Shown piece by piece: positions 1 to 64,000 of a DNA stretch of 64,000 nucleotides. The notes below the pieces were generated by a model that did no database searches, had not been told where the DNA came from, and saw only the letters and a program-made list of their open reading frames with translations. Source of the stretch: Rhabdaerophilum sp. SD176 (GTDB lineage: Bacteria > Pseudomonadota > Alphaproteobacteria > Rhizobiales > Beijerinckiaceae); the NCBI RefSeq assembly GCF_030143245.1, contig NZ_JARJNS010000001.1, positions 1 through 64,000 of the forward strand, written 5' to 3'. Both the position numbers and the translations under genes were made by a program. The number at the start of each line of letters is the position of its first letter. Within the stretch, counting starts at the first letter, position 1.

Positions 1-31
1 CAGCAGGGCAATCCCAACCCCGGAAACGAAC

Positions 32-787
32 TCAGAACTGGATAAAACTTGGGGGCAACGTCAACACGAGCGTCTCTTCGGCCACCCTCAACATGCCGCC
101 CGTGCCGCAGGCGCCGTCATAGACGAGGTAAGTGCCCGACTGAATGTCGTCGGCGATCGGCATGAAGATTAGGTACGCCATGAGCTCCACCACGTCGTGC
201 GGGGTGAAGTGTTCGCCAGCCTCCTCATTGTTCTCTTCGTTGAACCGACGGATCAGTTCCTCGAAGATCGTTCCCATCGAATGGTTATCGAGGCCCGGCA
301 ATCGCACCGTGCCATCGGTGTGCAACACCGGTTTCGGACTGAGATTGACCGAGGGATCGAGGAACTCCTCGATCAAGAAGCCAAGCACGTCCGCTTCGAT
401 CAGCGTCGGGATTTGCTTGCGAAACTTGAGCTTATCCAACACCTCTTGGACGTTGGGCGAGAACCCATCGAGATATGCCTCGAAGTCGGCCTTGAGCTGC
501 TGACGGCGAGCGCGCGCCGCGAGGTCTCTCAGCCTGAATTGCGAGGTGTTGTAGAACGCCTCGTCGGACGCCTGGTAAAGCGCAGCGTGCTGGTTCGCCA
601 CGCCCGCTTTGTCGAGCTGGGCCTTCATTGACAGCATTGCGTCCTTCGTCGGCTCAAGCACCGCGTCCAAACGCCGGATCACCGTCATCGGCAGGATGAC
701 GTCGCGGTATTTCCCCCGCACGTAGACATCCCGAAGAACATCGTCGGCAATGTTCCAGATGAAATCGCTGATGTTGAGATTGCTCAC
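32..787 (-). pseudogene. hsdM: Type I restriction-modification methyltransferase subunit HsdM, 3'-truncated
   Basis: The 251-residue product begins with the helical HsdM N-terminal domain (about residues 5-150). It then enters the N6-adenine methyltransferase domain, including the SAM-binding stretch DGACGTGGML near residues 225-234. Normal HsdM proteins run to about 500 residues or more. Here homology ends straight after the AEETL stretch (codons ending near base 68), and eleven unrelated residues lead to a TGA. The catalytic (N/D)PP(F/Y) motif, the rest of the methylase domain and any hsdS/hsdR partners are not in this frame. The gene is therefore probably non-functional, cut by an insertion or rearrangement whose other side lies beyond base 1. 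An assembly break is the alternative. The start is the ATG at the right end. It lies just downstream of the RES/Xre operon on the same strand. Confidence 0.85.
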
Positions 788-811
788 GATCCCCCCTTCG
801 GCTTCAACTTC

Positions 812-1501
812 TTATCGCCCGTTACCGAGCTCGCGCTTCTCGTAGACTGTCGTTATCCGCGCTCCGTCCCAGACGTAGCAAAGGTGCCGCTCTTGGCGTG
901 CGTTGGAGAGCAGGGGCGGGCGAAACACGGCCACACACTCTCCGCCATCGCGCCGCACGCTGTCGTAGGCGACGCCGTTCGAGCCGTCCTTGCGCAGCGA
1001 CTTCGCCAGATGCTGGGCCGCAGCGTAGTTGTCGTTGTGATAGACGAGCGGATAGCCGGCTTTCTGTCCCCTCAGGTCGTGGAGATCGCCCGCGAGGTCG
1101 ATGACATAGACCCGCATGTCGAGTTCCATTTGCGCCTGCGCGGTGGCCAGCATGAAGCGCTCACGGTGGTACCTCGTCTCTGCAATGGCCGTCTCCAGGT
1201 CATTGGCGGCGTAGAACACGCCGAAAGTCCCGTCAGTGAAGCGGCTCCCATCGGGATTGAGGTGCGTGAAAGCCGCCATGATGATGCTGGTGCCGGGGCC
1301 GCTGATCCGGTCCTCCGGCTGCACGAGGCTGATTTCGCCCACTTCATCGCGCAGACGAGGGTTGGTGAGCGACTCTAGCTCGAAAATGGCTTCGAGGTCG
1401 TCCGGCGCGGTCACTCGCTCGAACAGCTGAATCGGAGGAAACCGGCTGGGGATGATCCGCCAGCACGGCTTCCAGTCGATGTGGGCGACCGGCAACGTCA
1501 T
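812..1501 (-). CDS. RES-domain toxin (NAD+-degrading, type II toxin-antitoxin system)
   Basis: The product of about 229 residues belongs to the RES family, named for conserved Arg, Glu and Ser. Characterised members degrade NAD+. Visible family features are the RYHRERF segment preceded by a conserved Glu (AIAETRYH) in mid-protein and the C-terminal SVRRDGGECVAVFRP block. I chose the ATG at 1499-1501 because it overlaps the stop of the upstream antitoxin gene (ATGA), which is typical of translationally coupled toxin-antitoxin pairs. A longer reading would run through most of the antitoxin. Length matches the family and no disruption is seen. Expression should come from the antitoxin promoter at 1933-1961. 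Confidence 0.88.
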   Translation of the reverse strand: MTLPVAHIDWKPCWRIIPSRFPPIQLFERVTAPDDLEAIFELESLTNPRLRDEVGEISLVQPEDRISGPGTSIIMAAFTHLNPDGSRFTDGTFGVFYAANDLETAIAETRYHRERFMLATAQAQMELDMRVYVIDLAGDLHDLRGQKAGYPLVYHNDNYAAAQHLAKSLRKDGSNGVAYDSVRRDGGECVAVFRPPLLSNARQERHLCYVWDGARITTVYEKRELGNGR

Positions 1502-1902
1502 GCCCAACCGCCGCGCTGGGCGTCGAGGTATTGGCGGACGACGAATAGGTCGGCTACCTGGCCGGACAGCATCCGATCGAGCGCCGACTTCCCGGCGAAG
1601 AGAGGGGCTTGGTTCGGCCGCTTGACCCAAGCATCAGCGGCCTTTTCGTTGGGCAGGAGGATCTGAAGCGCCTTGTAGACCCCGAGGATGTACGAGATGC
1701 GCTCCAGCGTGTCTTTCGGCAGTGCCGTGTTCGTGTCCTTCTTCCACTTGAAGAAGGTCGAGCGCGCCGTCACACCGAGAAGCGTCATCTGCTCGTCGAC
1801 CGACAGGCCCCATAGCTCGGCAATGCGAAAGAACGTCCGCAATGCCGGGCCCGAAAGGCCTTTGCGATCAATCGCAGGTGCTGGTTGTCCGTGCGCAGCC
1901 AT
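1498..1902 (-). CDS. Xre/MbcA/ParS-type antitoxin of the RES toxin
   Basis: The 134-residue protein has an N-terminal helix-turn-helix-like region (LGVTARSTFFKWKK around residues 45-58) and a C-terminal half typical of the MbcA/ParS/Xre toxin-binding domain (LLPNEKAADAWV, then SALDRMLSG). Partners of RES toxins have this architecture. It should bind and neutralise the RES protein and repress its own promoter. The start at 1902 is supported by GGAGG at 1909-1913, six bases upstream. A longer reading from 1944 would begin inside the promoter palindrome and is less likely. The stop codon overlaps the toxin start. Confidence 0.85.
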   Translation of the reverse strand: MAAHGQPAPAIDRKGLSGPALRTFFRIAELWGLSVDEQMTLLGVTARSTFFKWKKDTNTALPKDTLERISYILGVYKALQILLPNEKAADAWVKRPNQAPLFAGKSALDRMLSGQVADLFVVRQYLDAQRGGWA

Positions 1903-1932
1903 GGCTCGCCTCCAATAGTGGGTTATATGCTG

Positions 1933-1961
1933 ATTATTGTCCATATATGGACTTAATGCAA
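1933..1961 (-). promoter_or_regulatory. Promoter with palindromic operator for the Xre/RES operon
   Basis: On the minus strand a TTGCAT -35 element (1956-1961) and an AATAAT -10 element (1933-1938) are separated by exactly 17 bases. The spacer region is a perfect 14-base palindrome, GTCCATATATGGAC, at 1939-1952. A palindrome between -35 and -10 is a natural operator for the antitoxin or toxin-antitoxin complex. The strong Shine-Dalgarno site of the antitoxin gene follows downstream. Confidence 0.65.
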
Positions 1962-1982
1962 GGGGTGAGTTTGAACGAAAGA

Positions 1983-2004
1983 AGCCCCGCACGGGGGTGG
2001 GGCT
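1983..2004 (-). terminator. Possible intrinsic terminator upstream of the Xre/RES promoter
   Basis: AGCCCC at 1983-1988 pairs with GGGGCT at 1999-2004. Read on the minus strand the hairpin is followed by a pyrimidine-rich TTCTTTCGTT tail. It lies upstream of the toxin-antitoxin promoter and could insulate it from incoming transcription. No minus-strand gene is seen directly upstream, so the role is uncertain. Confidence 0.35.
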
Positions 2005-2301
2005 CCAGTCGCGGCCGCGATGAGGGCACATCGCCATCCTTCATCGAAGAATTTTCCGGAGCCGATTGAGTCCCGACGACTCTTTCGCCCCGCCTGCGCC
2101 TGTGCTACACGACGGTGATACCATACTGTCATACACGCCCAGACGGCATTGAAATTTACCGATATAGATCAATAGCTTGTGGCGGCCCTAAAATTGGCTG
2201 CGAATCCAGGTCCCCCAGCCAATTCCCCTATTCCGATAAAGTCCACCAGCCCGATATGCTGCTGCACACCCGACAACTTTCATCGACCCAGGCATGTTCC
2301 G
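2005..2301. other. Intergenic stretch without recognised gene
   Basis: This stretch separates the toxin-antitoxin region from the small membrane protein gene. It is less GC-rich than the rest of the window. I see no plausible coding frame, tRNA or clear repeat in it. It may hold the promoter of the membrane protein gene, but I could not identify convincing -35/-10 elements. Confidence 0.4.
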
Positions 2302-2721
2302 ATGGATAGGGAAGAGCAAGACAGGGGCGAGGCAGCCATTCTTGAGCTTTGGCTAGGTATGGCGGGCCTTATGGCGCTCATTGCTTTTGCAGGCATGGCA
2401 TTCGCCTATGAGGCTGCGCCTTATGCATACACGCTCGGTATCCTCGTCTCGGCCGTCACTGGCTTGAGACTTGGCTATGGATGGCTGTCAATCCTGATCA
2501 GACTGAGCCTTTCCCTCCTGATGGTCTGGTGGGTTGTCGCAGACTTGGTCAACCTGTCCAACCTGCCGGGAACATCTCGCATGAGCAGGGCGTTTCATGC
2601 TGCTGGCTGGAGCGCTTTCATTGGGTTGACGTTGTTATTCCCGTTCGTATTGACGATGCTCTGGGTACGCCCTTACCGAGACCCAACAAAACCACGTCCA
2701 CGGTGGTGGCCGTACCAATAA
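2302..2721 (+). CDS. Hypothetical small membrane protein
   Basis: I do not recognise the family. From the ATG at 2302 the product has 139 residues: a short acidic N-terminus (MDREEQDRGEA), then about four hydrophobic segments around residues 13-37, 40-60, 65-85 and 103-125, and a basic proline-rich tail. It is probably an inner-membrane protein. The frame is open further upstream, but the extra residues there are low-complexity and non-hydrophobic, so the shorter start is preferred. The Shine-Dalgarno sequence is weak. Base composition is less GC-rich than its right-hand neighbours, which suits the accessory character of this end of the window. It faces bciA tail to tail. Confidence 0.5.
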   Translation: MDREEQDRGEAAILELWLGMAGLMALIAFAGMAFAYEAAPYAYTLGILVSAVTGLRLGYGWLSILIRLSLSLLMVWWVVADLVNLSNLPGTSRMSRAFHAAGWSAFIGLTLLFPFVLTMLWVRPYRDPTKPRPRWWPYQ

Positions 2722-2731
2722 ACTCGGCCCG

Positions 2732-3757
2732 TCAAAACACCGCGTGTTCGCCCCGGTCGATCGTTTCCTCGCCCCGCACAAGCCGGCCATAGAATTCCGC
2801 CAGCGTGTCCGTGCCGGTTTCCGGCGTCGCATCCGCATCATAGCGGCCGGTGGCCGGGTCAAGCATCAGCATGGACTCGGTGGCGTAATAGCGACCGATC
2901 CGGGCGAGTTCCGCCTTGGCGGCGAGGCGAGGGCTGAAGCGCCCGCCCAGCGAGAGCAGGGCGATGATCCCGTCCAGGAAACCCACAGGCACAGACCGGA
3001 AACGCGGCGACTGCCCCATGGCCGCGAACAGCAATTCGCCCTGCTGCCGGGGTGTCAGGGCCGGACCCGGCCCGCCGATCGGCAGGATGCGGTTCCAGCG
3101 CGCTTCCTCATCAAGGCAATCCGCCAGATACGCGGCCAGATCCGCATCGCTGATTGGCTTGCAGGCGGTCAATTCGCCATTTCCGAAGATCAGGAAGGGC
3201 TTGCCGGCCCGAACGCGCTCGAGCTGGCCGGACAGCGACTTGAAGTAGGCGGTTGGTCGAACGATCGAATAGATCAGGCCGGAATCCCGCAACGCGGCCT
3301 CGAAGGCGAGTTTTGCATGCTGGAAGGCGAGGTGCGGCTTCTGCACGCAGATGGCCGAGAGCAGCACGACCTGCCGAACCCCCGCCGCCTGTGCAGCGGC
3401 AAGCGCAACACAATGGGCCTTGTGATCGATGGCCCAGGCATCGGCAGGCGCGCCGCTGCGCGAGGCAAGGCAGGAGACCAGCACGTCAAAGTTTTCGCCC
3501 TGGAGCGCTTCATCACGCAAAGATTCAGCGTTTGTCACGTCACATTGGCGAAGTTTGGCGGCGGCGGGAAGGATCAGGCGGGCGTTGTCCGGGTTGCGGA
3601 CCGGGCAGACCACTGTATGTCCCCTGGCGAGCAGCGCGGACACGGTGGCACGCCCGATTGTCCCCGTCGCACCAAGCATCAGGATCCGCAGGGAGGGCGG
3701 GGTGGGCCGCAGCCCAGGTGGCTCGGGCAGGGTCTCGGCCTTCATGAATTTTTCCAT
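2732..3757 (-). CDS. bciA: Divinyl chlorophyllide a 8-vinyl-reductase-like NAD(P)-binding protein (BciA)
   Basis: The product of about 341 residues belongs to the NmrA-like atypical short-chain reductases. It has an N-terminal GATGTIGRATV dinucleotide-binding loop, then LLSAICVQKP, FQHAKLAFE, VRPTAYFKSLSGQ, TACKPISD, the RILPIGGPGPALTPRQQGE stretch and ARIGRYYATESM. I recognise these as characteristic of BciA. BciA reduces the C8 vinyl group of (divinyl)chlorophyllide or protochlorophyllide to ethyl, using NADPH, in bacteriochlorophyll synthesis. The start could be 3757 (MEKF) or 3745 (MKAE). The frame stays open far upstream but would overlap the divergent hydrolase gene, so a longer start is rejected. 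No other bch, crt or puf gene is in the window; bciA often lies outside photosynthesis clusters. Confidence 0.78.
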   Translation of the reverse strand: MEKFMKAETLPEPPGLRPTPPSLRILMLGATGTIGRATVSALLARGHTVVCPVRNPDNARLILPAAAKLRQCDVTNAESLRDEALQGENFDVLVSCLASRSGAPADAWAIDHKAHCVALAAAQAAGVRQVVLLSAICVQKPHLAFQHAKLAFEAALRDSGLIYSIVRPTAYFKSLSGQLERVRAGKPFLIFGNGELTACKPISDADLAAYLADCLDEEARWNRILPIGGPGPALTPRQQGELLFAAMGQSPRFRSVPVGFLDGIIALLSLGGRFSPRLAAKAELARIGRYYATESMLMLDPATGRYDADATPETGTDTLAEFYGRLVRGEETIDRGEHAVF

Positions 3758-3919
3758 ACGCCCGGAAGAGCAGACCAAACCTGCTGCTGCGAACCTGCCT
3801 CGGCCTTCAGTCCCGGTCAATCTGCGCGATGGCGTCGCTGGTGCGGAATCGCCTGAGCCTCTACGATCCCCCGGGTCCCCGGGGCGGCCCGCTCCGGAAC
3901 TGAAGGGAAGCCTGCACGG

Positions 3920-4849
3920 ATGAAGTCCCTGTTGTCGCGCATCATCCTCGTGCTGGCCCTCGTGCTGGCCGGCGCGATGGCATGGCTCTGGACGCCGGAC
4001 CGGCCGCGTGAGCTCCTCGAGAAGGCCTATCTCCAGCGGCCGGAGGACCTGATGTCCCTGCTCGGGATGCGCGTCCATGTCCGAGACAGCGGGCGCGCCG
4101 ATGCCCCTGCGATCATCCTGCTGCACGGCTTCGGCTCCAGTCTGCACACATTCGAGCCCTGGGCGCGCGGTTTGGAACAGACGCATCGCATCGTCCGGTT
4201 CGACCTGCCGGGATCCGGCCTGTCCGATCCCGATCCGACCGGTCGCTATACCGATGCCCGTTCGATGGAACTGATGATCGCGCTGATGGATCGCCTCGGC
4301 ATTGGCCGGGCCGCGATTGCCGGCAACTCGATCGGCGGCCGCCTGGCCTGGACTTTTGCCGCTGCCCATCCGGACCGCACCAGCCATCTCGTCCTGATCG
4401 CGCCGGACGGTTTTGCCAGCCCCGGTTTTGCCTATGGCAAGGCACCGGACGTGCCGGTCATGCTCGATCTGATGCGCTATGCCCTGCCGAAATCAATGCT
4501 GCGCAGCAATCTGGCCCTGGCCTACGGCGACCCGGCTCGCCTTGATGAGGCAACCCTTGAGCGCTACCACGCGCTGATGCTGGCACCCGGCGGCAGGCAG
4601 GCCATGATCGAGCGGATGCGGCAGACCATCCTGCAGGATCCGGTGCCGGTCCTGCGGACCATCCGCGCGCCCGTGCTGCTCCTGTGGGGCGGGAAGGATG
4701 CGATGATCCCGGTTATCCATGCGGAAGATTACCGGGCCGTCCTGCCGCGTTCCGAGGTGGTCATCCTCCCCGAACTCGGCCATGTCCCGCATGAGGAAGC
4801 GCCGGAGCGCAGTCTTGCTCCGGTGCTTGAATTCCTGACCCGCCCCTGA
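3920..4849 (+). CDS. Membrane-anchored alpha/beta hydrolase
   Basis: The 309-residue protein has one N-terminal hydrophobic segment (about residues 5-24), likely a signal anchor, followed by a complete alpha/beta-hydrolase fold. Visible are the oxyanion region LLHGFGSS, the nucleophile elbow GNSIGG with its Ser, the acid Asp in WGGKDAMIP, and the catalytic His in LGHVPHEE. It resembles esterases, haloperoxidase-like enzymes and meta-cleavage hydrolases; the substrate cannot be read from sequence. The Shine-Dalgarno site AAGGGAAG precedes the start by nine bases. It is divergent from bciA, with about 160 bases between them that probably hold both promoters, and is convergent with the TRAP operon. 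Confidence 0.8.
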   Translation: MKSLLSRIILVLALVLAGAMAWLWTPDRPRELLEKAYLQRPEDLMSLLGMRVHVRDSGRADAPAIILLHGFGSSLHTFEPWARGLEQTHRIVRFDLPGSGLSDPDPTGRYTDARSMELMIALMDRLGIGRAAIAGNSIGGRLAWTFAAAHPDRTSHLVLIAPDGFASPGFAYGKAPDVPVMLDLMRYALPKSMLRSNLALAYGDPARLDEATLERYHALMLAPGGRQAMIERMRQTILQDPVPVLRTIRAPVLLLWGGKDAMIPVIHAEDYRAVLPRSEVVILPELGHVPHEEAPERSLAPVLEFLTRP

Positions 4850-4854
4850 GGCGG

Positions 4855-6183
4855 TCAGCCATAGAGTTTGCCGGGAAGCCATAGCGCGATCCCGGGGAAG
4901 AGATAGACCAGCACCATCGCCACCAGCACGATCCAGAGGAAGGGCATGACGCCCGAGAAGATCTGGTTGATCGTGACATGTTTCGGCGCCACGCCCTTCA
5001 GGTAGAAGGGCGCCATGGCCACGGGCGGCGACAGGAACGACGTCTGGATGTTCAGGGCGATCAGGATGCCGAAGAACAGTGGATCAACGCCGAATTGCTG
5101 AAGCAGTGGCAGGAAGATCGGCACGAAGATCACGATGATCTCCGTCCATTCAAGCGGCCAGCCCAGCACGAAGATGATGAGCTGCGTCATGATCAGGAAC
5201 ATGGTCGGGCTGGGATTGAGCCAGGCCATGAAGGTCTTGATCGGCTCATGGCCGCCGAGATACCCGAAAATCGACGAGAAGATGAAGGACCCGACGAACA
5301 GCCAGCAGACCATGGCCGATGTCCGGGCCGTGAGATAGACCGAGTCCCGTACCTTCACATAGTCGAGCGAGCGGTAGAGCGTCGCAAGGACGAGCGCGCC
5401 GATCGAGCCGATGCCGGCTGCTTCCGTCGGTGTGGCGAGACCGAAGAAGATCGCCCCGAGCACCGAAAGGATCAGCAGTGTCAGCGGGAAGAAGCTCAGC
5501 GCCAGTTCCCTGAGGATAACGAGAACCGGAACGTTCCGCTCCTCCGGAGGCAGTTTTGGCGCCAGCGACGGGTTGAGCATGCATCGTACCAGCACGTAGA
5601 GCATGTAGAGCGATGCCAGCATCAGCCCCGGGAAGAAGGCAGCCGCATAAAGCTTGGGCACGGAAACGCCGGCAGTGGCCCCATAGAGGATCAGCATCAC
5701 CGAAGGCGGGATCAGGATGCCGAGGCACCCGCCGGCACAGACGACGCCAGCCGAGAGACGTACGTCATATCCGGCGCGGAGCATGGCCGGAAAGGCGAGA
5801 AGCCCCATCAGCGTGACCACCGCGCCAACAATGCCGGTCGCCGTCGCGAAGATCGCGCAGGTCGCGAGGGTGGCAATGGCAAGCGATCCCGGCAGGAAGC
5901 CAAGCGCAAGCTGGAGCGAACGGAACAGCCGGTCGAGAATGTTGGCCCGCTCGATGATGTAGCCCATGAAGACGAAGAGCGGGATCGAGACGAGTACGTC
6001 ATTCGCCATGACCGAATAGGCGCGCTGTACGACGAGGGCGAATACGGTGTCGCCCATGGCGATGTAACCGAAGAACACGCCGAGGGCCATCAAGGTGAAG
6101 GCGATCGGAAAGCCCAGCATGATGAAGCCGATGAAGAGCACCAGCATCAGCACGCCGAGTTCAGGATTGGTCAGGCCGAACAT
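4855..6183 (-). CDS. dctM: TRAP transporter large permease (DctM)
   Basis: The product of about 442 residues is a hydrophobic DctM subunit of the ion-transporter superfamily with around twelve membrane segments. Family landmarks include SIPLFVFMGY, the CAGGCLGILIPPSVMLILYG re-entrant region and the C-terminal LNIQTSFLSPPVAMAPFYLKG segment. It forms the Na+-coupled channel of a tripartite importer with DctQ and the periplasmic DctP. I chose the ATG at 6183, overlapping the dctQ stop (TGATG), because GGGG of AAGGGGAATGCGTG lies eight bases upstream. A GTG at 6186 is the alternative. It is the last gene of dctPQM and its stop is close to that of the convergent hydrolase. Confidence 0.93.
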   Translation of the reverse strand: MFGLTNPELGVLMLVLFIGFIMLGFPIAFTLMALGVFFGYIAMGDTVFALVVQRAYSVMANDVLVSIPLFVFMGYIIERANILDRLFRSLQLALGFLPGSLAIATLATCAIFATATGIVGAVVTLMGLLAFPAMLRAGYDVRLSAGVVCAGGCLGILIPPSVMLILYGATAGVSVPKLYAAAFFPGLMLASLYMLYVLVRCMLNPSLAPKLPPEERNVPVLVILRELALSFFPLTLLILSVLGAIFFGLATPTEAAGIGSIGALVLATLYRSLDYVKVRDSVYLTARTSAMVCWLFVGSFIFSSIFGYLGGHEPIKTFMAWLNPSPTMFLIMTQLIIFVLGWPLEWTEIIVIFVPIFLPLLQQFGVDPLFFGILIALNIQTSFLSPPVAMAPFYLKGVAPKHVTINQIFSGVMPFLWIVLVAMVLVYLFPGIALWLPGKLYG

Positions 6184-6863
6184 CACGCATTCCCCTTGGC
6201 GGCGGCTTCAGCCTGTTCGAGGATCAGTTTCTCCGTTTCCTCGACATCCGAGAGGCGCTGCGGCCATTCCCCGGTCCGGAGGCAGACGATGCACCGCGTG
6301 ACTTCCGCGGCTCCTTGGAGAACCATGAGACCGCCGACAATCGGGATCAGGGCCTTGAAATGGTAGAGCGGCGGCCCGTTCGGCGAGTTGGAGGAATGCT
6401 CCTTGATGATCCAGGAGAAGGACGCAAACGTGAAGCCGGCATAGCAAAGCGCCAGGATTCCGGGGAAGAAGAACAGGATATAGAGCACAAGATCGAGAAT
6501 GGCCTGCCGTTTTGCCGGCCATTGGCGATAGAGGAAATCGCCCCGGACATGGCCGTTTCTTGCCAGCGCGTAGGGGCCTGCCAGCATGAACAGGGCGCCA
6601 TAGAGGATGTAGCTCGCGTCGAAGGCCCATTCCGTCGGCGCGCGCATGACATAGCGGGCAAAGACCTCGTAACCCATGGCGAAGGTCAGGATCAGGATCG
6701 CCCAGGCGCCCAGCTTGCCGACCGCTGTCGAAAGCCGGTCAACCGCGTGAAGCATGGTATCGAGCGTGAGGTTTCGCCTGTTGAGGAAAACGATCACCGC
6801 GAGATAGAGCACCACGGCGCCGATCAGAGCGAGCAGAATGCTCAGCAATTCCTTTGAAACCAA
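6183..6863 (-). CDS. dctQ: TRAP transporter small permease (DctQ)
   Basis: The 226-residue protein has four predicted membrane helices. It has the loose DctQ signature, including an arginine-rich loop after the second helix and a mid-protein YRQWPAKRQAILDLV segment before helix three. It is somewhat longer than typical DctQ proteins (about 160-180 residues) because of extensions at both ends, including a charged C-terminal tail (DVEETEKLILEQAEAA). DctQ bridges the receptor and DctM. It lies between the dctP terminator-like hairpin and dctM, whose start it overlaps. Confidence 0.88.
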   Translation of the reverse strand: MVSKELLSILLALIGAVVLYLAVIVFLNRRNLTLDTMLHAVDRLSTAVGKLGAWAILILTFAMGYEVFARYVMRAPTEWAFDASYILYGALFMLAGPYALARNGHVRGDFLYRQWPAKRQAILDLVLYILFFFPGILALCYAGFTFASFSWIIKEHSSNSPNGPPLYHFKALIPIVGGLMVLQGAAEVTRCIVCLRTGEWPQRLSDVEETEKLILEQAEAAAKGNA

Positions 6864-6903
6864 CGTCAGCCCCCCTGAATCCGCAGGTTTTCGCCAAAAA
6901 GAG

Positions 6904-6927
6904 ACCCGGCAGGCAAGCCTGCCGGGT
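6904..6927 (-). terminator. Intrinsic terminator/attenuator between dctP and dctQM
   Basis: ACCCGGCAGGC at 6904-6914 pairs perfectly with GCCTGCCGGGT at 6917-6927. On the minus strand the stem is followed within three bases by CTTTTT. This is a strong Rho-independent terminator shape placed directly after the receptor gene and before the membrane subunits. Partial readthrough would give more DctP than DctQM. Confidence 0.75.
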
Positions 6928-6947
6928 ACCGGATCGGAAAAAGACGA

Positions 6948-8063
6948 TCAACCCTTGCTGAAATGGGCAGCAGCCATCGCGCGCGGCGGCGTATTGGCGC
7001 GCTCATAGGCCAGCGTACGCTTGGTCCAGGCCTTCTGGCTGTCGACGACCTTCTTGAAGAAGGCGTTGTCGGCGGAGAGCTTGTCGATCACCTTGGTCCA
7101 GGCATTGAGCTGCGCCTGCAGCACGGCGTCCGGCGTCTCGATGATGGTCACGCCCTTGGCCTTAAGCCCTTCCATGTCCTTGGAATAGCGGTCGAGCGCC
7201 TTCCAGAGCATGTCCGACGAGGCGGATTCCGCCGCGTACCGGACGATCGACTTCAACTCGGCCGGCAGCGCTTCGAATTTCGCCTTGTTGAAGATGATCT
7301 CGAAGGCTTCCGCGTCCTGATGGAAGGAGCGCATCATGTAGACTTTCGAGACATCCTGGAAGCCGAGCAGCGAATCCGAGGACGGGTTGTTGAATTCGGC
7401 GCCATCGATCACGCCGCGCTCAAGCGCCGGGACGATTTCGCCACCGGCGAGGATCGTGACGGCTGCGCCCATTTCGCGCATCAGGTCAGCAGCGAGGCCG
7501 ACGGTGCGGTACTTGAGGCCCTTGAAGTCATCGGCGGTCTTGATTTCCTTCTTGAACCAGCCCAGCGGCTGGCAGGGCATCGGGCCAGTGAGGAAGCCGA
7601 CCAGATTGAGCTTCAGGATGCTGCCCACCAGCTCGTTATAGAGCTCGTAGCCGCCGCCATACTTCATCCAGCCGAGGAAGCTGTTGGCATCCCAGCCGAG
7701 CGCCGGCGGTGTGCCGAAGAGCGAGAAGGCCTTGTTCTTGCCGTACCAGTAGGCGCAGACACCGTGACCGCCATCGAGAATGCCGGCATTAACGGCATCC
7801 TGCAGCTGGAAAGCCGGAACGACGGTGCCGGCAGCCAGCACTTCGAGCTTCAGGCGGTTGCCCGCCATCTCGTTGACACGGTTGGCGAAATCCTGCGCGA
7901 ATTCGTGGAAGATATCCTTGGTCGGCCAGGTCGACTGGAACTTCCAGTTCACCGTCTGGGCACGGCTGACCTGCGGCATGGCCACGGTCGCAGCGCCACC
8001 GGCCGCAAGGCCCGTCACGAAGCGGCGACGGCTGGTCGATTTGGTCTTGGTCACGTCAGTCAT
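6948..8063 (-). CDS. dctP: TRAP transporter substrate-binding protein (DctP family)
   Basis: The 371-residue protein begins with a Tat signal peptide (SRRRFVTGLAAGG, residues about 11-23, then an Ala-rich segment ending near SRAQ), so it should be exported folded to the periplasm. The mature part has the DctP fold. A segment with KYRTVGLAADLMREMG followed by GGEIVPALERGVIDGAEF matches the ligand-binding hinge that supplies the conserved Arg to a carboxylate ligand. Resemblance to the dimeric TakP/lactate receptors suggests a 2-oxo or 2-hydroxy monocarboxylate, but the ligand is not certain. It is the first gene of dctPQM and is followed by an attenuator-like hairpin. Confidence 0.92.
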   Translation of the reverse strand: MTDVTKTKSTSRRRFVTGLAAGGAATVAMPQVSRAQTVNWKFQSTWPTKDIFHEFAQDFANRVNEMAGNRLKLEVLAAGTVVPAFQLQDAVNAGILDGGHGVCAYWYGKNKAFSLFGTPPALGWDANSFLGWMKYGGGYELYNELVGSILKLNLVGFLTGPMPCQPLGWFKKEIKTADDFKGLKYRTVGLAADLMREMGAAVTILAGGEIVPALERGVIDGAEFNNPSSDSLLGFQDVSKVYMMRSFHQDAEAFEIIFNKAKFEALPAELKSIVRYAAESASSDMLWKALDRYSKDMEGLKAKGVTIIETPDAVLQAQLNAWTKVIDKLSADNAFFKKVVDSQKAWTKRTLAYERANTPPRAMAAAHFSKG

Positions 8064-8113
8064 GTTCCTCTCCTCAAGCTCGGCGTTTTGACGCCGTATT
8101 CGTGCTTGTCATC

Positions 8114-8141
8114 AGGATAAGGCGTGACCGGCAAGGATCAA
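8114..8141 (-). promoter_or_regulatory. Candidate promoter of dctPQM
   Basis: On the minus strand TTGATC (8136-8141) and TATCCT (8114-8119) are separated by 16 bases, about 50 bases upstream of the dctP start. The match to the sigma-70 consensus is moderate. It lies in the 163-base gap between dctP and the beta-keto acid cleavage enzyme gene and would make the TRAP genes a separate transcription unit. Confidence 0.4.
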
Positions 8142-8226
8142 GACCTCCCGGGCCGATAATCTGAATAATGAATTTTGTTCGGCTGCCGAGCTTGGAAAGC
8201 ATGCTCGCCGAGACCAGCCCGCGACG

Positions 8227-9159
8227 TCAGAACGCCACCTTGTCCGCCCCCTTGAGCTTCAGGATCTCCCGTGCATCGGCCGGGCTGGCAACTTCAAGGC
8301 CGAGCCCTTCGATGATCTGCCGGGCCGCACGCACTTGCTGGGCGTTTGATTCCGCCAGCCGGCCCGGGCCGATCCAGAGCGAATCCTCAAGGCCGACACG
8401 CAGATTCCCGCCCATCGAAACCGCCATGGCAGCAATAGCGAGCTGATTGCGGCCGGCTCCGAGCACTGACCATTGGTAATCATCGCCAAACAGGCGGTCA
8501 GCTGTCCGCTTCATATGGGCCACATCCTCCGGATGCCCGCCGATCCCGCCGAGGATGCCAAAGACGGATTGAACGAAGAAGGGCGGCTTGACGAGCCCGC
8601 GATCCACGAAATGCGCCAGCGTGTAGAGATGCCCGATATCGTAGCACTCGATCTCGAACCGCGTGCCGTTCTCGGCGCAGGTGGTCAGGATGTTCTCGAT
8701 ATCCTGGAACGTGTTCTTGAAGATGCGGTCCTTCGAACCCTCGAGATAGGGCCGTTCCCAGTCATGCTGGAATTCCTTGAAGCGGCCCAGCATGGGATAG
8801 AGGCCGAAATTCATCGAGCCCATATTGAGCGAGGCGACTTCCGGCTTGAACACCGCGCAGGGCCGCAGCCTTTCCTCGACCAGCATGGTCGGCGCCCCGC
8901 CCGTGGTGATGTTGATCACGCAATCCGAGCGCTGCTTGATGATCGGCAGGAACTTGGCAAAAGCCTCGGGTGACTGGTCGGGCTTGCCGGTCACCGGGTC
9001 GCGGGCATGCACATGGACAAGTGCGGCACCGGCCTCGGCGGCGCCGACCGCCGCATCGATGATCTCCTCCGGCGTGACCGGCAGATGCGGCGACATCGAC
9101 GGCGTGTGGATCGCACCGGTCACGGCACAGGTGATGAGGACCTTGCGGTTCTTGCTCAT
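8227..9159 (-). CDS. Beta-keto acid cleavage enzyme (BKACE, formerly DUF849)
   Basis: The 310-residue TIM-barrel protein belongs to the BKACE family, whose founder is 3-keto-5-aminohexanoate cleavage enzyme Kce. BKACEs use acetyl-CoA and an active-site metal, normally Zn2+, to cleave a beta-keto acid into acetoacetate and a new CoA thioester. The family motif HVHARDPVTGKPDQS near residues 48-62 supplies the metal-binding histidines, and GLEDSLW near the C-terminus carries the conserved Glu. It sits two bases from a 3-hydroxyacyl-CoA dehydrogenase-like gene, which would generate a beta-keto acid from a 3-hydroxy acid. Substrate specificity cannot be read directly; 3-dehydrocarnitine is one precedent. 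Confidence 0.9.
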   Translation of the reverse strand: MSKNRKVLITCAVTGAIHTPSMSPHLPVTPEEIIDAAVGAAEAGAALVHVHARDPVTGKPDQSPEAFAKFLPIIKQRSDCVINITTGGAPTMLVEERLRPCAVFKPEVASLNMGSMNFGLYPMLGRFKEFQHDWERPYLEGSKDRIFKNTFQDIENILTTCAENGTRFEIECYDIGHLYTLAHFVDRGLVKPPFFVQSVFGILGGIGGHPEDVAHMKRTADRLFGDDYQWSVLGAGRNQLAIAAMAVSMGGNLRVGLEDSLWIGPGRLAESNAQQVRAARQIIEGLGLEVASPADAREILKLKGADKVAF

Positions 9160-9161
9160 GA

Positions 9162-10115
9162 TCAGGCTCCCGAGGGTTTGCGCTTGGCGTTCCGTTTATG
9201 CGCCTTCAGCGCCGCCAGCCTTGTATCGCGCCAATCCGATACCCGCTTCACATTGTCCGGCGAGGGTGCATCGCCCCATTCCGAAAGGATGCGGCCGACA
9301 TTGGCTTCGCCGAACGGATCGCCACCCTGGCATTCCTCGGCAATCCGCGTGAGCGACGGGCCATACCGCCGGCAGTAATCGCCGATGCCGCCAGGGGCAT
9401 TGAGCTCGATCGTCTCGAAGGGACCCATGAAGGACCAGCGCAGGCCGAGCCCGTCCTTGATCGTCTTGTCGAGATCCTGCGGCGAACAGATGCCGGAGCC
9501 GACGATGCGGAAGGCCTCGGCCAGCAGCACGGCCTGCAGCCGGTTCAGCACGAAGCCCGGATGCTCCTTGCGCAGCACGATCGGCACCTGCTTCGCCTTC
9601 TCGTAGATCCGCTTCGCCCGGGCGACGACCGCCGCCGAGGTCCAGGGCGCCGGAGCAAGCTCGACGATCGGCACGAGATGCGGCGGGTTGACGGGATGCG
9701 CGACGAGGCAGCGATGCCGGCCCTTCAGCCCTTCAGCAAAGCGCGAGGCGATGATGAAGCTGGTGGACGAAGCGAGAATACAGCCTTTCGGCGCCAGCCG
9801 GTCCATCTCGGCGAAGAGCGCCTGCTTGGCTTCGACCGTCTCCGGCCCGTTCTCCTGCGCCAGTTTCGCGCCCTTCAGCGCATCGGCAAGGTCCTTCGCC
9901 ACGCGGATCCGGGCCAGCGAAGCCCGGGCATCGTCGACAAGGCCAAAACCGGCCAGCTCGCGCAGGTTGCGGCCGATATGCGCCCGGGCCTTGGCAGCAA
10001 CGCCCGGCACGACATCATAGAGCGCCACCTCGAAACCGTTGCCGGCGAACACGGTGGCCCAGGCGCGTCCGATCAGGCCCGAGCCGATAATCGCTATCTT
10101 GTCCGTCACAGCCAC
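9162..10115 (-). CDS. 3-hydroxyacyl-CoA dehydrogenase / L-carnitine dehydrogenase-like
   Basis: The 317-residue NAD-dependent enzyme has an N-terminal Rossmann loop (IIGSGLIGRAWATVFAGNG, residues about 9-27) and the family segments SSTSFI, GRHRCLVAHPVNPPHLVPIVE and RKEHPGFVLNRLQAVLLAEAF. This is the lambda-crystallin/carnitine dehydrogenase branch rather than the large FadB type. It should oxidise a 3-hydroxy acid to the 3-keto acid. The downstream BKACE gene makes cleavage of that product likely. Some rhizobial carnitine dehydrogenases are fused to a thioesterase; this one is not. The start is a GTG with AGGAAGG upstream, and the gene overlaps the preceding Liv fusion gene by ten bases. Confidence 0.86.
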   Translation of the reverse strand: MAVTDKIAIIGSGLIGRAWATVFAGNGFEVALYDVVPGVAAKARAHIGRNLRELAGFGLVDDARASLARIRVAKDLADALKGAKLAQENGPETVEAKQALFAEMDRLAPKGCILASSTSFIIASRFAEGLKGRHRCLVAHPVNPPHLVPIVELAPAPWTSAAVVARAKRIYEKAKQVPIVLRKEHPGFVLNRLQAVLLAEAFRIVGSGICSPQDLDKTIKDGLGLRWSFMGPFETIELNAPGGIGDYCRRYGPSLTRIAEECQGGDPFGEANVGRILSEWGDAPSPDNVKRVSDWRDTRLAALKAHKRNAKRKPSGA

Positions 10116-12634
10116 AGAACCTTCCTGCGCAAGTCGAGATCATCCAGCAGGGCCTTGCACGGCCCGGTATGCGCCACAGCGCCGCGTTCAAGGACAACCG
10201 CCCGGTCGGCCAGAGCCAGCGCGAGGTCGAGATGGTGATCGACGATGATGATCGCGATTTCCCGGCGCAGCTTGTCGAACGCCTCGAACAATTCCTCGAC
10301 GATCGCCGGTGCCAGCCCTTCGAAGGGCTCGTCCAGCAGCAGGATCCGCGTATCGCCGGTCAGCGCGCGCGCAACCGCCACCATTTGCTGTTCGCCACCC
10401 GAAAGATAATCCGCCGGCGAGAGCCAGCGCTCGCGGATCCGGGGGAAGAAGGTGAAAACCTTGTCCTCGTCCCAGAAGGTGCCGGCGCCGTTGCGCCGCT
10501 TCAGGCGACCGAGTTCCATGTTCTCCTTGACGCTCATCCCCGCGAACAGGCCGCGCCCTTGCGGCACATAGGAAACACCCTGCCGGGTGATCTGGGCCGA
10601 GCTGAGGCCGTCGAGGCGCCCATCGCCCAGCCGGATCGAGCCCGAAGCCGGCGGGGCGATCCCCACCAGCGTCTTGAGTAGGGTCGATTTGCCGGCCCCG
10701 TTCCGCCCGAGCAGGGCGACGATCTCGTTCCGGTGAACCTCGAGGCCGACATCCCGGAGGATATGGCTCTTGCCATAGAAGGTATTCACACTCTCCAGCG
10801 CAAGCAGCGTCTCGTCCCGCGCGGCGCTGGCCCGTGGCTTGGCGGCGAGGGCATGGCTTCCCGATCCGATATAGACCTCCTGCACACGGGGCGAACTGCG
10901 TGCCGTCTCGACAGAGCCATCGACCAGCACCGAGCCCTCGTTCATCACCGTAACATGGTCCGCGATCTGGAAGACGCGGTCGATATCATGCTCGACGAGG
11001 AGAACCGGAAGGTCGGTGGAAATCGCCTTGATCAAATGCCCGACACGCTCGCGTTCTGCCGCCGCGAGGCCCGCCAAGGGTTCATCCAGCAGCAGGATCC
11101 GCGGCTTGGTGGCGAGGGCGAGCGACATGTCGAGCAGGCGCTGGCCACCGTAACTGAGCGAGCCGGCTTCCGCCTGCTCGACGCCGGCAAGGCCCATCGT
11201 TCGCAGCACGCTGAGGCATTCGGCATTGACGCCCTGAAGGGCCCGGGCCGGCCGCCACGGATCAAACGCCTGCGGCGAGCGGGCCTGACAGGCCAGCCGG
11301 ACATTCTCTTCCACCGAAAGGCCGGGGAAAAGATTGGTGATCTGGAAAGAACGGCCGATGCCAGCCTGTGTCAGCGCCTCGGGCGACAGGCCGGACACCA
11401 CCCGGCCAGCCAGCCGGACTTCGCCTTCGTGAAGCGGGAACAGGCCGGAAATCAGGTTGAAGGCGGTTGTCTTGCCGGCACCGTTCGGACCGATCAGCGC
11501 ATGCAGGCGCCGGTCGAGCACATCAAAGCTGACGCCCTGCACCGCCTTGATGCCCCCGAAATGCCGGACCATGCCCGTGGCCTGCAGCACCGGGCCATCG
11601 CCCAGCAGGGAATCCGGTTTGAGGAAATTCGGCAGGGTGACCGCTCCGGCCTGTCGTGCCGACATGGCGGCATCCTGCATCACCACCTTGCGGAAGGGGC
11701 GGAGCAGCCGCTCGGCCATGCCGACAAGCCCTGTCGGCGAGAACAGGATGAAGGCCACGAAGAGAAGGCCGAACCAGAGCAGCCAGTTCTCCGTGATGCT
11801 CGAGAGATAATCCCGGAAAATCACGAAGAACAGCGCGCCAAGTGCCGGCCCCAGGAAAGAGCGCATGCCCCCGATCACCACCATGGCGAGCAATTCGCCG
11901 GAAAACGCCACCGAGATCGGCTCGGCCGAGGTCATGCGGTTGTTGAAGAGCAACAGCGTTCCGGCAAGCCCTGTCAGGCTGGCCGAGATCACGAAGGCGA
12001 GCAGCTTGTACCGGTCGACCGCATAGCCGATGAACCGGGCGCGCTGTTCGTTTTCACGGATCGCAACAAGGGTGGTCCCGACCGGCGAGCGGTGGAAGCG
12101 CCAGAGGATGTACACGACGATCATGCCCATCAGCGCGACAAGCATGTAAAAGTTCTGCGCCTGCTCGAAATCGATGCCACCGAAGAGCGGCCGTTTGATG
12201 CCGCCAAGGCCATCCTCGCCGCCAGTCACTGCCGTCCATCGGAATGCGATGGAATAGAGCATGGCCGCAAGAGCGAGGGTCAGCAGCGAGAAATAGACCC
12301 CGCGCCGGCGCAGGATCAGCGCGCCGAAGAGGGCGGCGAACACGGCCACCAGCGCCACGGCCCCGAGGATCGGCAGCAGGAACTGCCCGGGCAGCAGCTC
12401 CCGTTGGAGAAGCCCGGCCGCATAGGCGGCGAGCCCGAACCAGGCACCATGGCCGAACGAGACGAGCCCGGTCGTGCCGACCAGGACGTTCAGCGCCATG
12501 CAGGCCATGGCAAAAACGACGACCTCGGTTGCGGACGTGGTCCCGAGTCCGATCGCCCGCATGAAGAAGGGCAGGGCCAGCAGCATGACGGCGGCAATGA
12601 CGAGGGGAAGGCGCTCACGCAGGAAGGCAGGCAT
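10106..12634 (-). CDS. LivM-LivG-LivF fusion: branched-chain amino acid-type ABC permease and two ATPases in one chain
   Basis: The 842-residue protein joins three normally separate subunits. Residues about 1-315 form a LivM permease (GLVSFGHGAWFGLAAY near residue 60, SFLGPALGALFF near 260). After a linker, residues about 348-595 form a LivG ATPase (Walker A GPNGAGKTT, signature LSYGGQRL, Walker B ILLLDEP, switch EHD). Residues about 612-842 form a LivF ATPase (Walker A GRNGAGKST, signature LSGGEQQ, Walker B ILLLDEP, switch DHH). All catalytic motifs are intact. With LivH and the LivK-like receptor it should import an amino acid or related compound for the dehydrogenase/BKACE enzymes downstream. 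No internal stop or frameshift is seen, so the fusion appears real. Confidence 0.92.
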   Translation of the reverse strand: MPAFLRERLPLVIAAVMLLALPFFMRAIGLGTTSATEVVVFAMACMALNVLVGTTGLVSFGHGAWFGLAAYAAGLLQRELLPGQFLLPILGAVALVAVFAALFGALILRRRGVYFSLLTLALAAMLYSIAFRWTAVTGGEDGLGGIKRPLFGGIDFEQAQNFYMLVALMGMIVVYILWRFHRSPVGTTLVAIRENEQRARFIGYAVDRYKLLAFVISASLTGLAGTLLLFNNRMTSAEPISVAFSGELLAMVVIGGMRSFLGPALGALFFVIFRDYLSSITENWLLWFGLLFVAFILFSPTGLVGMAERLLRPFRKVVMQDAAMSARQAGAVTLPNFLKPDSLLGDGPVLQATGMVRHFGGIKAVQGVSFDVLDRRLHALIGPNGAGKTTAFNLISGLFPLHEGEVRLAGRVVSGLSPEALTQAGIGRSFQITNLFPGLSVEENVRLACQARSPQAFDPWRPARALQGVNAECLSVLRTMGLAGVEQAEAGSLSYGGQRLLDMSLALATKPRILLLDEPLAGLAAAERERVGHLIKAISTDLPVLLVEHDIDRVFQIADHVTVMNEGSVLVDGSVETARSSPRVQEVYIGSGSHALAAKPRASAARDETLLALESVNTFYGKSHILRDVGLEVHRNEIVALLGRNGAGKSTLLKTLVGIAPPASGSIRLGDGRLDGLSSAQITRQGVSYVPQGRGLFAGMSVKENMELGRLKRRNGAGTFWDEDKVFTFFPRIRERWLSPADYLSGGEQQMVAVARALTGDTRILLLDEPFEGLAPAIVEELFEAFDKLRREIAIIIVDHHLDLALALADRAVVLERGAVAHTGPCKALLDDLDLRRKVLWL

Positions 12635-12643
12635 CGGATGGCC

Positions 12644-13519
12644 TCACTCGAAACGCTGGATGCGCTCGCCGAACAGGCCGCGCGGTCGGAAGAGAAGGAC
12701 GAGCAGCATCATCAGGTAGATGACGGCGGTCGCGAATTGCGGATAACCGAGCCCGATCGTGGCCCCCTTGACCAGCCCGACCAGCAGGGCTGCGGCGACA
12801 ACGCCCCAGAAGGAGCCGAGCCCCCCGATCACCACCACCACGAAAGCCGGGGTGATGATCTCCTGTCCCATGGCCGGGTGGATCGAGTAGATCGGCGCCA
12901 GCAGCACGCCCGCCAGCCCCGCGAGGCCGATCCCGATGGCCGCCACCGCCATCATGTAGGGCGGCAGGGCAATGCCGAGCGCGCCGACCATATCGGGATT
13001 CTGGACGCCCGCACGAACAACCCGTCCGAACGCGGTGCGGTTGAGCAGGAACCACAGGGCCAGAATGCAGGTCGCGGCGATCAGGATCAGCGTGCCGCGA
13101 TAGCGGGAATAGATGAAATCCCCCAGGAAGATCTGCCCGCGCAGCCATGACGGAATCGAATAGGAGAGGGGCGGCGCGCCGAAGATCATCCGGAGAAGCT
13201 GCTCGGCCACCATGGCGAGGCCGAAGGTGAGAAGCAGCGATAGGATCGGATCGGACCGGTAGAAGCGCTGGAACAGCAGGCGCTCCACCAGCACGCCGAG
13301 AATGGCGACGAGCCCCGGCACCACAAACATCGCGCCGCCGAAGCCGATATGCGGCCCGAGTACCACGGTCAGATAGGCACCGATGGCATAGAAGGCGCCA
13401 TGGGCCAGATTGACGATCCCGCCGAGCGAGAAGATCAGCGACAGGCCGAGCGCGATCAGCAGGTAGTAGACACCATCGAGCAGGCCATTGGCGATCTGCT
13501 GGAGAAAGAGCGTAGACAC
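12644..13519 (-). CDS. livH: Branched-chain amino acid-type ABC permease LivH
   Basis: The 291-residue hydrophobic protein matches LivH: ANGLLDGVYYLLIALGLSLIFSLGGIVNLAHGAFYAIGAYL at the N-terminus (given here in overlapping pieces: ANGLLDGVYYLL, GGIVNLAHGAFY) and GGLGSFWGVVAAALLVG near the C-terminus. It pairs with the LivM half of the downstream fusion. I chose the GTG at 13519 because GGGGAG lies seven bases upstream; a TTG at 13540 is possible but lacks a good ribosome site. It lies downstream of the receptor gene, across a spacer with a long inverted repeat. Confidence 0.9.
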   Translation of the reverse strand: MSTLFLQQIANGLLDGVYYLLIALGLSLIFSLGGIVNLAHGAFYAIGAYLTVVLGPHIGFGGAMFVVPGLVAILGVLVERLLFQRFYRSDPILSLLLTFGLAMVAEQLLRMIFGAPPLSYSIPSWLRGQIFLGDFIYSRYRGTLILIAATCILALWFLLNRTAFGRVVRAGVQNPDMVGALGIALPPYMMAVAAIGIGLAGLAGVLLAPIYSIHPAMGQEIITPAFVVVVIGGLGSFWGVVAAALLVGLVKGATIGLGYPQFATAVIYLMMLLVLLFRPRGLFGERIQRFE

Positions 13520-13548
13520 GGGCGGGCTCCCCGGAGGCAAGGCAGGAT

Positions 13549-13629
13549 GTCATCCCCGGCCGGACCGCTTCCCGCCGGGGGAGAGCATTCCGGAGGAGGA
13601 ACCGGCGGAACCCGACCGCCGGGGATGAC
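13549..13629. repeat. 12-base inverted repeat in the receptor-permease spacer
   Basis: GTCATCCCCGGC at 13549-13560 is the exact reverse complement of GCCGGGGATGAC at 13618-13629, with 57 bases between, part of which can also fold (CCGGAGGAGGAACCGG region). It fills the gap between the livK-like stop and livH. There is no U-tract, so it looks like an mRNA-stabilising REP-type element rather than a terminator. Confidence 0.6.
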
Positions 13630-13652
13630 CTTGAGCGAGTGGCAATCCGGCC

Positions 13653-14900
13653 TCAGGCCATCTTGCACTCGTTTTCCTCGGCCGTCGTGGCGATGATCTC
13701 GAGGCTTTCATTAGCCGGCGGTACAGCCGCCGAAGACGTGAAGATGTCCCACTGGTTCTTCGCCGAGGCGCCGACCGCCTGCACTGTGTACATTTCGTGC
13801 ATCATCTGGTGGTCGGACTTGCGGAAATAGCCTTCGCGGGTCTTCATCACGTCGAATTTCGCACCCTTTTCCCAATGTTCGATGATCTTCATCGAGTCGG
13901 TCGATTTGATCTCGCTCATCGTCTGAGCGAAGATCTTCACGGCAAGGTAATCGCCCCAGGCCTGGTTTTCCGGCGGCTTCTTGTATTTGGCGGTGAAGGC
14001 CTGGACGAATTTCTTGCTGTTCGGCGTGTCGATCAGGTGGTGCCAGACCACTGGCCATGTGCCGCCGAAATTGTCCTTGCCCGCCGCCCAGGCGAGCGCG
14101 GTATCAAAGCCGAACCCGGCGACCGGGAAGGTCAGGCCGAATTCCGAATACTGCTTCAGGAAGTTGGTGATCTGGTTGCCGGCAAGGTTCGAAATGACGA
14201 GATCCGGCTTGGCATTGCGGATCTCGATCAGCAGGGCCGAGAAGTCGGTCAGGTCGGTCGGGACAAGCTTGTCGGCTGCGAACTGGCCGCCATTGGCTTC
14301 CATGAAGCGCTTCGCCACCTTGAGCAGATCATGCCCGAAGGCATAGTCAGCGGTCAGCGAGAACCACCTCTTGCCCTTGACCAGCCCCTGCTGCATCAGC
14401 GACCGCCCACAGGTTTTTACATACATCGAGTTCTGGCTCTCGACGTGGAACATGAATTTGTTGCAATTCGCGCCACGAAGGGCATCGGAATTGCCACCGG
14501 TATTGACATAGAGGGTCTTCGTGCGGGCGGCGACCTGCGCGATGGTGAGGCAGGAGGCCGAGGAAATCTCGCCGATGATACAGGCAACCTTGTCGCGCTC
14601 GATCATGCGCTCGGCCTTGGTGGAGGCCGTCTGCGGGTTCACTGAATCCTCCTTGAGGATCTCGAGCTTGCGCCCCATCACGCCGCCTGCGGCGTTGATC
14701 TCCTCTACGGCGAGATCCGCCGCCATCACAGCGAACTCGCCGAGCGGGCCGAGAAAGCCTGTGCGTGGGGTCAGGTGGCCGAAACGCAGCACCTCGGACT
14801 GCGCCCGCGAGATGGCCGGCATGCCGATCGTGCCTGCAAGGGCAGTGGCACCCGCCGCCTTGATCAGGCTGCGACGGGACGGACGAATGAATTCGCTCAT
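13653..14900 (-). CDS. ABC transporter periplasmic substrate-binding protein, LivK family
   Basis: The 415-residue type I periplasmic binding protein begins with a Tat-like signal (SRRSLIKAAGATALAG) ending near ISRAQ. The mature domain shows the family pattern RFGHLTPRTGFLGPLGE, then ADLAVEEINAAGG and DSVNPQTASTKAERMI. It is the receptor for the Liv-type importer encoded next on the same strand. Ligands of such receptors include amino acids, amides and aromatic acids, so the name livK would overstate what is known. The ATG at 14900 has GGAG eight bases upstream. It is the first gene of an operon reaching to the BKACE gene and is divergent from a GntR regulator. Confidence 0.9.
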   Translation of the reverse strand: MSEFIRPSRRSLIKAAGATALAGTIGMPAISRAQSEVLRFGHLTPRTGFLGPLGEFAVMAADLAVEEINAAGGVMGRKLEILKEDSVNPQTASTKAERMIERDKVACIIGEISSASCLTIAQVAARTKTLYVNTGGNSDALRGANCNKFMFHVESQNSMYVKTCGRSLMQQGLVKGKRWFSLTADYAFGHDLLKVAKRFMEANGGQFAADKLVPTDLTDFSALLIEIRNAKPDLVISNLAGNQITNFLKQYSEFGLTFPVAGFGFDTALAWAAGKDNFGGTWPVVWHHLIDTPNSKKFVQAFTAKYKKPPENQAWGDYLAVKIFAQTMSEIKSTDSMKIIEHWEKGAKFDVMKTREGYFRKSDHQMMHEMYTVQAVGASAKNQWDIFTSSAAVPPANESLEIIATTAEENECKMA

Positions 14901-14970
14901 GACATGTCTCCGTTTGACGTTTCTCTTCCCCGCGGTGGGCCCATTTTTTCGTCGAAGGCCTTGCCGCAAT

Positions 14971-14982
14971 CTGTGATCACAG
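14971..14982. promoter_or_regulatory. Palindromic operator CTGTGATCACAG, probable GntR/FadR-type site
   Basis: The 12-base sequence is a perfect palindrome located between the divergent LivK-like and GntR genes. Sites of FadR-subfamily GntR proteins are short palindromes with a TGT/ACA-like arrangement, and the adjacent regulator is the natural candidate to bind it. An 11/12 match recurs upstream of tctC at 62516-62525. Confidence 0.55.
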
Positions 14983-15030
14983 TTAGCTTCCTCTAATCGA
15001 CTGGCTTTGTCCAGAGACTGGCGCACAAAA

Positions 15031-15732
15031 ATGTTGGAACGCATTCCCGCCTATACCGACGCGATGCTCGACGAGACCGGAACCCTGTCCGACCGGGTCT
15101 ACCGGCATCTGGCCGATCGGTTGATTGCCGGGCGTTTTGCGCCGGGGGACAAGCTTTCCCTGCGCGCCGTGTCGGAAGCGCTCGGCCTCTCGATCATGCC
15201 TGTCCGGGAAGCGGTTTCACGCCTCGCAGCCGAGGGTGCGCTCGAGGTTGCCCCGAAAAAGGCGGTGACAGTCCCGCTGATGCGCGCCGCGCAGTTCCGT
15301 GACATCACGCAGGTCCGGGTCGAGATCGAGGGTTTCGCGGCCGCGCTCGCCTGCAAGACCGCTACACCGGAGAGCCTGGCCGAAATCGAGGCCCGCGAGC
15401 GCGAATTCCGTGAACTCAGCGAACAGCCGCAAGCCGATCTCGCCCAGGCCGTGGCCGCGAACCAGGCCTTCCATTTCGCGGTCTATCGTGCGGCTGGCTC
15501 GGCGGAATTGCTGGCGATTATCGAACGCCTCTGGCTGCGCGTCGGGCCGATCATCAATCTCGACCTGCGCGAGAATCCGGAACGCCTTCGCCTCGGCGGC
15601 GCGGTGCAGGCCCATCGCGCCTGCCTTCTGGCGATCCGCGAGGGGCGGGCCGAAGCCGCGCGTGAGGCCATCGCTTCCGATATTGGCGGCGCCTCCGCCT
15701 TCATCCTGTCGCGCCAGCGCCTGCTGGATTGA
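15031..15732 (+). CDS. GntR-family transcriptional regulator, FadR/FCD subfamily
   Basis: The product of about 233 residues has an N-terminal winged helix (LSDRVYRHLADRLIAGRF, then LSLRAVSEALGLSIMPVREA, the typical GntR recognition region) and a C-terminal all-helical FCD domain. The latter has the metal- or ligand-binding pattern RVEIEGFAA, FHFAVYRAAGS and HRACLLAIREGR. FCD regulators usually sense small organic acids. It is divergent from the Liv/BKACE operon with a palindrome between, so it probably represses that operon and the SDR gene downstream. The ATG at 15031 is chosen; a TTG at 15007 would add eight residues. Confidence 0.88.
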   Translation: MLERIPAYTDAMLDETGTLSDRVYRHLADRLIAGRFAPGDKLSLRAVSEALGLSIMPVREAVSRLAAEGALEVAPKKAVTVPLMRAAQFRDITQVRVEIEGFAAALACKTATPESLAEIEAREREFRELSEQPQADLAQAVAANQAFHFAVYRAAGSAELLAIIERLWLRVGPIINLDLRENPERLRLGGAVQAHRACLLAIREGRAEAAREAIASDIGGASAFILSRQRLLD

Positions 15733-15758
15733 GTGCCATTCGGACATTGGGGACCAAC

Positions 15759-16535
15759 ATGGATATGCAGATTGAAGGGCTCCGGGTCCTCGTTACGGCC
15801 GGAGCAGGGGGGATCGGGCTCGAGGTCGCGCGCGCTTTCGTCCGGGAAGGGGCCCGCGTCTATGTCTGCGACGTCGATCAACAGGCCCTGGCCGCCCTCG
15901 CGAAGAGCGATCCGGTGATCGGCGCCACCAGCTGCGACGTGGCGGATCGGGCGCAGGTCGCGGTGCTGTTCGAGAAGGCCTTGGACTTCCTCGGCGGGCT
16001 CGACGTGCTGGTCAACAATGCCGGCATTGCCGGCCCGACGGCCCGGACCGAGGATGTGACACCCGAGGATTGGGACCGTTGCATCAATGTCTGCCTGACC
16101 TCGCAATACAATTGCGCTCGACTGGCCATTCCGTTGCTCCGCCAGAGCCGGAATGCCTCGATCATCAACCTCTCTTCGGCGGCCGGGAAGAACGGTTTTG
16201 CGATGCGCTCGCCCTATGCCGCCGCGAAATGGGGCGTCATCGGCTTCACGAAATCCCTGGCGATCGAGTTGGGTGACGAGGGGATCCGCGTCAACGCCAT
16301 CCTGCCTGGCCTTGTCGCCGGCGACCGGATCCGCCGGGTGCTGGAAGCCAAGGCCCAGCAATATGGCCGCAGTTTCAAGGAGGTCGAGGCGCAGGCCTTC
16401 GCCTATACCTCGATCAAGGAATACATCCTGCCGCAGCAGCTGGCGGACCAGATGGTTTTCCTGGCTTCGCCGCGCGGCCGGACCATTTCCGGCCAGGCCA
16501 TCTCCATCGATGGCGATACGAAGATGCTGATGTAA
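15759..16535 (+). CDS. Short-chain dehydrogenase/reductase (SDR)
   Basis: The 258-residue classical SDR has the cofactor loop TAGAGGIG near the N-terminus, NNAGIAG, and the catalytic Ser, Tyr and Lys in NLSSAAGK and SPYAAAKWG. An Asp at the end of the second beta strand (VCDVD) suggests NAD rather than NADP. The C-terminal ISGQAISIDGD is also typical. It lies 26 bases after the GntR gene on the same strand and probably shares its promoter. It may therefore act in the same pathway as the divergent Liv/BKACE operon, but the substrate is unknown. The ATG at 15759 has a GGGGAC site upstream. Confidence 0.85.
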   Translation: MDMQIEGLRVLVTAGAGGIGLEVARAFVREGARVYVCDVDQQALAALAKSDPVIGATSCDVADRAQVAVLFEKALDFLGGLDVLVNNAGIAGPTARTEDVTPEDWDRCINVCLTSQYNCARLAIPLLRQSRNASIINLSSAAGKNGFAMRSPYAAAKWGVIGFTKSLAIELGDEGIRVNAILPGLVAGDRIRRVLEAKAQQYGRSFKEVEAQAFAYTSIKEYILPQQLADQMVFLASPRGRTISGQAISIDGDTKMLM

Positions 16536-16538
16536 CGC

Positions 16539-18026
16539 TCAGACCGAGAGCGTGCGCCGGATCGCATCCTTCCAGCCGGCATAGCGCGCATCGGCATCGC
16601 CTGCCGCCATGGCCGGCGCGAACCGGATATCCCGTGCCCAGAGCCGTGCGAAATCCGCCGGTTCCGGCGCGAGGCCGGCGCTGAGACCGGCAAGATAGGC
16701 CGCGCCCAGCGCTGTGGTTTCCATGATCGTGGGCCGGTCAACCGGCGCTTGCAGGATGTCGGCCAGGAACTGCATCGCATAGGCGGAAGCCGTCATCCCG
16801 CCATCAACCCGCAGCACCGTTTCGAACGGGCTGCCCCAGTCACGCCGCATCGCCTCGATCAGATCCCGCGTCTGGTAGCCGACGCTCTCGAGCGCAGCCC
16901 GGCAGAGTTCCTTCCGCGTCGTGCCGCGCGTCAGCCCGTACAGCGCACCGCGCGCATCGGCATCCCAGTACGGTGCGCCAAGCCCCACAAAGGCCGGGAC
17001 GAGAAAAACGTTCTGCGCCGGGTCGGCCTCGGCTGCCAACGTTCCGGCCTCGGCGGAGGCGGCGATGATCCCGAGCCCGTCGCGCAGCCATTGCACGGCG
17101 GCACCGGCGACGAAAATCGCGCCCTCAAGGGCATAGGTGCGCTGGCCGCGGATCTGGTAGGCGAGCGTGGTCAGAAGCCGGTTGGTTGAGAAAACCGGCT
17201 TGTCGCCGGTATTCATCACCGCGAAGCACCCGGTCCCGTAGGTCGATTTCATCATGCCCGGCTGGAAGCAGGCCTGTCCGATCGTCGCCGCCTGCTGGTC
17301 GCCGGCCACGCCGCGGATGGCGACGGCTCCATCGAGCCATTCGGCGGCGGTCGTTCCGAAATCGTCGGCGCTGTTGCGAACCTCCGGGAGCAGGGCCATT
17401 GGAACATCGAGGCGCTGGCACAATTCGGCATCCCAGTTGCCGGTCTGGATATCGTAAAGCAGCGTGCGCGAAGCATTGGTGGCATCGGTCGCATGAACCT
17501 TGCCGCCCGTCAGCCGCCAGATCAGGAAGGTGTCGACTGTGCCGAAGGCGAGTTCGCCCTTCTCGGCCCGGGCCCGCGCGCCCGGCACCTTGTCGAGGAT
17601 CCACGCGATCTTGGTTCCGGAAAAATAGGGGTCAAGCAGCAGGCCCGTCTTGCGGCTGAAGAAACCCTCATGCCCGTCATCCCGCAGCCGGGAACAGATT
17701 TCGGAGGTCCGCCGGTCCTGCCAGACAATGGCATTGTGGATCGGCTTGCCGGTTTTCCGGTCCCAGATCAGCGTTGTCTCGCGCTGGTTGGTGATGCCGA
17801 TCGCCGCGATGTCGGCTGCAGAGAGCCCGGCCTTCGCTACTGCCCCGCGCAGGGTGGCGAGGCTGGTCGCCCAGATATCCTCCGGGTCATGTTCCACCCA
17901 GCCGGAAGCCGGGTAATGCTGGGGGAATTCCTTCTGGTCCATCGAGACCAGCCGGAAATCTCGCGTGAAGACCAGCGCGCGGCTCGAGGTCGTGCCCTGG
18001 TCCATCGCGATGAAATGGGTGCTCAT
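16539..18026 (-). CDS. glpK: Glycerol kinase
   Basis: The 495-residue FGGY kinase phosphorylates glycerol to sn-glycerol 3-phosphate. Visible family landmarks are DQGTTSSRA (phosphate-binding loop, residues 9-17), [23 protein letters not shown], and the C-terminal VDGGMTAS and [13 protein letters not shown]. Length equals that of typical GlpK. It overlaps the upstream glpD stop by four bases and forms a two-gene operon with it. No GlpF facilitator or GlpR regulator is adjacent. It ends three bases from the convergent SDR gene. Confidence 0.97.
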
Positions 18027-19540
18027 GCCAGGCCCTCCGCTTCCAGCAAGGCCGGCAACGCGGCCGCAACCGCCCCGGCCAGCGCGTCACCGCCATGCAG
18101 GCCAAGCTTGGTCCGCCGCCAGATCACGTCATCCGGCGTCCGCGCCCATTCCTCACGCACGAGATACCGCAATTCCGCCAGCCGCAATCCGCTGCCGAGA
18201 TCTGTGCCGAGATCGTCCAGGCTCGCGGCAGAGCCCAGAACGCGGCGGGCGCGCGTGCCATAGAGCCGCACAAGCCGCTCCATATCCACGTCCGGTACGA
18301 ATGGATATTCGGCCAGCAGGATGCGCTTGAGCGCCCTCCGGTCACGGTCGGGGAAATCCCCGCCGGGCAGGATCGCGCCATGCGTCCAGTCTCCGCCCAT
18401 CCGCGGAAAGCCGGCGGCGATCCGGCCCATCGCTTCCTCCGCGAGGCGACGATAGGTGGTGATCTTGCCGCCATAGATCGACAGGAGCGCGGCCTGTCCG
18501 GCGGGTTGGTCAAGGTCGAGCACGTAATCCCGCGTGGCAGCCTTGGCCTCTGTCGCGCCGTCATCATAGAGCGGGCGGACGCCGGAAAACGACCAGACCA
18601 CGTCATCCCGGGTCAATTGGCGGCTGAATTGCGCATTGGCCAAGGCCAGCAGATAGTCGATTTCCTCCGCCGTCGCCCGCACGGCAGCAGGATCGCCGGA
18701 ATAATCACGGTCCGTCGTGCCGATCAGCGTGAACTCGCCCTCATATGGAATGGCGAAAACGATCCGGCCGTCGCTGTTCTGGAAAATATAGCACCGGTCG
18801 TGCTCGTAGAGCCTGCGCACCACGATATGCGAGCCCTGGACAAGGCGCGTCTTCGCCCGGCCGTTCAGGCCCAACGTGCCTTGCAGGACGTCCGCCACCC
18901 ACGGCCCGGCGGCATTGACGAGCACTTTCGCCCGTACGCGCCGTTCGCTGCGGAAATCATCGCTCCTCACCGTGAGGATCCAGCTGTCGCTTTCGCGCAC
19001 GGCCGAAACGGCGCGGCTGCGCGTCTCGATCATCGCGCCGCGCTCGGCGGCATCGAGGGCATTCGCCACAACGAGGCGGGAATCATCGACGCGGCAATCC
19101 GAATATTCGAAACCCTTGCGGAACAACCCGGGCTTGAGCGGCTGCCCTGCAACATGCGTTACAAGGTCGATCACCCGCGTCGAGGGCAGCAGCTTCCGGC
19201 CACCGAGATGATCGTAAAGGAACAGCCCCAGCCGCAGCAGCCAGGCCGGCCGCAGGCCCTTGTGATGCGGCAGCACGAAGCGCAGGGGCCCGATCAGGTG
19301 CGGCGCCATGGTCCACAGCGTTTCGCGCTCGATCAGCGCCTCCCGCACAAGGCGGAACGCATAGTATTCGAGGTAACGCAAACCACCATGGATCAACTTT
19401 GTCGACCAGGACGAGGTATGGCTGGCGAGATCATCCTGCTCGCAGAGATAGACGGCCAGCCCGCGCCCGGCCGCATCCCGCGCGAGCCCGGTGCCATTGA
19501 TACCGCCACCGATAATGGCCAGATCGACGACTCGTTCCAT
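18023..19540 (-). CDS. glpD: FAD-dependent glycerol-3-phosphate dehydrogenase
   Basis: The 505-residue enzyme oxidises sn-glycerol 3-phosphate to dihydroxyacetone phosphate at the cytoplasmic membrane and passes electrons to quinone. It has the N-terminal FAD loop [25 protein letters not shown], the NAAGPW segment and the [11 protein letters not shown] region, followed by the GlpD C-terminal helical domain. It is the first gene of glpDK and is divergent from dgoK, with 112 bases between. The product feeds directly from GlpK, which is encoded next. Confidence 0.97.
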
Positions 19541-19652
19541 GCGATTTAGGTGCCTTCTTGCGCAGCGAAAGGCAATCGCTCTCGACGCGAATCCATGGCT
19601 TCACGCGGGAATATGAAATCGCTAGCCTCTTCCAAAGGCGAGGGATTCTCCA

Positions 19653-20558
19653 ATGGCAGGCCGTGAGGCAATCATCATTGACTGGGGAACGACGAATTTC
19701 CGCGCCTATCGCTTCGATTCTGCGGGAGAACCTGTCGCCGAGCACCGGGCCGCGGCCGGCATCCTCAGCGTTGCCGACGGCGCCTTCGAGGCCGTGCTGG
19801 ATCGCCAGATCGGTGCTTGGATCACGTCGGATTCCGAGTTGCTCTTTTCGGGTATGATCACCAGCCGAAATGGCTGGGTCGAAACGCCCTATGCCGAAAC
19901 GCCGGCCAGCCTCGAAGCCCTCGCTGCGGCCTCGGTGCATCGTCGCCATGCTTCCGGTGCCACGATGCGCTTCCTGCCCGGCGTTGCCATGCGGCACCCG
20001 GTGCCGGATGTCATGCGCGGCGAGGAGATCCAGGTTTTCGGGGCGTGTGTACCGGAGGAGGAATCAATCGTCGTCCTGCCGGGCACGCATTCGAAATGGG
20101 TCCGCCACCATACAGGGCGGATCGAGGCTTTCCATACCTTCATGACCGGCGAGATCTATGCCGCGCTGAAGGGCCATACGATCCTCGGCCGTCTGCTACC
20201 GGAAGGCGCCACGGGCGCACCCGGGGCCTTTGCCGAAGGTGTGCGCCACATGCGCAGCCATGCCGGTGCAGGTTTGCTCCATGCCGCCTTTTCGGCGCGA
20301 AGCCGCGTGCTGTTCGATGAACTCGCGCCGGCCGATATCGGGGAATACCTCTCCGGGATCGTCATCGGTGCCGAGATGGCCGGCGGGCTCGCCTTGGGCT
20401 GGAATCCCGCCTCGCTGCGTCTCGTTGGGGAGCCACCACTGACCGCGCGCTATGCCGAGGCGGCCCGTATTTTCGGCCTCGCCTCGCAGATCGCCCCCGC
20501 GGATACGACCATCAGGGGCTTCCGTCGCCTCGCTGCCTTGAAGGAGCCCGATGCATGA
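19653..20558 (+). CDS. dgoK: 2-dehydro-3-deoxygalactonokinase
   Basis: The 301-residue sugar-acid kinase phosphorylates 2-dehydro-3-deoxy-D-galactonate at O6. Family motifs are IIIDWGTTNFRAY at the N-terminus, SGMITSRNGW, VLPGTHSKWV, and FMTGEIYAALKGHTILG. It precedes the matching aldolase gene with a four-base overlap, which settles the assignment. Together they form the lower De Ley-Doudoroff (galactonate) branch. The galactonate dehydratase and any transporter are not adjacent. The start has GCGAGGG upstream. Confidence 0.95.
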   Translation: MAGREAIIIDWGTTNFRAYRFDSAGEPVAEHRAAAGILSVADGAFEAVLDRQIGAWITSDSELLFSGMITSRNGWVETPYAETPASLEALAAASVHRRHASGATMRFLPGVAMRHPVPDVMRGEEIQVFGACVPEEESIVVLPGTHSKWVRHHTGRIEAFHTFMTGEIYAALKGHTILGRLLPEGATGAPGAFAEGVRHMRSHAGAGLLHAAFSARSRVLFDELAPADIGEYLSGIVIGAEMAGGLALGWNPASLRLVGEPPLTARYAEAARIFGLASQIAPADTTIRGFRRLAALKEPDA

Positions 20559-21196
20559 CAGCGGAAGCCCTTGAATCCCTGTTCCGCGAAACGCTGGCAG
20601 CCGTACCGCTGGTCGCGATCCTGCGCGGGATCCGCCCGGAAGAGGTCGAGGTGATCGGAGCGGCGCTCGTCGAGAGTGGCATCCGGCTGATCGAGGTGCC
20701 GCTGAACTCGCCCGATCCGTTCAATTCCATTTCCCGGCTGGTCAAGCGTTTTGGCGAGGCCGCGCTGATCGGTGCCGGTACAGTCATCCAGCCGGATGAC
20801 GTACTCGAATTGGCCGAAATCGGTGCTGGCCTCGTCATTTCACCTCACACTGACTGCGCCGTAATCGAGGCAACGCGGCGGGCCGGGCTGATTTCCCTGC
20901 CAGGCATCGCCACGCCATCGGAAGCCTTCGATGCAATTGCTGCCGGCGCTCATGCACTGAAACTCTTCCCGATGGAGATGATCGGCATCGGCGGCATGAA
21001 GGCAATGAAGGCCGTTCTGCCGCCGGATATGCCGCTTATCGCCGTAGGCGGCGTCGGCGCTGCCAATCTCGCCAGCCTCCGTAACGCGGGATGCGCTGGA
21101 TTTGGGCTCGGTTCCTCGCTCTACAAGCCGGGCATGAATGCAGGTGCGGTCCGGGCCGCAGCTGAAGCCTGCCTCGCCGTGCTTGCCGAGGGCTGA
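20555..21196 (+). CDS. dgoA: 2-dehydro-3-deoxy-6-phosphogalactonate aldolase
   Basis: The 213-residue class I aldolase of the KDPG/KDPGal family splits its substrate into pyruvate and glyceraldehyde 3-phosphate. Landmarks are VAILRGIRPEEV, IEVPLNSPDP, IGAGTV, and the Schiff-base lysine in HALKLFPMEMIG. The combination with dgoK distinguishes it from the Entner-Doudoroff aldolase Eda. The start overlaps the dgoK stop. It is followed by a cobalamin riboswitch belonging to the next operon. Confidence 0.95.
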   Translation: MTAEALESLFRETLAAVPLVAILRGIRPEEVEVIGAALVESGIRLIEVPLNSPDPFNSISRLVKRFGEAALIGAGTVIQPDDVLELAEIGAGLVISPHTDCAVIEATRRAGLISLPGIATPSEAFDAIAAGAHALKLFPMEMIGIGGMKAMKAVLPPDMPLIAVGGVGAANLASLRNAGCAGFGLGSSLYKPGMNAGAVRAAAEACLAVLAEG

Positions 21197-21249
21197 ACCC
21201 TGGGCCTCCGCTCTTGCCCGGTCGGGGCGGATATGCGACATCCCGTCCA

Positions 21250-21420
21250 CGAGCAGTGCCTTCCGCAAGGAAGGTGAAACGGGAATGCGGTGGGGGCTTT
21301 GCCCGAAGCCGCGGCTGCCCCCGCAACTGTAGGCGGAGAGCTGACCCCATCGCCACTGGCCGCTCGGCTGGGAAGGCGGGAGCCGGCAGAGACCCGCAAG
21401 CCAGGAGACCGGCTGCTCGG
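21250..21420 (+). promoter_or_regulatory. Cobalamin riboswitch upstream of the cob operon
   Basis: The B12-element signatures occur in order: GGTGAAACGGGAATGCGGTG near 21273-21292, the GCCCCCGCAACTG box near 21315-21330, and GGGAAGGCGGG plus GCAAGCCAGGAGACC near 21370-21410. Together with the preceding stem they make a complete class I cobalamin riboswitch. It reads toward the DUF1636-cobU-cobO-cobQ genes, so adenosylcobalamin should shut off this operon. The remaining bases to 21523 form the 5' leader, probably with the expression platform. Confidence 0.93.
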
Positions 21421-21523
21421 ATAGGCTGCTGATGGGCGCAATCCGGCGGGGTGCACGGGCGGCGCAACCCTTGCGGGGCGAAGCCCCGGCTGTCAGAGCT
21501 GGCCCTGGACAAGGCTGGCCGCC

Positions 21524-21958
21524 ATGAATGCTCCTGTCATTTCTCCGGAAGTGATCACCGAACCCGTTGCCTCCCCGCAGGCGCCGGTTGTCATCACCAT
21601 CTGCACCACCTGCCGCAAGGCCGAGGCAGCCCCGGATTATCGCCCCGGTGCCTTGCTGGCGGATGCGCTGGCGGCCTTGCCGGATTCCGGTGTCACGATC
21701 CGCCGCACGCAATGCCTCAGCGTCTGCACACGGGCCTGCACCGCGGCACTGTCCGGCCCCGGCCGCTACACCTTTCTCTTCGGCGATCTTGACCCCGAAC
21801 GCGATGCGCCCACCCTCGTCGAGATGGCACAGGCCATGGCCAACCAGCCCTTCGGCTTCGTGCCATGGAAAGCGCGACCTGAAGCCTTGCGATCCCGCAT
21901 CATCGCCCGCATACCGCCACTGGAATGGTCGCCGGCCGATGGGTCGGCCCCGGTATGA
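21524..21958 (+). CDS. DUF1636 predicted metal-binding, ferredoxin-like protein
   Basis: The 144-residue protein has a (2Fe-2S) ferredoxin/thioredoxin-like pattern: CTTCRKAE near residues 28-35, then CLSVCTRACTAAL near 65-77. This makes five cysteines suited to an Fe-S cluster or metal ion. Its function is not established to my knowledge. It is the first gene after a cobalamin riboswitch and its stop overlaps the cobU start, so a role in cobalt handling or in reducing cob(II)alamin intermediates before adenosylation by CobO is an attractive inference. The N-terminal 20 residues are Pro/Val-rich and probably unstructured. Confidence 0.8.
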   Translation: MNAPVISPEVITEPVASPQAPVVITICTTCRKAEAAPDYRPGALLADALAALPDSGVTIRRTQCLSVCTRACTAALSGPGRYTFLFGDLDPERDAPTLVEMAQAMANQPFGFVPWKARPEALRSRIIARIPPLEWSPADGSAPV

Positions 21959-22482
21959 AAGCGCGTCTCACCCTCGTTCTCGGCGGAGCGCGGTCCGGCA
22001 AGTCGCGGCATGCGGAGGCTTTGGCGCGGCAGACGGGCCTTTCCCGCCTCTACCTCGCCACAGCACAGCCTTTCGATGAAGAAATGCGCGAGCGGATCCG
22101 GCAACACCGGGTCGATCGGGAAGGCGATGGCTGGCAGACGATCGAGGAACCGCTCGACCTTGCTGGCGCAATCACCCGCGCTTCGGCGGCGGATGCGGTC
22201 CTGCTGGTGGATTGCCTGACGCTCTGGCTGTCGAACCTCATGCTGGCCGACAGGCCCGTCGCTCCGGAAACCGCTGCATTGCTAGGCGCACTCGCAACCG
22301 CAAGCGGCCCGGTCATCCTTGTCTCGAATGAGGTCGGCCTCGGCATCGTGCCCGAGACCCCGCTGGGACGTGCGTTCCGGGATGCGCAAGGCCGGCTCAA
22401 CCAGCACGTGGCCGCTCTGGCCGATCATGTTGTCTTCATGGCAGCCGGGCTGCCGCTGACGCTCAAGGAACCCCCGCGATGA
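21955..22482 (+). CDS. cobU: Adenosylcobinamide kinase / adenosylcobinamide-phosphate guanylyltransferase
   Basis: The 175-residue bifunctional enzyme (CobP in Pseudomonas denitrificans naming) phosphorylates adenosylcobinamide and transfers GMP to it. It carries the P-loop LGGARSGKSRHAE at the N-terminus, the RIRQHRVDREGDGW segment with the guanylylated His, LLVDCLTLWLSNL, and NEVGLGIVPETPLGR. The ATG at 21955 overlaps the preceding stop codon (ATGA); an upstream GTG would give ten poorly conserved residues. It is translationally coupled in the riboswitch-controlled cob operon. Confidence 0.95.
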   Translation: MKARLTLVLGGARSGKSRHAEALARQTGLSRLYLATAQPFDEEMRERIRQHRVDREGDGWQTIEEPLDLAGAITRASAADAVLLVDCLTLWLSNLMLADRPVAPETAALLGALATASGPVILVSNEVGLGIVPETPLGRAFRDAQGRLNQHVAALADHVVFMAAGLPLTLKEPPR

Positions 22483-23093
22483 CCGAATCCGATGTCGATG
22501 CCCGCCACAACGAGAAGATGCGCCGCCACAAGGAGGCGCGCGAGAAGATGATGGCCGGGAAAACCCTCGAGAGGGGGCTGCTCATCGTGCATACCGGCGC
22601 GGGCAAGGGGAAGACCTCGGCCGGGCTCGGCATGGTTTTCCGGCATATCGCCTATGGGATGCGGACGGCCGTCATCCAGTTCACCAAGTCGCCGGACTGG
22701 GTGACGGGGGAAGCCATCCTGCTGCGGCAATTCCCCGATCTCTGTACGCTCGATATATCCGGAGACGGTTTCACCTGGGATACGCAGAACCGCGCGCAGG
22801 ATATCGCTACCGCCCGAGCCGGCTGGGAGCGCGCCAAGGCCTGCATTCTCGACCCCGCCTACAGGCTGGTCATGCTGGACGAACTCAACATCGTCCTCCG
22901 CTACGATTATCTCCCCGTCGAAGAGATCGTCGAATTCCTGCGGACACAGCGGCCTGCCGATACGCATGTCGTGATCACTGGCCGGAATGCGAAGCCCGAG
23001 CTGATCGAGCTGGCCGATCTCGTCACCGAGATGGTGCAGGTCAAGCATCCGTTCCGCGAAGGCGTGAAAGCCCAGGCCGGGATCGAGTTCTGA
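22479..23093 (+). CDS. cobO: Cob(I)yrinic acid a,c-diamide adenosyltransferase
   Basis: The 204-residue CobO/BtuR-family enzyme transfers the 5'-deoxyadenosyl group of ATP to reduced corrinoid. The unusual P-loop [12 protein letters not shown] appears near residues 36-47, followed by [11 protein letters not shown] and [15 protein letters not shown], both family signatures. The charged N-terminus ([16 protein letters not shown]) is usual for CobO. It overlaps cobU by four bases and is followed after one base by cobQ. Confidence 0.97.
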
Positions 23094-23094
23094 C

Positions 23095-24573
23095 ATGGCA
23101 AGGCGCGCCGCCGTGATCATGCTGCAGGGGACCGGCTCGAATGTCGGCAAATCGATGCTTGTCGCCGGGCTCTGCCGCCTTTTCGCCGATCGCGGCCTCG
23201 TGGTCCGGCCGTTCAAGCCGCAGAACATGTCGAACAATGCCGCCATTGCCCGCGAGGGCGGCGAGATCGGCCGGGCGCAGGCCGTGCAGGCGCAGGCGGC
23301 ACGCTGCTCGCCGAGCATCCATATGAACCCGATCCTGCTGAAACCGGAAACCGATACCGGCAGTCAGGTCATCGTCCAGGGGCAACGCCGGGGCAGCCTC
23401 CGCAGCCTCGGCTTCGGCGCGCGACGCGATGAATTGTTCCCGGCAGTGATGGAAAGCTTCGGCATTCTGGAAGACGAAGCTGACCTTGTCATCGTCGAGG
23501 GCGCCGGCAGCCCGGCGGAGATCAACCTCCGGGCCGGCGATATTGCCAATATGGGCTTTGCCGCCGCTGCGGATGTGCCGGTCCTGCTGGTTGGCGATAT
23601 CGACCGGGGCGGGGTGATCGCCAGCCTTGTCGGAACCCATGCCATCCTGCCGGAGGACGACCGGCGGCTGATCAAGGCCTTCGCGATCAACAAGTTCCGC
23701 GGCGATGCGCGGCTCTTCGAGGCCGGAATGCACGCCATCGAGTCCTTCACCGGCTGGCCGGGCCTCGGCATTGTACCATGGTTTGCCGAAGCCCATCGGC
23801 TTCCGGCGGAGGATGCGCTCGACCTCGAAGAGCGCCGCGGAACGGCCGACCGCCCTTTGCGCATCGCCGTGCCGATCCTCGCGCGGATCGCCAATTTCGA
23901 CGATCTTGATCCGCTCTCTGCCGAGCCGGCCGTGGAATTGACTTTTGTCCCGCCCGGGCAGCCGTTGCCCGCCAATGCCGACCTCGTCATTCTGCCGGGC
24001 TCGAAGGCCACGCTCGCCGATCTCGCCTTCCTTCGCGAGCAAGGCTGGGACATCGACCTTGCCGCCCATCATCGCAGGGGCGGGCGTATCCTCGGCCTGT
24101 GTGGCGGCTACCAGATGCTCGGGACCTCGATTGCCGACCCGGAGGGAATCGAGGGGCAGGCCGGCACCATGCCCGGCCTCGGTTTCCTTGACATCGAGAC
24201 GCGGCTGACACCGGACAAGATCACCCGGCTGGTCGATGCCGTACATGTGCCCTCGGGCCAGCCGATCCGGGGCTACGAGATCCATCTCGGCCGCAGCGAG
24301 GGCCCGGACTGCGCGCGCGCCTTCGCGCGGATCGAGGGCCGACCGGACGGGGCGATCTCCGCCGATGGCCGGGTGCAGGGCACCTATCTCCATGGCTTGT
24401 TTTCAGGCGATGCCTTCCGCGCCGCCTTCCTTCAAGGGCTTGGGGCAGGCAGCGCTCTGGCCTACGAGGCGGAAGTCGAGGCTGTACTCGACCGGCTGGC
24501 CGCGCATTGCGAGGCCCATCTTGATATCGAGGCGATCCTGCGCATCGCCCGGTCACGCCAGAGCGAAAGTTAA
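23095..24573 (+). CDS. cobQ: Cobyric acid synthase
   Basis: The 492-residue amidotransferase amidates four carboxyls of adenosylcobyrinic a,c-diamide. The N-terminal dethiobiotin synthetase-like domain has [11 protein letters not shown] and [11 protein letters not shown]. The C-terminal class I glutaminase domain has the nucleophile Cys in LCGGYQMLG near residue 335 and the catalytic His in TYLHGLF. Length is normal. It is the last plus-strand gene of the riboswitch operon. Its final 21 bases overlap the 3' end of the convergent cbiB gene. Confidence 0.97.
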
Positions 24574-25527
24574 GGCCAGGACGATCAGCATCAGCAAGAG
24601 GCAGGCCGCGGCCATCACCGCCAGCGCCTGCCGGATATCAGCCGGGCCGGCATCCCGGCGCCCGCCCGGATTGAGATAGGGGTCATCGACCCGCTCGGTA
24701 CCGTAGATCCGCGGTCCCGCGAGAGCGAGCCCGAGCCCGCCGGCCATCGCGGATTCCGGCCAGCCGGCATTCGGCGATTTGTGCAGTCGCGCATCCCGCA
24801 GCATCACGCGGAGGGCCGGTCCGGGCTGGCGGCCCACGGCGGCGCAGGCCGCCGCGATCAGCAGCCCCGAAAGGCGGGCTGGCGCGAGATTGAGGAGGTC
24901 ATCCAGCCGCGCGCTGGCCCAGCCATAGGCGAGGTAGCGTGGCGAGCGATGACCGATCATCGAATCCGCCGTATTCACCGCCTTGTAGACGGCCAGCCCC
25001 GGCAGGCCGAGCAGGAGGAACCAGAAAACCGGCGCCACCACCCCGTCGGAGAAATTCTCGGCCGTCGTCTCGATGGCCGCCCGCGCCACCCCGGCTTCGT
25101 CCAGCACGTCCGGGTTGCGCCCGACCACCATGGAGACAGCGCGCCGTCCGCCCGCGAGCCCCTCGCTTTCCAGCGCATCGGCAACCCGCGCGACATGATC
25201 ATGGAGCGAGCGCTGCGCAATCAGGACAGAGCCGGCAAGCCCCGCCCAGATCCAGCCATAGGGGAGGGCCATCAGCGCCTCTTGCAGAAGGAAAGCACCG
25301 GCGCAGGCGACGGCCACCAGGATGACGAGGGCCAGCAGGCCCAGCAAACGACGCTGCGTCTCCGGCCATTCCGGGCGGTTCAGCCGGGCCTCCAGCGTGC
25401 GGATCAGCCCGCCGAACCATGCGACAGGATGCGGTATGCGCCGCCAGACAATGTCCGGATCGCCGATGAGCGCGTCGGGCACAAGCGCCACCAGGACGAT
25501 CAGGAGGGTTTCCGGAAACAGGGTCAT
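24553..25527 (-). CDS. cbiB: Adenosylcobinamide-phosphate synthase (CbiB; CobD in P. denitrificans naming)
   Basis: The 324-residue integral membrane protein attaches (R)-1-amino-2-propanol O-2-phosphate to adenosylcobyric acid. It shows [21 protein letters not shown] near the N-terminus (split here: ALIGDPD, HPVAWFG), [16 protein letters not shown] and [14 protein letters not shown], all family landmarks, with several hydrophobic helices. It overlaps the btuF stop by four bases and shares its operon. The amino-propanol phosphate donor would come from the cobC product nearby. Confidence 0.95.
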
Positions 25528-26375
25528 TTCCGGCCGATCCGCGCCAGTTCGCGGGTGAGATGGTCGATCGCCTCGACCAGCATCGGACCGCCGCAGACCG
25601 TCAGCTTCTCCGGCATGGTCAGTTTCCGCCCGGCCGTGAAGCGACCGGCGAGGGCAGGGTGCAGCAGCTTGGCCGTGCCCTGATCCTCCGGGGCGAGATC
25701 ATCCCGTGCAACGAGGATCGCGTCCGGCTTGAGCAGGACGAGGCTTTCGAGCGAGGCAAAACCACCCTGCCGGAAGCCAAGCTCGTCCGCCACGTTCACG
25801 AGGCCCACCTGCGCCAGAAGATCGGTCACCAGCGATTGCGATCCGCTGACCCAGCCCCGCCGGGCAACCGGCAGGACACGCAGCCTCAGCGGGGAGACCG
25901 TGCTCTTGAGGCGGGCAAGCGCAGCGTCGATTTCCTCAACCCGCCGCTGTGCCCCTTCCGGGTTGCCCACAAGAGCACCCATCCGGAGGATCTGTGCTCT
26001 TGTTTCGGCGATGCTGCGCACCGCGTCGAATTCCTCGAGGCGAAAGCCCTGCTGACGGATGAATTCCCGGGTTGCGCGGCGGGTGAACCGGCCGCCGACG
26101 ACAAGATCCGGCGCGAGGACGAGCACCTCCTCGGCGGTGCCGGAAAGGCGCGGATAGGGCTTCGCTTTCGCGGCAGCCCAGGAGCGCAGCGGATCGGCAC
26201 CGAACGGGCTGAGGCCAACAATCTGCTCCGGTCGCGCAAGGTCCAGCAGGAGCTGGTCCGTACACATGTTGATCGAGACGATCCGCGTCGGGGCAGGCTG
26301 CGCGAAGGCCGCAGCTGACAGGAAAATGGAAAGGGCAGCCAGACGGCACTGGCGATGCACGCGCTTCCATGGCAT
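25524..26375 (-). CDS. btuF: Cobalamin/corrinoid ABC transporter substrate-binding protein (BtuF-like)
   Basis: The 283-residue periplasmic protein has a secretion signal (basic WKRVHRQCRLAALSIFLSAAAFA region, here read as residues 3-25, cleavage near AFAQP) and the helical-backbone metal-receptor fold. Its landmarks are RIVSINMCTDQLLLDL, EEVLVLAPDLVV and FASLESLVLLKPD. The family binds cobalamin, haem or ferric siderophores; the surrounding btuBCD and cob genes favour cobalamin. The frame continues upstream but would overlap the divergent cobC gene throughout, so the ATG at 26375 is taken. It is in one operon with cbiB and separate from btuBCD. Confidence 0.88.
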   Translation of the reverse strand: MPWKRVHRQCRLAALSIFLSAAAFAQPAPTRIVSINMCTDQLLLDLARPEQIVGLSPFGADPLRSWAAAKAKPYPRLSGTAEEVLVLAPDLVVGGRFTRRATREFIRQQGFRLEEFDAVRSIAETRAQILRMGALVGNPEGAQRRVEEIDAALARLKSTVSPLRLRVLPVARRGWVSGSQSLVTDLLAQVGLVNVADELGFRQGGFASLESLVLLKPDAILVARDDLAPEDQGTAKLLHPALAGRFTAGRKLTMPEKLTVCGGPMLVEAIDHLTRELARIGRK

Positions 26376-26384
26376 GGCCGCAGG

Positions 26385-27380
26385 ATGCAGCATGGCGGTG
26401 ATCTTGGCGAGGCGATGGCCCTGTTCGGCGGGAAGCGGGGGGACTGGCTTGACCTGTCCACCGGCATCTCGCCCTTTCCCTATCCGCTGCGGACCCTCGG
26501 CGCCCATCTCTGGACCGCCTTGCCCGGCAGACATGAACTCGAGGCGCTGCTCGCCGCAGCCCGGATCGCCTATCGCGTGCCGGACAGCCATGACATCGTG
26601 GCCGCGCCCGGAACACAGGCCCTCATCCAATGGCTGCCCCGCCTGGCACCCGGGGGCGGGACCGTGGGTATCACCGAGCCGAGCTATGCCGAACATGCGC
26701 GTGCCTGGCAGCAGGCCGGCCATGAAACGGAACCCTATCGCCCCGGCAAGCCGCTCGCCGAGACCATCCGCCATGCGGTGCTGGTCCATCCCAACAACCC
26801 GGATGGGCGGTCGGCCGCACCGGCCGACGCAATGATTCTTGCCTCGACCCTTGTTGAAAGACAGGGCTGGCTTATCGTGGACGAGGCCTTCATCGACACG
26901 ATGCCGGATGCCTCGTTGACCGGCATTCTGAAGGATTTTCCGGTCATCACCTTGCGTTCGTTCGGGAAATTCTATGGCCTGGCCGGGCTCCGGCTCGGTT
27001 TCGCGATCGGGCCGAAAGACCTGGTCGCCCCGCTGCGCGAAGCCATTGGCCCGTGGCCCATCAGCGGCGCGGCGATCCAGGTTGCTACCGCCGCCCTGTC
27101 CGACCTCGCTTGGGCCGAAGCCATGCGGAGCCGCCTTGCCGAGGAAGCCGAGGCTTTGGACCGGGTCCTGTTGCGCTATGGCTTTGTGGTCGTCGGCGGC
27201 ACGTCCCTGTTCCGGCTCGCCCGGATACCCCGTGCCGATTCCCATGCGGCCTTGGCCGGTCGACGGATCTGGACACGCTGCTTCCACTGGGACCCGCGGC
27301 TGATCCGCTTTGGCCTGCCGGCCGGGCCTGCTGCGCGCGAACGCCTCGCGCGGACCCTGTCCGAGCTTCGTCACGGCTGA
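26385..27380 (+). CDS. cobC: L-threonine-O-3-phosphate decarboxylase (CobC; CobD in Salmonella naming)
   Basis: The 331-residue PLP enzyme of aminotransferase class I/II makes (R)-1-amino-2-propanol O-2-phosphate for the nucleotide loop of B12. It shows HGGDLGEA at the start, WLDLSTGISPFPYP, VLVHPNNPDG and the PLP-binding Lys in LRSFGKFYGLAGLRLGF. The ATG at 26385 matches the family N-terminus; an ATG at 26355 would add ten residues and overlap btuF. It is convergent with btuD (ten-base overlap) and divergent from btuF, with start codons only ten bases apart. Confidence 0.93.
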   Translation: MQHGGDLGEAMALFGGKRGDWLDLSTGISPFPYPLRTLGAHLWTALPGRHELEALLAAARIAYRVPDSHDIVAAPGTQALIQWLPRLAPGGGTVGITEPSYAEHARAWQQAGHETEPYRPGKPLAETIRHAVLVHPNNPDGRSAAPADAMILASTLVERQGWLIVDEAFIDTMPDASLTGILKDFPVITLRSFGKFYGLAGLRLGFAIGPKDLVAPLREAIGPWPISGAAIQVATAALSDLAWAEAMRSRLAEEAEALDRVLLRYGFVVVGGTSLFRLARIPRADSHAALAGRRIWTRCFHWDPRLIRFGLPAGPAARERLARTLSELRHG

Positions 27381-28159
27381 GCCTCCACCTGCCAGGGGAT
27401 CAGGGCCGGCTCGCCGCCATGATCGAGACGCAGCGCCCGGATTCCATAGGTCTCCGCCAGTTGCCGGTCTGACAGGACGTCGGCGGGGGCTCCGGACGCG
27501 ACGACCATGCCGCCATCCATCAGCACGATCCGGTCCGCCATCCGGGCCGCCAGCGTCAGGTCATGCGTGACAGCGACAACCAGGCGCCCCTGCCGCGCCT
27601 GCTGGCGAAGGATCTCCATCACCACCAGCTGGTGCCTCGGGTCGAGCGAGGCCGTCGGCTCGTCGGCCAGCAGGATCGGCGCCTCGACCGCCAGCACACG
27701 GGCCAGCATGATGCGGGCGCGCTCGCCTCCGGAAAGGGTGGTGGCGGATTGCCCGGCCAGACCCCGGGTGCCAGTCACGCGCATCGCCTCGTGGATGATC
27801 CGTCCATCCTCCGGCGAGAGGCGTCGCGGATCCACCACGCCATGTGGAAAGCGGCCGAGTGCCACGATATCTTCCGCCGGCAGCGGCCAATGCACCTGAT
27901 GGCCCTGCGGCAGGTACCCGATCAGCCGTGCGCGCGCCCGCCTGTCGAGCGAAGCGCCTTCACTGCCATTGATGGCGATCCGGCCCCCATGCGGGAGCAG
28001 GCCGGCCATCGCCTTGAGCAGGGTGGTCTTTCCCGCCCCGTTGGGGCCGATCAAGGCCACGAGAGCGCCGCCTGACAGTTCAAGCGAAACCCCGCCGACA
28101 ATGCCGCGGCCGGCAAGCCGGACGGCCACATCCTCAAGGACGATCCGCGGCGGGTTCAT
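27371..28159 (-). CDS. btuD: Cobalamin ABC transporter ATP-binding protein (BtuD-like)
   Basis: The 262-residue FecE/BtuD-type ATPase has Walker A GPNGAGKTT near residues 37-45, the Q-loop LPQGHQ, signature LSGGERAR, Walker B ILLADEPTASLD, and switch His in VTHD. It energises the BtuC permease. It overlaps btuC by four bases and closes the btuBCD operon controlled by the second cobalamin riboswitch. Confidence 0.93.
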   Translation of the reverse strand: MNPPRIVLEDVAVRLAGRGIVGGVSLELSGGALVALIGPNGAGKTTLLKAMAGLLPHGGRIAINGSEGASLDRRARARLIGYLPQGHQVHWPLPAEDIVALGRFPHGVVDPRRLSPEDGRIIHEAMRVTGTRGLAGQSATTLSGGERARIMLARVLAVEAPILLADEPTASLDPRHQLVVMEILRQQARQGRLVVAVTHDLTLAARMADRIVLMDGGMVVASGAPADVLSDRQLAETYGIRALRLDHGGEPALIPWQVEAQP

Positions 28160-29205
28160 GCCATCCCTCCGGAGAGCGAACGCCTTTCCCGGACAATGAG
28201 ATAGAGGAAGAACGGCACACCGATGATCGAGGTCAGCACCCCGACCTTTATGTCCGAGGTGGCCGGGATCAGGCGCACGGCGATATCCGCTGCGAGGAGC
28301 AGGGCCGAACCGCAGAGTGCCGCCGGAACCAGCAGATGGGCAGGATCATGCCGGACGAATGGCCGCATGAGATGCGGGGCGATCAGCCCGATAAAGGCGA
28401 TCGTGCCGGAAACGGCGACAGCCGCCCCCACGCCCATGGCCACACCAAGAATGGTCGTGAGCCGCAGCCGCTCGACCGGCACGCCGAGGCTCGCGGCGGC
28501 ATCCTCTCCAAGGGCCAGCGCACGATAGCCGCCCCGCTGGAGCCAGAGCAGCAGCAGCGCGACCGTGATGAAGGGCAGGGCCAGCATGACATGGCGCATC
28601 GAGCGATCTTCAAGCGAACCCAGCAACCAGAAGGCGATTTCCAGCGCCGCGAACGGGTTGGGCGCGAGGTTCATCGCCAGCACCGTCCCGGCACCGGCCA
28701 GCGAGGAAACTGCGAGCCCCGAGAGGATCAGCAGGAGCAGCCCTGCATTCCGCCCGGCAATGGCCAGCAGAAGGAATACGGAGGCAAAGGCCCCGGCAAT
28801 CGCCGCCAGCGGCAGGCCCCAGCCCAGGGCGTCATTGATCCCGAGCGAGATCGTCGCCACGGCGGCGAGCGCAGCCGATTGCGGCGCGCCGAAAAGGGAA
28901 GGGGCGGCGAGCGGGTTGCGGAGCAGGCCCTGCAACGCTGCGCCGCCCATGGCCAGCACGGCGCCGATGGCCAGAGCGAGGATCGCGCGCGGCAGCCGGA
29001 TTTCCCAGATGATGATCCGGTGTGCCGCCTCGCCCCGCCCGGCCAGAGCGGCAATCACATCGCCCGGCGGGAGGGCGACAGGTCCGACCCCGAGCGAGAT
29101 CACGAACAGCCCGCCGACGAGCAGGGCAAGGCCCGGCAAAAGCCAGGCCCGCCAAGGCGTCCGTTCGGGCAGGGAGGCGCTTCTCGCCTCCGTTTCGGCT
29201 ACCAC
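28156..29205 (-). CDS. btuC: Cobalamin ABC transporter permease (BtuC-like, FecCD family)
   Basis: The 349-residue FecCD-family permease has about ten membrane segments. It carries IRLPRAILALAIGAVLAMGGAALQGLLRNPLAAPSLFG landmarks (RLPRAILA, GAALQGLLRNPLA) and the C-terminal FIGLIAPHLMRPFVRHDPAHLLVP coupling region (GLIAPHLMR, HDPAHLL). The short cytoplasmic N-terminus is charged. It overlaps both btuB (seven bases) and btuD (four bases), so translation is coupled. Confidence 0.94.
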   Translation of the reverse strand: MVAETEARSASLPERTPWRAWLLPGLALLVGGLFVISLGVGPVALPPGDVIAALAGRGEAAHRIIIWEIRLPRAILALAIGAVLAMGGAALQGLLRNPLAAPSLFGAPQSAALAAVATISLGINDALGWGLPLAAIAGAFASVFLLLAIAGRNAGLLLLILSGLAVSSLAGAGTVLAMNLAPNPFAALEIAFWLLGSLEDRSMRHVMLALPFITVALLLLWLQRGGYRALALGEDAAASLGVPVERLRLTTILGVAMGVGAAVAVSGTIAFIGLIAPHLMRPFVRHDPAHLLVPAALCGSALLLAADIAVRLIPATSDIKVGVLTSIIGVPFFLYLIVRERRSLSGGMA

Positions 29206-31175
29206 GTCGTCTTCATCCCTGCATAGAAGGCCCGGCCGGTCGTGCCATAGTTCCAGACCTCGTGATAGCGGGCATTGTTGAGGTTCTCGCCCCGGATATA
29301 AAGTTCGACCTGTTCTGTCGGCTTGTAGCTGGCCAGCATGTCGAACCTCGCATAGGGGGCGAGCCGCTGCGTCTCGTTGGCTCCACTGAACCGCTTCGAG
29401 ACCAGAGTCACGGAGGGTTCGAAGCTCCAGTTGGCGAAGGGCGTGATGGCAAGCCCGATCTTGCCGACGCTTTCCGGCCGCCGGGCGAGGGTCCGGTTGG
29501 TCGTCAGGTCCTTGGCCTGCAGATAGGTATAGGCCCCGCGCAGCTGGAGCAGGCCGGTCCAGAGCTGGGCCGTACCCTCGAGTTCGAGCCCAATACTCTC
29601 GGCCCGCGCGACATTCACGTAGCAGCCGAAGGCCTGAAGTGCGTTGGCAAGGCAGGTCGGGCTGGTCTGGAAATTGATCAGGTCGCGGCTGCGGATCCAG
29701 AAACCGGTGGCGGAAATCCGGACACGTCCGTCGAGAAACTCCTGGTCGATCCCGATATCGCCGCCGAGATTATGCTCGGCCTGAAGCGCCACCGAACCCT
29801 GATAGCCGCCGAAACGCTGGTAAAGCGTCGGTGCCTTGCCGCCGGTGCCGAGGCTGGCGCGCAGCTTGGTTCCAGTCTCGGTGATGCGGTAGGCGCCGGT
29901 GGCGCGCCAGGTGAGAAACGTATCGACGTCGGTTACGTGGTCGAGGCGCCCGCCGAGAGACACGTCCAGCCGCTCCGTCACCGGAACCTGCCAGAGGCCG
30001 AAGGCGGAAAGGGTGGTCTGGTTGCCGCCAAGCGATTTGGTGCGCGCACCCAGCGGTATGATGCTCTGGTTGAAGGTTACGGCGATCTCACGCTCGGCTT
30101 TCGTGCCAAAGATCATGGAACCGTAGCGCTCCAGCCGGTAGGTGCCTTGATACTCCGCCGCGAAGCGGTCACCGGTGAAATCGGTATGCCGCCACGTCGC
30201 GACATTGGGGTTGCTGGCCGCCGTGATCGAGGTATCGCGGAACATCCTGTCGGTCCGGCTGGCCGTCAGCGTCAGGGCATGCGTCAGCTTGTTCTCGAGC
30301 GTATCGAGTTCCGCCTTGGCGAAGGCGGAGAAAAACCGCCGGTTGCTGGCCGAAGGCGTGTCGGGAAAGGCACCGAAAGCGGCATCATATTCCGCGCGGT
30401 GGAAGGTGATCATCCCACCGGCCTCGAAACGAAAGCCCTCGCGGGCATCGAACCCGACCCGGCCGAACCCGCCCAGGGTCTCCGTCCCGTCCTTCTCGTA
30501 GGGCGCGCCGGCCTTCAGCCGCGCGACACGGTGGCCATACCGGGAGAACCCATCATTCCGGAAGCCGGACCCGGCAAAGGAATAGGACCACGCACCCTGC
30601 TGGCCATAGGCGCCGGCATTGCCCGAAAGCGTGCCATAGCTGCCGCCCTCGACCTGCCCGAATGCCTTGAAGGGGCCGCGCCCCCGGCGGGTGATGATGT
30701 TGATGACGCCGCCCATCGCATCCGAGCCATAGAGCGCGCTTTGCGGACCGCGGAGAACCTCGATCCGCTCGATGAGACCGCCTGGGATGCCTCCGAAATC
30801 CGCCTCGCCATTGGCCGAGGACGCATCGTTGATGCGCACGCCATCCACCAGCACGAGAAGCTGGCCTGGATTCGTGCCCCGGATCCGCACCGATGTGGAA
30901 GCGCCGGGCCCGCCCGTTTCAGTGATGTCGAGGCCCGGAACGAAGCGCAAGGCATCGACAAGGGAGCCGGAATGCGTCTTCTGGATTTCGTCGGAGCGGA
31001 TCACAGTGATGGCGCTGCCGGTCCGCTGGATCGAGGTGGGCGAGCGATTCGCCGTGATCAGGATATCGAGACCGGCCGGCTCTGATGTTCTGGATTGAGA
31101 AAAGGCTGGAAAGCTTTGATAAACAGCAAGAATGCCACCCATCCCAAGGATGAGTGCGCAGGAAGCGCGAGACAT
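29199..31175 (-). CDS. btuB: TonB-dependent cobalamin outer-membrane receptor (BtuB-like)
   Basis: The 658-residue protein has a signal peptide (hydrophobic residues about 7-22), then a plug domain (GSAITVIRSDEIQK, LVDALRFVPGLDI, RIRGTNPGQLLVLVDGVRIND, LRGPQSALYGSDAMGGVINIIT; each a standard plug element). A 22-strand-type barrel follows and ends in aromatic Trp (MKTTW). Small size and plug sequence match BtuB. The start at 31175 has GGAGGAACC immediately upstream. It is directly preceded by a cobalamin riboswitch on the same strand, which makes the substrate assignment firm. It moves B12 across the outer membrane to BtuF, BtuC and BtuD. Confidence 0.95.
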   Translation of the reverse strand: MSRASCALILGMGGILAVYQSFPAFSQSRTSEPAGLDILITANRSPTSIQRTGSAITVIRSDEIQKTHSGSLVDALRFVPGLDITETGGPGASTSVRIRGTNPGQLLVLVDGVRINDASSANGEADFGGIPGGLIERIEVLRGPQSALYGSDAMGGVINIITRRGRGPFKAFGQVEGGSYGTLSGNAGAYGQQGAWSYSFAGSGFRNDGFSRYGHRVARLKAGAPYEKDGTETLGGFGRVGFDAREGFRFEAGGMITFHRAEYDAAFGAFPDTPSASNRRFFSAFAKAELDTLENKLTHALTLTASRTDRMFRDTSITAASNPNVATWRHTDFTGDRFAAEYQGTYRLERYGSMIFGTKAEREIAVTFNQSIIPLGARTKSLGGNQTTLSAFGLWQVPVTERLDVSLGGRLDHVTDVDTFLTWRATGAYRITETGTKLRASLGTGGKAPTLYQRFGGYQGSVALQAEHNLGGDIGIDQEFLDGRVRISATGFWIRSRDLINFQTSPTCLANALQAFGCYVNVARAESIGLELEGTAQLWTGLLQLRGAYTYLQAKDLTTNRTLARRPESVGKIGLAITPFANWSFEPSVTLVSKRFSGANETQRLAPYARFDMLASYKPTEQVELYIRGENLNNARYHEVWNYGTTGRAFYAGMKTTW

Positions 31176-31214
31176 GGTTCCTCCATTCGGCCCGCCGCCG
31201 AATTGTTGGGGTTG

Positions 31215-31395
31215 CACGGACTCTCGGCCGGTCTCCTGGCTCGCGGATCGCCGCTTTCATCCACCTTCCCGGTCATCGAACCAGTGGTGTTCTGGAAGAA
31301 AGCTCACCGCTTACAGTTGCGGGGGCAGCTGCGGCATTGGGCCTGAAGCCCGCACCGCATTCCCGTTTCACCCTCCTCGCGGAAGGCACCGAAAG
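31215..31395 (-). promoter_or_regulatory. Cobalamin riboswitch upstream of btuBCD
   Basis: Read on the minus strand, the element shows GGTGAAACGGGAATGCGGTG (near 31352-31371), GCCCCCGCAACTGTAAGCGG (31310-31328 region), ACCACTGG, GGGAAGGTGG, and GAGCCAGGAGACCGGCCGAG near 31224-31243. This is a full class I cobalamin riboswitch pointing into btuB. It should repress B12 uptake when adenosylcobalamin is abundant. The rest of the gap up to the phnF stop at 31469 shows nothing further. Confidence 0.94.
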
Positions 31396-31468
31396 CTGGA
31401 TTACCCAAACACAGCCGGAAGGGCGTGGCAAGTCGTCGCAAGTTGCAAATGGGGTGAAAACGCAACCC

Positions 31469-32245
31469 TTACGAGGCGGAGGGCTCGGCCAGCGGCTCGA
31501 TGATCATTTCCATCCGCGGCCCGGCAAAAACGCTGACAACAAACTGGATCGGCCTGTGGTCGGGCAGGGCGTCGAGCCCGATCGATTGCAGCACCGGACT
31601 GCCCAAAGGCAGCGCGAGCAGGGCGGATTCCTCGTTCGAGGCGATGCGGGCGGAGAGCCGCGTCGAGAGGCGAAGATAGTCCTGGATTCCCGCCGAGGCG
31701 AAGGCGGCCGAAATCGACGCATCGTTCATCGCCAGCCGCTCCGGAAAGTCCGGGAACCGGGCGATGTCGAGATAGTGAAGACTTGTGGATACCGGGACCT
31801 GACCCGCGAGGCTGAGCGTGCGGACCACATGAACCTCGCTGTCCGGTGCAATCTCGAGCGCCTCGGCCACCATCGGATTGGCGCTTTCGCGGATGGTGGA
31901 AATGATCTTGCCCGTAACAGCAATGCCGGCGGCGCTGAAATTGGTCCGGAGACTGACGCGGCGGCCGATCCGGTAGGGGAAGCGCTGGGCGAGCACCTCG
32001 GTGCCGCGTCCCCGCTCGACGGAGACAAGCCCTTTCTCCGCCAGATGCTTGAACGCCTGCCGAACCGTATGCCGGTGCACGCCGAACCGTTCGGCCAGAA
32101 GAGCCGAGGGCGGCAACAGGGCACCGACCGCATGCTGCCCGGCGCGGATTTCCTCCTCCAGTGCATCGGCGATGCGCTTCCAGGCGAGGCTCGGGGCAGG
32201 AGCGGCAAGGGTCGAGGCAACGGTTTCCATGTCGGTCGTCATCAT
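31469..32245 (-). CDS. phnF: GntR/HutC-family regulator of phosphonate metabolism (PhnF)
   Basis: The product of about 258 residues has an N-terminal GntR winged helix (LLPPSALLAERFGVHRHTVRQAFKHL, recognised in pieces: LLAERFGVHRHTVRQA) and a C-terminal UTRA ligand-binding domain. It is divergent from phnG with paired palindromes between, and in this position it is almost certainly the repressor of the phn operon. The N-terminal start is uncertain: ATGs at 32245, 32242 and 32230 and a TTG at 32257 are in frame, and the ACAGG before 32245 is the best ribosome site seen. Confidence 0.93.
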   Translation of the reverse strand: MMTTDMETVASTLAAPAPSLAWKRIADALEEEIRAGQHAVGALLPPSALLAERFGVHRHTVRQAFKHLAEKGLVSVERGRGTEVLAQRFPYRIGRRVSLRTNFSAAGIAVTGKIISTIRESANPMVAEALEIAPDSEVHVVRTLSLAGQVPVSTSLHYLDIARFPDFPERLAMNDASISAAFASAGIQDYLRLSTRLSARIASNEESALLALPLGSPVLQSIGLDALPDHRPIQFVVSVFAGPRMEMIIEPLAEPSAS

Positions 32246-32258
32246 CCTGTCACCCAAT

Positions 32259-32300
32259 AAGTCTAGACATTCCGCTGATCAGACATTAAAGTCTAGACTT
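32259..32300. promoter_or_regulatory. Paired GTCTAGAC operators between phnF and phnG
   Basis: Two copies of a palindrome lie in the divergent control region: AAGTCTAGACAT at 32259-32270 and the perfect AAGTCTAGACTT at 32289-32300. Their core GTCTAGAC centres are exactly 30 bases apart, close to three helical turns. The flanking PhnF regulator is the obvious ligand. One site abuts the phnF start and the other lies just before phnG, so both directions could be repressed. Confidence 0.72.
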
Positions 32301-32325
32301 ATCACGGTCAACGGATTCGACAAAG

Positions 32326-32778
32326 ATGCAATCGAACGAACCTTTGGCGCGCCGGCAGGGACATTTTGCCGTTCTGGCCCGCGCCGCTCTGGCTGAGGTA
32401 GAGGCCGTTCTGGCCGACGCGCCAGCCATCCCGCCCTTCATGGTGCTCAAGCAGCCGGAAACCGGCACGATCATGGTTGAAGGGCGCGCCGGCGGCGGCG
32501 GGCGGCGTTTCAATCTCGGCGAGGCGACCATGACCCGCTGCGCCATACGGCTGGAGGACGGCACCCTCGGCTTTTCTTACGCGCTCGGGCGGGACACGGC
32601 CAAGGCGCAGAAGGCGGCCGTTCTTGACGCCCTTCTGCAAAACGAGCCGCCCGAGGGCCCGATGCACCGGGCGATGCACCGTCTGGCCGAGCGCCAGAAG
32701 CAGGCCCGTGAGGAAGCCTCCCGCAAGGCGGCGGCCACCAAGGTCGAGTTCTTCACGATGGTGCGGGGAGAGGGCTGA
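32326..32778 (+). CDS. phnG: C-P lyase complex subunit PhnG
   Basis: The 150-residue protein belongs to PhnG. It is part of the PhnGHIJ core that attaches methylphosphonate to the C1 of ribose from ATP and later cleaves the C-P bond. Landmarks are RQGHFAVLARA at the N-terminus, FNLGEATMTRCAIRLEDG and SYALGRDTAKAQKAAVLDAL. It is the first gene of the phn operon, about 25 bases after the downstream PhnF site, with a weak ribosome site. Its TGA overlaps the phnH ATG by one base. Confidence 0.95.
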   Translation: MQSNEPLARRQGHFAVLARAALAEVEAVLADAPAIPPFMVLKQPETGTIMVEGRAGGGGRRFNLGEATMTRCAIRLEDGTLGFSYALGRDTAKAQKAAVLDALLQNEPPEGPMHRAMHRLAERQKQAREEASRKAAATKVEFFTMVRGEG

Positions 32779-33425
32779 TGGCCGAGCAGAATGCACTTTT
32801 GCCGAAGGATGGGTCGGCCAATGCGCCGTTCAATCCGGGAATCGGCTTTTCCGATCCCGTCTTCCAGTCGCAGGCGGCCTTCCGCGGGATCCTCACGGCC
32901 TTGTCCGAGCCGGGCACGATCCACGATCTCGGCCCTTTCGCCCCCTGTCCTGTCGGCCTTGAACCCGCAACGGCGATCCTGCTTCTGACACTCGCCGATT
33001 ATGAAACGCCGGTCTGGATGCCGGAAGCGCTTGAAAGCGGGGAGGCGGGTGTCTGGCTGCGGTTCCATTGCGGCGCGCCAGCGGCATCCGCTGCAAAGGC
33101 GGCCTTCGCGGTCGGCACGGCCGGGCATGGCTTCCCGGGCGTGGATGCCTTTAGCCCGGGCAACGAGCTTTACCCCGACCAGTCAACAACCCTGATCCTC
33201 CAGATCAGCAGCCTGACCGGCGGCGAAACGCTTGATCTCGAAGGGCCTGGCATTCCGGGCACCCGGCAGATCGCGCCGCGCGGCCTCCCTGCCGGCTTCG
33301 CCGTCGAATGGGCCCGCAATACCCGCCTCTATCCGCTGGGCGTGGACATTGTTCTTGCCGCCGGCAGCCAGATCCTCGGCCTCCCGCGGACGACCCGTAT
33401 TGCCGCGCACGACCCGCGCCCCTGA
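32778..33425 (+). CDS. phnH: C-P lyase complex subunit PhnH
   Basis: The 215-residue PhnH is a structural subunit of the PhnGHIJ core complex. Characteristic stretches are FSDPVFQSQAAFRGILTAL-like (FQSQAAFRGIL), LTLADYETPVW, and the C-terminal NTRLYPLGVDIVLAAG. It starts in a TGATG overlap with phnG and is followed by phnI after ten bases. Confidence 0.95.
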   Translation: MAEQNALLPKDGSANAPFNPGIGFSDPVFQSQAAFRGILTALSEPGTIHDLGPFAPCPVGLEPATAILLLTLADYETPVWMPEALESGEAGVWLRFHCGAPAASAAKAAFAVGTAGHGFPGVDAFSPGNELYPDQSTTLILQISSLTGGETLDLEGPGIPGTRQIAPRGLPAGFAVEWARNTRLYPLGVDIVLAAGSQILGLPRTTRIAAHDPRP

Positions 33426-33435
33426 GGAACCGATC

Positions 33436-34548
33436 ATGTATGTTGCCGTAAAGGGCGGGGAAGCCGCCATCCTTGCAACCCACGATCTTCTCGCCGAAGC
33501 CCGGCGGGGCGATCCCGCCGTAAGGGAAGTCGAAGTCGCGCAGATTCGCGAGCAACTCGGCCTCGCCGTGGCGCGGGTCATGAACGAGGGCTCGCTCCAT
33601 GACCCGGATCTCGCCGCCCTCGCGCTGAAACAGGCACAGGGCGATGCCATTGAAGCCGCCTTCCTGATCCGCGCCTTCCGGACGACCTTGCCGCGCTTCG
33701 GCTCCTCCCTTCCGGTTGAGACCTCGCGCATGGCGATCCGTCGACGGATCTCTGCCGCCTACAAGGACCTGCCAGGCGGGCAGGTTCTCGGCCCGACCTA
33801 TGATTACACCCACCGCCTGTTCGATTTCGCGCTGATGGAGGGCGAGTCCCGGCCGGAGGCGCCACAGGCGGCATCGACCCTCGCGCAGACGATGCCGCGC
33901 GTGCCGGATATTCTGGGTGCGGAAGGACTGATGGAACCGGAGATGCCGCCTGAAGGCGATCCGGCCCCGTTCGATCTCACGCGGCAGCCTGTCTCCTTCC
34001 CGGCAGATCGCGATGTCCGGCTGCAAGCCATGGCCCGGGGTGATGAGGGCTTCCTGCTCGGCCTCGGCTATTCGGTCCAGCGCGGCTTCGGAGGCAACCA
34101 CCCCTTCGCCGGCGAGATCCGGATGGGTGAGGTCAGCGTCGAATTTGTGCCGGAGGAACTCGGCTTTGCTGTCGATCTCGGCGAGATCACGCTCACAGAG
34201 TGCCAGATGGTCAACCAGTTCTCCGGCTCGAAGGACGTGCCGCCGCAATTCACGCGCGGCTATGGCCTCGCTTTCGGCCATTCCGAGCGCAAGGCGATGT
34301 CGATGGCGCTGGTCGACCGGGCGCTGAAGGCCCGTGAATTCGGCGAGGCCGCGGATTACCCCGCCCAGCAGGACGAGTTCGTCCTCTACCATTCGGACAA
34401 TGTCGAGGCCGCCGGTTTCGTCGAGCATCTGAAACTGCCGCATTACGTCGATTTCCAGGGCGAGCTGGAGTTGATCCGCCGCATCCGTGCGGAGCGCGAG
34501 GCGCGCCTTGCGCCGGAAACCACCCCGATCCAGGAGGCTGCGGAATGA
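33436..34548 (+). CDS. phnI: C-P lyase complex subunit PhnI
   Basis: The 370-residue PhnI is the nucleosidase-like subunit that, with PhnG, H and L, displaces adenine from ATP by phosphonate. Recognised parts are MYVAVKGGEAAI at the start, GYSVQRGFGGNHPFAGEIR-like blocks (VQRGFGGNHPFAGE), and YGLAFGHSERKAMSMALVDR (LAFGHSERKAMSMAL). The ATG at 33436 gives the conserved N-terminus; upstream in-frame extension overlaps phnH. It overlaps phnJ by four bases. Confidence 0.96.
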   Translation: MYVAVKGGEAAILATHDLLAEARRGDPAVREVEVAQIREQLGLAVARVMNEGSLHDPDLAALALKQAQGDAIEAAFLIRAFRTTLPRFGSSLPVETSRMAIRRRISAAYKDLPGGQVLGPTYDYTHRLFDFALMEGESRPEAPQAASTLAQTMPRVPDILGAEGLMEPEMPPEGDPAPFDLTRQPVSFPADRDVRLQAMARGDEGFLLGLGYSVQRGFGGNHPFAGEIRMGEVSVEFVPEELGFAVDLGEITLTECQMVNQFSGSKDVPPQFTRGYGLAFGHSERKAMSMALVDRALKAREFGEAADYPAQQDEFVLYHSDNVEAAGFVEHLKLPHYVDFQGELELIRRIRAEREARLAPETTPIQEAAE

Positions 34549-35474
34549 GCTTCGCCGCGCAGGGGGCTACCCCGTACAATTATGCCTATCTCGACGAGCA
34601 GACGAAGCGGATGATCCGGCGCGCGCTGCTGAAAGCCGTGGCGATTCCCGGCTATCAGGTGCCGTTCGGCAGCCGGGAGATGCCGCTGGCACGCGGCTGG
34701 GGCACCGGCGGCATCCAGATTACCGCTGCGGTGATCGGGCCGTCTGACACGCTCAAGGTGATCGACCAGGGCGCAGACGACACGACGAATGCCGTCTCGA
34801 TCCGCCGGTTCTTCGAGCGGACCGCCTCGGTCAGGACAACCGAAGCGACCCACGAGGCCACAATCATTCAGACCCGACACCGCATTCCGGAAGCCCCGAT
34901 GCAGGCCGGGCAGATTCTCGTCTATCAGGTGCCGATGCCCGAACCCCTGCGGAAGCTCGAGCCGCGCGAACTCGAGACGCGGAAAATGCACGGCTTTGCC
35001 GAGTACGGGCTGATGCAGGTGCGCCTCTACGAGAATATCGCACGGTTCGGCGAGGTCACGACCACCTATGACTACCCGGTCCGCGTCAACGGCCGGCATA
35101 TCATGGCGCCGTCGCCGATCCCGAAATTCGACAATCCCAAGATGGACATGTCGCCTTGCCTGCAGTTGTTCGGCGCAGGCCGCGAGAAAAGGATCTACGC
35201 GATCCCGCCGCATACCCGGGTGGTAAGCCTCGATTTCGAGGATCATCCGTTCCGCATCCAGAGCTGGAAGCAGCCCTGCGGCCTTTGCGGCGCGCGGGAC
35301 AGCTATCTTGACGAGGTGGTGATCGATGATGCCGGCGGGCGGATGTTTGTCTGCTCGGACAGCCATTACTGCGAGACACGCCGCGCCGAAGGCCATGCCG
35401 GCCCGATGCTGGGCCATCAAGCCGCAAATGTGCTGGCCAACTCCCCGACCCCTGCCAAGGAGCCCCGGCCATGA
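34545..35474 (+). CDS. phnJ: Alpha-D-ribose 1-methylphosphonate 5-phosphate C-P lyase PhnJ
   Basis: The 309-residue radical SAM enzyme cleaves the C-P bond, releasing the alkane and 5-phosphoribosyl-1,2-cyclic phosphate. The Cys pattern of E. coli PhnJ, C-x2-C-x21-C-x5-C, is exactly preserved (CGLC, then FVCSDSHYC), with three cysteines for the 4Fe-4S cluster and one for the thiyl radical. The N-terminal YNYAYLDEQTKRMIRRALLK block is also typical. It overlaps both phnI and phnK by four bases. Confidence 0.97.
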   Translation: MSFAAQGATPYNYAYLDEQTKRMIRRALLKAVAIPGYQVPFGSREMPLARGWGTGGIQITAAVIGPSDTLKVIDQGADDTTNAVSIRRFFERTASVRTTEATHEATIIQTRHRIPEAPMQAGQILVYQVPMPEPLRKLEPRELETRKMHGFAEYGLMQVRLYENIARFGEVTTTYDYPVRVNGRHIMAPSPIPKFDNPKMDMSPCLQLFGAGREKRIYAIPPHTRVVSLDFEDHPFRIQSWKQPCGLCGARDSYLDEVVIDDAGGRMFVCSDSHYCETRRAEGHAGPMLGHQAANVLANSPTPAKEPRP

Positions 35475-36283
35475 ATGCGCTGGTATCCCCGAATGCCCTG
35501 ACGGGTACCCTCCGGCCGATTCTCAGCGTCCGCTCGGTCTCGCGTTTCTATGGCGAACGGATCGGTTGTGCCGATGTCTCCTTCGATCTATGGCCCGGCG
35601 AGGTGCTCGGCATTGTCGGCGAATCCGGATCCGGCAAGTCCACTCTGCTTCGCTGCCTCTCCGGGATCGACCGGCCGGATGCCGGCGAGGTGCTGTTCGA
35701 GGCGACCCCCGGGGCGGACTTCCTCGAGATTTTTGATCTTCCGGAACAGGATCGTCGCCACCTGATGCGCACGGCATGGGGCATCGTGCACCAGAATCCG
35801 CGCGATGGCTTGCGGATGAATGTCTCGGCCGGCGGCAATGTCGGCGAGCGCCTGATGGATCGCGGCGACCGGCATTACGGCCGCATCCGCGAGGCGGCAG
35901 CCGATTGGCTGACCCGGGTGGAAATCGAGGCGGCACGCATCGATGACCAGCCGCGCCAGTTCTCCGGCGGGATGCAGCAGCGCCTGCAGATCGCGCGTGT
36001 TCTCGTTTCCAATCCGCGCCTCGTCTTCATGGACGAGCCGACGGGGGGGCTCGATGTCTCCGTTCAGGCTCGCCTGCTCGACCTGCTGCGCGTGCTGGTG
36101 CGCGATCTCGGCCTCGCGGCGATCATCGTCACGCATGACCTTGCGGTAGCCCGGCTGCTGACCGACCGCCTGATGGTGATGAAGGATGGTCGCGTGGTCG
36201 AAGCCGGCCTGACCGATCAGGTTCTCGATGATCCCCAGCATGCCTATACCCAGCTGCTCACCTCGGCCGTCCTGGCGGTGTGA
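35471..36283 (+). CDS. phnK: Phosphonate C-P lyase system ABC-type ATPase PhnK
   Basis: The 270-residue ABC ATPase binds the PhnGHIJ core rather than a membrane permease. It has Walker A GESGSGKST, signature FSGGMQQRL, Walker B LVFMDEPTGGLD, and switch His in VTHD. The insert ADFLEIFDLPEQDRRHLMRT matches PhnK. It starts in an overlap with phnJ and is followed by phnL. Confidence 0.95.
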   Translation: MNALVSPNALTGTLRPILSVRSVSRFYGERIGCADVSFDLWPGEVLGIVGESGSGKSTLLRCLSGIDRPDAGEVLFEATPGADFLEIFDLPEQDRRHLMRTAWGIVHQNPRDGLRMNVSAGGNVGERLMDRGDRHYGRIREAAADWLTRVEIEAARIDDQPRQFSGGMQQRLQIARVLVSNPRLVFMDEPTGGLDVSVQARLLDLLRVLVRDLGLAAIIVTHDLAVARLLTDRLMVMKDGRVVEAGLTDQVLDDPQHAYTQLLTSAVLAV

Positions 36284-36287
36284 TGTC

Positions 36288-37046
36288 ATGGCTCTGTCAC
36301 CCAAACCTGCGAACGACACCGGAATGCCGATGAGCGACCAGCCTGAAATGATCCGCGTCGAGGCGGTTTCTAAGTCCTTCACGCTGCATAATCAGGGCAG
36401 CGTGCGCCTTCCCGTGTTCCGGGATGTAAATTTCTCGGTCCGCGCCGGGGAAGTGCTGGTGCTTGCCGGCGCCTCCGGCGCTGGCAAGTCCAGCCTGCTG
36501 CGCATCCTCTATGGCAATTATCTGCCAAGCAGTGGCCGGATCGAGATCCGCCATGACGGCGAAATGGTCGATATCGCCTCCGCCCTGCCACGCACGATCC
36601 TTGAAGTGCGACGGCGGACGCTCGGTTTCGTCTCGCAGTTCCTGCGCGTCATCCCCCGGGTGTCCGCGCTCGATATCGTGCGTGATCCGCTTCTGGCCCG
36701 CGGCCTGGACCCGGCTGAAGCGACCGAACGGGCAGGGGCCATGCTGGCCCGCCTCAACCTGCCGGAACGGCTCTGGACACTGGCTCCCGCCACATTCTCA
36801 GGCGGCGAGCAGCAACGCGTGAACATTGCCCGGTCCTTCGTCGATCCCTCGCCGGTCATGCTGATCGACGAGCCGACGGCCTCGCTGGATGCTCGCAACC
36901 GCGATGTTGTGGTTGAACTCATCGCCGAAGCCCGTTCGCATGGCTCGGCGATTGTCGGTATCTTCCATGATGAAACCGTCCGCGAGCGCGTAGCCACGCG
37001 CTGGCTTGATATCACCAATTTCCGTGCGGCCGCCGACGCGGCCTGA
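36288..37046 (+). CDS. phnL: Phosphonate C-P lyase system ATP-binding protein PhnL
   Basis: The product of about 252 residues is the second ABC-type ATPase of the C-P lyase system. It has Walker A GASGAGKSS, signature FSGGEQQRV, Walker B VMLIDEPTASLD, and FVSQFLRVIPRVSALDIV, a PhnL hallmark. The first 20 residues (MALSPKPANDTGMPMSDQPE) are non-conserved; starts at 36324 or 36330 are equally possible. It lies in the phn operon between phnK and phnM. Confidence 0.94.
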   Translation: MALSPKPANDTGMPMSDQPEMIRVEAVSKSFTLHNQGSVRLPVFRDVNFSVRAGEVLVLAGASGAGKSSLLRILYGNYLPSSGRIEIRHDGEMVDIASALPRTILEVRRRTLGFVSQFLRVIPRVSALDIVRDPLLARGLDPAEATERAGAMLARLNLPERLWTLAPATFSGGEQQRVNIARSFVDPSPVMLIDEPTASLDARNRDVVVELIAEARSHGSAIVGIFHDETVRERVATRWLDITNFRAAADAA

Positions 37047-37070
37047 ACCGACGATCAAGGAGCCTCGCCC

Positions 37071-38210
37071 GTGAGCGAAACCATCCTGACCAACGCGCGC
37101 CTGATCCTCGAGAACGAGGTCGTCACCGGGACGATCGTGTTCGATGCCGGTGGCATCAAGGCGGTCGACCAGGGCACGAGTGCCGTGCCCGGCGCCGAGG
37201 ATATCGGCGGTGACTATGTCGCGCCCGGCCTTGTCGAAATGCATACCGACAACATGGAAAAGCATTTCATGCCGCGGCCGAAGGTGTTCTGGCCGAACGG
37301 CCTCGCCGCAGCGCTCGTCCATGATGCGCAGATGGCGGCAGCCGGGGTGACGACGGTCTATGATGCTGTCTGCGCCGGTACGCCCTTCTCGTCGAAGGAT
37401 TACCGCAAGGACATTTTCCGCGACGTGATGGATGCGCTGGAAAAGGGCAAGGAGCTCGGCGTCTTCCGGATCGACCACCACATCCATATGCGCTGCGAAC
37501 TGACCAGCCCGGACCTTGTGGCCGATATCGAACCCTATGCCGACAATCCGCTCGTCCGCCTCGTCTCGTTGATGGATCATACGCCAGGCCAGCGCCAATG
37601 GCGCAATATCGAACATCTGCGTACCTATTCGCTCGGCACCGGGAAGTCCGAAGAGGAATTCGAGACCGATCTGGTCGAGCGCTCGCGCGAGGCGGCCAAC
37701 GTGCCGACGAACTGGCAGGCCGTGGTCGAGATGTTCCGGCAGCGCAACATTCCCATTGCGACCCATGACGACACGACCATCGACCATGTTGAGGCGGGCG
37801 TGGCCTCGGGCGCAGTGATTTCGGAATTCCCGACCACGGTCGAGGCTGCTGCCGCTGCAAAGGCACGCGGGCTGGCCACTGTTGCAGGCGCACCGAATGT
37901 CGTGCGCGGTGGCTCGCATTCCGGCGGCGTCTCGGTCTCGGAACTGGCGGAGAGGGGCATTCTCGACGGGCTCTCGTCGGATTACGTGCCCTCGAGCCTG
38001 CTGCAGGCCGTTCTTAAGCTTAATACCGCCAGCGGCATCGCCCTGCCGGAGGCGATGGGCATGGTGACGTGGAAGGTCTCTGACATTCTCGGCCTGAAGG
38101 ATCGCGGCCATCTCAAAGCCGGCCTTCGCGGCGATCTGGTCCGATTCGCCGTGGTGGCGGATACGCCGGTCATCAAGGCCGTCTGGTCAAACGGACAGCG
38201 TGCCTTCTGA
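37071..38210 (+). CDS. phnM: Alpha-D-ribose 1-methylphosphonate 5-triphosphate diphosphatase PhnM
   Basis: The 379-residue amidohydrolase-superfamily enzyme removes pyrophosphate from ribose methylphosphonate triphosphate to give the PhnJ substrate. Visible are GLVEMHTDNMEKHF, HHIHMRCE, the SLMDHTPGQRQW segment and GGVSVSELAERGILDGLSSDYVPSSLL-type C-terminal blocks (SSDYVPSSL). The GTG start has AAGGAG eight bases upstream. Its 3' end slightly overlaps a possible upstream start of the next gene. Confidence 0.96.
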   Translation: MSETILTNARLILENEVVTGTIVFDAGGIKAVDQGTSAVPGAEDIGGDYVAPGLVEMHTDNMEKHFMPRPKVFWPNGLAAALVHDAQMAAAGVTTVYDAVCAGTPFSSKDYRKDIFRDVMDALEKGKELGVFRIDHHIHMRCELTSPDLVADIEPYADNPLVRLVSLMDHTPGQRQWRNIEHLRTYSLGTGKSEEEFETDLVERSREAANVPTNWQAVVEMFRQRNIPIATHDDTTIDHVEAGVASGAVISEFPTTVEAAAAAKARGLATVAGAPNVVRGGSHSGGVSVSELAERGILDGLSSDYVPSSLLQAVLKLNTASGIALPEAMGMVTWKVSDILGLKDRGHLKAGLRGDLVRFAVVADTPVIKAVWSNGQRAF

Positions 38211-38217
38211 GCTGGCC

Positions 38218-38919
38218 ATGTCGAACGAGACGCCGCGCTACGCTGTCTATTTCGCGCCGGAAGCCGGCTCGGCCCTGAGCCGCTTCGGCACCGGTGTCAT
38301 TGGCTACGATGCCTGGAGCGGTGCGGATGTGCCGTTTGATCCGCCGGTTCTGGCGGAGGTCAATGCAAGCCTCAATGCCGATTGGCATCCGCGCCGCTAC
38401 GGCTTTCATGCCACACTGAAGGCGCCGATCACACTGGTTGAGCCGGAAGGCGAGGGCGCCTTACTGGAATTTGCCGCAACGTATGCCGCAACCGCCCGGG
38501 CGGTCCGGCTCGACGGGCTGAAGCTCGAATGGCTCGGCACGAATTTCGCGCTCCGTCCCGAAGGCGATGTCACGGCGCTCAATGCGCTGGCCTTCGAAAT
38601 TGTCCGCGCCTTTGACCCTTTCCGCGCACCACTGACCGAAGCGGAACGCGCGCGCCGCCTCGCCGGCAAGCTGACGCCGCGCCAGATCGAGAACCTTGAT
38701 CGTTGGGGCTATCACTACGTCGATGAGGATTTCTGGTTCCACATGACGTTGACTGGCCCGATCGCGCCGGAGCGGCAGGCGGAAATCGCCTCGGTCCTTG
38801 AGGAAGCCTACCGGCCGGTGCCGGCACGGCCGGTGCTGATCGACAATGTCACGATCTTCCGGCAGGACAGCCGCTCGGTGCCGTTCCGCATCCTGCAGCG
38901 CTTTCCCTTCGCCGGCTGA
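38218..38919 (+). CDS. DUF1045 phosphonate-cluster protein, 2H phosphoesterase-like
   Basis: The 233-residue protein carries two HxTL motifs, H64-A-T66-L and H175-M-T177-L, the signature of the 2H phosphoesterase superfamily, which opens cyclic phosphodiesters. DUF1045 genes travel with phn clusters. In the C-P lyase pathway PhnJ yields 5-phosphoribosyl-1,2-cyclic phosphate, normally opened by PhnP. No phnP is in this cluster, so the simplest inference is that this protein does that step. The ATG at 38218 has GAG six bases upstream; a GTG at 38200 overlaps phnM. The gene is followed by the opposite-strand phnN. Confidence 0.82.
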   Translation: MSNETPRYAVYFAPEAGSALSRFGTGVIGYDAWSGADVPFDPPVLAEVNASLNADWHPRRYGFHATLKAPITLVEPEGEGALLEFAATYAATARAVRLDGLKLEWLGTNFALRPEGDVTALNALAFEIVRAFDPFRAPLTEAERARRLAGKLTPRQIENLDRWGYHYVDEDFWFHMTLTGPIAPERQAEIASVLEEAYRPVPARPVLIDNVTIFRQDSRSVPFRILQRFPFAG

Positions 38920-38942
38920 GTCCGATGCCCGAGGGCCGCCGG

Positions 38943-39515
38943 TCAATCCGCCTCGGCCCGGATCAGGGCAATAAAGGCTTCGGCAACCTCGGCGAGCGGC
39001 CGGTCATTGGCGAGGCGCAGATGGCGCGCCCGCGTCACGACAAGCGGCGCCTCGCGGGCCAGCCGGGCCTCGATCGCCGCCGCGCTCTCGCGCCCGCGCG
39101 TAGCGAGCCTTTGCGCCAGAATCGCTGGCGGCGCCGTGATCTCGATCACAGCCAAGCGCTCGAAAACGCCTTCTGCCACCGGGATCTCGCGTCGAGAAAG
39201 GTTGACGAGCATCACGCGTCCCGCGGCGACCTCATCCAGCACATCGGCCGGAATGCCGTAGTCGAGCCCATGGGCATGCCAGTGCAACGCGAAGGCGCCA
39301 TTCGCACGGGCTTCGGCAAATTCTGCTTCCGTCATCGGGACATGCGCTTCTCCGCCGGCCTCGCGCGGGCGGGTGATCACGCGGGTTACGAAGCCGAAGC
39401 GCGGCTCATTTTGCAAAGCAAGGCGAGCCGCATCCATCAACGTATCCTTGCCGACACCGGAAGGCCCCACCACGGCAACGACGCAACCAGAGGGCAAGGA
39501 AGAGGAGGCTGACAT
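38943..39515 (-). CDS. phnN: Ribose 1,5-bisphosphate phosphokinase PhnN
   Basis: The 190-residue guanylate kinase-like enzyme converts ribose 1,5-bisphosphate to PRPP. It shows the P-loop [28 protein letters not shown] and [15 protein letters not shown], standard PhnN features. Unusually it is transcribed against the rest of the phn operon. Its ATG (39513-39515) overlaps the ATG of the divergent hexapeptide gene (39514-39516). No good ribosome site precedes it; a TTG at 39524 is an in-frame alternative. It may be leaderless or the true start may differ. Confidence 0.92.
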
Positions 39516-40143
39516 GGCAGGCAAGAAACTCGGGCTGGAGCCGCTGATCGATGCTACCGCGAATGTCCGGCAGGCAACCCTCGGGCGTTACACGGAAATC
39601 GGCGCCCGGACCAGCTTCGTCGAATCCAGCATGGGCGATTACTCCTACGTCGTGAATGACTCGAATGTCATTTATACGACGATCGGGAAATTCTGCTCGA
39701 TCGCCGCCCATACCCGCATCAACCCGGGCAATCACCCGATGCATCGCGCCACGCAGGCGCATTTTACCTATCGCGCCTCGGCCTATTTCGATGATGCGGA
39801 AGATGAGGCGGCCTTCTTCGACTGGCGCCGCAGCCATGCCGTGACGATCGGGCATGATGTCTGGATCGGCCATGGCGCGATCATCCTTGCTGGCCGCACC
39901 ATTGGCACCGGCGCCGTGGTTGCCGGCGGCGCCATCGTCACGAAGGATGTGCCGGATTATACGATCGTGGCTGGCAACCCCGCACGGATCATCCGCCGCC
40001 GCTTTCCGGAGGCGATCGCCGAGCGCCTGCATCGCCTCGCCTGGTGGGACTGGGACCACGCCACCCTGCGCGGGGCGCTCGACGATTTCCGGAACCTCCC
40101 GGTCGAGGCTTTTCTGGAGCGCCATGAACGGCAGGCGGCCTGA
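39514..40143 (+). CDS. Hexapeptide-repeat acyltransferase of phosphonate clusters
   Basis: The 209-residue protein has left-handed beta-helix repeats ([11 protein letters not shown]-type, [31 protein letters not shown] region in pieces: [25 protein letters not shown]) and the [12 protein letters not shown] ending of chloramphenicol/virginiamycin-type acetyltransferases. It corresponds to the hexapeptide transferase family found specifically in phn loci. Its substrate is not established; aminoalkylphosphonate N-acylation, in place of the unrelated PhnO, is a guess. GAGGAGG lies six bases upstream of the start. Confidence 0.85.
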
Positions 40144-40360
40144 TCACAGACCTGTGCCGATGATGTGTGACGACATTGATCGACCAGACGGCGAGTGTTC
40201 CCGTCCTGAACGGTTGATTGTTCATCCGCCGTTGCATTAGCCTCAGCGATAGTCACGCGTGGATGCTGGGGGGCATCGTGAAAAAGGGCACCAAGGGGGG
40301 CATGTCGATGCGGCGCCATGCGCGAAATCGGGCCGGGCCGGCACAGGAAAACTGTTCCTG

Positions 40361-42157
40361 ATGGCCGGAACGCAAACCGAGACGAGGCCGCCCGAGCGGT
40401 TCCTCACCCTGTGCCGGGGCTTCTGGAAAGGCCGCACCGCCCCTCTCGCCTGGGGCCTTAGCCTCGGTCTGATTGCACTCGTGTTGCTGACGCTCGGCGC
40501 ACAGGTGGCAATGAATTCGTGGCACCGCACCTTCTTCGATGCGCTGGAAAACAAGAACTGGCCTGCGCTGGTTGGCGCCATGTGGATGCTGCCGCTCTTC
40601 GTTTTCTGGTACACGGCGGTGATGACGGGGCAGGTCCTGTCGCGCATGTCGCTCCAGTTGCGCTGGCGCGAATGGCTGACGGAATTCCTGCTTTCCCGCT
40701 GGATCGACCGCCAGCGCTATTACCGCCTGCAATTCACGCTGGTCGATCAGGGCGCGCCGGAATACCGGATCGCCGAGGATGTCCGCCTCGCGATTGACCA
40801 GCTTGTCGATTTTGTCCTCGGCTTTCTCGGCGCGGTCTTTTCGGCCATCACTTTCGCAGCAATCCTCTGGCAGGTTGCGGGCTCCTACAGCTTCAAGATC
40901 GGCAACGCGAGCATCACCATCCCCGCCTATATGGCGGTGGCGGCGGTCCTCTATGCCGCCATCGTCACGGCACTGATCACCTGGGTCGGACGGCCCCTGA
41001 TTGACCGCGTTGCCTTCAAGAACGAGCGCGAGGCCCGGTTCCGGGCAGACATGACCCGCCTGCGCGAGAATGCCGAGAGCGTCGCGCTGATGCGCGGCGA
41101 TCCCGGCGAGCGGGCCACCATCCGCACCCGTTTCGACGAGGTGCGTTCGGCCTGGTTCTCGATCATCCGGCAGCAGGGTATTGTCGGCCTCGTGCTGAAC
41201 ACCAACGGCGCGCTGTTCCCGCTGCTGCCGGTTCTGCTGGTCACGCCGAAATACCTGTCTGGCGCGCTCACCCTGGGCGCCGTGATGCAGGTTGTCGCGG
41301 CCTTCACGGCAGTGCAGGCGGCGTTGATCTGGTTTGTCGACCATTTCGTGAAGATCGCCGAATGGTACGCGTCCGTCCGCCGTGTCGACGAGTTGCTCGA
41401 TGCGCTGGGCGATCTGGACCTGGCGCCGCCACCGCAGGCCGGCCCGGGCATCCGGATCGACACGCATCCTGGCCGGGCAATTCTTCTCGAAAACCTCGAG
41501 GTGCTGCACCGGACCGGCGTGACCGTCATCGCGGAATCCAGCGTCCGGATCGAACAGGGCGAGAAAGTCCTGTTCAGCGGAGCCAGCGGCACCGGGAAAT
41601 CGACCCTGATCCGCGCCTTGGCCGGGCTCTGGCCCTGGGGTGCCGGGCGGATCCGGCTGCCGGAAGGCGCCCGCATCGCCTTCGTGCCGCAGAAAGCCTA
41701 TATTCCGACAGGCACGCTGCGGCAGGTCCTGGCCTATCCGATGCCGTCGCACAATTTCACCAGTGCGGAGCTGGCCGAAGCACTCCGTCGCTGCGGGCTG
41801 GGAGACATTGCAGGCCGTCTTGATGAGGTCGAGCATTGGGACAGCGTGCTCTCCGGCGGCGAGAGGCAGCGCCTGGCCTTTGCCCGCGTGCTTCTGGCCC
41901 AGCCGGATATCCTGATCCTCGACGAGGCCACCTCGGCGCTGGATGAAACCGGTCAGGAGGAAGTACTCCGGCTGATCAGCGAGGCTTTTGCACAGGCCAC
42001 GGTGATCAGCGTCGGTCATCGCACAGGCCTCGCCGCTTATCACGAGCGCCGGATCACGCTGATCGGCCGCGAGACGGGCGCCATCCTCTCTTCGCGGGCC
42101 ATCAAGCGGCCGCGCAAATGGAACGACGTCCAGATGGACCTCACCAAGACCGGCTAG
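40361..42157 (+). CDS. SbmA/BacA/YddA-type ABC transporter, permease-ATPase fusion
   Basis: The 598-residue protein has an N-terminal transmembrane domain of the ABC_membrane_2 type (TFFDALENKNWPALV, NAPEYRIAED-like GAPEYRIAEDVRLAIDQ, about residues 20-330) and a C-terminal ATPase domain. The ATPase has Walker A GASGTGKST, signature LSGGERQRL, Walker B ILILDEATSALD and switch His in VGHR. Relatives include YddA, BacA and mycobacterial Rv1819c, which take up peptides and cobalamin. The substrate here is not readable. The ATG at 40361 has AGGAAA eleven bases upstream; the preceding 217-base gap shows nothing recognisable. It is convergent with the MFS gene. Confidence 0.87.
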   Translation: MAGTQTETRPPERFLTLCRGFWKGRTAPLAWGLSLGLIALVLLTLGAQVAMNSWHRTFFDALENKNWPALVGAMWMLPLFVFWYTAVMTGQVLSRMSLQLRWREWLTEFLLSRWIDRQRYYRLQFTLVDQGAPEYRIAEDVRLAIDQLVDFVLGFLGAVFSAITFAAILWQVAGSYSFKIGNASITIPAYMAVAAVLYAAIVTALITWVGRPLIDRVAFKNEREARFRADMTRLRENAESVALMRGDPGERATIRTRFDEVRSAWFSIIRQQGIVGLVLNTNGALFPLLPVLLVTPKYLSGALTLGAVMQVVAAFTAVQAALIWFVDHFVKIAEWYASVRRVDELLDALGDLDLAPPPQAGPGIRIDTHPGRAILLENLEVLHRTGVTVIAESSVRIEQGEKVLFSGASGTGKSTLIRALAGLWPWGAGRIRLPEGARIAFVPQKAYIPTGTLRQVLAYPMPSHNFTSAELAEALRRCGLGDIAGRLDEVEHWDSVLSGGERQRLAFARVLLAQPDILILDEATSALDETGQEEVLRLISEAFAQATVISVGHRTGLAAYHERRITLIGRETGAILSSRAIKRPRKWNDVQMDLTKTG

Positions 42158-42161
42158 GGCC

Positions 42162-43493
42162 TCAAGCCAGCCGACCCTCTATCTGACCACGGATTCGCTC
42201 CTGCGTGGCGGCATCAACCGGAAAGTTCCACATCAGCCCGATTGCGACGAGCTTGAGCAGGACCGGCAGCCCGGCATAGAGGAAGGCCAGCATGCCCAGC
42301 CCGGTGCTGCCCTTGCCCTGCGCGTCGAACCCCGCCCAGCCGAGCAGCGGAAAGGCCAGCCCGACAGCAAGCGCCAGCGCCAGTTTTGTCGCCAGCCCCC
42401 AGAAGGCCAGATAGAGGCCGGAACGCTGGGAACCGGATTCAGCGGTATCAAGATCGATGACATCCGCCTGCTGTGCGCCGGGCAGGATCATGTCTGCCCC
42501 AAGGGCAAGCCCGGTCACAATGCAGACGATGGCGAAAGCCGTCACCGCCCCGGCATCAAGGAACACCGCCGGCAGGAAGCCGGCGCAAGCGAGGATCATC
42601 GCATAGCACCAGCTCCGGTGCTTCCCGATTCGTTTCGACAGCCAGAGCCAGAATGGCACGCCGATGACCCCGCAGAGAAAGTAAAGCACCAGCAGCGGGC
42701 CCTGCGCGGCCTCGGCGCCGAGCACCCGGCCGACATAGAAGAGGAACAGGGTTGCCGGCAGGCCATTGGCGAGGCCGTTGAAGAAGAACGCAGCCAGCAG
42801 ACGCTGGAACGGCCGGTTGGCCTTCAGGAAGGGCAGGCCCTCGCGGAAGGATAGCGCGCGGGCGGAACGGTCGACCGGCTCGGGCACGGCCACGAGACAG
42901 GCCAGCGTGGCAACCGGCAGGAGAATGACAAGCACGAGCGCGAAGGCATCCAGCACAGGTCGCAGCGAGCCCGGCTTCTGCAGGGCACCGGCGAGCGCAA
43001 TCGCCGCGAAAGTGCCGAGCACGACCAGCGTTTCGCGGAACGCCATGACGCGCGTCCGGCCCGCATAACTGGAGGAAAGTTCGGCGCCCCACGCATTGTA
43101 GGGCACGAGCATGGCTGTCCAGGCAAGGGAAAGCGCCGTGCCCCAGAGGAAGAGGTAGCCGGCGCCGGCATCGGCCGGCGGCACGAAGACGAGATAGCCA
43201 GCCATTGCGGTAGGCAGGACCGCCAGCGCGACCCAGATCCGGCGGCGGCCGAAGCGCGAGCGGGTGCCATCGGCGAGATGCCCGGCCAGCGGGTCGGAAA
43301 AGGCATCGATAACCCTTACGAGCAGCAGCGCCAGCCCGACCGCCTGCAAAGGCGCGCCAAGCTCCTCGGCATAGAATTTCGGCACGATGACGTAGAGCGG
43401 CAGCGTCAGGATCGCGAGCGGGAAGGCCGGCAGCGCATAGGCCAGCAACCGGAGGGCAGAGGGTTCGCTGGCGGGCGAGGGGGGCGCGGGCAT
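42162..43493 (-). CDS. MFS transporter, GPH (MelB-like) cation symporter family
   Basis: The 443-residue membrane protein has about twelve helices and the GPH motif VIDAFSDPLAGHLADGTRSRFGRRR (pieces: DAFSDPLAGHL, RSRFGRRRIWV). Its Asp residues bind the coupling cation in MelB relatives. GPH substrates are usually sugars or glycosides, though others are known. It lies 52 bases after leuD-like on the same strand and may be the last gene of the long operon, possibly exporting or importing an intermediate. The ATG at 43493 has AGGA eight bases upstream; a longer frame adds 40 low-complexity residues. Confidence 0.85.
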   Translation of the reverse strand: MPAPPSPASEPSALRLLAYALPAFPLAILTLPLYVIVPKFYAEELGAPLQAVGLALLLVRVIDAFSDPLAGHLADGTRSRFGRRRIWVALAVLPTAMAGYLVFVPPADAGAGYLFLWGTALSLAWTAMLVPYNAWGAELSSSYAGRTRVMAFRETLVVLGTFAAIALAGALQKPGSLRPVLDAFALVLVILLPVATLACLVAVPEPVDRSARALSFREGLPFLKANRPFQRLLAAFFFNGLANGLPATLFLFYVGRVLGAEAAQGPLLVLYFLCGVIGVPFWLWLSKRIGKHRSWCYAMILACAGFLPAVFLDAGAVTAFAIVCIVTGLALGADMILPGAQQADVIDLDTAESGSQRSGLYLAFWGLATKLALALAVGLAFPLLGWAGFDAQGKGSTGLGMLAFLYAGLPVLLKLVAIGLMWNFPVDAATQERIRGQIEGRLA

Positions 43494-43545
43494 CGGCAAT
43501 TCCTGTGAGGATCTGCCCGGCTTACGTGCCGCGCGCGCGAACCGA

Positions 43546-44154
43546 TCAGCCCGGCAGGATCCACGGCGCCTCCGCAATGCGCCGGGCCCGGAAAGCGGTA
43601 ATCTCGCCGGCATGGCGGCGCGTCAGGTCGAGATCGTCCCAGCCATTGAGCAATTGCAGCCGGCGCACGGCATCGATGGCAAACGGGAAGGACCGATGAC
43701 CGATCTCGATCCGCAGGTCTTCGAGATCGACCTTGAGGCGTGGATGCTCGGCGCCTTCCAGCAAAGCGAGGATCGTCTCGGCATCTTCCGGGCTGACCTG
43801 CGCCGGCAGAAGGCCGTTCTTGACGGCATTCGAGGCGAAGATATCGCCGAAGGACGGAGCGATCACGCAGCGTATGCCAAAATCCCACAGCGCATAGACC
43901 GCCGCCTCGCGTGAGGAGCCGGTACCGAAATTCCGCCGCGCGACAACAATCGCCGCCCCGGCATGGCGGGCCTCGTCGAGCATAAAGCCGAGGCTCTGCC
44001 CATCCGGACCGAAGCGGAGATCATGCAGCAGGAAGCGGCCATAGCCCTCGCTGCGCGGCCGGCTCATGAAACGGGCAGGGATGAGCTGGTCCGTATCGAC
44101 ATTGGCGAGGCCGAGCGGGCAGGTGGTGGCTTCAAGATGGATGAAACGTTCCAT
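43546..44154 (-). CDS. leuD: LeuD-like dehydratase small subunit (3-isopropylmalate dehydratase family)
   Basis: The 202-residue swivelling-domain subunit shows VDTDQLIPARFM, RNFGTGSSREAAVYALWDFGIRCVI (pieces: RNFGTGSSREAA) and SFGDIFASNAVKNGLLP, the LeuD landmarks. With the LeuC-like protein it forms an aconitase-type hydro-lyase. It could be ordinary leucine biosynthesis, but the gene sits inside a catabolic operon with lyase, hydantoinase and importer genes. This favours hydration of a substituted maleate (citraconate, dimethylmaleate or maleate) to a malate. It starts three bases after the leuC-like stop. Confidence 0.9.
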   Translation of the reverse strand: MERFIHLEATTCPLGLANVDTDQLIPARFMSRPRSEGYGRFLLHDLRFGPDGQSLGFMLDEARHAGAAIVVARRNFGTGSSREAAVYALWDFGIRCVIAPSFGDIFASNAVKNGLLPAQVSPEDAETILALLEGAEHPRLKVDLEDLRIEIGHRSFPFAIDAVRRLQLLNGWDDLDLTRRHAGEITAFRARRIAEAPWILPG

Positions 44155-44157
44155 GGA

Positions 44158-45558
44158 TCAGCCTCCGGCCAACTTGCGCAGGTCCGTCAGCCGCCCGGTA
44201 ACGGCAGCTGCGGCGACCATGGCCGGCGACATCAGATGCGTCCGGGCATCCTTGCCCTGCCGGCCGCGGAAATTCCGGTTCGTCGTCGATGCGCACCGTT
44301 CGCCAGCGGCAACAAGGTCACCATTCATGCCGACACACATGGAACAGCCGGAATCCGCCCATTCCAGCCCGGCCTCTCGGAAGATCAGGTCGAGCCCCTC
44401 GCGCTCGGCCTGCGCTTTCACGCGCGACGATCCGGGCGAAACCAGCCCGGGCACGATGGCCTTGCGGCCCCGCAGGACAGAAGCCGCCGCCCGCAGATCC
44501 TCGATCCGCGCATTGGTGCAGGAACCGATGAAGACCCGGTCGACCCTGACATCCTCGAGCCGCATCCCCGCTTCAAGTCCCATATAGTCGATGGCCTGCT
44601 GCAGATAGCCGGCGCGGGCGGGATCGGTTTCTTCCGCAGGGTCCGGCACCCGGGCATTGATCGGCAGGGCATCCTCGGGGCTCACACCCCAGGTGACAAG
44701 CGGCGCGATGGCCGAGGCGTCGAGCGCAATGTCACGGTCAAAGACCGCGTCCGGATCGCTGGCAAGGCCACGCCAGACCGCTTCTGCCCGATCGAACGCT
44801 TCTCCCTCCGGTGCGAGCGGCCGGCCCTGGAGATAGGCGAAGGTCACGGTATCGGGCGCAACCATGGCGCAGCGTGCACCGGCCTCGATCGACATGTTGC
44901 AAAGCGTCAGCCGCCCTTCCATGGACAGCGCGGAAATCACCTCGCCGGCATATTCCAGCGCGTGGCCCCGCGCGCCATCGGCGCCGATCGTGCGGATCAC
45001 ATGCAAGGCAAGGTCCTTGGCGCTGAGGCCGGGCGCCAGTGTGCCTTCGATCCGGATCCGCATGCGTTTCGGCTTCCGCTGCCAGAGCGTTTGCGTCATC
45101 AGCACATGCGCCACTTCCGACGCGCCGATCCCGAAGGCATAGGCGCCGAGCGCGCCGTGGGTGGAGGTGTGGCTGTCACCGCAGACGACAAGCAGGCCGG
45201 GCAGGGTCAGCCCCTGTTCCGGCCCCACGACATGGACAATCCCCTGATCGGGATCCTCGAGGCCGAAGAGCCGGAAACCATGCCGCGCGGCGTTGGCGGA
45301 AAGCCGCTCGACCATGCCGGCAATCTCCGGATTGTCGATCGCGGGGCGGTTCCGCGTGGGCACGTAATGATCGGCCACGCCGAAGGTCAGGGCCGGTTCG
45401 GCCACGGGCAGGCCGCGCGCCTCCACCTGCCGGAAAGCATGGTGCGAACCCTCATGCACGAAATGCCGGTCGACCCAGAGCAGGCTCTCGCCATCCTCGC
45501 GCGTGACGATGACATGGCTGTCCCATACCTTGTCGAAAAGCGTCCGGGCCTGTTTCAT
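44158..45558 (-). CDS. leuC: LeuC-like dehydratase large subunit (3-isopropylmalate dehydratase family)
   Basis: The 466-residue aconitase-family subunit keeps the three 4Fe-4S ligands: one Cys in FIGSCTNARIEDL and two in GCSMCVGMN. It also has CGDSHTSTHGALGAYAFGIGASEVAHVL (pieces: CGDSHTSTHGA, GIGASEVAHVL) and NRNFRGRQG. Length equals LeuC. The reaction is hydration/dehydration at a 2-substituted malate. Operon context (see leuD entry) suggests a catabolic paralogue related in use to maleate hydratase or dimethylmaleate hydratase, but sequence alone does not exclude isopropylmalate. A ten-base gap separates it from the isochorismatase-fold gene. Confidence 0.9.
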   Translation of the reverse strand: MKQARTLFDKVWDSHVIVTREDGESLLWVDRHFVHEGSHHAFRQVEARGLPVAEPALTFGVADHYVPTRNRPAIDNPEIAGMVERLSANAARHGFRLFGLEDPDQGIVHVVGPEQGLTLPGLLVVCGDSHTSTHGALGAYAFGIGASEVAHVLMTQTLWQRKPKRMRIRIEGTLAPGLSAKDLALHVIRTIGADGARGHALEYAGEVISALSMEGRLTLCNMSIEAGARCAMVAPDTVTFAYLQGRPLAPEGEAFDRAEAVWRGLASDPDAVFDRDIALDASAIAPLVTWGVSPEDALPINARVPDPAEETDPARAGYLQQAIDYMGLEAGMRLEDVRVDRVFIGSCTNARIEDLRAAASVLRGRKAIVPGLVSPGSSRVKAQAEREGLDLIFREAGLEWADSGCSMCVGMNGDLVAAGERCASTTNRNFRGRQGKDARTHLMSPAMVAAAAVTGRLTDLRKLAGG

Positions 45559-45567
45559 CGGCGCGCC

Positions 45568-46173
45568 TTATCCGATTTCCGCCAGCATCTCGGCAATGGT
45601 GGCGATGCGGGCCACCGGGCGCAAGGCCTCGATGGCCGTCCGGTGGGTTTCCGGCGAGAAGGCCGCACAGCCATCCTCGAGCACGATGGCGTCGATATCC
45701 CGCACATGCGCCTCGCGCACGGTCGAGGCGACACCGCCATTGGTCACGATACCCGCCACAACAAGCTGGCTGATACCGGTCTTGCGCAAAACCCATTCGA
45801 GGCGGCTCATATAGAACGCCGAATAGGCGACCTTCTCCACCGCGATATCCACCGGCTGCAGCGCATCCACCGTACGCTGCCCCCAGCTGCCCGGGGCAAA
45901 ATCGCCCTTGGCGAGGAAGGGCCGGAGCTGCTTCAGATGCGGTGAGATGATCGGCTCACCGCCCCGGCCCGGCACCAGCGTGAACTGGGTGGCCAGAACC
46001 GGCGCGCCGTTTCGGCGGAAGGCCTCCGCCAGCGGCGCCAGCCGGGCAGGCAGGGCGGCGATCTCCGCCGCCCCCTGGCCCGCGCGTCCATAGGCCCCCT
46101 TCGGATCGAGGAAATCGTTCTGCAGGTCCACCAGAAGGAGGCCCGCTTTGGCCAGGTCGAATGGCGCGGCCAT
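45568..46173 (-). CDS. Isochorismatase-fold hydrolase lacking the catalytic Cys
   Basis: The 201-residue protein has the isochorismatase/nicotinamidase fold with the conserved Asp16 (LLVDLQNDF) and Lys114 (VEKVAYSAF). The nucleophile position, normally Cys in a T-x-x-C-V motif, reads T144-N-G-G147-V, so Cys is Gly. Amidases of the family (nicotinamidase, maleamate amidase) need that Cys. True isochorismatases and E. coli YecD also lack it. It may therefore hydrolyse a non-amide bond or have another role. Its ATG overlaps the hyuA stop, so it belongs to the operon. Confidence 0.88.
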   Translation of the reverse strand: MAAPFDLAKAGLLLVDLQNDFLDPKGAYGRAGQGAAEIAALPARLAPLAEAFRRNGAPVLATQFTLVPGRGGEPIISPHLKQLRPFLAKGDFAPGSWGQRTVDALQPVDIAVEKVAYSAFYMSRLEWVLRKTGISQLVVAGIVTNGGVASTVREAHVRDIDAIVLEDGCAAFSPETHRTAIEALRPVARIATIAEMLAEIG

Positions 46174-48236
46174 CAGCTGTCCCTTTCCACGATGAGATTG
46201 CCGAAGGCATCAACCCGCGCCGCGAGCCCGGGATCCACGACAATCGTGGAATCCGGTTGTTCGAGAATGGCCGGACCGGCGATCCGCGCCCCGACCGGCA
46301 GGTCGAGCCGGGCATAGATGGCCGTGTCATGCCAACCACCGGCAAACCAGACCGGCCGCGTGCCGGTCCGTGCCCCTTCAAGCGTGGTCGTACCGGAAGG
46401 CGCGAGCGCCGCGAGGTCGAATTCGGGCCTGCGGCCGATGGCCGCCGTACGGAGATTGACGACTTTCACCGGGATTCCAGGGAGCAACCGCGAGAAAGCC
46501 CGCGAATAGGCCGCCTCGAAGGCCGCGCGAACATCAGCCTCGGTGAGCTCGACCCTCCCGCCCTGCAAGGTGGCGGCCAGCGGAACGGCAACCGTATGCG
46601 TCTGCCCGAGATAATGCATGTCGAGCTCATAGGCGATGTCGATCCGCGTGACCGAGAGCGAGGCGCAAGCCACCACCGCGCGGGCCGCCTCGCCGGTCTC
46701 GACCATCCGGCGTGTCAACGCGCCGGTATCGAGCCCGTCGAGCATGAGATTGACCGTCGCCACCTCGTCATGCCGGATATCTGCAATGATGCAGCCCAAC
46801 GCCGAGGTAATCCCGGGATAGCGCGGCACCAGCGCCGAGCGCAGGCCGACCTCATGGATCAGCGCTCCGACATGCAGCGCACCGCCGCCGCCAAAGGGTA
46901 CGGCGGTGAATTTTGTCGGATCATGGCCGCGCTCGATGGAGACGAGCCGGATCGCCCCGGCCATTTTCGCGTTCGCGACCCGGACAATCGCCTCGGCCGC
47001 CGCCTCGACCGAAAGACCCAGCCTGTCTCCGATCGAAGCGCCGATGGCCGCCCGCGCGGCTTCCACATCGAGCCGCTTCAGCTTTCCGCCGATCGGCTTG
47101 TCGGCATTGATCCGCCCGAGCACAATATTCGCATCGGTCAGCGTCGGGCGGGTATTGCCCTGCGCATAGGCGACAGGGCCCGGCCGCGAGCCTGCGCTTT
47201 CCGGCCCGACGGCAAGCAGACCGCCCTTGTCGACATGGGCAATCGAGCCACCGCCGGCCCCGATCGTGGTGATTTCGATCATCGGCGTCCGGACGACGAG
47301 GCCGAAATCGATCGTCGTCTGCGCCGCCAGAGCGGCCTCGCCGCCGGCGACGAGCGAAACATCGAAGGACGTGCCACCGAGATCGGCGGTCACGATATCC
47401 GGGAAACCGGCCGCGCGGGCAATCGCCGCCGCCGCGATAACCCCGGCCGCCGGGCCTGAAAGCGCGGTGCGGACCGGGAATTTCCGGGCCACCGCGGTCG
47501 ACATCACCCCGCCATTGGACTGGACGATATGGAAGGACCCGCCGAACCCGTCCGCCGCCAGCGCGTTTTCCAGCTTGGCCAGATAGGACGCCACAACCGG
47601 CTGGAGATAGGCATTGAGCGCCAGCGTGGAAGTGCGCTCGAATTCGCGGATCTCCGGCAGCAACTGGTGCGAGGCCGCGACATGGTCATTCGGCCAGACC
47701 GCCTTCACCGCTGCATAGGCGGCTTTCTCGTTGGCCGGATTGGCATAGGCATTGATGAAGACGATGGCCACGGCCTCGGCCCCTGCGGCCAGCAACGCGC
47801 GCGCAGCCTCCTGGCATTCCGAAGCAGAAACGGCCTGCCGCACCGTCCCATCGGCCAGCACGCGCTCGGCAACGCCGAGCCGCATGTCGCGGCTGGCGAC
47901 AGGTTCGAAATCGCCCCAGAGGCCCCAGGTTTTCGGACGGTCGCGACGGCGCATCTCAAGCACGTCGCGGAAGCCCGCGGTGGTGATCAGCCCGATCCGC
48001 GCGCCCTTACGCTCAAGCAGCGCATTCGTGCCGACAGTCGTGCCATGCACGATGGCGCCCAGGCGGGCAATCGCGTCAAGCTGGCGCAGCCCGTCGATGA
48101 ACCCCACCGCCTCGTCGCCACGGTTCGACGGAACCTTGGCCACGCGGAAGCTGCGGGTGGCCTCGTCGAAATAGGCGAGATCGGTGAACGTGCCGCCGAC
48201 ATCGACACCGACGATCGAGCTCTGGCCCTTGCTCAT
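46173..48236 (-). CDS. hyuA: Hydantoinase/oxoprolinase subunit A (HyuA family)
   Basis: The 687-residue protein has the N-terminal ATPase-like GVDVGGTFTDLAYFD, VHGTTVGTNALLERKGARIGLITTAGFRDVLE (pieces: HGTTVGTNALLERKG), SNGGVMS, and the C-terminal hydantoinase A fold. The family uses ATP to activate a cyclic amide (5-oxoproline, N-methylhydantoin, caprolactam) for hydrolysis; relatives are acetone carboxylase subunits. With the adjacent HyuB it should open a lactam or imide ring. It overlaps both neighbours. Substrate is unknown; the downstream hydratase/lyase genes suggest a C4-C6 cyclic imide or lactam. Confidence 0.93.
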   Translation of the reverse strand: MSKGQSSIVGVDVGGTFTDLAYFDEATRSFRVAKVPSNRGDEAVGFIDGLRQLDAIARLGAIVHGTTVGTNALLERKGARIGLITTAGFRDVLEMRRRDRPKTWGLWGDFEPVASRDMRLGVAERVLADGTVRQAVSASECQEAARALLAAGAEAVAIVFINAYANPANEKAAYAAVKAVWPNDHVAASHQLLPEIREFERTSTLALNAYLQPVVASYLAKLENALAADGFGGSFHIVQSNGGVMSTAVARKFPVRTALSGPAAGVIAAAAIARAAGFPDIVTADLGGTSFDVSLVAGGEAALAAQTTIDFGLVVRTPMIEITTIGAGGGSIAHVDKGGLLAVGPESAGSRPGPVAYAQGNTRPTLTDANIVLGRINADKPIGGKLKRLDVEAARAAIGASIGDRLGLSVEAAAEAIVRVANAKMAGAIRLVSIERGHDPTKFTAVPFGGGGALHVGALIHEVGLRSALVPRYPGITSALGCIIADIRHDEVATVNLMLDGLDTGALTRRMVETGEAARAVVACASLSVTRIDIAYELDMHYLGQTHTVAVPLAATLQGGRVELTEADVRAAFEAAYSRAFSRLLPGIPVKVVNLRTAAIGRRPEFDLAALAPSGTTTLEGARTGTRPVWFAGGWHDTAIYARLDLPVGARIAGPAILEQPDSTIVVDPGLAARVDAFGNLIVERDS

Positions 48237-49972
48237 GATGCCGCCCCGTTTCTCAGCGTGGCCGTTGACGCCGCATCGACATCACCGCCGGCATCGAGCG
48301 CCACGCCGTAGACTTCACGCGCCACGTTGGCGCCGATCAACCCCTGCCGGACATCCCGTGCCACTGCGACGGGATCCCGCGCCATCGGCGGCCCCCAGCC
48401 GCCCCCGCCGGGCGATTGCAGCCGGATTTCCTGTCCGGGCGCGATCCGGACACCGGTGATCTTCGAGGCCATGGGCGGTGATTGCAGGCCATTCTCGCTT
48501 TGCCAATGGAAGAGGTTCAGCGCCCCGGGCTCGCCGCCGGCCACGCCGAACGGCGCATAGCGCCCGCGTTCGCCGAGCAAGGCCACTTCCGCGCCGCCTT
48601 CCGCCAGAACCTCGAGCGCGTAGACTGCGCCGACACCGCCGCGATGCTTTCCCGCGCCGGCGCTGTCCGGCCGCAGGCCCCATTCGGTGAACATCACCGG
48701 ATAGGAGGCTTCGAGAATCTCCGCCGGCGGCATCGTGGCGGTCGAGATCGGGTTGTTGGAATGGTTGAGGCCATCCGTTTCCGGATTGCCGCCCAGCCCG
48801 CCACCGAAAAACGAGAACATCACCCAACGATCGCCATTGGCCCGGTGGCCGGCGACGGACAGGGCGTTGATCGTGCCGAAGGGCGCCGCCGTGGCACGGG
48901 CAGGATCCGCCTGGGCGAGGGCGCCGAACACCACGCCGATCATCCGCAGGATCGTCTCGGTATAGCCGGCCACGGGGCGCGGCGCAGAAACGCCGAGGAA
49001 GCTGTTGTCGGAAATCTCGAAGGTGATCGGCCTCAGGCAGCCGGCATTGGCCGGCACTTCCGTGAAAACATGCTTCAGCGCGACATAGCAGGCTGCGACC
49101 GCCGTCGACCGCGCAATATTCACCGGCCCCCGGCAGGCGGGCGAGGAGCGCGAGAAATCGAGCACCATCGTCTCGCCGGCAATCGTCAGGTCGAGCGCGA
49201 TGGTCAGCCGCTCGTCGGTGATGCCATCATTGTCGAGATAATCCTCGAACGTGTAGGTACCGTCGGGCAAGGCGGCGATGTTGTCGCGCATCAACCGCTC
49301 GGCCCGCTGCGAGGCGGCCTCCAGCGCGGCCTCGACAACGGCATCGCCATATTCGTCAATCAAAGCCTGGAACCGCCGCTCGCCAAGATCGAGCGCATTG
49401 AGCTGGCCGTTGAGATCGCCCCAGTTGGAACGGGGAACACGGCTGTTGGCCTGAAGGATATCGACGATATCCTGCTGCATCACGCCCTTGCGGAACAGCT
49501 TCACCGGCGGGATCAACACGCCTTCCTGGAAGCTCTCCACCGCCTTGGGATTGTAGCCGCCGGGCACATTGCCGCCGATATCGAGCCAATGCCCGACCGA
49601 GGCGAGCCAGGCGAAGATCCGCCCCTGCCGCATCAGCGGCTTGACCAGCCGGAAATCGTTGAGATGCGTGCCGCCGGCGTAAGGATCGTTGAACAGGAAG
49701 ACATCGCCTTCCTCGAGTCCGCCATCCCGTGCCACCTTGTCGATCACCGCCTTCACGGCAAAGGCCATGGCGCCGACGAAGATCGGCAGGCCGTTCTGGC
49801 CCTGCACCAGCGTGTCGCCGGTCTCGGGGTGGTAGAGCCCGTGGCAGGCATCGCGCGCCTCCGCGATGATCGGGTTGAAGGCCGAGCGATAGAGCGTGGC
49901 GTCCATTTCGTCGGCAATCTGCTCCAGCCGCCCGGTCAGGACGGCGAAGGTCACGGGGTCGAGCGCAATCAT
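48233..49972 (-). CDS. hyuB: Hydantoinase/oxoprolinase subunit B (HyuB family)
   Basis: The 579-residue protein matches HyuB: RDACHGLYHPETGDTLVQGQNGLPIFVGAM region (pieces: SEARDAC-like AEARDACHGL, QGQNGLPIFV), DVFLFNDPYAGGTHLNDF (FNDPYAGGTHLND) and the glycine-rich C-terminal SPGGGGWGPP. It forms a heteromeric ATP-dependent cyclic-amide hydrolase with HyuA. Both genes overlap by four bases, as do hyuB and the lyase gene upstream. No truncation seen. Confidence 0.93.
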   Translation of the reverse strand: MIALDPVTFAVLTGRLEQIADEMDATLYRSAFNPIIAEARDACHGLYHPETGDTLVQGQNGLPIFVGAMAFAVKAVIDKVARDGGLEEGDVFLFNDPYAGGTHLNDFRLVKPLMRQGRIFAWLASVGHWLDIGGNVPGGYNPKAVESFQEGVLIPPVKLFRKGVMQQDIVDILQANSRVPRSNWGDLNGQLNALDLGERRFQALIDEYGDAVVEAALEAASQRAERLMRDNIAALPDGTYTFEDYLDNDGITDERLTIALDLTIAGETMVLDFSRSSPACRGPVNIARSTAVAACYVALKHVFTEVPANAGCLRPITFEISDNSFLGVSAPRPVAGYTETILRMIGVVFGALAQADPARATAAPFGTINALSVAGHRANGDRWVMFSFFGGGLGGNPETDGLNHSNNPISTATMPPAEILEASYPVMFTEWGLRPDSAGAGKHRGGVGAVYALEVLAEGGAEVALLGERGRYAPFGVAGGEPGALNLFHWQSENGLQSPPMASKITGVRIAPGQEIRLQSPGGGGWGPPMARDPVAVARDVRQGLIGANVAREVYGVALDAGGDVDAASTATLRNGAAS

Positions 49973-50856
49973 GGCTGTCCTTCGTAGCTCTTGCCCAGGG
50001 CCAGCATCTCGGGCGTGCCGATCACGGCGTTGAGTTCGTCGAAATCGAACATGGCGTTGCGGAAACCGGCCGTCGTGCCGTTCTGCAGGAGGTTCCCGTA
50101 GAAGGCTTGCGCGGCATGGGCGATGGCCCGGACAATCCCGCCGGGGAAGATCACCAGCGCGAAGCCGAGGGCCTCGAGCTCCCGCGCGGCCGTGAGCGGC
50201 GTGCGCCCGCCCTCGACCATGTTCGCCATCAGCGGCAACGTGCCCTTGAGCGCCTCGGTGATGCGGGCCAGTTCCTCGACGCTGCCCGGCGCTTCGACGA
50301 AAAGCGCATCCGCGCCGCTCTCGGCATAGAGCGCTGCCCGGTCGATCGCGGCGGAAAACCCTTCGACGGCAATCGCATCGGTCCGGGCGATGATCAGCGT
50401 TTCGGCGGAATGGCGGGCATCGGCGGCAGCACGCAGCTTGCCGGCCATGTCGGCGGGCGAGATCAGCGTCTTGTCGGAGAGATGGCCGCAGCGCTTCGGA
50501 TAGGCCTGGTCCTCGATCTGCAGCGCATTGGCGCCCGCCCGCTCGAACAGGCGCATCGTCCGCTGCATGTTCAGCGCATTGCCATAACCGTTATCGGCAT
50601 CGACGATGAGCGACGTCGGCACGCGGTCGCGGATCAGGGCGATCGTCTCGACCACCTCGTTCATCGAGACGAGGCCGATATCGGGCCGGCCAAGCCGCGT
50701 ATAGGCAATGGCCGCACCCGAGAGATACAGCGCCTCTGCCCCCGCATCGGTGGCGATGGAGGCGCTGAGCGCATCATAGATGCCGGGCGCGAGCAGGATC
50801 GGCCGGCGGTTCAGCCGTGCCTTCAGCCCGGGAATGTCATGTCCGTTCTGGCTCAT
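49969..50856 (-). CDS. Isocitrate lyase/PEP mutase-superfamily lyase
   Basis: The 295-residue TIM-barrel protein has the metal-binding VDADNGYGNA, ALQIEDQAYPKRCGHL with the catalytic loop K-R-C-G-H, and IIARTDA, so lyase rather than mutase chemistry is expected. Relatives include methylisocitrate lyase, 2,3-dimethylmalate lyase, oxaloacetate hydrolase and carboxyphosphonoenolpyruvate mutase. In this operon a substituted malate from the LeuCD-like enzyme is a fitting substrate, giving pyruvate or glyoxylate plus an acid. It overlaps hyuB and prpD-like genes by four bases each. Confidence 0.9.
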   Translation of the reverse strand: MSQNGHDIPGLKARLNRRPILLAPGIYDALSASIATDAGAEALYLSGAAIAYTRLGRPDIGLVSMNEVVETIALIRDRVPTSLIVDADNGYGNALNMQRTMRLFERAGANALQIEDQAYPKRCGHLSDKTLISPADMAGKLRAAADARHSAETLIIARTDAIAVEGFSAAIDRAALYAESGADALFVEAPGSVEELARITEALKGTLPLMANMVEGGRTPLTAARELEALGFALVIFPGGIVRAIAHAAQAFYGNLLQNGTTAGFRNAMFDFDELNAVIGTPEMLALGKSYEGQP

Positions 50857-52238
50857 GAGAGGGCCTCGCCAAGCGTGAGGAAAGCGCGGGTGGAGGGAAG
50901 GGTTTCAAGCGCGAGAGCCTGGGTGACCACCGCCTCCGCGCGCCGGGGACCAAGGAGCGGGTCGGCGATTTCGCGGAATTTGGCAATCACATCATCGGCG
51001 CTGTAGGGATCCTCGGTATCGCCCCTGTTGGTGCGGACCTCCGCGACGAGGCTCTCGCCGGAGGTGAGCGTCACCGTAACCCGTGCCGGCCGCAAGCCGG
51101 GCAGCATCGCGGTGAGGGAGGGGTCTTCCTGCACCTCGACCCGCCGGGCAAGGGCGCGTGTGGTCTCGTCCGCCCGGGCGGCGTCGCGGAACGCATCCAA
51201 TGTCGCCGCGCCGTTGACGATCGTCGTCGCAAGCCCGAAGGGCAGCGAGAATTTCGCGGCGAGCATGTTGTCCGGCGCCGGATGGTCGAGCTGCGCCGCC
51301 CAGACATAGGTCTCGACCCGGATGGCGCGGATGGCATCCGGCTGAAGCGGCTTCCCGTGCTGCCGCGTGATCTCCATCAGCGCGTCGATGGCACCATGGG
51401 TGTAGCGGCAGGCGGCATGGCGCTTGAAATAGTTCCGGGCGACTTCCCAGCGCGTGCCGAGCGCCTCGGTCATCACCGCCGGCTCCCAGTTTTCGGCGGC
51501 AATCCCGCCATAGACCGAGCCCACACCGTCCGCCTCTCCCGTAAAGCCGGCTTCGGCAAGCTCCCAGGCCATCAGCCCGAGCATATTGGAAAAGCCGGCA
51601 TAGCTGTTCCGGATGGTTGCCCCTTCCAGCATGGTCCGGCGGCTTGTCGTCAGGCCGAGCGAGGAGGCGACATTGATCGTCGAGAGCATCCGGCCCGGCC
51701 CGGCGCGGTTCAGCGCCGCCACGCCGAGCGCCGCCCCCACGACACCCCAGGTGCCGTGCGGATGCATGGTCACACGCAGTTTCGAGGCCATGCCGATGCG
51801 GGCACCGATCTCGTAGCCGAGGATCAGGGCCCGGAGGAAGGCCGCACCGGAAACATCGCGCAGCCGGGCCGAGGCCATCAGGGCCGGGAAGACATGGATC
51901 CCCGGATGGCCGCGCGCATACTGGTTGCCTTCGTCGATCTCCAGCATCGTGCCGGCTGTGCCGTCGAGGAAGGCCTCCAGCGCCGGCGATCCGGATTTCC
52001 GCGCCTTGAAGCTCTTGCCGAGCCGCCGCGCGGCCTGCTGCACTTCCGGCTCCGTCCGGCCGGCGAGGATCGCGCCGAGGCAATCCAAAGCCACCAGCCG
52101 CGCGCGGCTGACCGCCTCTGGAGACATGTCCCGCAATTTCGTCCGGGAGGCGAAGCGGCTCCATTGCCGCAACCATGCCGGGTGCTTGCCGGTAACGAGG
52201 CGGGAGGCGGGAACCACGCCATGGGACAGCGTTTTCAT
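50853..52238 (-). CDS. MmgE/PrpD-family protein
   Basis: The 461-residue protein belongs to MmgE/PrpD. Characterised members include 2-methylcitrate dehydratase, cis-aconitate decarboxylase and iminodisuccinate epimerase. Visible family parts are RLVALDCLGAILAGR, DEGNQYARGHPGIHVFPA (EGNQYARGHPG), RMGMASKLRV-like IGMASKLRVTMHPHGTWG, and YKRHAACRYTHGAIDA-like FKRHAACRYTHGAID. It may dehydrate or isomerise a di- or tricarboxylate in the pathway of this operon. The ATG at 52238 has GGGG eight bases upstream; a GTG at 52244 overlaps the livF stop. Confidence 0.9.
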   Translation of the reverse strand: MKTLSHGVVPASRLVTGKHPAWLRQWSRFASRTKLRDMSPEAVSRARLVALDCLGAILAGRTEPEVQQAARRLGKSFKARKSGSPALEAFLDGTAGTMLEIDEGNQYARGHPGIHVFPALMASARLRDVSGAAFLRALILGYEIGARIGMASKLRVTMHPHGTWGVVGAALGVAALNRAGPGRMLSTINVASSLGLTTSRRTMLEGATIRNSYAGFSNMLGLMAWELAEAGFTGEADGVGSVYGGIAAENWEPAVMTEALGTRWEVARNYFKRHAACRYTHGAIDALMEITRQHGKPLQPDAIRAIRVETYVWAAQLDHPAPDNMLAAKFSLPFGLATTIVNGAATLDAFRDAARADETTRALARRVEVQEDPSLTAMLPGLRPARVTVTLTSGESLVAEVRTNRGDTEDPYSADDVIAKFREIADPLLGPRRAEAVVTQALALETLPSTRAFLTLGEALS

Positions 52239-52240
52239 CG

Positions 52241-52942
52241 TCACATCCCCAGATAGGTCTTCTCGAGTTCGGGATCGCGCGCCAGAACGCTGGCCTCGCC
52301 TGACAGCGCAACGGCGCCATTGGCAAGGACATAGGCGCGGGCGGCGAGTTCGAGCGATTGCACGACATTCTGCTCGACCAGCATCACCGCCAGCCCCTGT
52401 GCCGCAATGCTGGCAATGAGCTGGAACAGCTCTTCGACCAGCAGCGGCGACAGGCCGAGCGAGGGCTCGTCAAGGATCAGCAGCTTCGGCTCGGCCATCA
52501 GGCCGCGCCCGATCGCCAGCATCTGCTGCTCGCCGCCGGAAAGCGTGCCGGCAAACTGCCCCTCGCGCTCGCGAAGGCGCGGGAAGGTGGTAAAAGCCTG
52601 CTCGAGATTGCGGTTCCGGTTGGCCCGGGCACGGCGATAGGCGCCGAGTTCGAGGTTTTCCCGCACGGTCATGTTGGGAAAGATCTTGCGTCCCTCGGGA
52701 ACATGGATCAGCCCGCGCGCGACAATGCCGGCGGCATCCAGCCGCTCGATCGCCTCGCCCTCAAAACGGATGCTCCCGCGATCCGGGCGGATCAGGCCGG
52801 AAAGCGCACGGTTCAGCGTGGTCTTGCCGACGCCGTTTGCCCCGAGCACGGCGACAATCTCGCCCGCGCCGACCGATAGCGACACGCCCCGCAGCACGGG
52901 CATGGCGCCATATCCGGCTACCAGATCCTGCACCTCAAGCAT
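52241..52942 (-). CDS. livF: Liv-type ABC transporter ATP-binding protein LivF
   Basis: The 233-residue ATPase has Walker A GANGVGKTT, LIHVPEGRKIFPNMTV (a LivF hallmark), signature LSGGEQQML, and Walker B LLILDEPSLGL; the switch position reads EQN as in most LivF proteins. It pairs with LivG on the LivHM permease. Start at 52942 overlaps the livG 3' end by eight bases. Confidence 0.93.
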   Translation of the reverse strand: MLEVQDLVAGYGAMPVLRGVSLSVGAGEIVAVLGANGVGKTTLNRALSGLIRPDRGSIRFEGEAIERLDAAGIVARGLIHVPEGRKIFPNMTVRENLELGAYRRARANRNRNLEQAFTTFPRLREREGQFAGTLSGGEQQMLAIGRGLMAEPKLLILDEPSLGLSPLLVEELFQLIASIAAQGLAVMLVEQNVVQSLELAARAYVLANGAVALSGEASVLARDPELEKTYLGM

Positions 52943-53699
52943 GGGACGCTCCCTGCTGGGCCTGCATCCGCTTGGCGGCACCATGACCGAGATAAGCCTC
53001 GATCACCTTCGGATCGGACGCCACTTCCGAGGGCCGGCCCTTGGCGATCATCCGGCCCTGCGCGAGCACGGCCACCGTATCGCAGAGCTGCATCACCGCC
53101 TGCATCACATGCTCGACGATCAGGATCGTCACGCCGGAATCGCGGATTGCACGGACCACGGGAATCATGTCGCGGATTTCCGACGGGTTGAGGCCCGCAA
53201 GAACCTCGTCGAGCAGAAGAAGGCTCGGCTCCGTGGCCAGCGCCCGCGCCATTTCGAGCCGCTTCCGCCCGGCCACGGTGAGATCGCCGGCGGATTGGTC
53301 GAGCATCGGGCCAAGGCCGAGGCGCAGGGCGATATCCTCCGCACGCGCCATCGCCGCCTCGCGGCCGGGATGGCGCAGATAGGCGCCTACGGCGATGTTC
53401 TCGCGAACGGAAAGCCCGGCAAAGGGCTGCACGATCTGGAAGGTGCGGGCGATGCCGATCTCGGCGCGCCGATGCGCGGGCAGGGCAGTGATATCCCGTC
53501 CCCGGAAGGTGACCGCGCCAGCCGTCGGCTCGGCAAAACCGGCAATGACCGTGAAGAATGTCGTCTTGCCGGCGCCATTCGGCCCGATCAGACCGGTGAT
53601 CGAGCCGGCCTCCACGTCAAGCGAGGCATCATCCACGGCCACGAGCCCGCCGAAGCGCTTCGTGATCCCGGTACAGCGGAGCAGGGGAGTAGCGCTCAT
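52935..53699 (-). CDS. livG: Liv-type ABC transporter ATP-binding protein LivG
   Basis: The 254-residue ATPase has Walker A GPNGAGKTT, GIARTFQIVQPFAGLSVREN, signature region DLTVAGRKRLEMARAL, Walker B LLLLDEVLAGLN and switch His in VEHV. Note the signature reads LTVAGRKR rather than LSGGxQ, usual for LivG. Its ATG overlaps the livM stop by four bases; the frame is open upstream only as a run-on through livM. Confidence 0.93.
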   Translation of the reverse strand: MSATPLLRCTGITKRFGGLVAVDDASLDVEAGSITGLIGPNGAGKTTFFTVIAGFAEPTAGAVTFRGRDITALPAHRRAEIGIARTFQIVQPFAGLSVRENIAVGAYLRHPGREAAMARAEDIALRLGLGPMLDQSAGDLTVAGRKRLEMARALATEPSLLLLDEVLAGLNPSEIRDMIPVVRAIRDSGVTILIVEHVMQAVMQLCDTVAVLAQGRMIAKGRPSEVASDPKVIEAYLGHGAAKRMQAQQGASHA

Positions 53700-54688
53700 G
53701 CCCGGCCTCCCCGGAAAGCGGGCAGGATCCGGCGCAGGACGCCGAGCACGCCGCGCGGCGCAAAGGCAACGCAAAGGATCAGCAGCACGCCGAACACCAC
53801 GAGGTCGATCCCGGGCACCGCGCCGCCGAGCAGCCAGGTGAAGAAGGTCTTGGTAATTTCGCCGAGGCCGAGCAGCAGCACCGCCCCGGCCAGCGGGCCG
53901 AACACCGTGCCGATGCCGCCGATGATCGGCGCCAGCAGGGCCTCCACCGAGATCCACGGCCCGAAGGCGAGATTGGCATCGATATAGAGGAATTTCTGCG
54001 CATAGAGGCAGCCGGCTGCCGCCGTGATGCCGCCGGAAAGTGTGATCGCCTTCAGTTTGACCGCCAGCGCATCCACGCCGAGCGCCCGCGCGGCATCCTC
54101 GTTCTCGCGGACCGCAACGAGATAGGCGCCGAACCGGCTGCGGGCGATCCAGTGCGTCAGCAGCAGCACAAAGGCAACGAAGGACAGCGCAAGCCAGTAG
54201 AAGCTCCGCTTGTCGGCGAACTGGAAATTCGCGGCATCGATCCGCAGCGGGATCAGCACGCCGGCGGCGCCTCCGGTGAAGGTGGAAGCATTGGCGAGAA
54301 TGCGGAACACCTCCGCGAAGGCCAAAGTCACCAGCGCGAAATAGGAGCCGCGCAGCCGCGCCCGGAAGCTGAGATAGCCGAGGATCGTGCCCGTCAGCGC
54401 CCCGAGCGCGATGGCGAGCGGCAGGGCCAGCCAGGGGTTGAGCCCGAACCGGACCTGCGCCAGCGCGATGCCGTAGGCGCCCATGCCGAAAAACGCAGCA
54501 TGGCCGAAGGAGAATTGCCCGCCATAGCCGGCCAGCAGATTCCAGCCCTGCGCTGCCAGTGTGACGATCAGTACGAAGCCGAGGAAATTCAGCGTCGTAT
54601 TGGCCGAAAATCCGAAGGGCAGAACGGCAAGCGCCACCACCACGATCAGGATCGGCCCGTAGCCGCTGGTGAAGAGCCCGCCTTTCAT
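53696..54688 (-). CDS. livM: Liv-type ABC transporter permease LivM
   Basis: The 330-residue hydrophobic protein shows GYGGQFSFGHAAFFGMGAYG, GSYFALVTLAFAEVFRIL and the cytoplasmic coupling segment AVRENEDAARALGVD, with GGIGTVFGPLAGAVLL near the end. These are LivM features. The start at 54688 overlaps the livH stop (ATGA). It forms the channel with LivH in the importer of the long operon. Confidence 0.93.
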   Translation of the reverse strand: MKGGLFTSGYGPILIVVVALAVLPFGFSANTTLNFLGFVLIVTLAAQGWNLLAGYGGQFSFGHAAFFGMGAYGIALAQVRFGLNPWLALPLAIALGALTGTILGYLSFRARLRGSYFALVTLAFAEVFRILANASTFTGGAAGVLIPLRIDAANFQFADKRSFYWLALSFVAFVLLLTHWIARSRFGAYLVAVRENEDAARALGVDALAVKLKAITLSGGITAAAGCLYAQKFLYIDANLAFGPWISVEALLAPIIGGIGTVFGPLAGAVLLLGLGEITKTFFTWLLGGAVPGIDLVVFGVLLILCVAFAPRGVLGVLRRILPAFRGGRA

Positions 54689-55560
54689 GCCTTGGCTCCG
54701 AACAGGCCGGTCGGCCGGAAGAGCAGCACGACGAGGAAGATCAGGAAAATGCCGATCTGGCCCAGGCTTTCGCCGAAATAGAGGCCGGACAGGCTCTCGA
54801 CCACGCCGATGATCAGCCCGCCGGCCAATGCACCGCCGATCGAGCCCATCCCGCCAAGGACAACGATGGTGAAGGCCACGAGCACGAAGGCATTGCCGAC
54901 CCGCGGATTGACGAGGAAAGTCGGCATCAGCAGGCAGGCAGCGATGGCGAGGCATGCCGTGCCGATGCCGAAAGTGACCGCATAGATATGTGCGACATCA
55001 ATCCCGCAGAGCGCTGCGCCGGTCTTTTCCTTTGCCACGGCCCGGATGGCCTTGCCGGTATCGCTCCGCGCAAGCAGCAGCCAGAGCAGCCCGGCAACGG
55101 CAAGAGTGGCAACGAAGGCAATCACCTTTGGCGTCGAGAGGAACAGTGGCCCGACCTCCATGACCGAGAAGCCGTAAGGCACGTCGATGGACCGCGTATC
55201 GGAACGGAAAATGGCAAGCAGGGCATTCTCGATGATGATCGAGATGCCCAGGGTCACGAGCAGGATATTGCCATCATCGCCATGGCTGGCCGGGGTGATG
55301 ACCGCGCGCTGGAGTGCATAGCCGAGCACGAAGAACAGTGGCGTCAGGATGAAGACGGCGATGTACGGATCAAGCCCGAAAGCCTGATGCGCAACGAAAA
55401 CCGCAAACATGGCGAGTGTCAGCGTCGCGCCATGGGCGAAATTGATGATGTGCAGCACGCCATAGATCAGCGTCAGGCCAAGCGCGATCAGCGCATAGAC
55501 TGCGCCGGTCAGCAGGCCATTGGCGAGGGCCGAGAGGAAGATGTCGAACTTCAGCATCAT
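54685..55560 (-). CDS. livH: Liv-type ABC transporter permease LivH
   Basis: The product of about 291 residues matches LivH: ANGLLTGAVYALIALGLTLIYG, INFAHGATLTL and GGMGSIGGALAGGLIIG. Two adjacent ATGs (55560, 55557) serve as start; the ribosome site is weak. It follows the receptor gene across an 81-base spacer containing hairpins and overlaps livM. Confidence 0.92.
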   Translation of the reverse strand: MMLKFDIFLSALANGLLTGAVYALIALGLTLIYGVLHIINFAHGATLTLAMFAVFVAHQAFGLDPYIAVFILTPLFFVLGYALQRAVITPASHGDDGNILLVTLGISIIIENALLAIFRSDTRSIDVPYGFSVMEVGPLFLSTPKVIAFVATLAVAGLLWLLLARSDTGKAIRAVAKEKTGAALCGIDVAHIYAVTFGIGTACLAIAACLLMPTFLVNPRVGNAFVLVAFTIVVLGGMGSIGGALAGGLIIGVVESLSGLYFGESLGQIGIFLIFLVVLLFRPTGLFGAKA

Positions 55561-55611
55561 CGAACCATGCGAAAGGATGGCGCGGGCGCGAACGCCCACG
55601 CTTGAAGCGTA

Positions 55612-55639
55612 GCCCTCGAGGGGAAAGCCGTCCGAGGGC
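55612..55639 (-). repeat. Hairpin in the receptor-livH spacer
   Basis: GCCCTCG (55612-55618) pairs with CGAGGGC (55633-55639). It lies directly after the receptor stop codon on the minus strand. There is no U-tract. It probably acts as an mRNA stability or attenuation element rather than a full terminator. Confidence 0.35.
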
Positions 55640-55641
55640 CG

Positions 55642-56859
55642 TCAGATCACCGGGAAAACCGGCTTCGCATTGGCAACTTCGGTCGGGAAGATGATCTTGA
55701 TATCACCGTTCTGGACCTGCGTATTGACGGCGCGCGCCCCGGTGTTCTGGCCATCGACGAACTTGGTCGGGCCATAGGGCATGATGTGGTCGGAGAAGGT
55801 CGAGCTGTTCAGCGCCTCGATGATCTTCACCCGGTCGGCCGAACCGGCGCGCTCGATCGCATCCGCCAGCACCAGCACCGACGAATAATTGAGCGGCGTA
55901 TTGTAGAGCCAGACCTTGCCGGCGCGCTCCACTTCGGCCTTCACATTGGCCGTGCGCGGCTTGCGCATATCGGCCCAGTGGTTGCAGTCCATCACGTTCT
56001 CGGCCGCCGTCGGGAATTCCTTCACGAAGCGGAAATTCGACGCTGCGCCATTGAGCACCGCATAGATGCCCTTCGGCTTGATGCGCTGCTGCTGCATCGT
56101 GCGGGCGAGCAGCACGAATTCCGAGTAATAGCTCGACGGGATGACGAGATCCGGGTTCAGCGCGCGGATGCGCAGGGCGACATTCGCCATATCGCGCGAC
56201 GGCGTCGGATGCGCAACGGTTTCCAGAACCTCGAAGCCGCGCTTCGGCAACTCGGCCTGGAGCAGCTTCGCCATGCCCGAGCCGAACAGCCCGTCCTCAT
56301 GAACGATGACAACCGTCTTCGCCGGCTTGCCGGCAGCGTCGTTGAGCTTCACGAGGTTGTCGAGTGCGGAGGCCGTCACCGAGCCGAAGCCCGGGCCGAA
56401 GCGGAAGGTGTTCTTCAGGCCACGCTTCACGATCTGGTCTGAAACGCCGACATCGACGAGATAGGGGATGTCATAGCGCGAGGCGGCCTGGCTGGCGGCC
56501 AGGCAGATCGGCGAGGCAAAGCCGCCGACAATGGCCGCAACGCCTTCGGCCTGCATCCGCTCGACTTCCTGCGTGCCGCCTTCCGGGTTCGAACGGGCAT
56601 CGCCGAACACCATTTCCAGCTTTGCGCCGCCCATCGACTTGATGCCGCCGGCAGCATTGAGTTCCTTGAGGGCGATTTCTGCGCCGAGACGGCCGTATTC
56701 GCCATCTTGTGCAAGCGCGCCGGTCACCGGTTGGAGGATGCCGATCTTGATGGCCGGCGCCTGCGCCCGCAGCACGGCAGGCATGCTGATTGTGGCAATC
56801 GAACCGAGCGCAGCGGTCTTCAGAAGCGACCGGCGGTCAAAGCCGGAAAGTTTCGTCAT
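55642..56859 (-). CDS. Liv-type ABC transporter periplasmic substrate-binding protein
   Basis: The 405-residue receptor has a Tat-like signal (DRRSLLKTAALGSIATISM) ending near LRAQAP. The mature type I periplasmic binding domain has IKIGILQPVTGALAQDGEYGRLGAEIALKELNAAGG-type sequence (pieces: IGILQPVTGALAQDGE, EIALKELNAAGG), EVERMQAEGVAAIVGGFAS and AASRYDIPYLVDVGVSD. It defines the entry substrate of the long operon, which by its enzymes may be a cyclic amide or imide. The start at 56859 has GGAG upstream. Confidence 0.92.
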   Translation of the reverse strand: MTKLSGFDRRSLLKTAALGSIATISMPAVLRAQAPAIKIGILQPVTGALAQDGEYGRLGAEIALKELNAAGGIKSMGGAKLEMVFGDARSNPEGGTQEVERMQAEGVAAIVGGFASPICLAASQAASRYDIPYLVDVGVSDQIVKRGLKNTFRFGPGFGSVTASALDNLVKLNDAAGKPAKTVVIVHEDGLFGSGMAKLLQAELPKRGFEVLETVAHPTPSRDMANVALRIRALNPDLVIPSSYYSEFVLLARTMQQQRIKPKGIYAVLNGAASNFRFVKEFPTAAENVMDCNHWADMRKPRTANVKAEVERAGKVWLYNTPLNYSSVLVLADAIERAGSADRVKIIEALNSSTFSDHIMPYGPTKFVDGQNTGARAVNTQVQNGDIKIIFPTEVANAKPVFPVI

Positions 56860-56936
56860 GGCACGTTCTCCTCTTGGCGGTCCGGCACAGCCGGTTGGGG
56901 TTGTCGCGCGGTCAACGGGACCGGTTTCGATCCGGA

Positions 56937-56952
56937 CAGGCCCGAGGGCCTG
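56937..56952 (-). repeat. Hairpin in the gap between gntR and the receptor gene
   Basis: CAGGCCC (56937-56943) pairs with GGGCCTG (56946-56952) in the 121-base gap between gntR and the receptor gene. No clear U-tract follows. It may partly separate the regulator transcript from the operon. A second promoter for the receptor could lie here but I could not define one. Confidence 0.3.
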
Positions 56953-56980
56953 CCCCGAAGGTGCATGCCCGGCACGCGCG

Positions 56981-57817
56981 CTAGAGCGGCGTGATGGACG
57001 GACGGCGCAGGTTGCCCCGGCCGGGAATTGGCTTGGCCTCGGCCCCGGGCCGGGTCAGGCTCGAGACGGGGGACCAGCGCCGCTCGGCGCCGATACCGGT
57101 CCGGGTCATCTCCATCTGGAAGCTGTGCAGGTCCGGCCGGTACAGGGCGGAGAGATACTCGACGCCTCGGCCGTGATCGTCATAGACCACACGGGTCATG
57201 CTGAGCAGCGGCGAGCCGATCTCGACCTGGAGAAGTTCGGCGATTTCCGGCCCGGCAAGGGTGGCGGTCACGGTCTGGCTGGCACGGTCCGCCACGACGC
57301 CTGACCGCTCCAGCAGCGTCAACAGCGGCGTGCTGGCCAGATCGGCTTCCGAGTAGGTGACGCCGATCCGCTCCGGCACATAGGTCGTCAGATGCGAGAA
57401 CGGCGTGTCATCAATGTAGCGGACACGGATAGAATGCTGCACGCGCTCGCCATCAGCAAGTTTCAGCGCCACCGAAACAGCCGGCGGCGATGGCTGGTAG
57501 CTGAAGGAGAGCAGCTTGGCCCGGGTGGCCCGACCCATCGCCACGAGATGGGCGAGCATGTTCGAGAGATCACCCACCACGCCCTTGCGCGGCCGCGCAT
57601 CGAGCACGAAAGTTCCGGCCCCCGGCTGGCGGCGGATCAGCCCGTCCTGCTCAAGCCCTTCGAGCGCACGGCGGATGGTCACACGGGAAAGGCGATGCTG
57701 GGCCGCGAGTTGCGGCTCCGAGGGCAGGCGATGCCCGGGAGACAGCACGCCCTTCAGGATCTGCTCCTTCAACAGCAGATACAGGCGTTGCGTCTTGGAC
57801 GGTTCGATAGCAACCAC
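56981..57817 (-). CDS. GntR/HutC-family transcriptional regulator (UTRA domain)
   Basis: The product of about 278 residues has a GntR winged helix (LLLKEQILKGVLSPGHRLPSE in part: LPSEPQLAAQHRLSRVTIRRAL) and a C-terminal UTRA effector domain. It heads the long minus-strand operon and is divergent from the flavoprotein gene, so it probably controls one or both through the AT-rich gap. I chose the GTG at 57817, with GGGAG ten bases upstream; the frame is open to 57910, but that extension runs through the promoter-like region and is unlikely. Confidence 0.85.
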   Translation of the reverse strand: MVAIEPSKTQRLYLLLKEQILKGVLSPGHRLPSEPQLAAQHRLSRVTIRRALEGLEQDGLIRRQPGAGTFVLDARPRKGVVGDLSNMLAHLVAMGRATRAKLLSFSYQPSPPAVSVALKLADGERVQHSIRVRYIDDTPFSHLTTYVPERIGVTYSEADLASTPLLTLLERSGVVADRASQTVTATLAGPEIAELLQVEIGSPLLSMTRVVYDDHGRGVEYLSALYRPDLHSFQMEMTRTGIGAERRWSPVSSLTRPGAEAKPIPGRGNLRRPSITPL

Positions 57818-57865
57818 GACCCGACGGCTCCCTGCTGGATTGTCAGATTTCCAGCTTGTATTTGT

Positions 57866-57895
57866 ATTAGATATAGAACATTTTGCTGTCGTCAA
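57866..57895 (-). promoter_or_regulatory. Candidate promoter of the gntR-led operon
   Basis: On the minus strand TTGACG (57890-57895) and TCTAAT (57866-57871) are separated by 18 bases. They lie in a distinctly AT-rich island of about 45 bases that also contains a tandem ATACAA repeat. This is the best sigma-70-like match between gntR and the divergent flavoprotein gene. Confidence 0.45.
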
Positions 57896-57942
57896 GAGCA
57901 GACAGCTCAAAGGCTGAAAACAGATTGCGGGAGCAGGACGCC

Positions 57943-59343
57943 ATGGCCAATATCCGGATGATGGAGCCGACGCCCTTCGATGTCGAGACCGGAATTCTGG
58001 TCATCGGCGCCGGGGCAGGTGGCCTTGTCACGGCACTGCGTGCGCGCGCCGCCGGAGCGGAGGTGCTGGTCCTCGAACGCGACCCGCTGCCGCGCGGCTC
58101 GACAGCCCTGTCTGCCGGGCTGATCCCCGCAGCCGGCACGCGGTTCCAGGCCGCTTCCGGCATCAAGGACAGCCAGGCGGGTTTTGCCGCCGATATCCGG
58201 CGCAAGGCCAAGGACAAGGGCGATCCCCGCCGCGTCGAAATGGCCGTCAACGCGATCGGACCCGCGCTTGAATGGCTGGCGGATGCGCATGGTCTGCCCT
58301 TCTCGGTGATCGACAATTTCACCTATCCCGGTCATTCGGCCTACCGGATGCATGGCCTGCCCTCACGCTCCGGAGCCGAGCTGATGGACCATCTGCGCGA
58401 AGCTGCAGAACGAGCGGGAGTTGATATCGTCACCGAGGCCCGCGCCGAGACATTGCTGGTGGAGCGGGGAGGCAACCGCATCCTCGGTGTCGAGATCGTG
58501 CGGCCAGACGGCACGCGGGATCAGGTCGGATGTCATGCGCTGGTTCTCGCCTGCAATGGCTATGGCGGCAACCGCGCGCTGGTTGCGGAACACATTCCCG
58601 GGTTGAAGGATGCGCTGTATTTCGGCCATCCCGGCAATCAGGGCGAGGCCGTGCTCTGGGGAAGGCAGCTCGGCGCGCAGCTGGTTGACCTGTCCGGCCA
58701 TCAGGGTCATGGCTCGGTGGCCGAACCGCATGGCATCCTGTTGACTTGGGCGACTATGACCGAGGGCGGCTTTCAGGTGAATATCCGCGGCGAGCGCTTC
58801 TCGGATGAATCCCGCGGCTATTCCGAACAGGCAGCCGCGGTTCTGGCCCAGCCCGAGCGGCTGGCCTATTCGTTCTTCGATACCCGCATTGCCGCTATCG
58901 CGCGGCAATTCGAGGATTTCCGCAACATCGAGGCTGCCGGGGCGCTGATCGAGGCGCCGGACCTCGCGGCTCTGGCCCGCCGCCTCGGGCTGCCGGAGAC
59001 GGCTCTGGCTGCGACGGCCGCCGCCATCGACGAGGCCAGGCGAACCGGCACGCCAGATGCCCTTGGACGGATCTGGACGGAAACAAAGCCCCTGGCCGCG
59101 CCCTTCTGCGCGGTCAAGATCACCGGGGCGCTATTCCATACGCAGGGCGGCCTCGGCATCGATGCCGAGGCGCGCGTTCTGGCTGAGGACGGTACGCGCT
59201 TAGCGAACCTCTTCGCGGTCGGCGGGGCAGCAGCCGGCGTCTCAGGGCCGGAAGCCTCCGGCTACCTCTCTGGCAACGGCCTGCTGACGGCCGTCGCCTT
59301 CGGCTATCTCGCCGGTGACGCCGCGTCGAGGCTCGCCTTGTAG
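57943..59343 (+). CDS. FAD-dependent oxidoreductase, fumarate reductase/succinate dehydrogenase flavoprotein family
   Basis: The 466-residue flavoprotein has the FAD loop VIGAGAGGLVTALRARAAGAEVLVLE (pieces: VIGAGAGGLVTAL), a GSTALSAGLIPAAGT flavin segment, CNGYGGNRALV, and the C-terminal NLFAVGGAAAGVSG and YLSGNGLLTAVAFGYLAG. The family covers soluble fumarate reductases, tricarballylate dehydrogenase TcuA, urocanate reductase and ketosteroid dehydrogenases. A TctABC system is adjacent, and TcuA-like oxidation of an imported carboxylate is one option. The ATG at 57943 has a CAGGA site. The last 40 bases overlap the convergent tctA. Confidence 0.84.
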   Translation: MANIRMMEPTPFDVETGILVIGAGAGGLVTALRARAAGAEVLVLERDPLPRGSTALSAGLIPAAGTRFQAASGIKDSQAGFAADIRRKAKDKGDPRRVEMAVNAIGPALEWLADAHGLPFSVIDNFTYPGHSAYRMHGLPSRSGAELMDHLREAAERAGVDIVTEARAETLLVERGGNRILGVEIVRPDGTRDQVGCHALVLACNGYGGNRALVAEHIPGLKDALYFGHPGNQGEAVLWGRQLGAQLVDLSGHQGHGSVAEPHGILLTWATMTEGGFQVNIRGERFSDESRGYSEQAAAVLAQPERLAYSFFDTRIAAIARQFEDFRNIEAAGALIEAPDLAALARRLGLPETALAATAAAIDEARRTGTPDALGRIWTETKPLAAPFCAVKITGALFHTQGGLGIDAEARVLAEDGTRLANLFAVGGAAAGVSGPEASGYLSGNGLLTAVAFGYLAGDAASRLAL

Positions 59344-60815
59344 CGCCGCAGCCAGGCGATCAGCGGCCAGAACAGGGCGATGAAGGTCAGGAAGGCCAGA
59401 CCGGCCGCAATCGGCCGGCTGAGGAAGGGCAGGATCGACCCGTCCGATTTGATCAGCGAGGTCACGAAATTCTGCTCGACCATCGTTCCCATGACGATGC
59501 CGAGCACCATGGCCGCTACGGGGAACCCGTTCTCCTCCATCAGGTAGCCGGCAATCCCGAAAAAGGCGACGATCAGCACGGCATAGAGGTTGTTGCCGGC
59601 GGCGCTGAAAGCCCCGACCGCGCAGAACACCATGATAACAGGCATGATCAGCGAACGAGGCGCCTTGAGCACATGTTTCGACATGCGGATCATGGCGATG
59701 CCGAGCGGGATCATCAGCAGGTTGGCCAGCAGGAAGATGATGTAGAGCGCATACATGCTCGACGCCTTTTCCGTGAAAAGCGTCGGGCCGGGATTGAGGC
59801 CCTTCATGTAAAGCACGCCGATGGCGATGGCGGTGATCGTGTCGCCGGGAATGCCGAAGAGCAAGGCAGGGATCCAGCCGCCGGCAAGGGCCGCATTGTT
59901 GCTCGCGCCGGCCTCGACCAGCCCCTCGGGATGGCCCGTCCCGAATTTTTCGCGCTCCTTGGAGAAGCGCTTCGACAGGGAATAGGAAACCCAGGCCGCC
60001 ATGTCGGCCCCGGCGCCGGGCAGGGCGCCGATCAGCGTGCCGACGATATTGCCGCGGATCTGCTGCTTGGGATATCGCTTGGTCAACGCGATCTGCCCCT
60101 TGAGGATCGATCCGAGCTTGCGGTCCGGAATGGCCGGTGGGTCCTTCTGGGTCAGCGCGCGCATCACCTCGGCAAGTGCGAACACGCCCACCAGCGCGGC
60201 GATCGCATCGATGCCGCCCAGCAGGTCGGTCGAGCCGAAGGTGAAGCGCGGCGTCCCGGCCGGGTTCTCGATGCCGATGCAGGAAACGAGCAGCCCGAGC
60301 AGCATGGCCGCGATTGCCTTGACGGGCGACGACCGCGCAACCAGCGTCGAACACATCAGACCAAGGATGGCGAGCCAGAAATATTCGAAGGTCGAGAACG
60401 AAAGCGCCACTTCCGCGAGCGCAGGGGCAATCAGAAGCAATGCGATTGTACCGACAATGCCGCCGAGCGCCGAAAACCACAGGCAGATGCCGAGCGCGGT
60501 CTCTGCCTGGCCCTTCAGCGTCATCTTGTAGGCTTCGTCTGTATAGGCGGCCGAGGCCGGCGTGCCGGGAATGCGGACAAGGCAACCGGGGATGTCCCCG
60601 GCGAAGATCGCCATGGCCGACGACGTGATGATCGTGGCAATGGCGGCGATCGGCGAAAGATAGAATGTCACGGGGACGAGGAGGGCCGTGGCCATGGTGG
60701 CGGTCAGCCCGGGCAGGGCGCCGACGACCATCCCGTAGATCGCCGAGGCGATCATCGCGATCATGACGTCCTGCGTGAAGACCAGCGGAAAGGCGGCGAG
60801 GAAGCTGCTGCTCAT
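59304..60815 (-). CDS. tctA: Tripartite tricarboxylate transporter large permease TctA
   Basis: The 503-residue TctA has about twelve membrane segments. Landmarks are IYGMVVGALPGLTATMATALLVP, FAGDIPGCLVRIPGTPASAAYT, IGALPGAGADMAAWVSYSLSKRFSK (pieces: LPGAGADMAAWVSY) and ALLFGIPGDTITAIAIG. It forms the channel with TctB and receives substrate from TctC. It lies ten bases downstream of tctB and overlaps the convergent flavoprotein gene by 40 bases. Confidence 0.95.
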   Translation of the reverse strand: MSSSFLAAFPLVFTQDVMIAMIASAIYGMVVGALPGLTATMATALLVPVTFYLSPIAAIATIITSSAMAIFAGDIPGCLVRIPGTPASAAYTDEAYKMTLKGQAETALGICLWFSALGGIVGTIALLLIAPALAEVALSFSTFEYFWLAILGLMCSTLVARSSPVKAIAAMLLGLLVSCIGIENPAGTPRFTFGSTDLLGGIDAIAALVGVFALAEVMRALTQKDPPAIPDRKLGSILKGQIALTKRYPKQQIRGNIVGTLIGALPGAGADMAAWVSYSLSKRFSKEREKFGTGHPEGLVEAGASNNAALAGGWIPALLFGIPGDTITAIAIGVLYMKGLNPGPTLFTEKASSMYALYIIFLLANLLMIPLGIAMIRMSKHVLKAPRSLIMPVIMVFCAVGAFSAAGNNLYAVLIVAFFGIAGYLMEENGFPVAAMVLGIVMGTMVEQNFVTSLIKSDGSILPFLSRPIAAGLAFLTFIALFWPLIAWLRRYKASLDAASPAR

Positions 60816-60825
60816 GGGTCGACCT

Positions 60826-61323
60826 TCACCAGGGCATGGGCAGAGGCCCCGGCGGCAGAGGCACGCGCAGGAGCTTCACGAAGACCAGGTGGATGCCCAG
60901 CGCGCCGAAGATCGAAACAGGCAGGATCAGTTGCCGCTTCGCATTGAGCGCGAAGGCGAGGATGGCAATCATCACCGCAGCGACGGGGACGAACCCGACC
61001 CGCTCCGACAGGAGGTAATACGCGACCATCAGAGCCGGTGGCAGGAAGGCGAACCAGCGTCGGCGGCGCTGGAAGGCCTCGGCCTCCGGATCGGGCTGTC
61101 TGTGCTTCGCGAGTTCCGCCTCGGCCTGTTCCTCGAAGCTGCGGCCGATATGCAGCGCGATCAGGATCCCGACGATCATCAGGCCCGCCCCCACAACCAT
61201 GGGAAAGGCACTCGGCCCAACCTGCTGCCCGGGCACCGGCGGCAAACGCGAGCCACCCCAGAAGGCGGCCAGCCCGAGCAGTGCAAGGAACACGCCGGAA
61301 ATCCGGTCGGAGATCCGCATCAT
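60826..61323 (-). CDS. tctB: Tripartite tricarboxylate transporter small permease TctB
   Basis: The 165-residue protein has four membrane helices and a hydrophilic central loop (EEQAEAELAKHRQPD), as usual for TctB. Sequence is weakly conserved in the family, so the call rests on size, topology and position between tctC and tctA. Two adjacent ATGs (61323, 61320) are possible starts. Confidence 0.85.
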   Translation of the reverse strand: MMRISDRISGVFLALLGLAAFWGGSRLPPVPGQQVGPSAFPMVVGAGLMIVGILIALHIGRSFEEQAEAELAKHRQPDPEAEAFQRRRRWFAFLPPALMVAYYLLSERVGFVPVAAVMIAILAFALNAKRQLILPVSIFGALGIHLVFVKLLRVPLPPGPLPMPW

Positions 61324-61345
61324 CCAGTCCTTTCAGAGGAAGGAA

Positions 61346-61373
61346 AACTCCGGCAGGGCAGACCGCCGGAGTT
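61346..61373 (-). terminator. Terminator-like attenuator between tctC and tctBA
   Basis: AACTCCGGC (61346-61354) pairs with GCCGGAGTT (61365-61373). On the minus strand the stem runs into TTTTCCTTCC. The placement after the receptor gene and before the membrane subunits repeats the arrangement seen in dctPQM, and should make more TctC than TctBA. Confidence 0.6.
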
Positions 61374-61414
61374 CGTATCGCCCTGCTGCGGCAGGGACAG
61401 CCGGTGTGCCGGCG

Positions 61415-62410
61415 TCAGGCCTTCTTGGCGAGGCCGGCCGCCTTCATCGCTTCGGCCATCATCTTGTCGCCATTGGCCATGAAGCTCGTGAAACCGGCGG
61501 GATCGGCGAATTTCGTGCCGAAGCCGCGTGCCGCCATGAAGTCCTGGAATTCCTTGGACTCATAGGCCGATTTCAGCGCTGCCACGAGGCGTGTCTGGAC
61601 AGCGGCCGGCAGGCCTTTCGGCCCCGCGATACCACGCCATGCGCCAACCGAGTACTTGATCCCGAGCGATTCATTGAGCGTCGGCACATCCTTGAACTGC
61701 GGGTTGCGTTGATCCGCCATGATGGCGAGGGAACGCGCCTTGCCCGCATCGATCATCGCCCGGGCCTCCGGCACCGAGCAGGTGACGAGGTCGATGCCAC
61801 CGGCCGCGAGATCCTGCATCGCCGGGGCCGCACCGTTCGAGGGCACCCACGCCACATGGTCCGGCTTCAGGCCCATGGCGCCGAGCCAGCCGATCAGCGC
61901 GAGATGCCAGATGCCGCCCTGGCCAGTGCCGGAAGCCTTGAACTTGCCGGCCGGCGCGGCCTTGATCGCATCCGCCAGTTCCTTGACGGTCTTGTAGGGC
62001 GAATTGGCCGGAACCTGCACGCCCGGCGGGTCCTCGTTCATCAGGGCAAGAGGGGTGTAGCTGGTCGGGTTGAGATCGGTCAGGCCCTGATGGTGCATCA
62101 TGGTGATTTCCACTGTGATCATCCCGATCGTGTAGCCATCCGGCGCCGCGGTCGCGATCGCCGAATGCCCCACGACGCCCGAGCCACCGGTACGGTTGAC
62201 GACGCTGACCGGCTGCTTGAGGTCACGCTCGAGGATCGAGGCGACAATGCGCGCCGTCTGGTCGGTGCCGCCACCGGCACCCCACGGGCAGACCATGGTG
62301 ATCGGTCGGGCCGGCCAGGCCTGCGCCCGCGCCGGGGCGACCCCGAGGCCGGCAGCAGCGCCGATGGCAGCGCCACCAGCCAGAATCGAACGGCGTGAAA
62401 TCGGATCCAT
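61415..62410 (-). CDS. tctC: Tripartite tricarboxylate transporter substrate-binding protein TctC
   Basis: The 331-residue receptor has a Tat-type signal (SRRSILAGGAAIGAAAG) ending near PARAQ. The mature BugE/TctC fold shows WPARPITMVCPWGAGGGTDQTAR (pieces: PWGAGGGTDQTAR), VVNRTGGSGVVGHSAIA and the Asp-rich loops that bind carboxylates. The start at 62410 has GGAGGAAACG directly upstream. Its ligand is an organic acid; the uxaC gene upstream raises the possibility of a sugar acid. Confidence 0.94.
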   Translation of the reverse strand: MDPISRRSILAGGAAIGAAAGLGVAPARAQAWPARPITMVCPWGAGGGTDQTARIVASILERDLKQPVSVVNRTGGSGVVGHSAIATAAPDGYTIGMITVEITMMHHQGLTDLNPTSYTPLALMNEDPPGVQVPANSPYKTVKELADAIKAAPAGKFKASGTGQGGIWHLALIGWLGAMGLKPDHVAWVPSNGAAPAMQDLAAGGIDLVTCSVPEARAMIDAGKARSLAIMADQRNPQFKDVPTLNESLGIKYSVGAWRGIAGPKGLPAAVQTRLVAALKSAYESKEFQDFMAARGFGTKFADPAGFTSFMANGDKMMAEAMKAAGLAKKA

Positions 62411-62515
62411 CGTTTCCTCCTTGAAAAGGCTCCCGGGCCCCGGTTCCAGCCGGAATCCCATCGAGTTCCTGGTGTTTCGTTCCCGCGAGGCCGGATCTTT
62501 CGTCCGGCTCTCAAG

Positions 62516-62525
62516 TGTGATCACA
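62516..62525. promoter_or_regulatory. Palindromic operator TGTGATCACA upstream of tctC
   Basis: A perfect ten-base palindrome (TGTGATCACA) lies in the 150-base gap between the uxaC stop and the tctC start. The surrounding GTGTGATCACAG matches eleven of twelve bases of the palindrome beside the GntR gene at 14971-14982. A FadR-type GntR protein is the likely ligand. Confidence 0.5.
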
Positions 62526-62560
62526 GCATACTGCATTCACGGTTTTGGGTGTCAACCGGC

Positions 62561-63961
62561 TCAGAGACGGTAAGCCTCCTTGGCGAGCCGGTAGGCCAGA
62601 TCATGCGCCAGGCCAAAGGCCTCGTCCTCGTCGAGCCGGTGCGTCACGACGCGTTCGGCGAGGAAGGCGCAATCGACGCGCCGGGCCACATCGTGCCGGG
62701 CCGGGATCGACGGGAAGGCGCGGGTATCGTCATTGAACCCGACCGTATTGTAGAAACCGGCCGTTTCCGTCGTCAGGTCGCGGAAGCGCCGCATGCCATC
62801 GGGTGCATCGAAGAACCACCAGGCCGGCCCGAGCTTCAGGCAGGGATAATGCCCGGCCAGAGGCGCGAGTTCGCGCGAGTAGCTTGTCTCGTCGAGCGTG
62901 AAAAGGATGACCGACAGGCGCGGATCATTGCCATGCGCATCGAGCAGCGGCTTGAGCGCGCGCACATAATCGGTGCGCTGGGGAATATCGGCGCCCATAT
63001 CCCGCCCGAACTGCTCGAAAAGGGCGGCATTGTGGTTGCGGAACGAACCCGGATGGATCTGCAGGACAAGCCCGTCCTCCAGGCTCATCCGCGCCATTTC
63101 CGTCAGCATCTGGGCGCGGAACAACTCGGCATCCACGGCGCTGACGCCTGGCTTCAGCACGCGCTGGAACAGGGCGGAGGCTTCATCCGGGGCGAGATTG
63201 GCCGTGGCCGCGCTGGCATGGCCATGATCGGAGCTGGTCGCGCCGAAGGTCTTGAAATAGGCGCGGCGCGCCTGATGCGCCCGGAGATATCCAGCCCATG
63301 TACCGGTATTCTCGCCGGCAAGCGCACCAAGCTGCTCGACATTCTCGCGGAAGCCGCGGAATTCCGGATCGACCACCGCATCGGGCCGATAGGCTGGCAC
63401 CACACGGCCCGTCCAGCCGGATTCGCGGATCATCCGGTGCCAGCCGAGATCATCCAGCGCGCCATCGGTAGTGGAAATCACCTCGATCCTCATCCGCTCG
63501 AACAGGGCCCGGGGCCGGAAGGCCTCGCTGCGCAACGCGGCCTCGATCACGTCGTAATGATGGTCGGCATTGTCCGGCGTGAGGCGCTCGGTCAGGCCGA
63601 ACAGCGTCTCGAAGGCGTGGTCGATCCAGATCCGCGTTGGGGTGCCGCGGAACAGGAAATAATGCTTCGCGAAAAGCCGCCAGATCTTGCGCGGGTCCTG
63701 CTCGACCGGCGCGCCATCGAGGCGGGGAATGCCAAGATCCTCGAGCCGAACGCCCTGCGAGTGGAGCATGCGGAAAATATAATGGTCCGGCACCACGAAG
63801 AGCCGGGCAGGGTCGGGGAACGGCGCGTTCTCCGCATACCAGCGCGGATCGGTATGGCCATGCGGCGAGATGATCGGCAGATCCTTCACCGTGGCATAGA
63901 GCGCGCGCGCGACATCACGCGTAGCGGGATCGGCGGGAAAAAGGCGGTCAGGATGGAGCAT
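62561..63961 (-). CDS. uxaC: Glucuronate/galacturonate isomerase UxaC
   Basis: The 466-residue amidohydrolase-fold enzyme interconverts D-glucuronate with D-fructuronate, or D-galacturonate with D-tagaturonate. Landmarks are PIISPHGHTDPRW, VPDHYIFRMLHSQGV, RMRIEVISTTDGALDDL and the C-terminal GFNDDTRAFPSIPARHDVARRVD (pieces: NDDTRAFPSIPARHD). Length is normal. It follows an SDR gene on the same strand, together forming part of a hexuronate catabolic unit next to tctABC. Confidence 0.96.
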   Translation of the reverse strand: MLHPDRLFPADPATRDVARALYATVKDLPIISPHGHTDPRWYAENAPFPDPARLFVVPDHYIFRMLHSQGVRLEDLGIPRLDGAPVEQDPRKIWRLFAKHYFLFRGTPTRIWIDHAFETLFGLTERLTPDNADHHYDVIEAALRSEAFRPRALFERMRIEVISTTDGALDDLGWHRMIRESGWTGRVVPAYRPDAVVDPEFRGFRENVEQLGALAGENTGTWAGYLRAHQARRAYFKTFGATSSDHGHASAATANLAPDEASALFQRVLKPGVSAVDAELFRAQMLTEMARMSLEDGLVLQIHPGSFRNHNAALFEQFGRDMGADIPQRTDYVRALKPLLDAHGNDPRLSVILFTLDETSYSRELAPLAGHYPCLKLGPAWWFFDAPDGMRRFRDLTTETAGFYNTVGFNDDTRAFPSIPARHDVARRVDCAFLAERVVTHRLDEDEAFGLAHDLAYRLAKEAYRL

Positions 63962-63970
63962 GGACTTGGC

Positions 63971-64000
63971 TTACCGGGCTAGCCACCCGCCATCGACGGG
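63971..64000 (-). CDS. C-terminal end of a short-chain dehydrogenase gene (partial)
   Basis: The last nine codons before a TAA read PVDGGWLAR, the typical C-terminus of short-chain dehydrogenases (VDGGW-xAR). The rest lies beyond the window edge. It is nine bases upstream of the uxaC start on the same strand, so the two are probably co-transcribed. An SDR next to uxaC could act as fructuronate/mannonate oxidoreductase, but this is inference from position. Confidence 0.6.
   Translation of the reverse strand, partial: PVDGGWLAR

Follow-up and report, generated by a model that had tools for sequence, protein, structure and literature searches.

A conserved, putatively catabolic gene set with a cysteine-less isochorismatase-fold protein in Rhabdaerophilum sp. 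SD176: a possible route for cyclic imides

Which compound could be broken down, and by which reactions, through an operon that joins hydantoinase-type, isochorismatase-fold, LeuCD-like and isocitrate lyase (ICL)-family genes? Such an operon lies in the first 64,000 nucleotides of contig NZ_JARJNS010000001.1 of Rhabdaerophilum sp. SD176 (the whole stretch analysed, hereafter the window). A sequence-only reading had described fourteen minus-strand genes at 42162-57817, and all were indeed found in the order given (gntR, livK, livHMGF, prpD, icl, hyuB, hyuA, iso, leuC-like, leuD-like, MFS); profile scans of ten proteins, plus livHMGF, agreed with its gene names at the family level. On recomputation, eight junctions overlapped, by 4 bp (livH/livM, livM/livG, livF/prpD, prpD/icl, icl/hyuB, hyuB/hyuA), 8 bp (livG/livF) or 1 bp (hyuA/iso), in keeping with the overlaps of 1-8 bp reported for most of the genes. 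The gaps are 121 bp between gntR and livK, 9 bp between iso and leuC and 3 bp between leuC and leuD, while those of 81 bp (livK-livH) and 52 bp (leuD-MFS) depend on the start chosen. The gene set was incomplete, however, as it missed a divergent flavoprotein gene, frd, at 57943-59343 on the plus strand, which is part of the conserved set. Judged by eye, TctABC and uronate-isomerase genes (59304-63961) are a separate system and were left aside.

The operon and its homologous clusters form a conserved gene set, found among the genomes examined in many Alphaproteobacteria and one Betaproteobacterium. Its core consists of a GntR regulator, a hydratase that is either LeuCD or the distantly homologous HacAB, a lyase of the ICL/PrpB family, HyuA, HyuB, the isochorismatase-fold protein (iso) and frd. 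Among 49 loci found with ICL and flanked by 7.5 kb on both sides (31 of 80 were dropped for short flanks), a hydratase of either type was present in 47, iso in 44, HyuA and HyuB in 42 and linked frd in 37, frd lying away from the cluster in the remaining 12. An independent sample of 20 class-level loci, found with iso, contained HyuAB in 18, ICL in 15, hydratase in 13 and frd in 10. Over the same 297 order-level genomes, matches to iso were obtained in 46, to ICL in 48 and to the flavoprotein in 44. Both iso and ICL occurred in 45 genomes, iso only in 1, ICL only in 3 and neither in 248 (Fisher p 1.7e-48); frd was carried by 42 of the 46 iso genomes, iso stood without it in 4, and the flavoprotein stood without iso in 1, or in 2 if a 42%-identical match in G189, set aside as a paralogue, is kept (p 2.8e-45; both p-values overstate independence, the genomes being related). 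The association of iso, ICL and the flavoprotein is far above chance, and the combination of HyuAB, LeuCD-like and ICL-like genes seen in the window is kept in many genomes. Tistrella mobilis KA081020-065 divides the set between two complementary plasmids: pTM1 carries gntR-liv-prpD-icl as well as frd, and pTM2 carries gntR-hyuBA-iso-gcdH-CoA-transferase-leuCD. In the order sample, 46 of 297 genomes had the marker iso; in the class sample, 21 of 318 had it.

The large (44158-45558, minus strand) and small (43546-44154, minus strand) hydratase subunits could in principle be an ordinary leucine-biosynthesis LeuCD in an incidental neighbourhood, and the window LeuC does score above its curated NCBIfam cut-off (636 against 560 bits; LeuD, 158 against 116). 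This explanation is nonetheless extremely improbable. The genome has a second LeuC and LeuD on contig C17, and in the LeuC tree that copy groups with other canonical LeuC, whereas the window LeuC falls in a separate clade of 26 cluster rows (SH-aLRT 99); furthermore, HacAB occupies the same place in the clusters of several lineages. A leucine-biosynthesis role was therefore rejected, and the refuting condition set by the sequence-only reading (LeuCD grouping firmly with leucine biosynthesis and being the sole copy) did not hold. The window LeuD scored 160 bits against TIGR00171, compared to 254 for the canonical C17 copy, and its loop motif is ARFMSRPR instead of KQFLKTIK. The hydratases that replace LeuCD in several clusters belong to the same subfamily as homoaconitase HacAB (L055: hacA_fam 426 bits, cut-off 386), and by alignment their HacB-type substrate loop bears Lys/Arg in 19/22 sequences and Ala/Ser in 3/22, four LeuD-type rows of 26 being left out of this count; methanogen homoaconitase has an Arg at this position. 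They differ from homoaconitase in their catabolic neighbourhood and in falling below the HacA/HacB equivalog cut-offs.

Ring opening was ascribed to HyuAB, encoded by hyuB (48233-49972, minus strand; hydantoinase B/oxoprolinase subunit, PF02538, 569 bits) and hyuA (46173-48236, minus strand; ATP-binding hydantoinase A subunit, PF01968/PF05378), a subunit pair confirmed by these Pfam domains. The best model was caprolactamase, ahead of acetophenone carboxylase, although HyuA reached 506 bits against a cut-off of 1000 for the caprolactamase alpha model; among PDB sequences, the best solved chain was N-methylhydantoinase, ahead of acetone/acetophenone carboxylase. Five loci (L030, L037, L041, L042, L079) have an allantoinase/dihydropyrimidinase-type amidohydrolase after ICL, where HyuAB would stand (L037: 235 bits against AllB, cut-off 358), and in genome G020, where hyuB is a remnant, a Cys-type isochorismatase-fold hydrolase and two proteins of PuuE type (134 and 112 bits against a cut-off of 425) adjoin HacAB-ICL. 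With replacement judged at the locus only and the stand-ins scoring below their families' cut-offs, this occupation of HyuAB's place by two other classes of cyclic-amide hydrolase in some loci supports ring opening. Loci L080, L048 and L054 are without cluster-type HyuAB, which implies that the tail of the pathway may serve other substrates.

The HyuAB, allantoinase-type and PuuE-type families all include hydantoin/allantoin hydrolases, and iso resembles biuret/triuret hydrolases, which would also agree with a 5-substituted hydantoin or other ureide as substrate; HyuAB would open it to an N-carbamoyl acid, iso would hydrolyse the latter, racemases would handle the stereochemistry and the remaining enzymes the carbon skeleton. 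Asp/Glu/hydantoin racemase-like genes do occur in L036, L130, L145 and L148, but such a gene was found in 0/49 loci at the cut used, and the resulting amino acid would make little sense of a dehydrogenase/hydratase/2-hydroxyacid lyase set; we consider this reading quite unlikely.

In iso (45568-46173, minus strand), Asp16 and Lys114 are kept, while Gly147 occupies the position where the catalytic Cys is expected. This pattern was found in 63/63 aligned homologues, and the Gly, the only residue scored there, in 20/20 of the independent sample. Characterised amidases of the isochorismatase fold use a catalytic Cys; the cysteine hydrolases NicF, RutB, CSHase and BiuH combine it with the Asp and Lys that iso shares with them. 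With the catalytic Cys missing, deamidation by a plain cysteine-hydrolase mechanism is doubtful, and we know of no precedent for ammonia release by a Cys-less protein of this fold. The Asp/Lys/Gly set matches that of EntB/PhzD, the isochorismatase/isochorismate lyase enzymes, in which it acts on a vinyl ether. The substrate could be a cyclic enamide (a reduced hydroxypyridine or pyrrolinone) that HyuAB opens to an enamine for acid-catalysed hydrolysis by iso, with LeuCD and ICL then processing the carbon in the manner of the last part of nicotinate fermentation. A single amidohydrolase replaces HyuAB and iso together in L030, L037, L041 and L079 (the contig of L042 ends there), as would be matched by the bifunctional enamidase of nicotinate fermentation, and an FAD_binding_3 monooxygenase lies near the L048 locus. 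However, the aldehyde or ketone product would need further, non-core enzymes, neither a cobalamin mutase nor a methylitaconate isomerase was noticed among the cluster genes, and Foldseek with the predicted iso model (pLDDT 93.9) returned triuret/biuret/ureidoacrylate hydrolases as the nearest folds, these urea-type amide hydrolases ranking above EntB/PhzD. Overall, the enamide appears an unlikely substrate.

The icl product (49969-50856, minus strand) is a C-C lyase of the ICL/PEP-mutase superfamily, scoring 270 bits with the PrpB model (cut-off 354). The superfamily's catalytic residues, including the Cys of KRCGH, were present in 81/81 sequences, in which Asp86, Asp88, Cys123, Arg158, Phe186, Glu188, Asn212 and Arg243 were invariant. 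The adjoining prpD (50853-52244, minus strand) encodes an accessory MmgE/PrpD-family protein by Pfam, whose nearest solved relatives among PDB sequences are iminodisuccinate epimerase and the IRG1/cis-aconitate decarboxylases. The isomerisation or dehydration earlier assigned to PrpD was rejected as an essential step, since the gene, found in 12/49 loci, is not core. The racemase-like, tautomerase and PrpD accessories lie outside the stepwise explanation given below.

A role for PrpD as dehydratase would return if a free tricarboxylate (such as butane-1,2,4-tricarboxylate or homocitrate) were to enter the same tail, with HyuAB and iso acting on another compound. Consistent with this, LeuCD, frd, Liv and ICL stand in Saezia locus L080 with neither HyuAB nor iso, an ICL-LeuCD-ABC-ICL cluster occurs in Azospirillum (L176), and TcuA adjoins ICL in Halomarina (L175). 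The retention of HyuAB in 42/49 and 18/20 loci speaks against it, and we hold this possibility to be distinctly improbable.

The core gene frd encodes a soluble FAD dehydrogenase/reductase that shares a family with flavocytochrome c, TcuA and 3-ketosteroid dehydrogenase. Where fumarate and urocanate reductases have the proton donor Arg402, frd instead has Tyr in 48/48 sequences, as do 10/10 rows of the tricarballylate dehydrogenase TcuA. With TcuA, frd shares the flavin fold and two key Tyr positions, but it scores 152.8 bits against a cut-off of 369 and is missing the KRY motif. The Tyr pattern was dropped as proof of action on a ring carbonyl because the same two Tyr occur in TcuA, whose substrate is a free tricarboxylate.

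A possible fate of the product is suggested by genes embedded in some clusters. A gcdH-like gene was found in nine loci (L036, L049, L073, L128, L184, L186, L189, L197, L198), adjoined in L049, L184, L186, L189 and L198 by a family III CoA-transferase gene, which stands alone in L179. All nine proteins bear ER[VI]DSGYRS and NTYEGTHD, the carboxylate-binding and catalytic motifs of GcdH, on which the gcdH name rests; their relatives are annotated as acyl-CoA dehydrogenase, and the score with the one glutaryl-CoA dehydrogenase NCBIfam model listed was about 214 bits (cut-off 470). The gene lies by the cluster in 6/66 cluster genomes (three families), being an extra copy in the three of family f85, and not beside it in 60/66, including that of the window (56 have it elsewhere and 4 gave no match at the cut). 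In G021, G134 and G166 the cluster-side gcdH is the only copy and so may serve ordinary lysine/tryptophan breakdown. Together, the embedded gcdH-like and CoA-transferase genes suggest an outlet for glutarate.

The receptor gene livK (55642-56859; Peripla_BP_6, 170 bits; Leu/Ile/Val-type, periplasmic) is followed by the permease genes livH (54685-55560; BPD_transp_2, 122 bits; start chosen, with upstream starts available) and livM (53696-54688; BPD_transp_2, 151 bits) and the ATPase genes livG (52935-53699; ABC_tran and BCA_ABC_TP_C) and livF (52241-52942; ABC_tran, 108 bits), all on the minus strand. A Liv receptor was present in 30/49 loci and a TRAP DctP in 10, never together, and neither in 9; a profile scan confirmed DctPQM for L127. 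The MFS_2/GPH-type transporter (42162-43493, minus strand; PF13347, 257 bits), earlier counted in the pathway set, is an accessory found in 3/49 loci and was rejected as main importer; its five ORF-level matches all came from the window and near-identical relatives. The GntR/HutC-type regulator (56981-57817, minus strand; GntR 66 bits, UTRA 117 bits), with the same GTG start as previously read, occurs in 43/49 loci. Between gntR and frd lies an imperfect palindrome, CTGTC-N10-GACAG (57885-57906), a candidate operator also seen by eye in L005, L007 and L013; a looser pattern matched 12/179 upstream regions against 1/179 shuffled ones, while a HutC-type operator consensus matched 0/179. At up to 3 mismatches the palindrome has a single site in its own genome, and it therefore names no further regulon genes.

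From the genes present, how they are conserved and exchanged, the residues they keep and their linkage to gcdH-like/CoA-transferase genes, we infer every reaction, the order of the second to fourth steps and the substrate of the following pathway. It is our tentative reading, with somewhat less than an even chance, that the operon and frd degrade an imported cyclic imide with a carboxyethyl side chain. The imide would enter through the Liv system, or TRAP in other hosts; frd would perform an FAD-dependent alpha,beta-dehydrogenation if the ring, or the acid formed by its opening, is saturated; HyuAB would open the ring with ATP to a half-amide; and the Cys-less iso would effect the loss of ammonia, the nucleophile perhaps being the neighbouring carboxylate of the maleamate. 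LeuCD, or HacAB elsewhere, would then hydrate the substituted maleate to a homoisocitrate-type 2-hydroxytricarboxylate, which the lyase would cleave to glutarate and, as the 2-oxo acid, either pyruvate or glyoxylate; the glutarate would reach crotonyl-CoA via CoA-transferase and glutaryl-CoA dehydrogenase. The earlier interpretation is partly supported, in its conserved gene combination, non-leucine LeuCD and ring opening and not in the roles of PrpD and MFS. Isonicotinate/2,6-dioxopiperidine-4-carboxylate was rejected as substrate because its products, tricarballylate and cis-aconitate, are handled by ordinary TCA enzymes, leaving gcdH unexplained.

Hematinic and dihydrohematinic acid, propionate-bearing imides from the breakup of chlorophyll, heme or bilins, match the skeleton, and such tetrapyrrole fragments are the most attractive candidate food, even though we give this particular identity a rather low probability. 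Here frd would convert the dihydro-imide that stems from ring D of chlorophyll to the maleimide, which HyuAB would open; iso would free ammonia from the dialkylmaleamate, whose own carboxylate could attack the amide; LeuCD/HacAB would yield 2-methylhomoisocitrate, and the lyase pyruvate and glutarate. We know of no bacterial recycling route for the monopyrrole end products of tetrapyrroles; our literature search found no paper on bacterial growth on hematinic acid and, among the matches listed, none on this gene set, which is weak evidence of absence as they were open-licence full texts only. One paper describes hematinic acid as a stable chlorophyll breakdown product, known from senescent leaves and also from 45-million-year-old leaves (PMC12860425). 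If the tetrapyrrole reading is true, it becomes directly testable which organisms mineralise hematinic acid and related maleimides. The imide pathway, if true, would be a catabolic route not described before, in which an isochorismatase-fold enzyme has lost its nucleophile and LeuCD/HacAB serve as hydratases in catabolism.

Several known systems come close to parts of the set. The window HyuAB shares its HyuA plus HyuB architecture with caprolactamase CapAB, 5-oxoprolinase and N-methylhydantoinase, but falls below the curated caprolactamase cut-offs and lies in a different operon. The lyase has catalytic residues in common with methylisocitrate lyase PrpB and the petal death protein/2,3-dimethylmalate lyase; it differs from PrpB of the 2-methylcitrate cycle in its sub-cut-off score and in an operon without PrpC or AcnD. 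In Blastobacter, cyclic imides are degraded by a hydantoinase-type imidase and a half-amidase, i.e., by two hydrolytic steps, ring then half-amide, as proposed here; that system is not known to include a hydratase, lyase or flavoprotein step. The nicotinate fermentation of Eubacterium barkeri has a tail of enamidase, dimethylmaleate hydratase DmdAB and dimethylmalate lyase, and also includes a cobalamin-dependent 2-methyleneglutarate mutase and methylitaconate isomerase, for neither of which a counterpart was noticed in the clusters. Like the pathway proposed for the cluster, this tail combines a cyclic-amide hydrolase, an aconitase-family hydratase and an ICL-family lyase on a disubstituted maleate/malate; in the cluster, HyuAB and the Cys-less isochorismatase-fold protein replace the enamidase, and a TcuA-like flavoprotein is added.

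Gene calls and recomputed overlaps bore out the fourteen minus-strand genes that the sequence-only reading had assigned to the operon at 42162-57817; overlaps of 1-8 bp join most of them, and their order is gntR, livK, livHMGF, prpD, a gene of the ICL/PEP-mutase family for a putative C-C lyase (ICL), hyuB, hyuA, a gene of the isochorismatase fold (iso), leuC, leuD and an MFS gene. That gene set, however, had overlooked one core member, namely frd (57943-59343, plus strand), which is divergent from gntR and encodes an FAD protein of the flavocytochrome c / TcuA / 3-ketosteroid dehydrogenase family. Between gntR and frd lies a palindrome, CTGTC-N10-GACAG (57885-57906), which is visible in several relatives and has a single site in the genome. 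The flanks of the operon hold, with names assigned by eye, an SbmA/YddA-type ABC transporter gene directed at its 3' end (40259-42157, plus strand), and genes for TctA, TctB, TctC and a uronate isomerase-like protein (59304-63961, minus strand), which are apparently a separate sugar-acid system. The window also carries two strong cobalamin riboswitches, at 21237-21431 (plus) and 31209-31408 (minus), scoring 124 and 142 bits.

Conservation of the gene set was examined by searching 84,980 species genomes with the ICL as query, which matched at least 590 stretches, at least 559 of them confirmed; the best 80 were kept, and the 49 with flanks of 7.5 kb or more on either side were counted, while 31 were dropped. 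The co-occurrence of HyuAB, LeuCD-like and ICL-like genes that had been proposed as a check was indeed found, a hydratase (LeuCD or its distant homologue HacAB) being present beside the ICL in 47/49 loci and HyuA plus HyuB in 42/49, or in 45/49 when either HyuAB or an allantoinase-like enzyme was accepted. The iso gene was present in 44, GntR in 43, frd in 37, PrpD in 12 and MFS in 3 of these loci, and hydratase, HyuAB, iso and frd were all present in 34; receptors were of the Liv type in 30 and the TRAP type in 10, with both in none and neither in 9. Since these loci had been selected by ICL, the count was repeated with iso as the starting query. In the window's order, 46 of 297 genomes had iso, 48 had ICL and 44 had frd (one frd, a 42% match, being set aside), with iso and ICL together in 45 and iso and frd in 42 by hand count, the genomes being related. 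At the class level, 21 of 318 genomes had iso, including the window's own, and the other 20 carried HyuAB (18), ICL (15), hydratase (13) and frd (10), some contigs being short. The same set occurs on annotated plasmids of Sulfitobacter, Azospirillum, Roseomonas and Neorhizobium, and on a Paraburkholderia plasmid with HacAB and no frd in the stretch; HyuAB was not found at 4 of 10 plasmid ICL loci, namely those of Comamonadaceae, Roseivivax, Halomarina and one Azospirillum (ICL matches of 53, 58, 45 and 42%). In Sulfitobacter pontiacus (L144, 9334-11399), the annotation splits hyuA into two hypothetical proteins, which may reflect a frameshift. No description of the gene set was found in the open-licence literature, among the matches listed, and it apparently represents an orderly, widespread and undescribed catabolic pathway.

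The strongest evidence for ring opening came from loci in which HyuAB is exchanged. In five loci (L030, L037, L041, L042, L079), a single amidohydrolase of the allantoinase/dihydropyrimidinase type follows the ICL in place of HyuAB; iso was not found on the available stretch of L030, L037, L041 and L079, the L042 contig ends at that point, and frd was also missing in L041 and L079. In another genome (G020; L118, 7002-10793), the HyuAB step appears to have been replaced: a hyuB remnant adjoins the ICL, and beside it are an isochorismatase-fold hydrolase of the Cys type and two proteins of the PuuE type, which resemble polysaccharide deacetylases. The search found no iso in this genome, and its frd lies 30 kb away. 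Imide hydrolases exist among PuuE relatives. Three different classes of cyclic-amide hydrolase thus share one slot, the stand-ins all scoring below the curated cut-offs of their families, which argues for the opening of a cyclic amide, imide or ureide at this step.

The iso protein itself is unusual. Its model (pLDDT 93.9) most resembles triuret, biuret and ureidoacrylate hydrolases, with maleamate amidases and EntB/PhzD-type enzymes ranking lower within the first 50 structure matches, and the titles of matched structures name C162S and C169S mutants. Alignment to RutB, triuret hydrolase and YecD showed that iso, like YecD, has Gly where RutB and triuret hydrolase carry their catalytic Cys; this Gly was found in 63/63 homologues, all retaining the Asp and Lys, and in 20/20 of the class sample. 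Because the catalytic Cys is replaced by Gly, iso falls outside the cysteine hydrolases. Dialkylmaleamates hydrolyse unaided via their own carboxylate, and iso may do the same overall job where the substrate's own carboxylate can attack. The alternative would be isochorismatase-like acid catalysis.

The frd protein retains two His, and Tyr replaces the proton-donating Arg of fumarate and urocanate reductases in 48/48 sequences. Since TcuA has Tyr at both corresponding positions in 10/10 rows, frd is read as a dehydrogenase; this residue pattern does not discriminate between a ring and a free-acid substrate. For the hydratase, the sequence-only reading would have been contradicted by a LeuCD that was the sole copy and grouped with leucine biosynthesis; instead, canonical LeuC and LeuD are encoded on another contig of the same genome. 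In a LeuC tree of 59 rows, built by a quick method with no bootstrap, 26 cluster LeuC including the window's formed one clade (SH-aLRT 99), and the canonical rows, the genome's own copy among them, fell in a separate 17-row clade (SH-aLRT 100) with two 'intermediate' rows. The long-branched L076_1, from a cluster locus, sat on the canonical side, but it is a second LeuC there, the cluster copy being L076_10; the LeuC of Saezia (L080) lay just outside the clade of 26. Judged by the second copy and the tree, the window LeuCD is not the leucine-biosynthesis enzyme. The lyase retained the ICL-superfamily residues in 81/81 sequences; among solved proteins, petal death protein and PrpB are its best relatives, and dimethylmalate lyase ranks lower.

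A probable outlet for glutarate was indicated by genes resembling glutaryl-CoA dehydrogenase (gcdH). In L128 and L073, the gene for a protein with the motifs of this enzyme overlaps frd at its end, and gcdH lies less than 100 bp after frd in L197 and L198, 1.4 kb beyond it in L036, after iso in L049, and between iso and LeuCD in L184, L186 and L189. A family III CoA-transferase adjoins gcdH in L049, L198, L184, L186 and L189, and stands between iso and LeuC without gcdH in L179. Of 66 cluster genomes, 62 gave a gcdH match, and the gene was beside the cluster in 6 (G021, G134, G166, G329, G457, G554; three families), as an extra copy in G329, G457 and G554, against a hand-estimated chance expectation of about 0.3-0.6 genomes; the linkage was not seen in the other 60. 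No gcdH is near the window operon, the copy of that genome being on contig C18. In Tistrella mobilis KA081020-065, the gene set is divided between two plasmids of complementary content: pTM1 (L145) carries frd, gntR, liv, prpD and icl with a tautomerase, a second frd-like gene, two Asp/Glu racemase-like genes and a second prpD, and pTM2 (L203, and L189 from the same stretch) carries gntR, hyuBA, iso, gcdH, CoA-transferase and leuCD. Such accessory genes (tautomerase, second frd-like, Asp/Glu racemase-like, second PrpD) recur in varied combinations in L148, L145, L036 and L130, and L148 has an old-yellow-enzyme family protein, annotated as nitronate monooxygenase, between leuD and gntR.

Several observations count against this reading: no gcdH is near the window operon, frd is not near the cluster in 12/49 ICL-selected loci, L080 is without HyuAB and iso, and in L048 and L054 iso occurs but cluster-type HyuAB does not (L054 having a distant pair, 29 and 37%). 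The tail of the pathway may therefore serve several compounds. Both L048 and L054 have an arylmalonate-decarboxylase-like gene, and L048 an FAD monooxygenase. The tail also seems to be reused in the haloarchaeon Halomarina (L175, 8470-10840), where TcuA adjoins an ICL-like lyase, and in Azospirillum (L176, 3619-10852), which has an ICL-LeuCD-ABC-ICL cluster without HyuAB.

Overall, the original idea of a route from a cyclic imide to a substituted malate is preferable to the other readings considered, although it had missed the flavoprotein and the absence of Cys in the hydrolase, and a probable glutarate outlet has been added. The acid that is hydrated would be a maleate bearing a carboxyethyl group and, optionally, a methyl group. 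We infer hematinic acid, a natural imide with the required skeleton, as a candidate substrate, and likewise dihydrohematinic acid: such an imide would use all core enzymes with no gap in the route, yielding pyruvate and glutarate. Heme, chlorophyll and bilins leave hematinic acid as the monopyrrole of their propionate-bearing rings, and ring D of chlorophyll, being reduced, leaves dihydrohematinic acid. Were the lyase to release glutarate, it would act on homoisocitrate or 2-methylhomoisocitrate, and the hydratase would be homoaconitase-like. This agrees with the HacA/HacB-type subunits that occupy the place of LeuCD in other clusters, and with the substrate-loop residue of HacB, which is Lys or Arg in 19 of 22 sequences and Ala or Ser in the remaining 3, Arg at this position presumably being a mark of homoaconitase.
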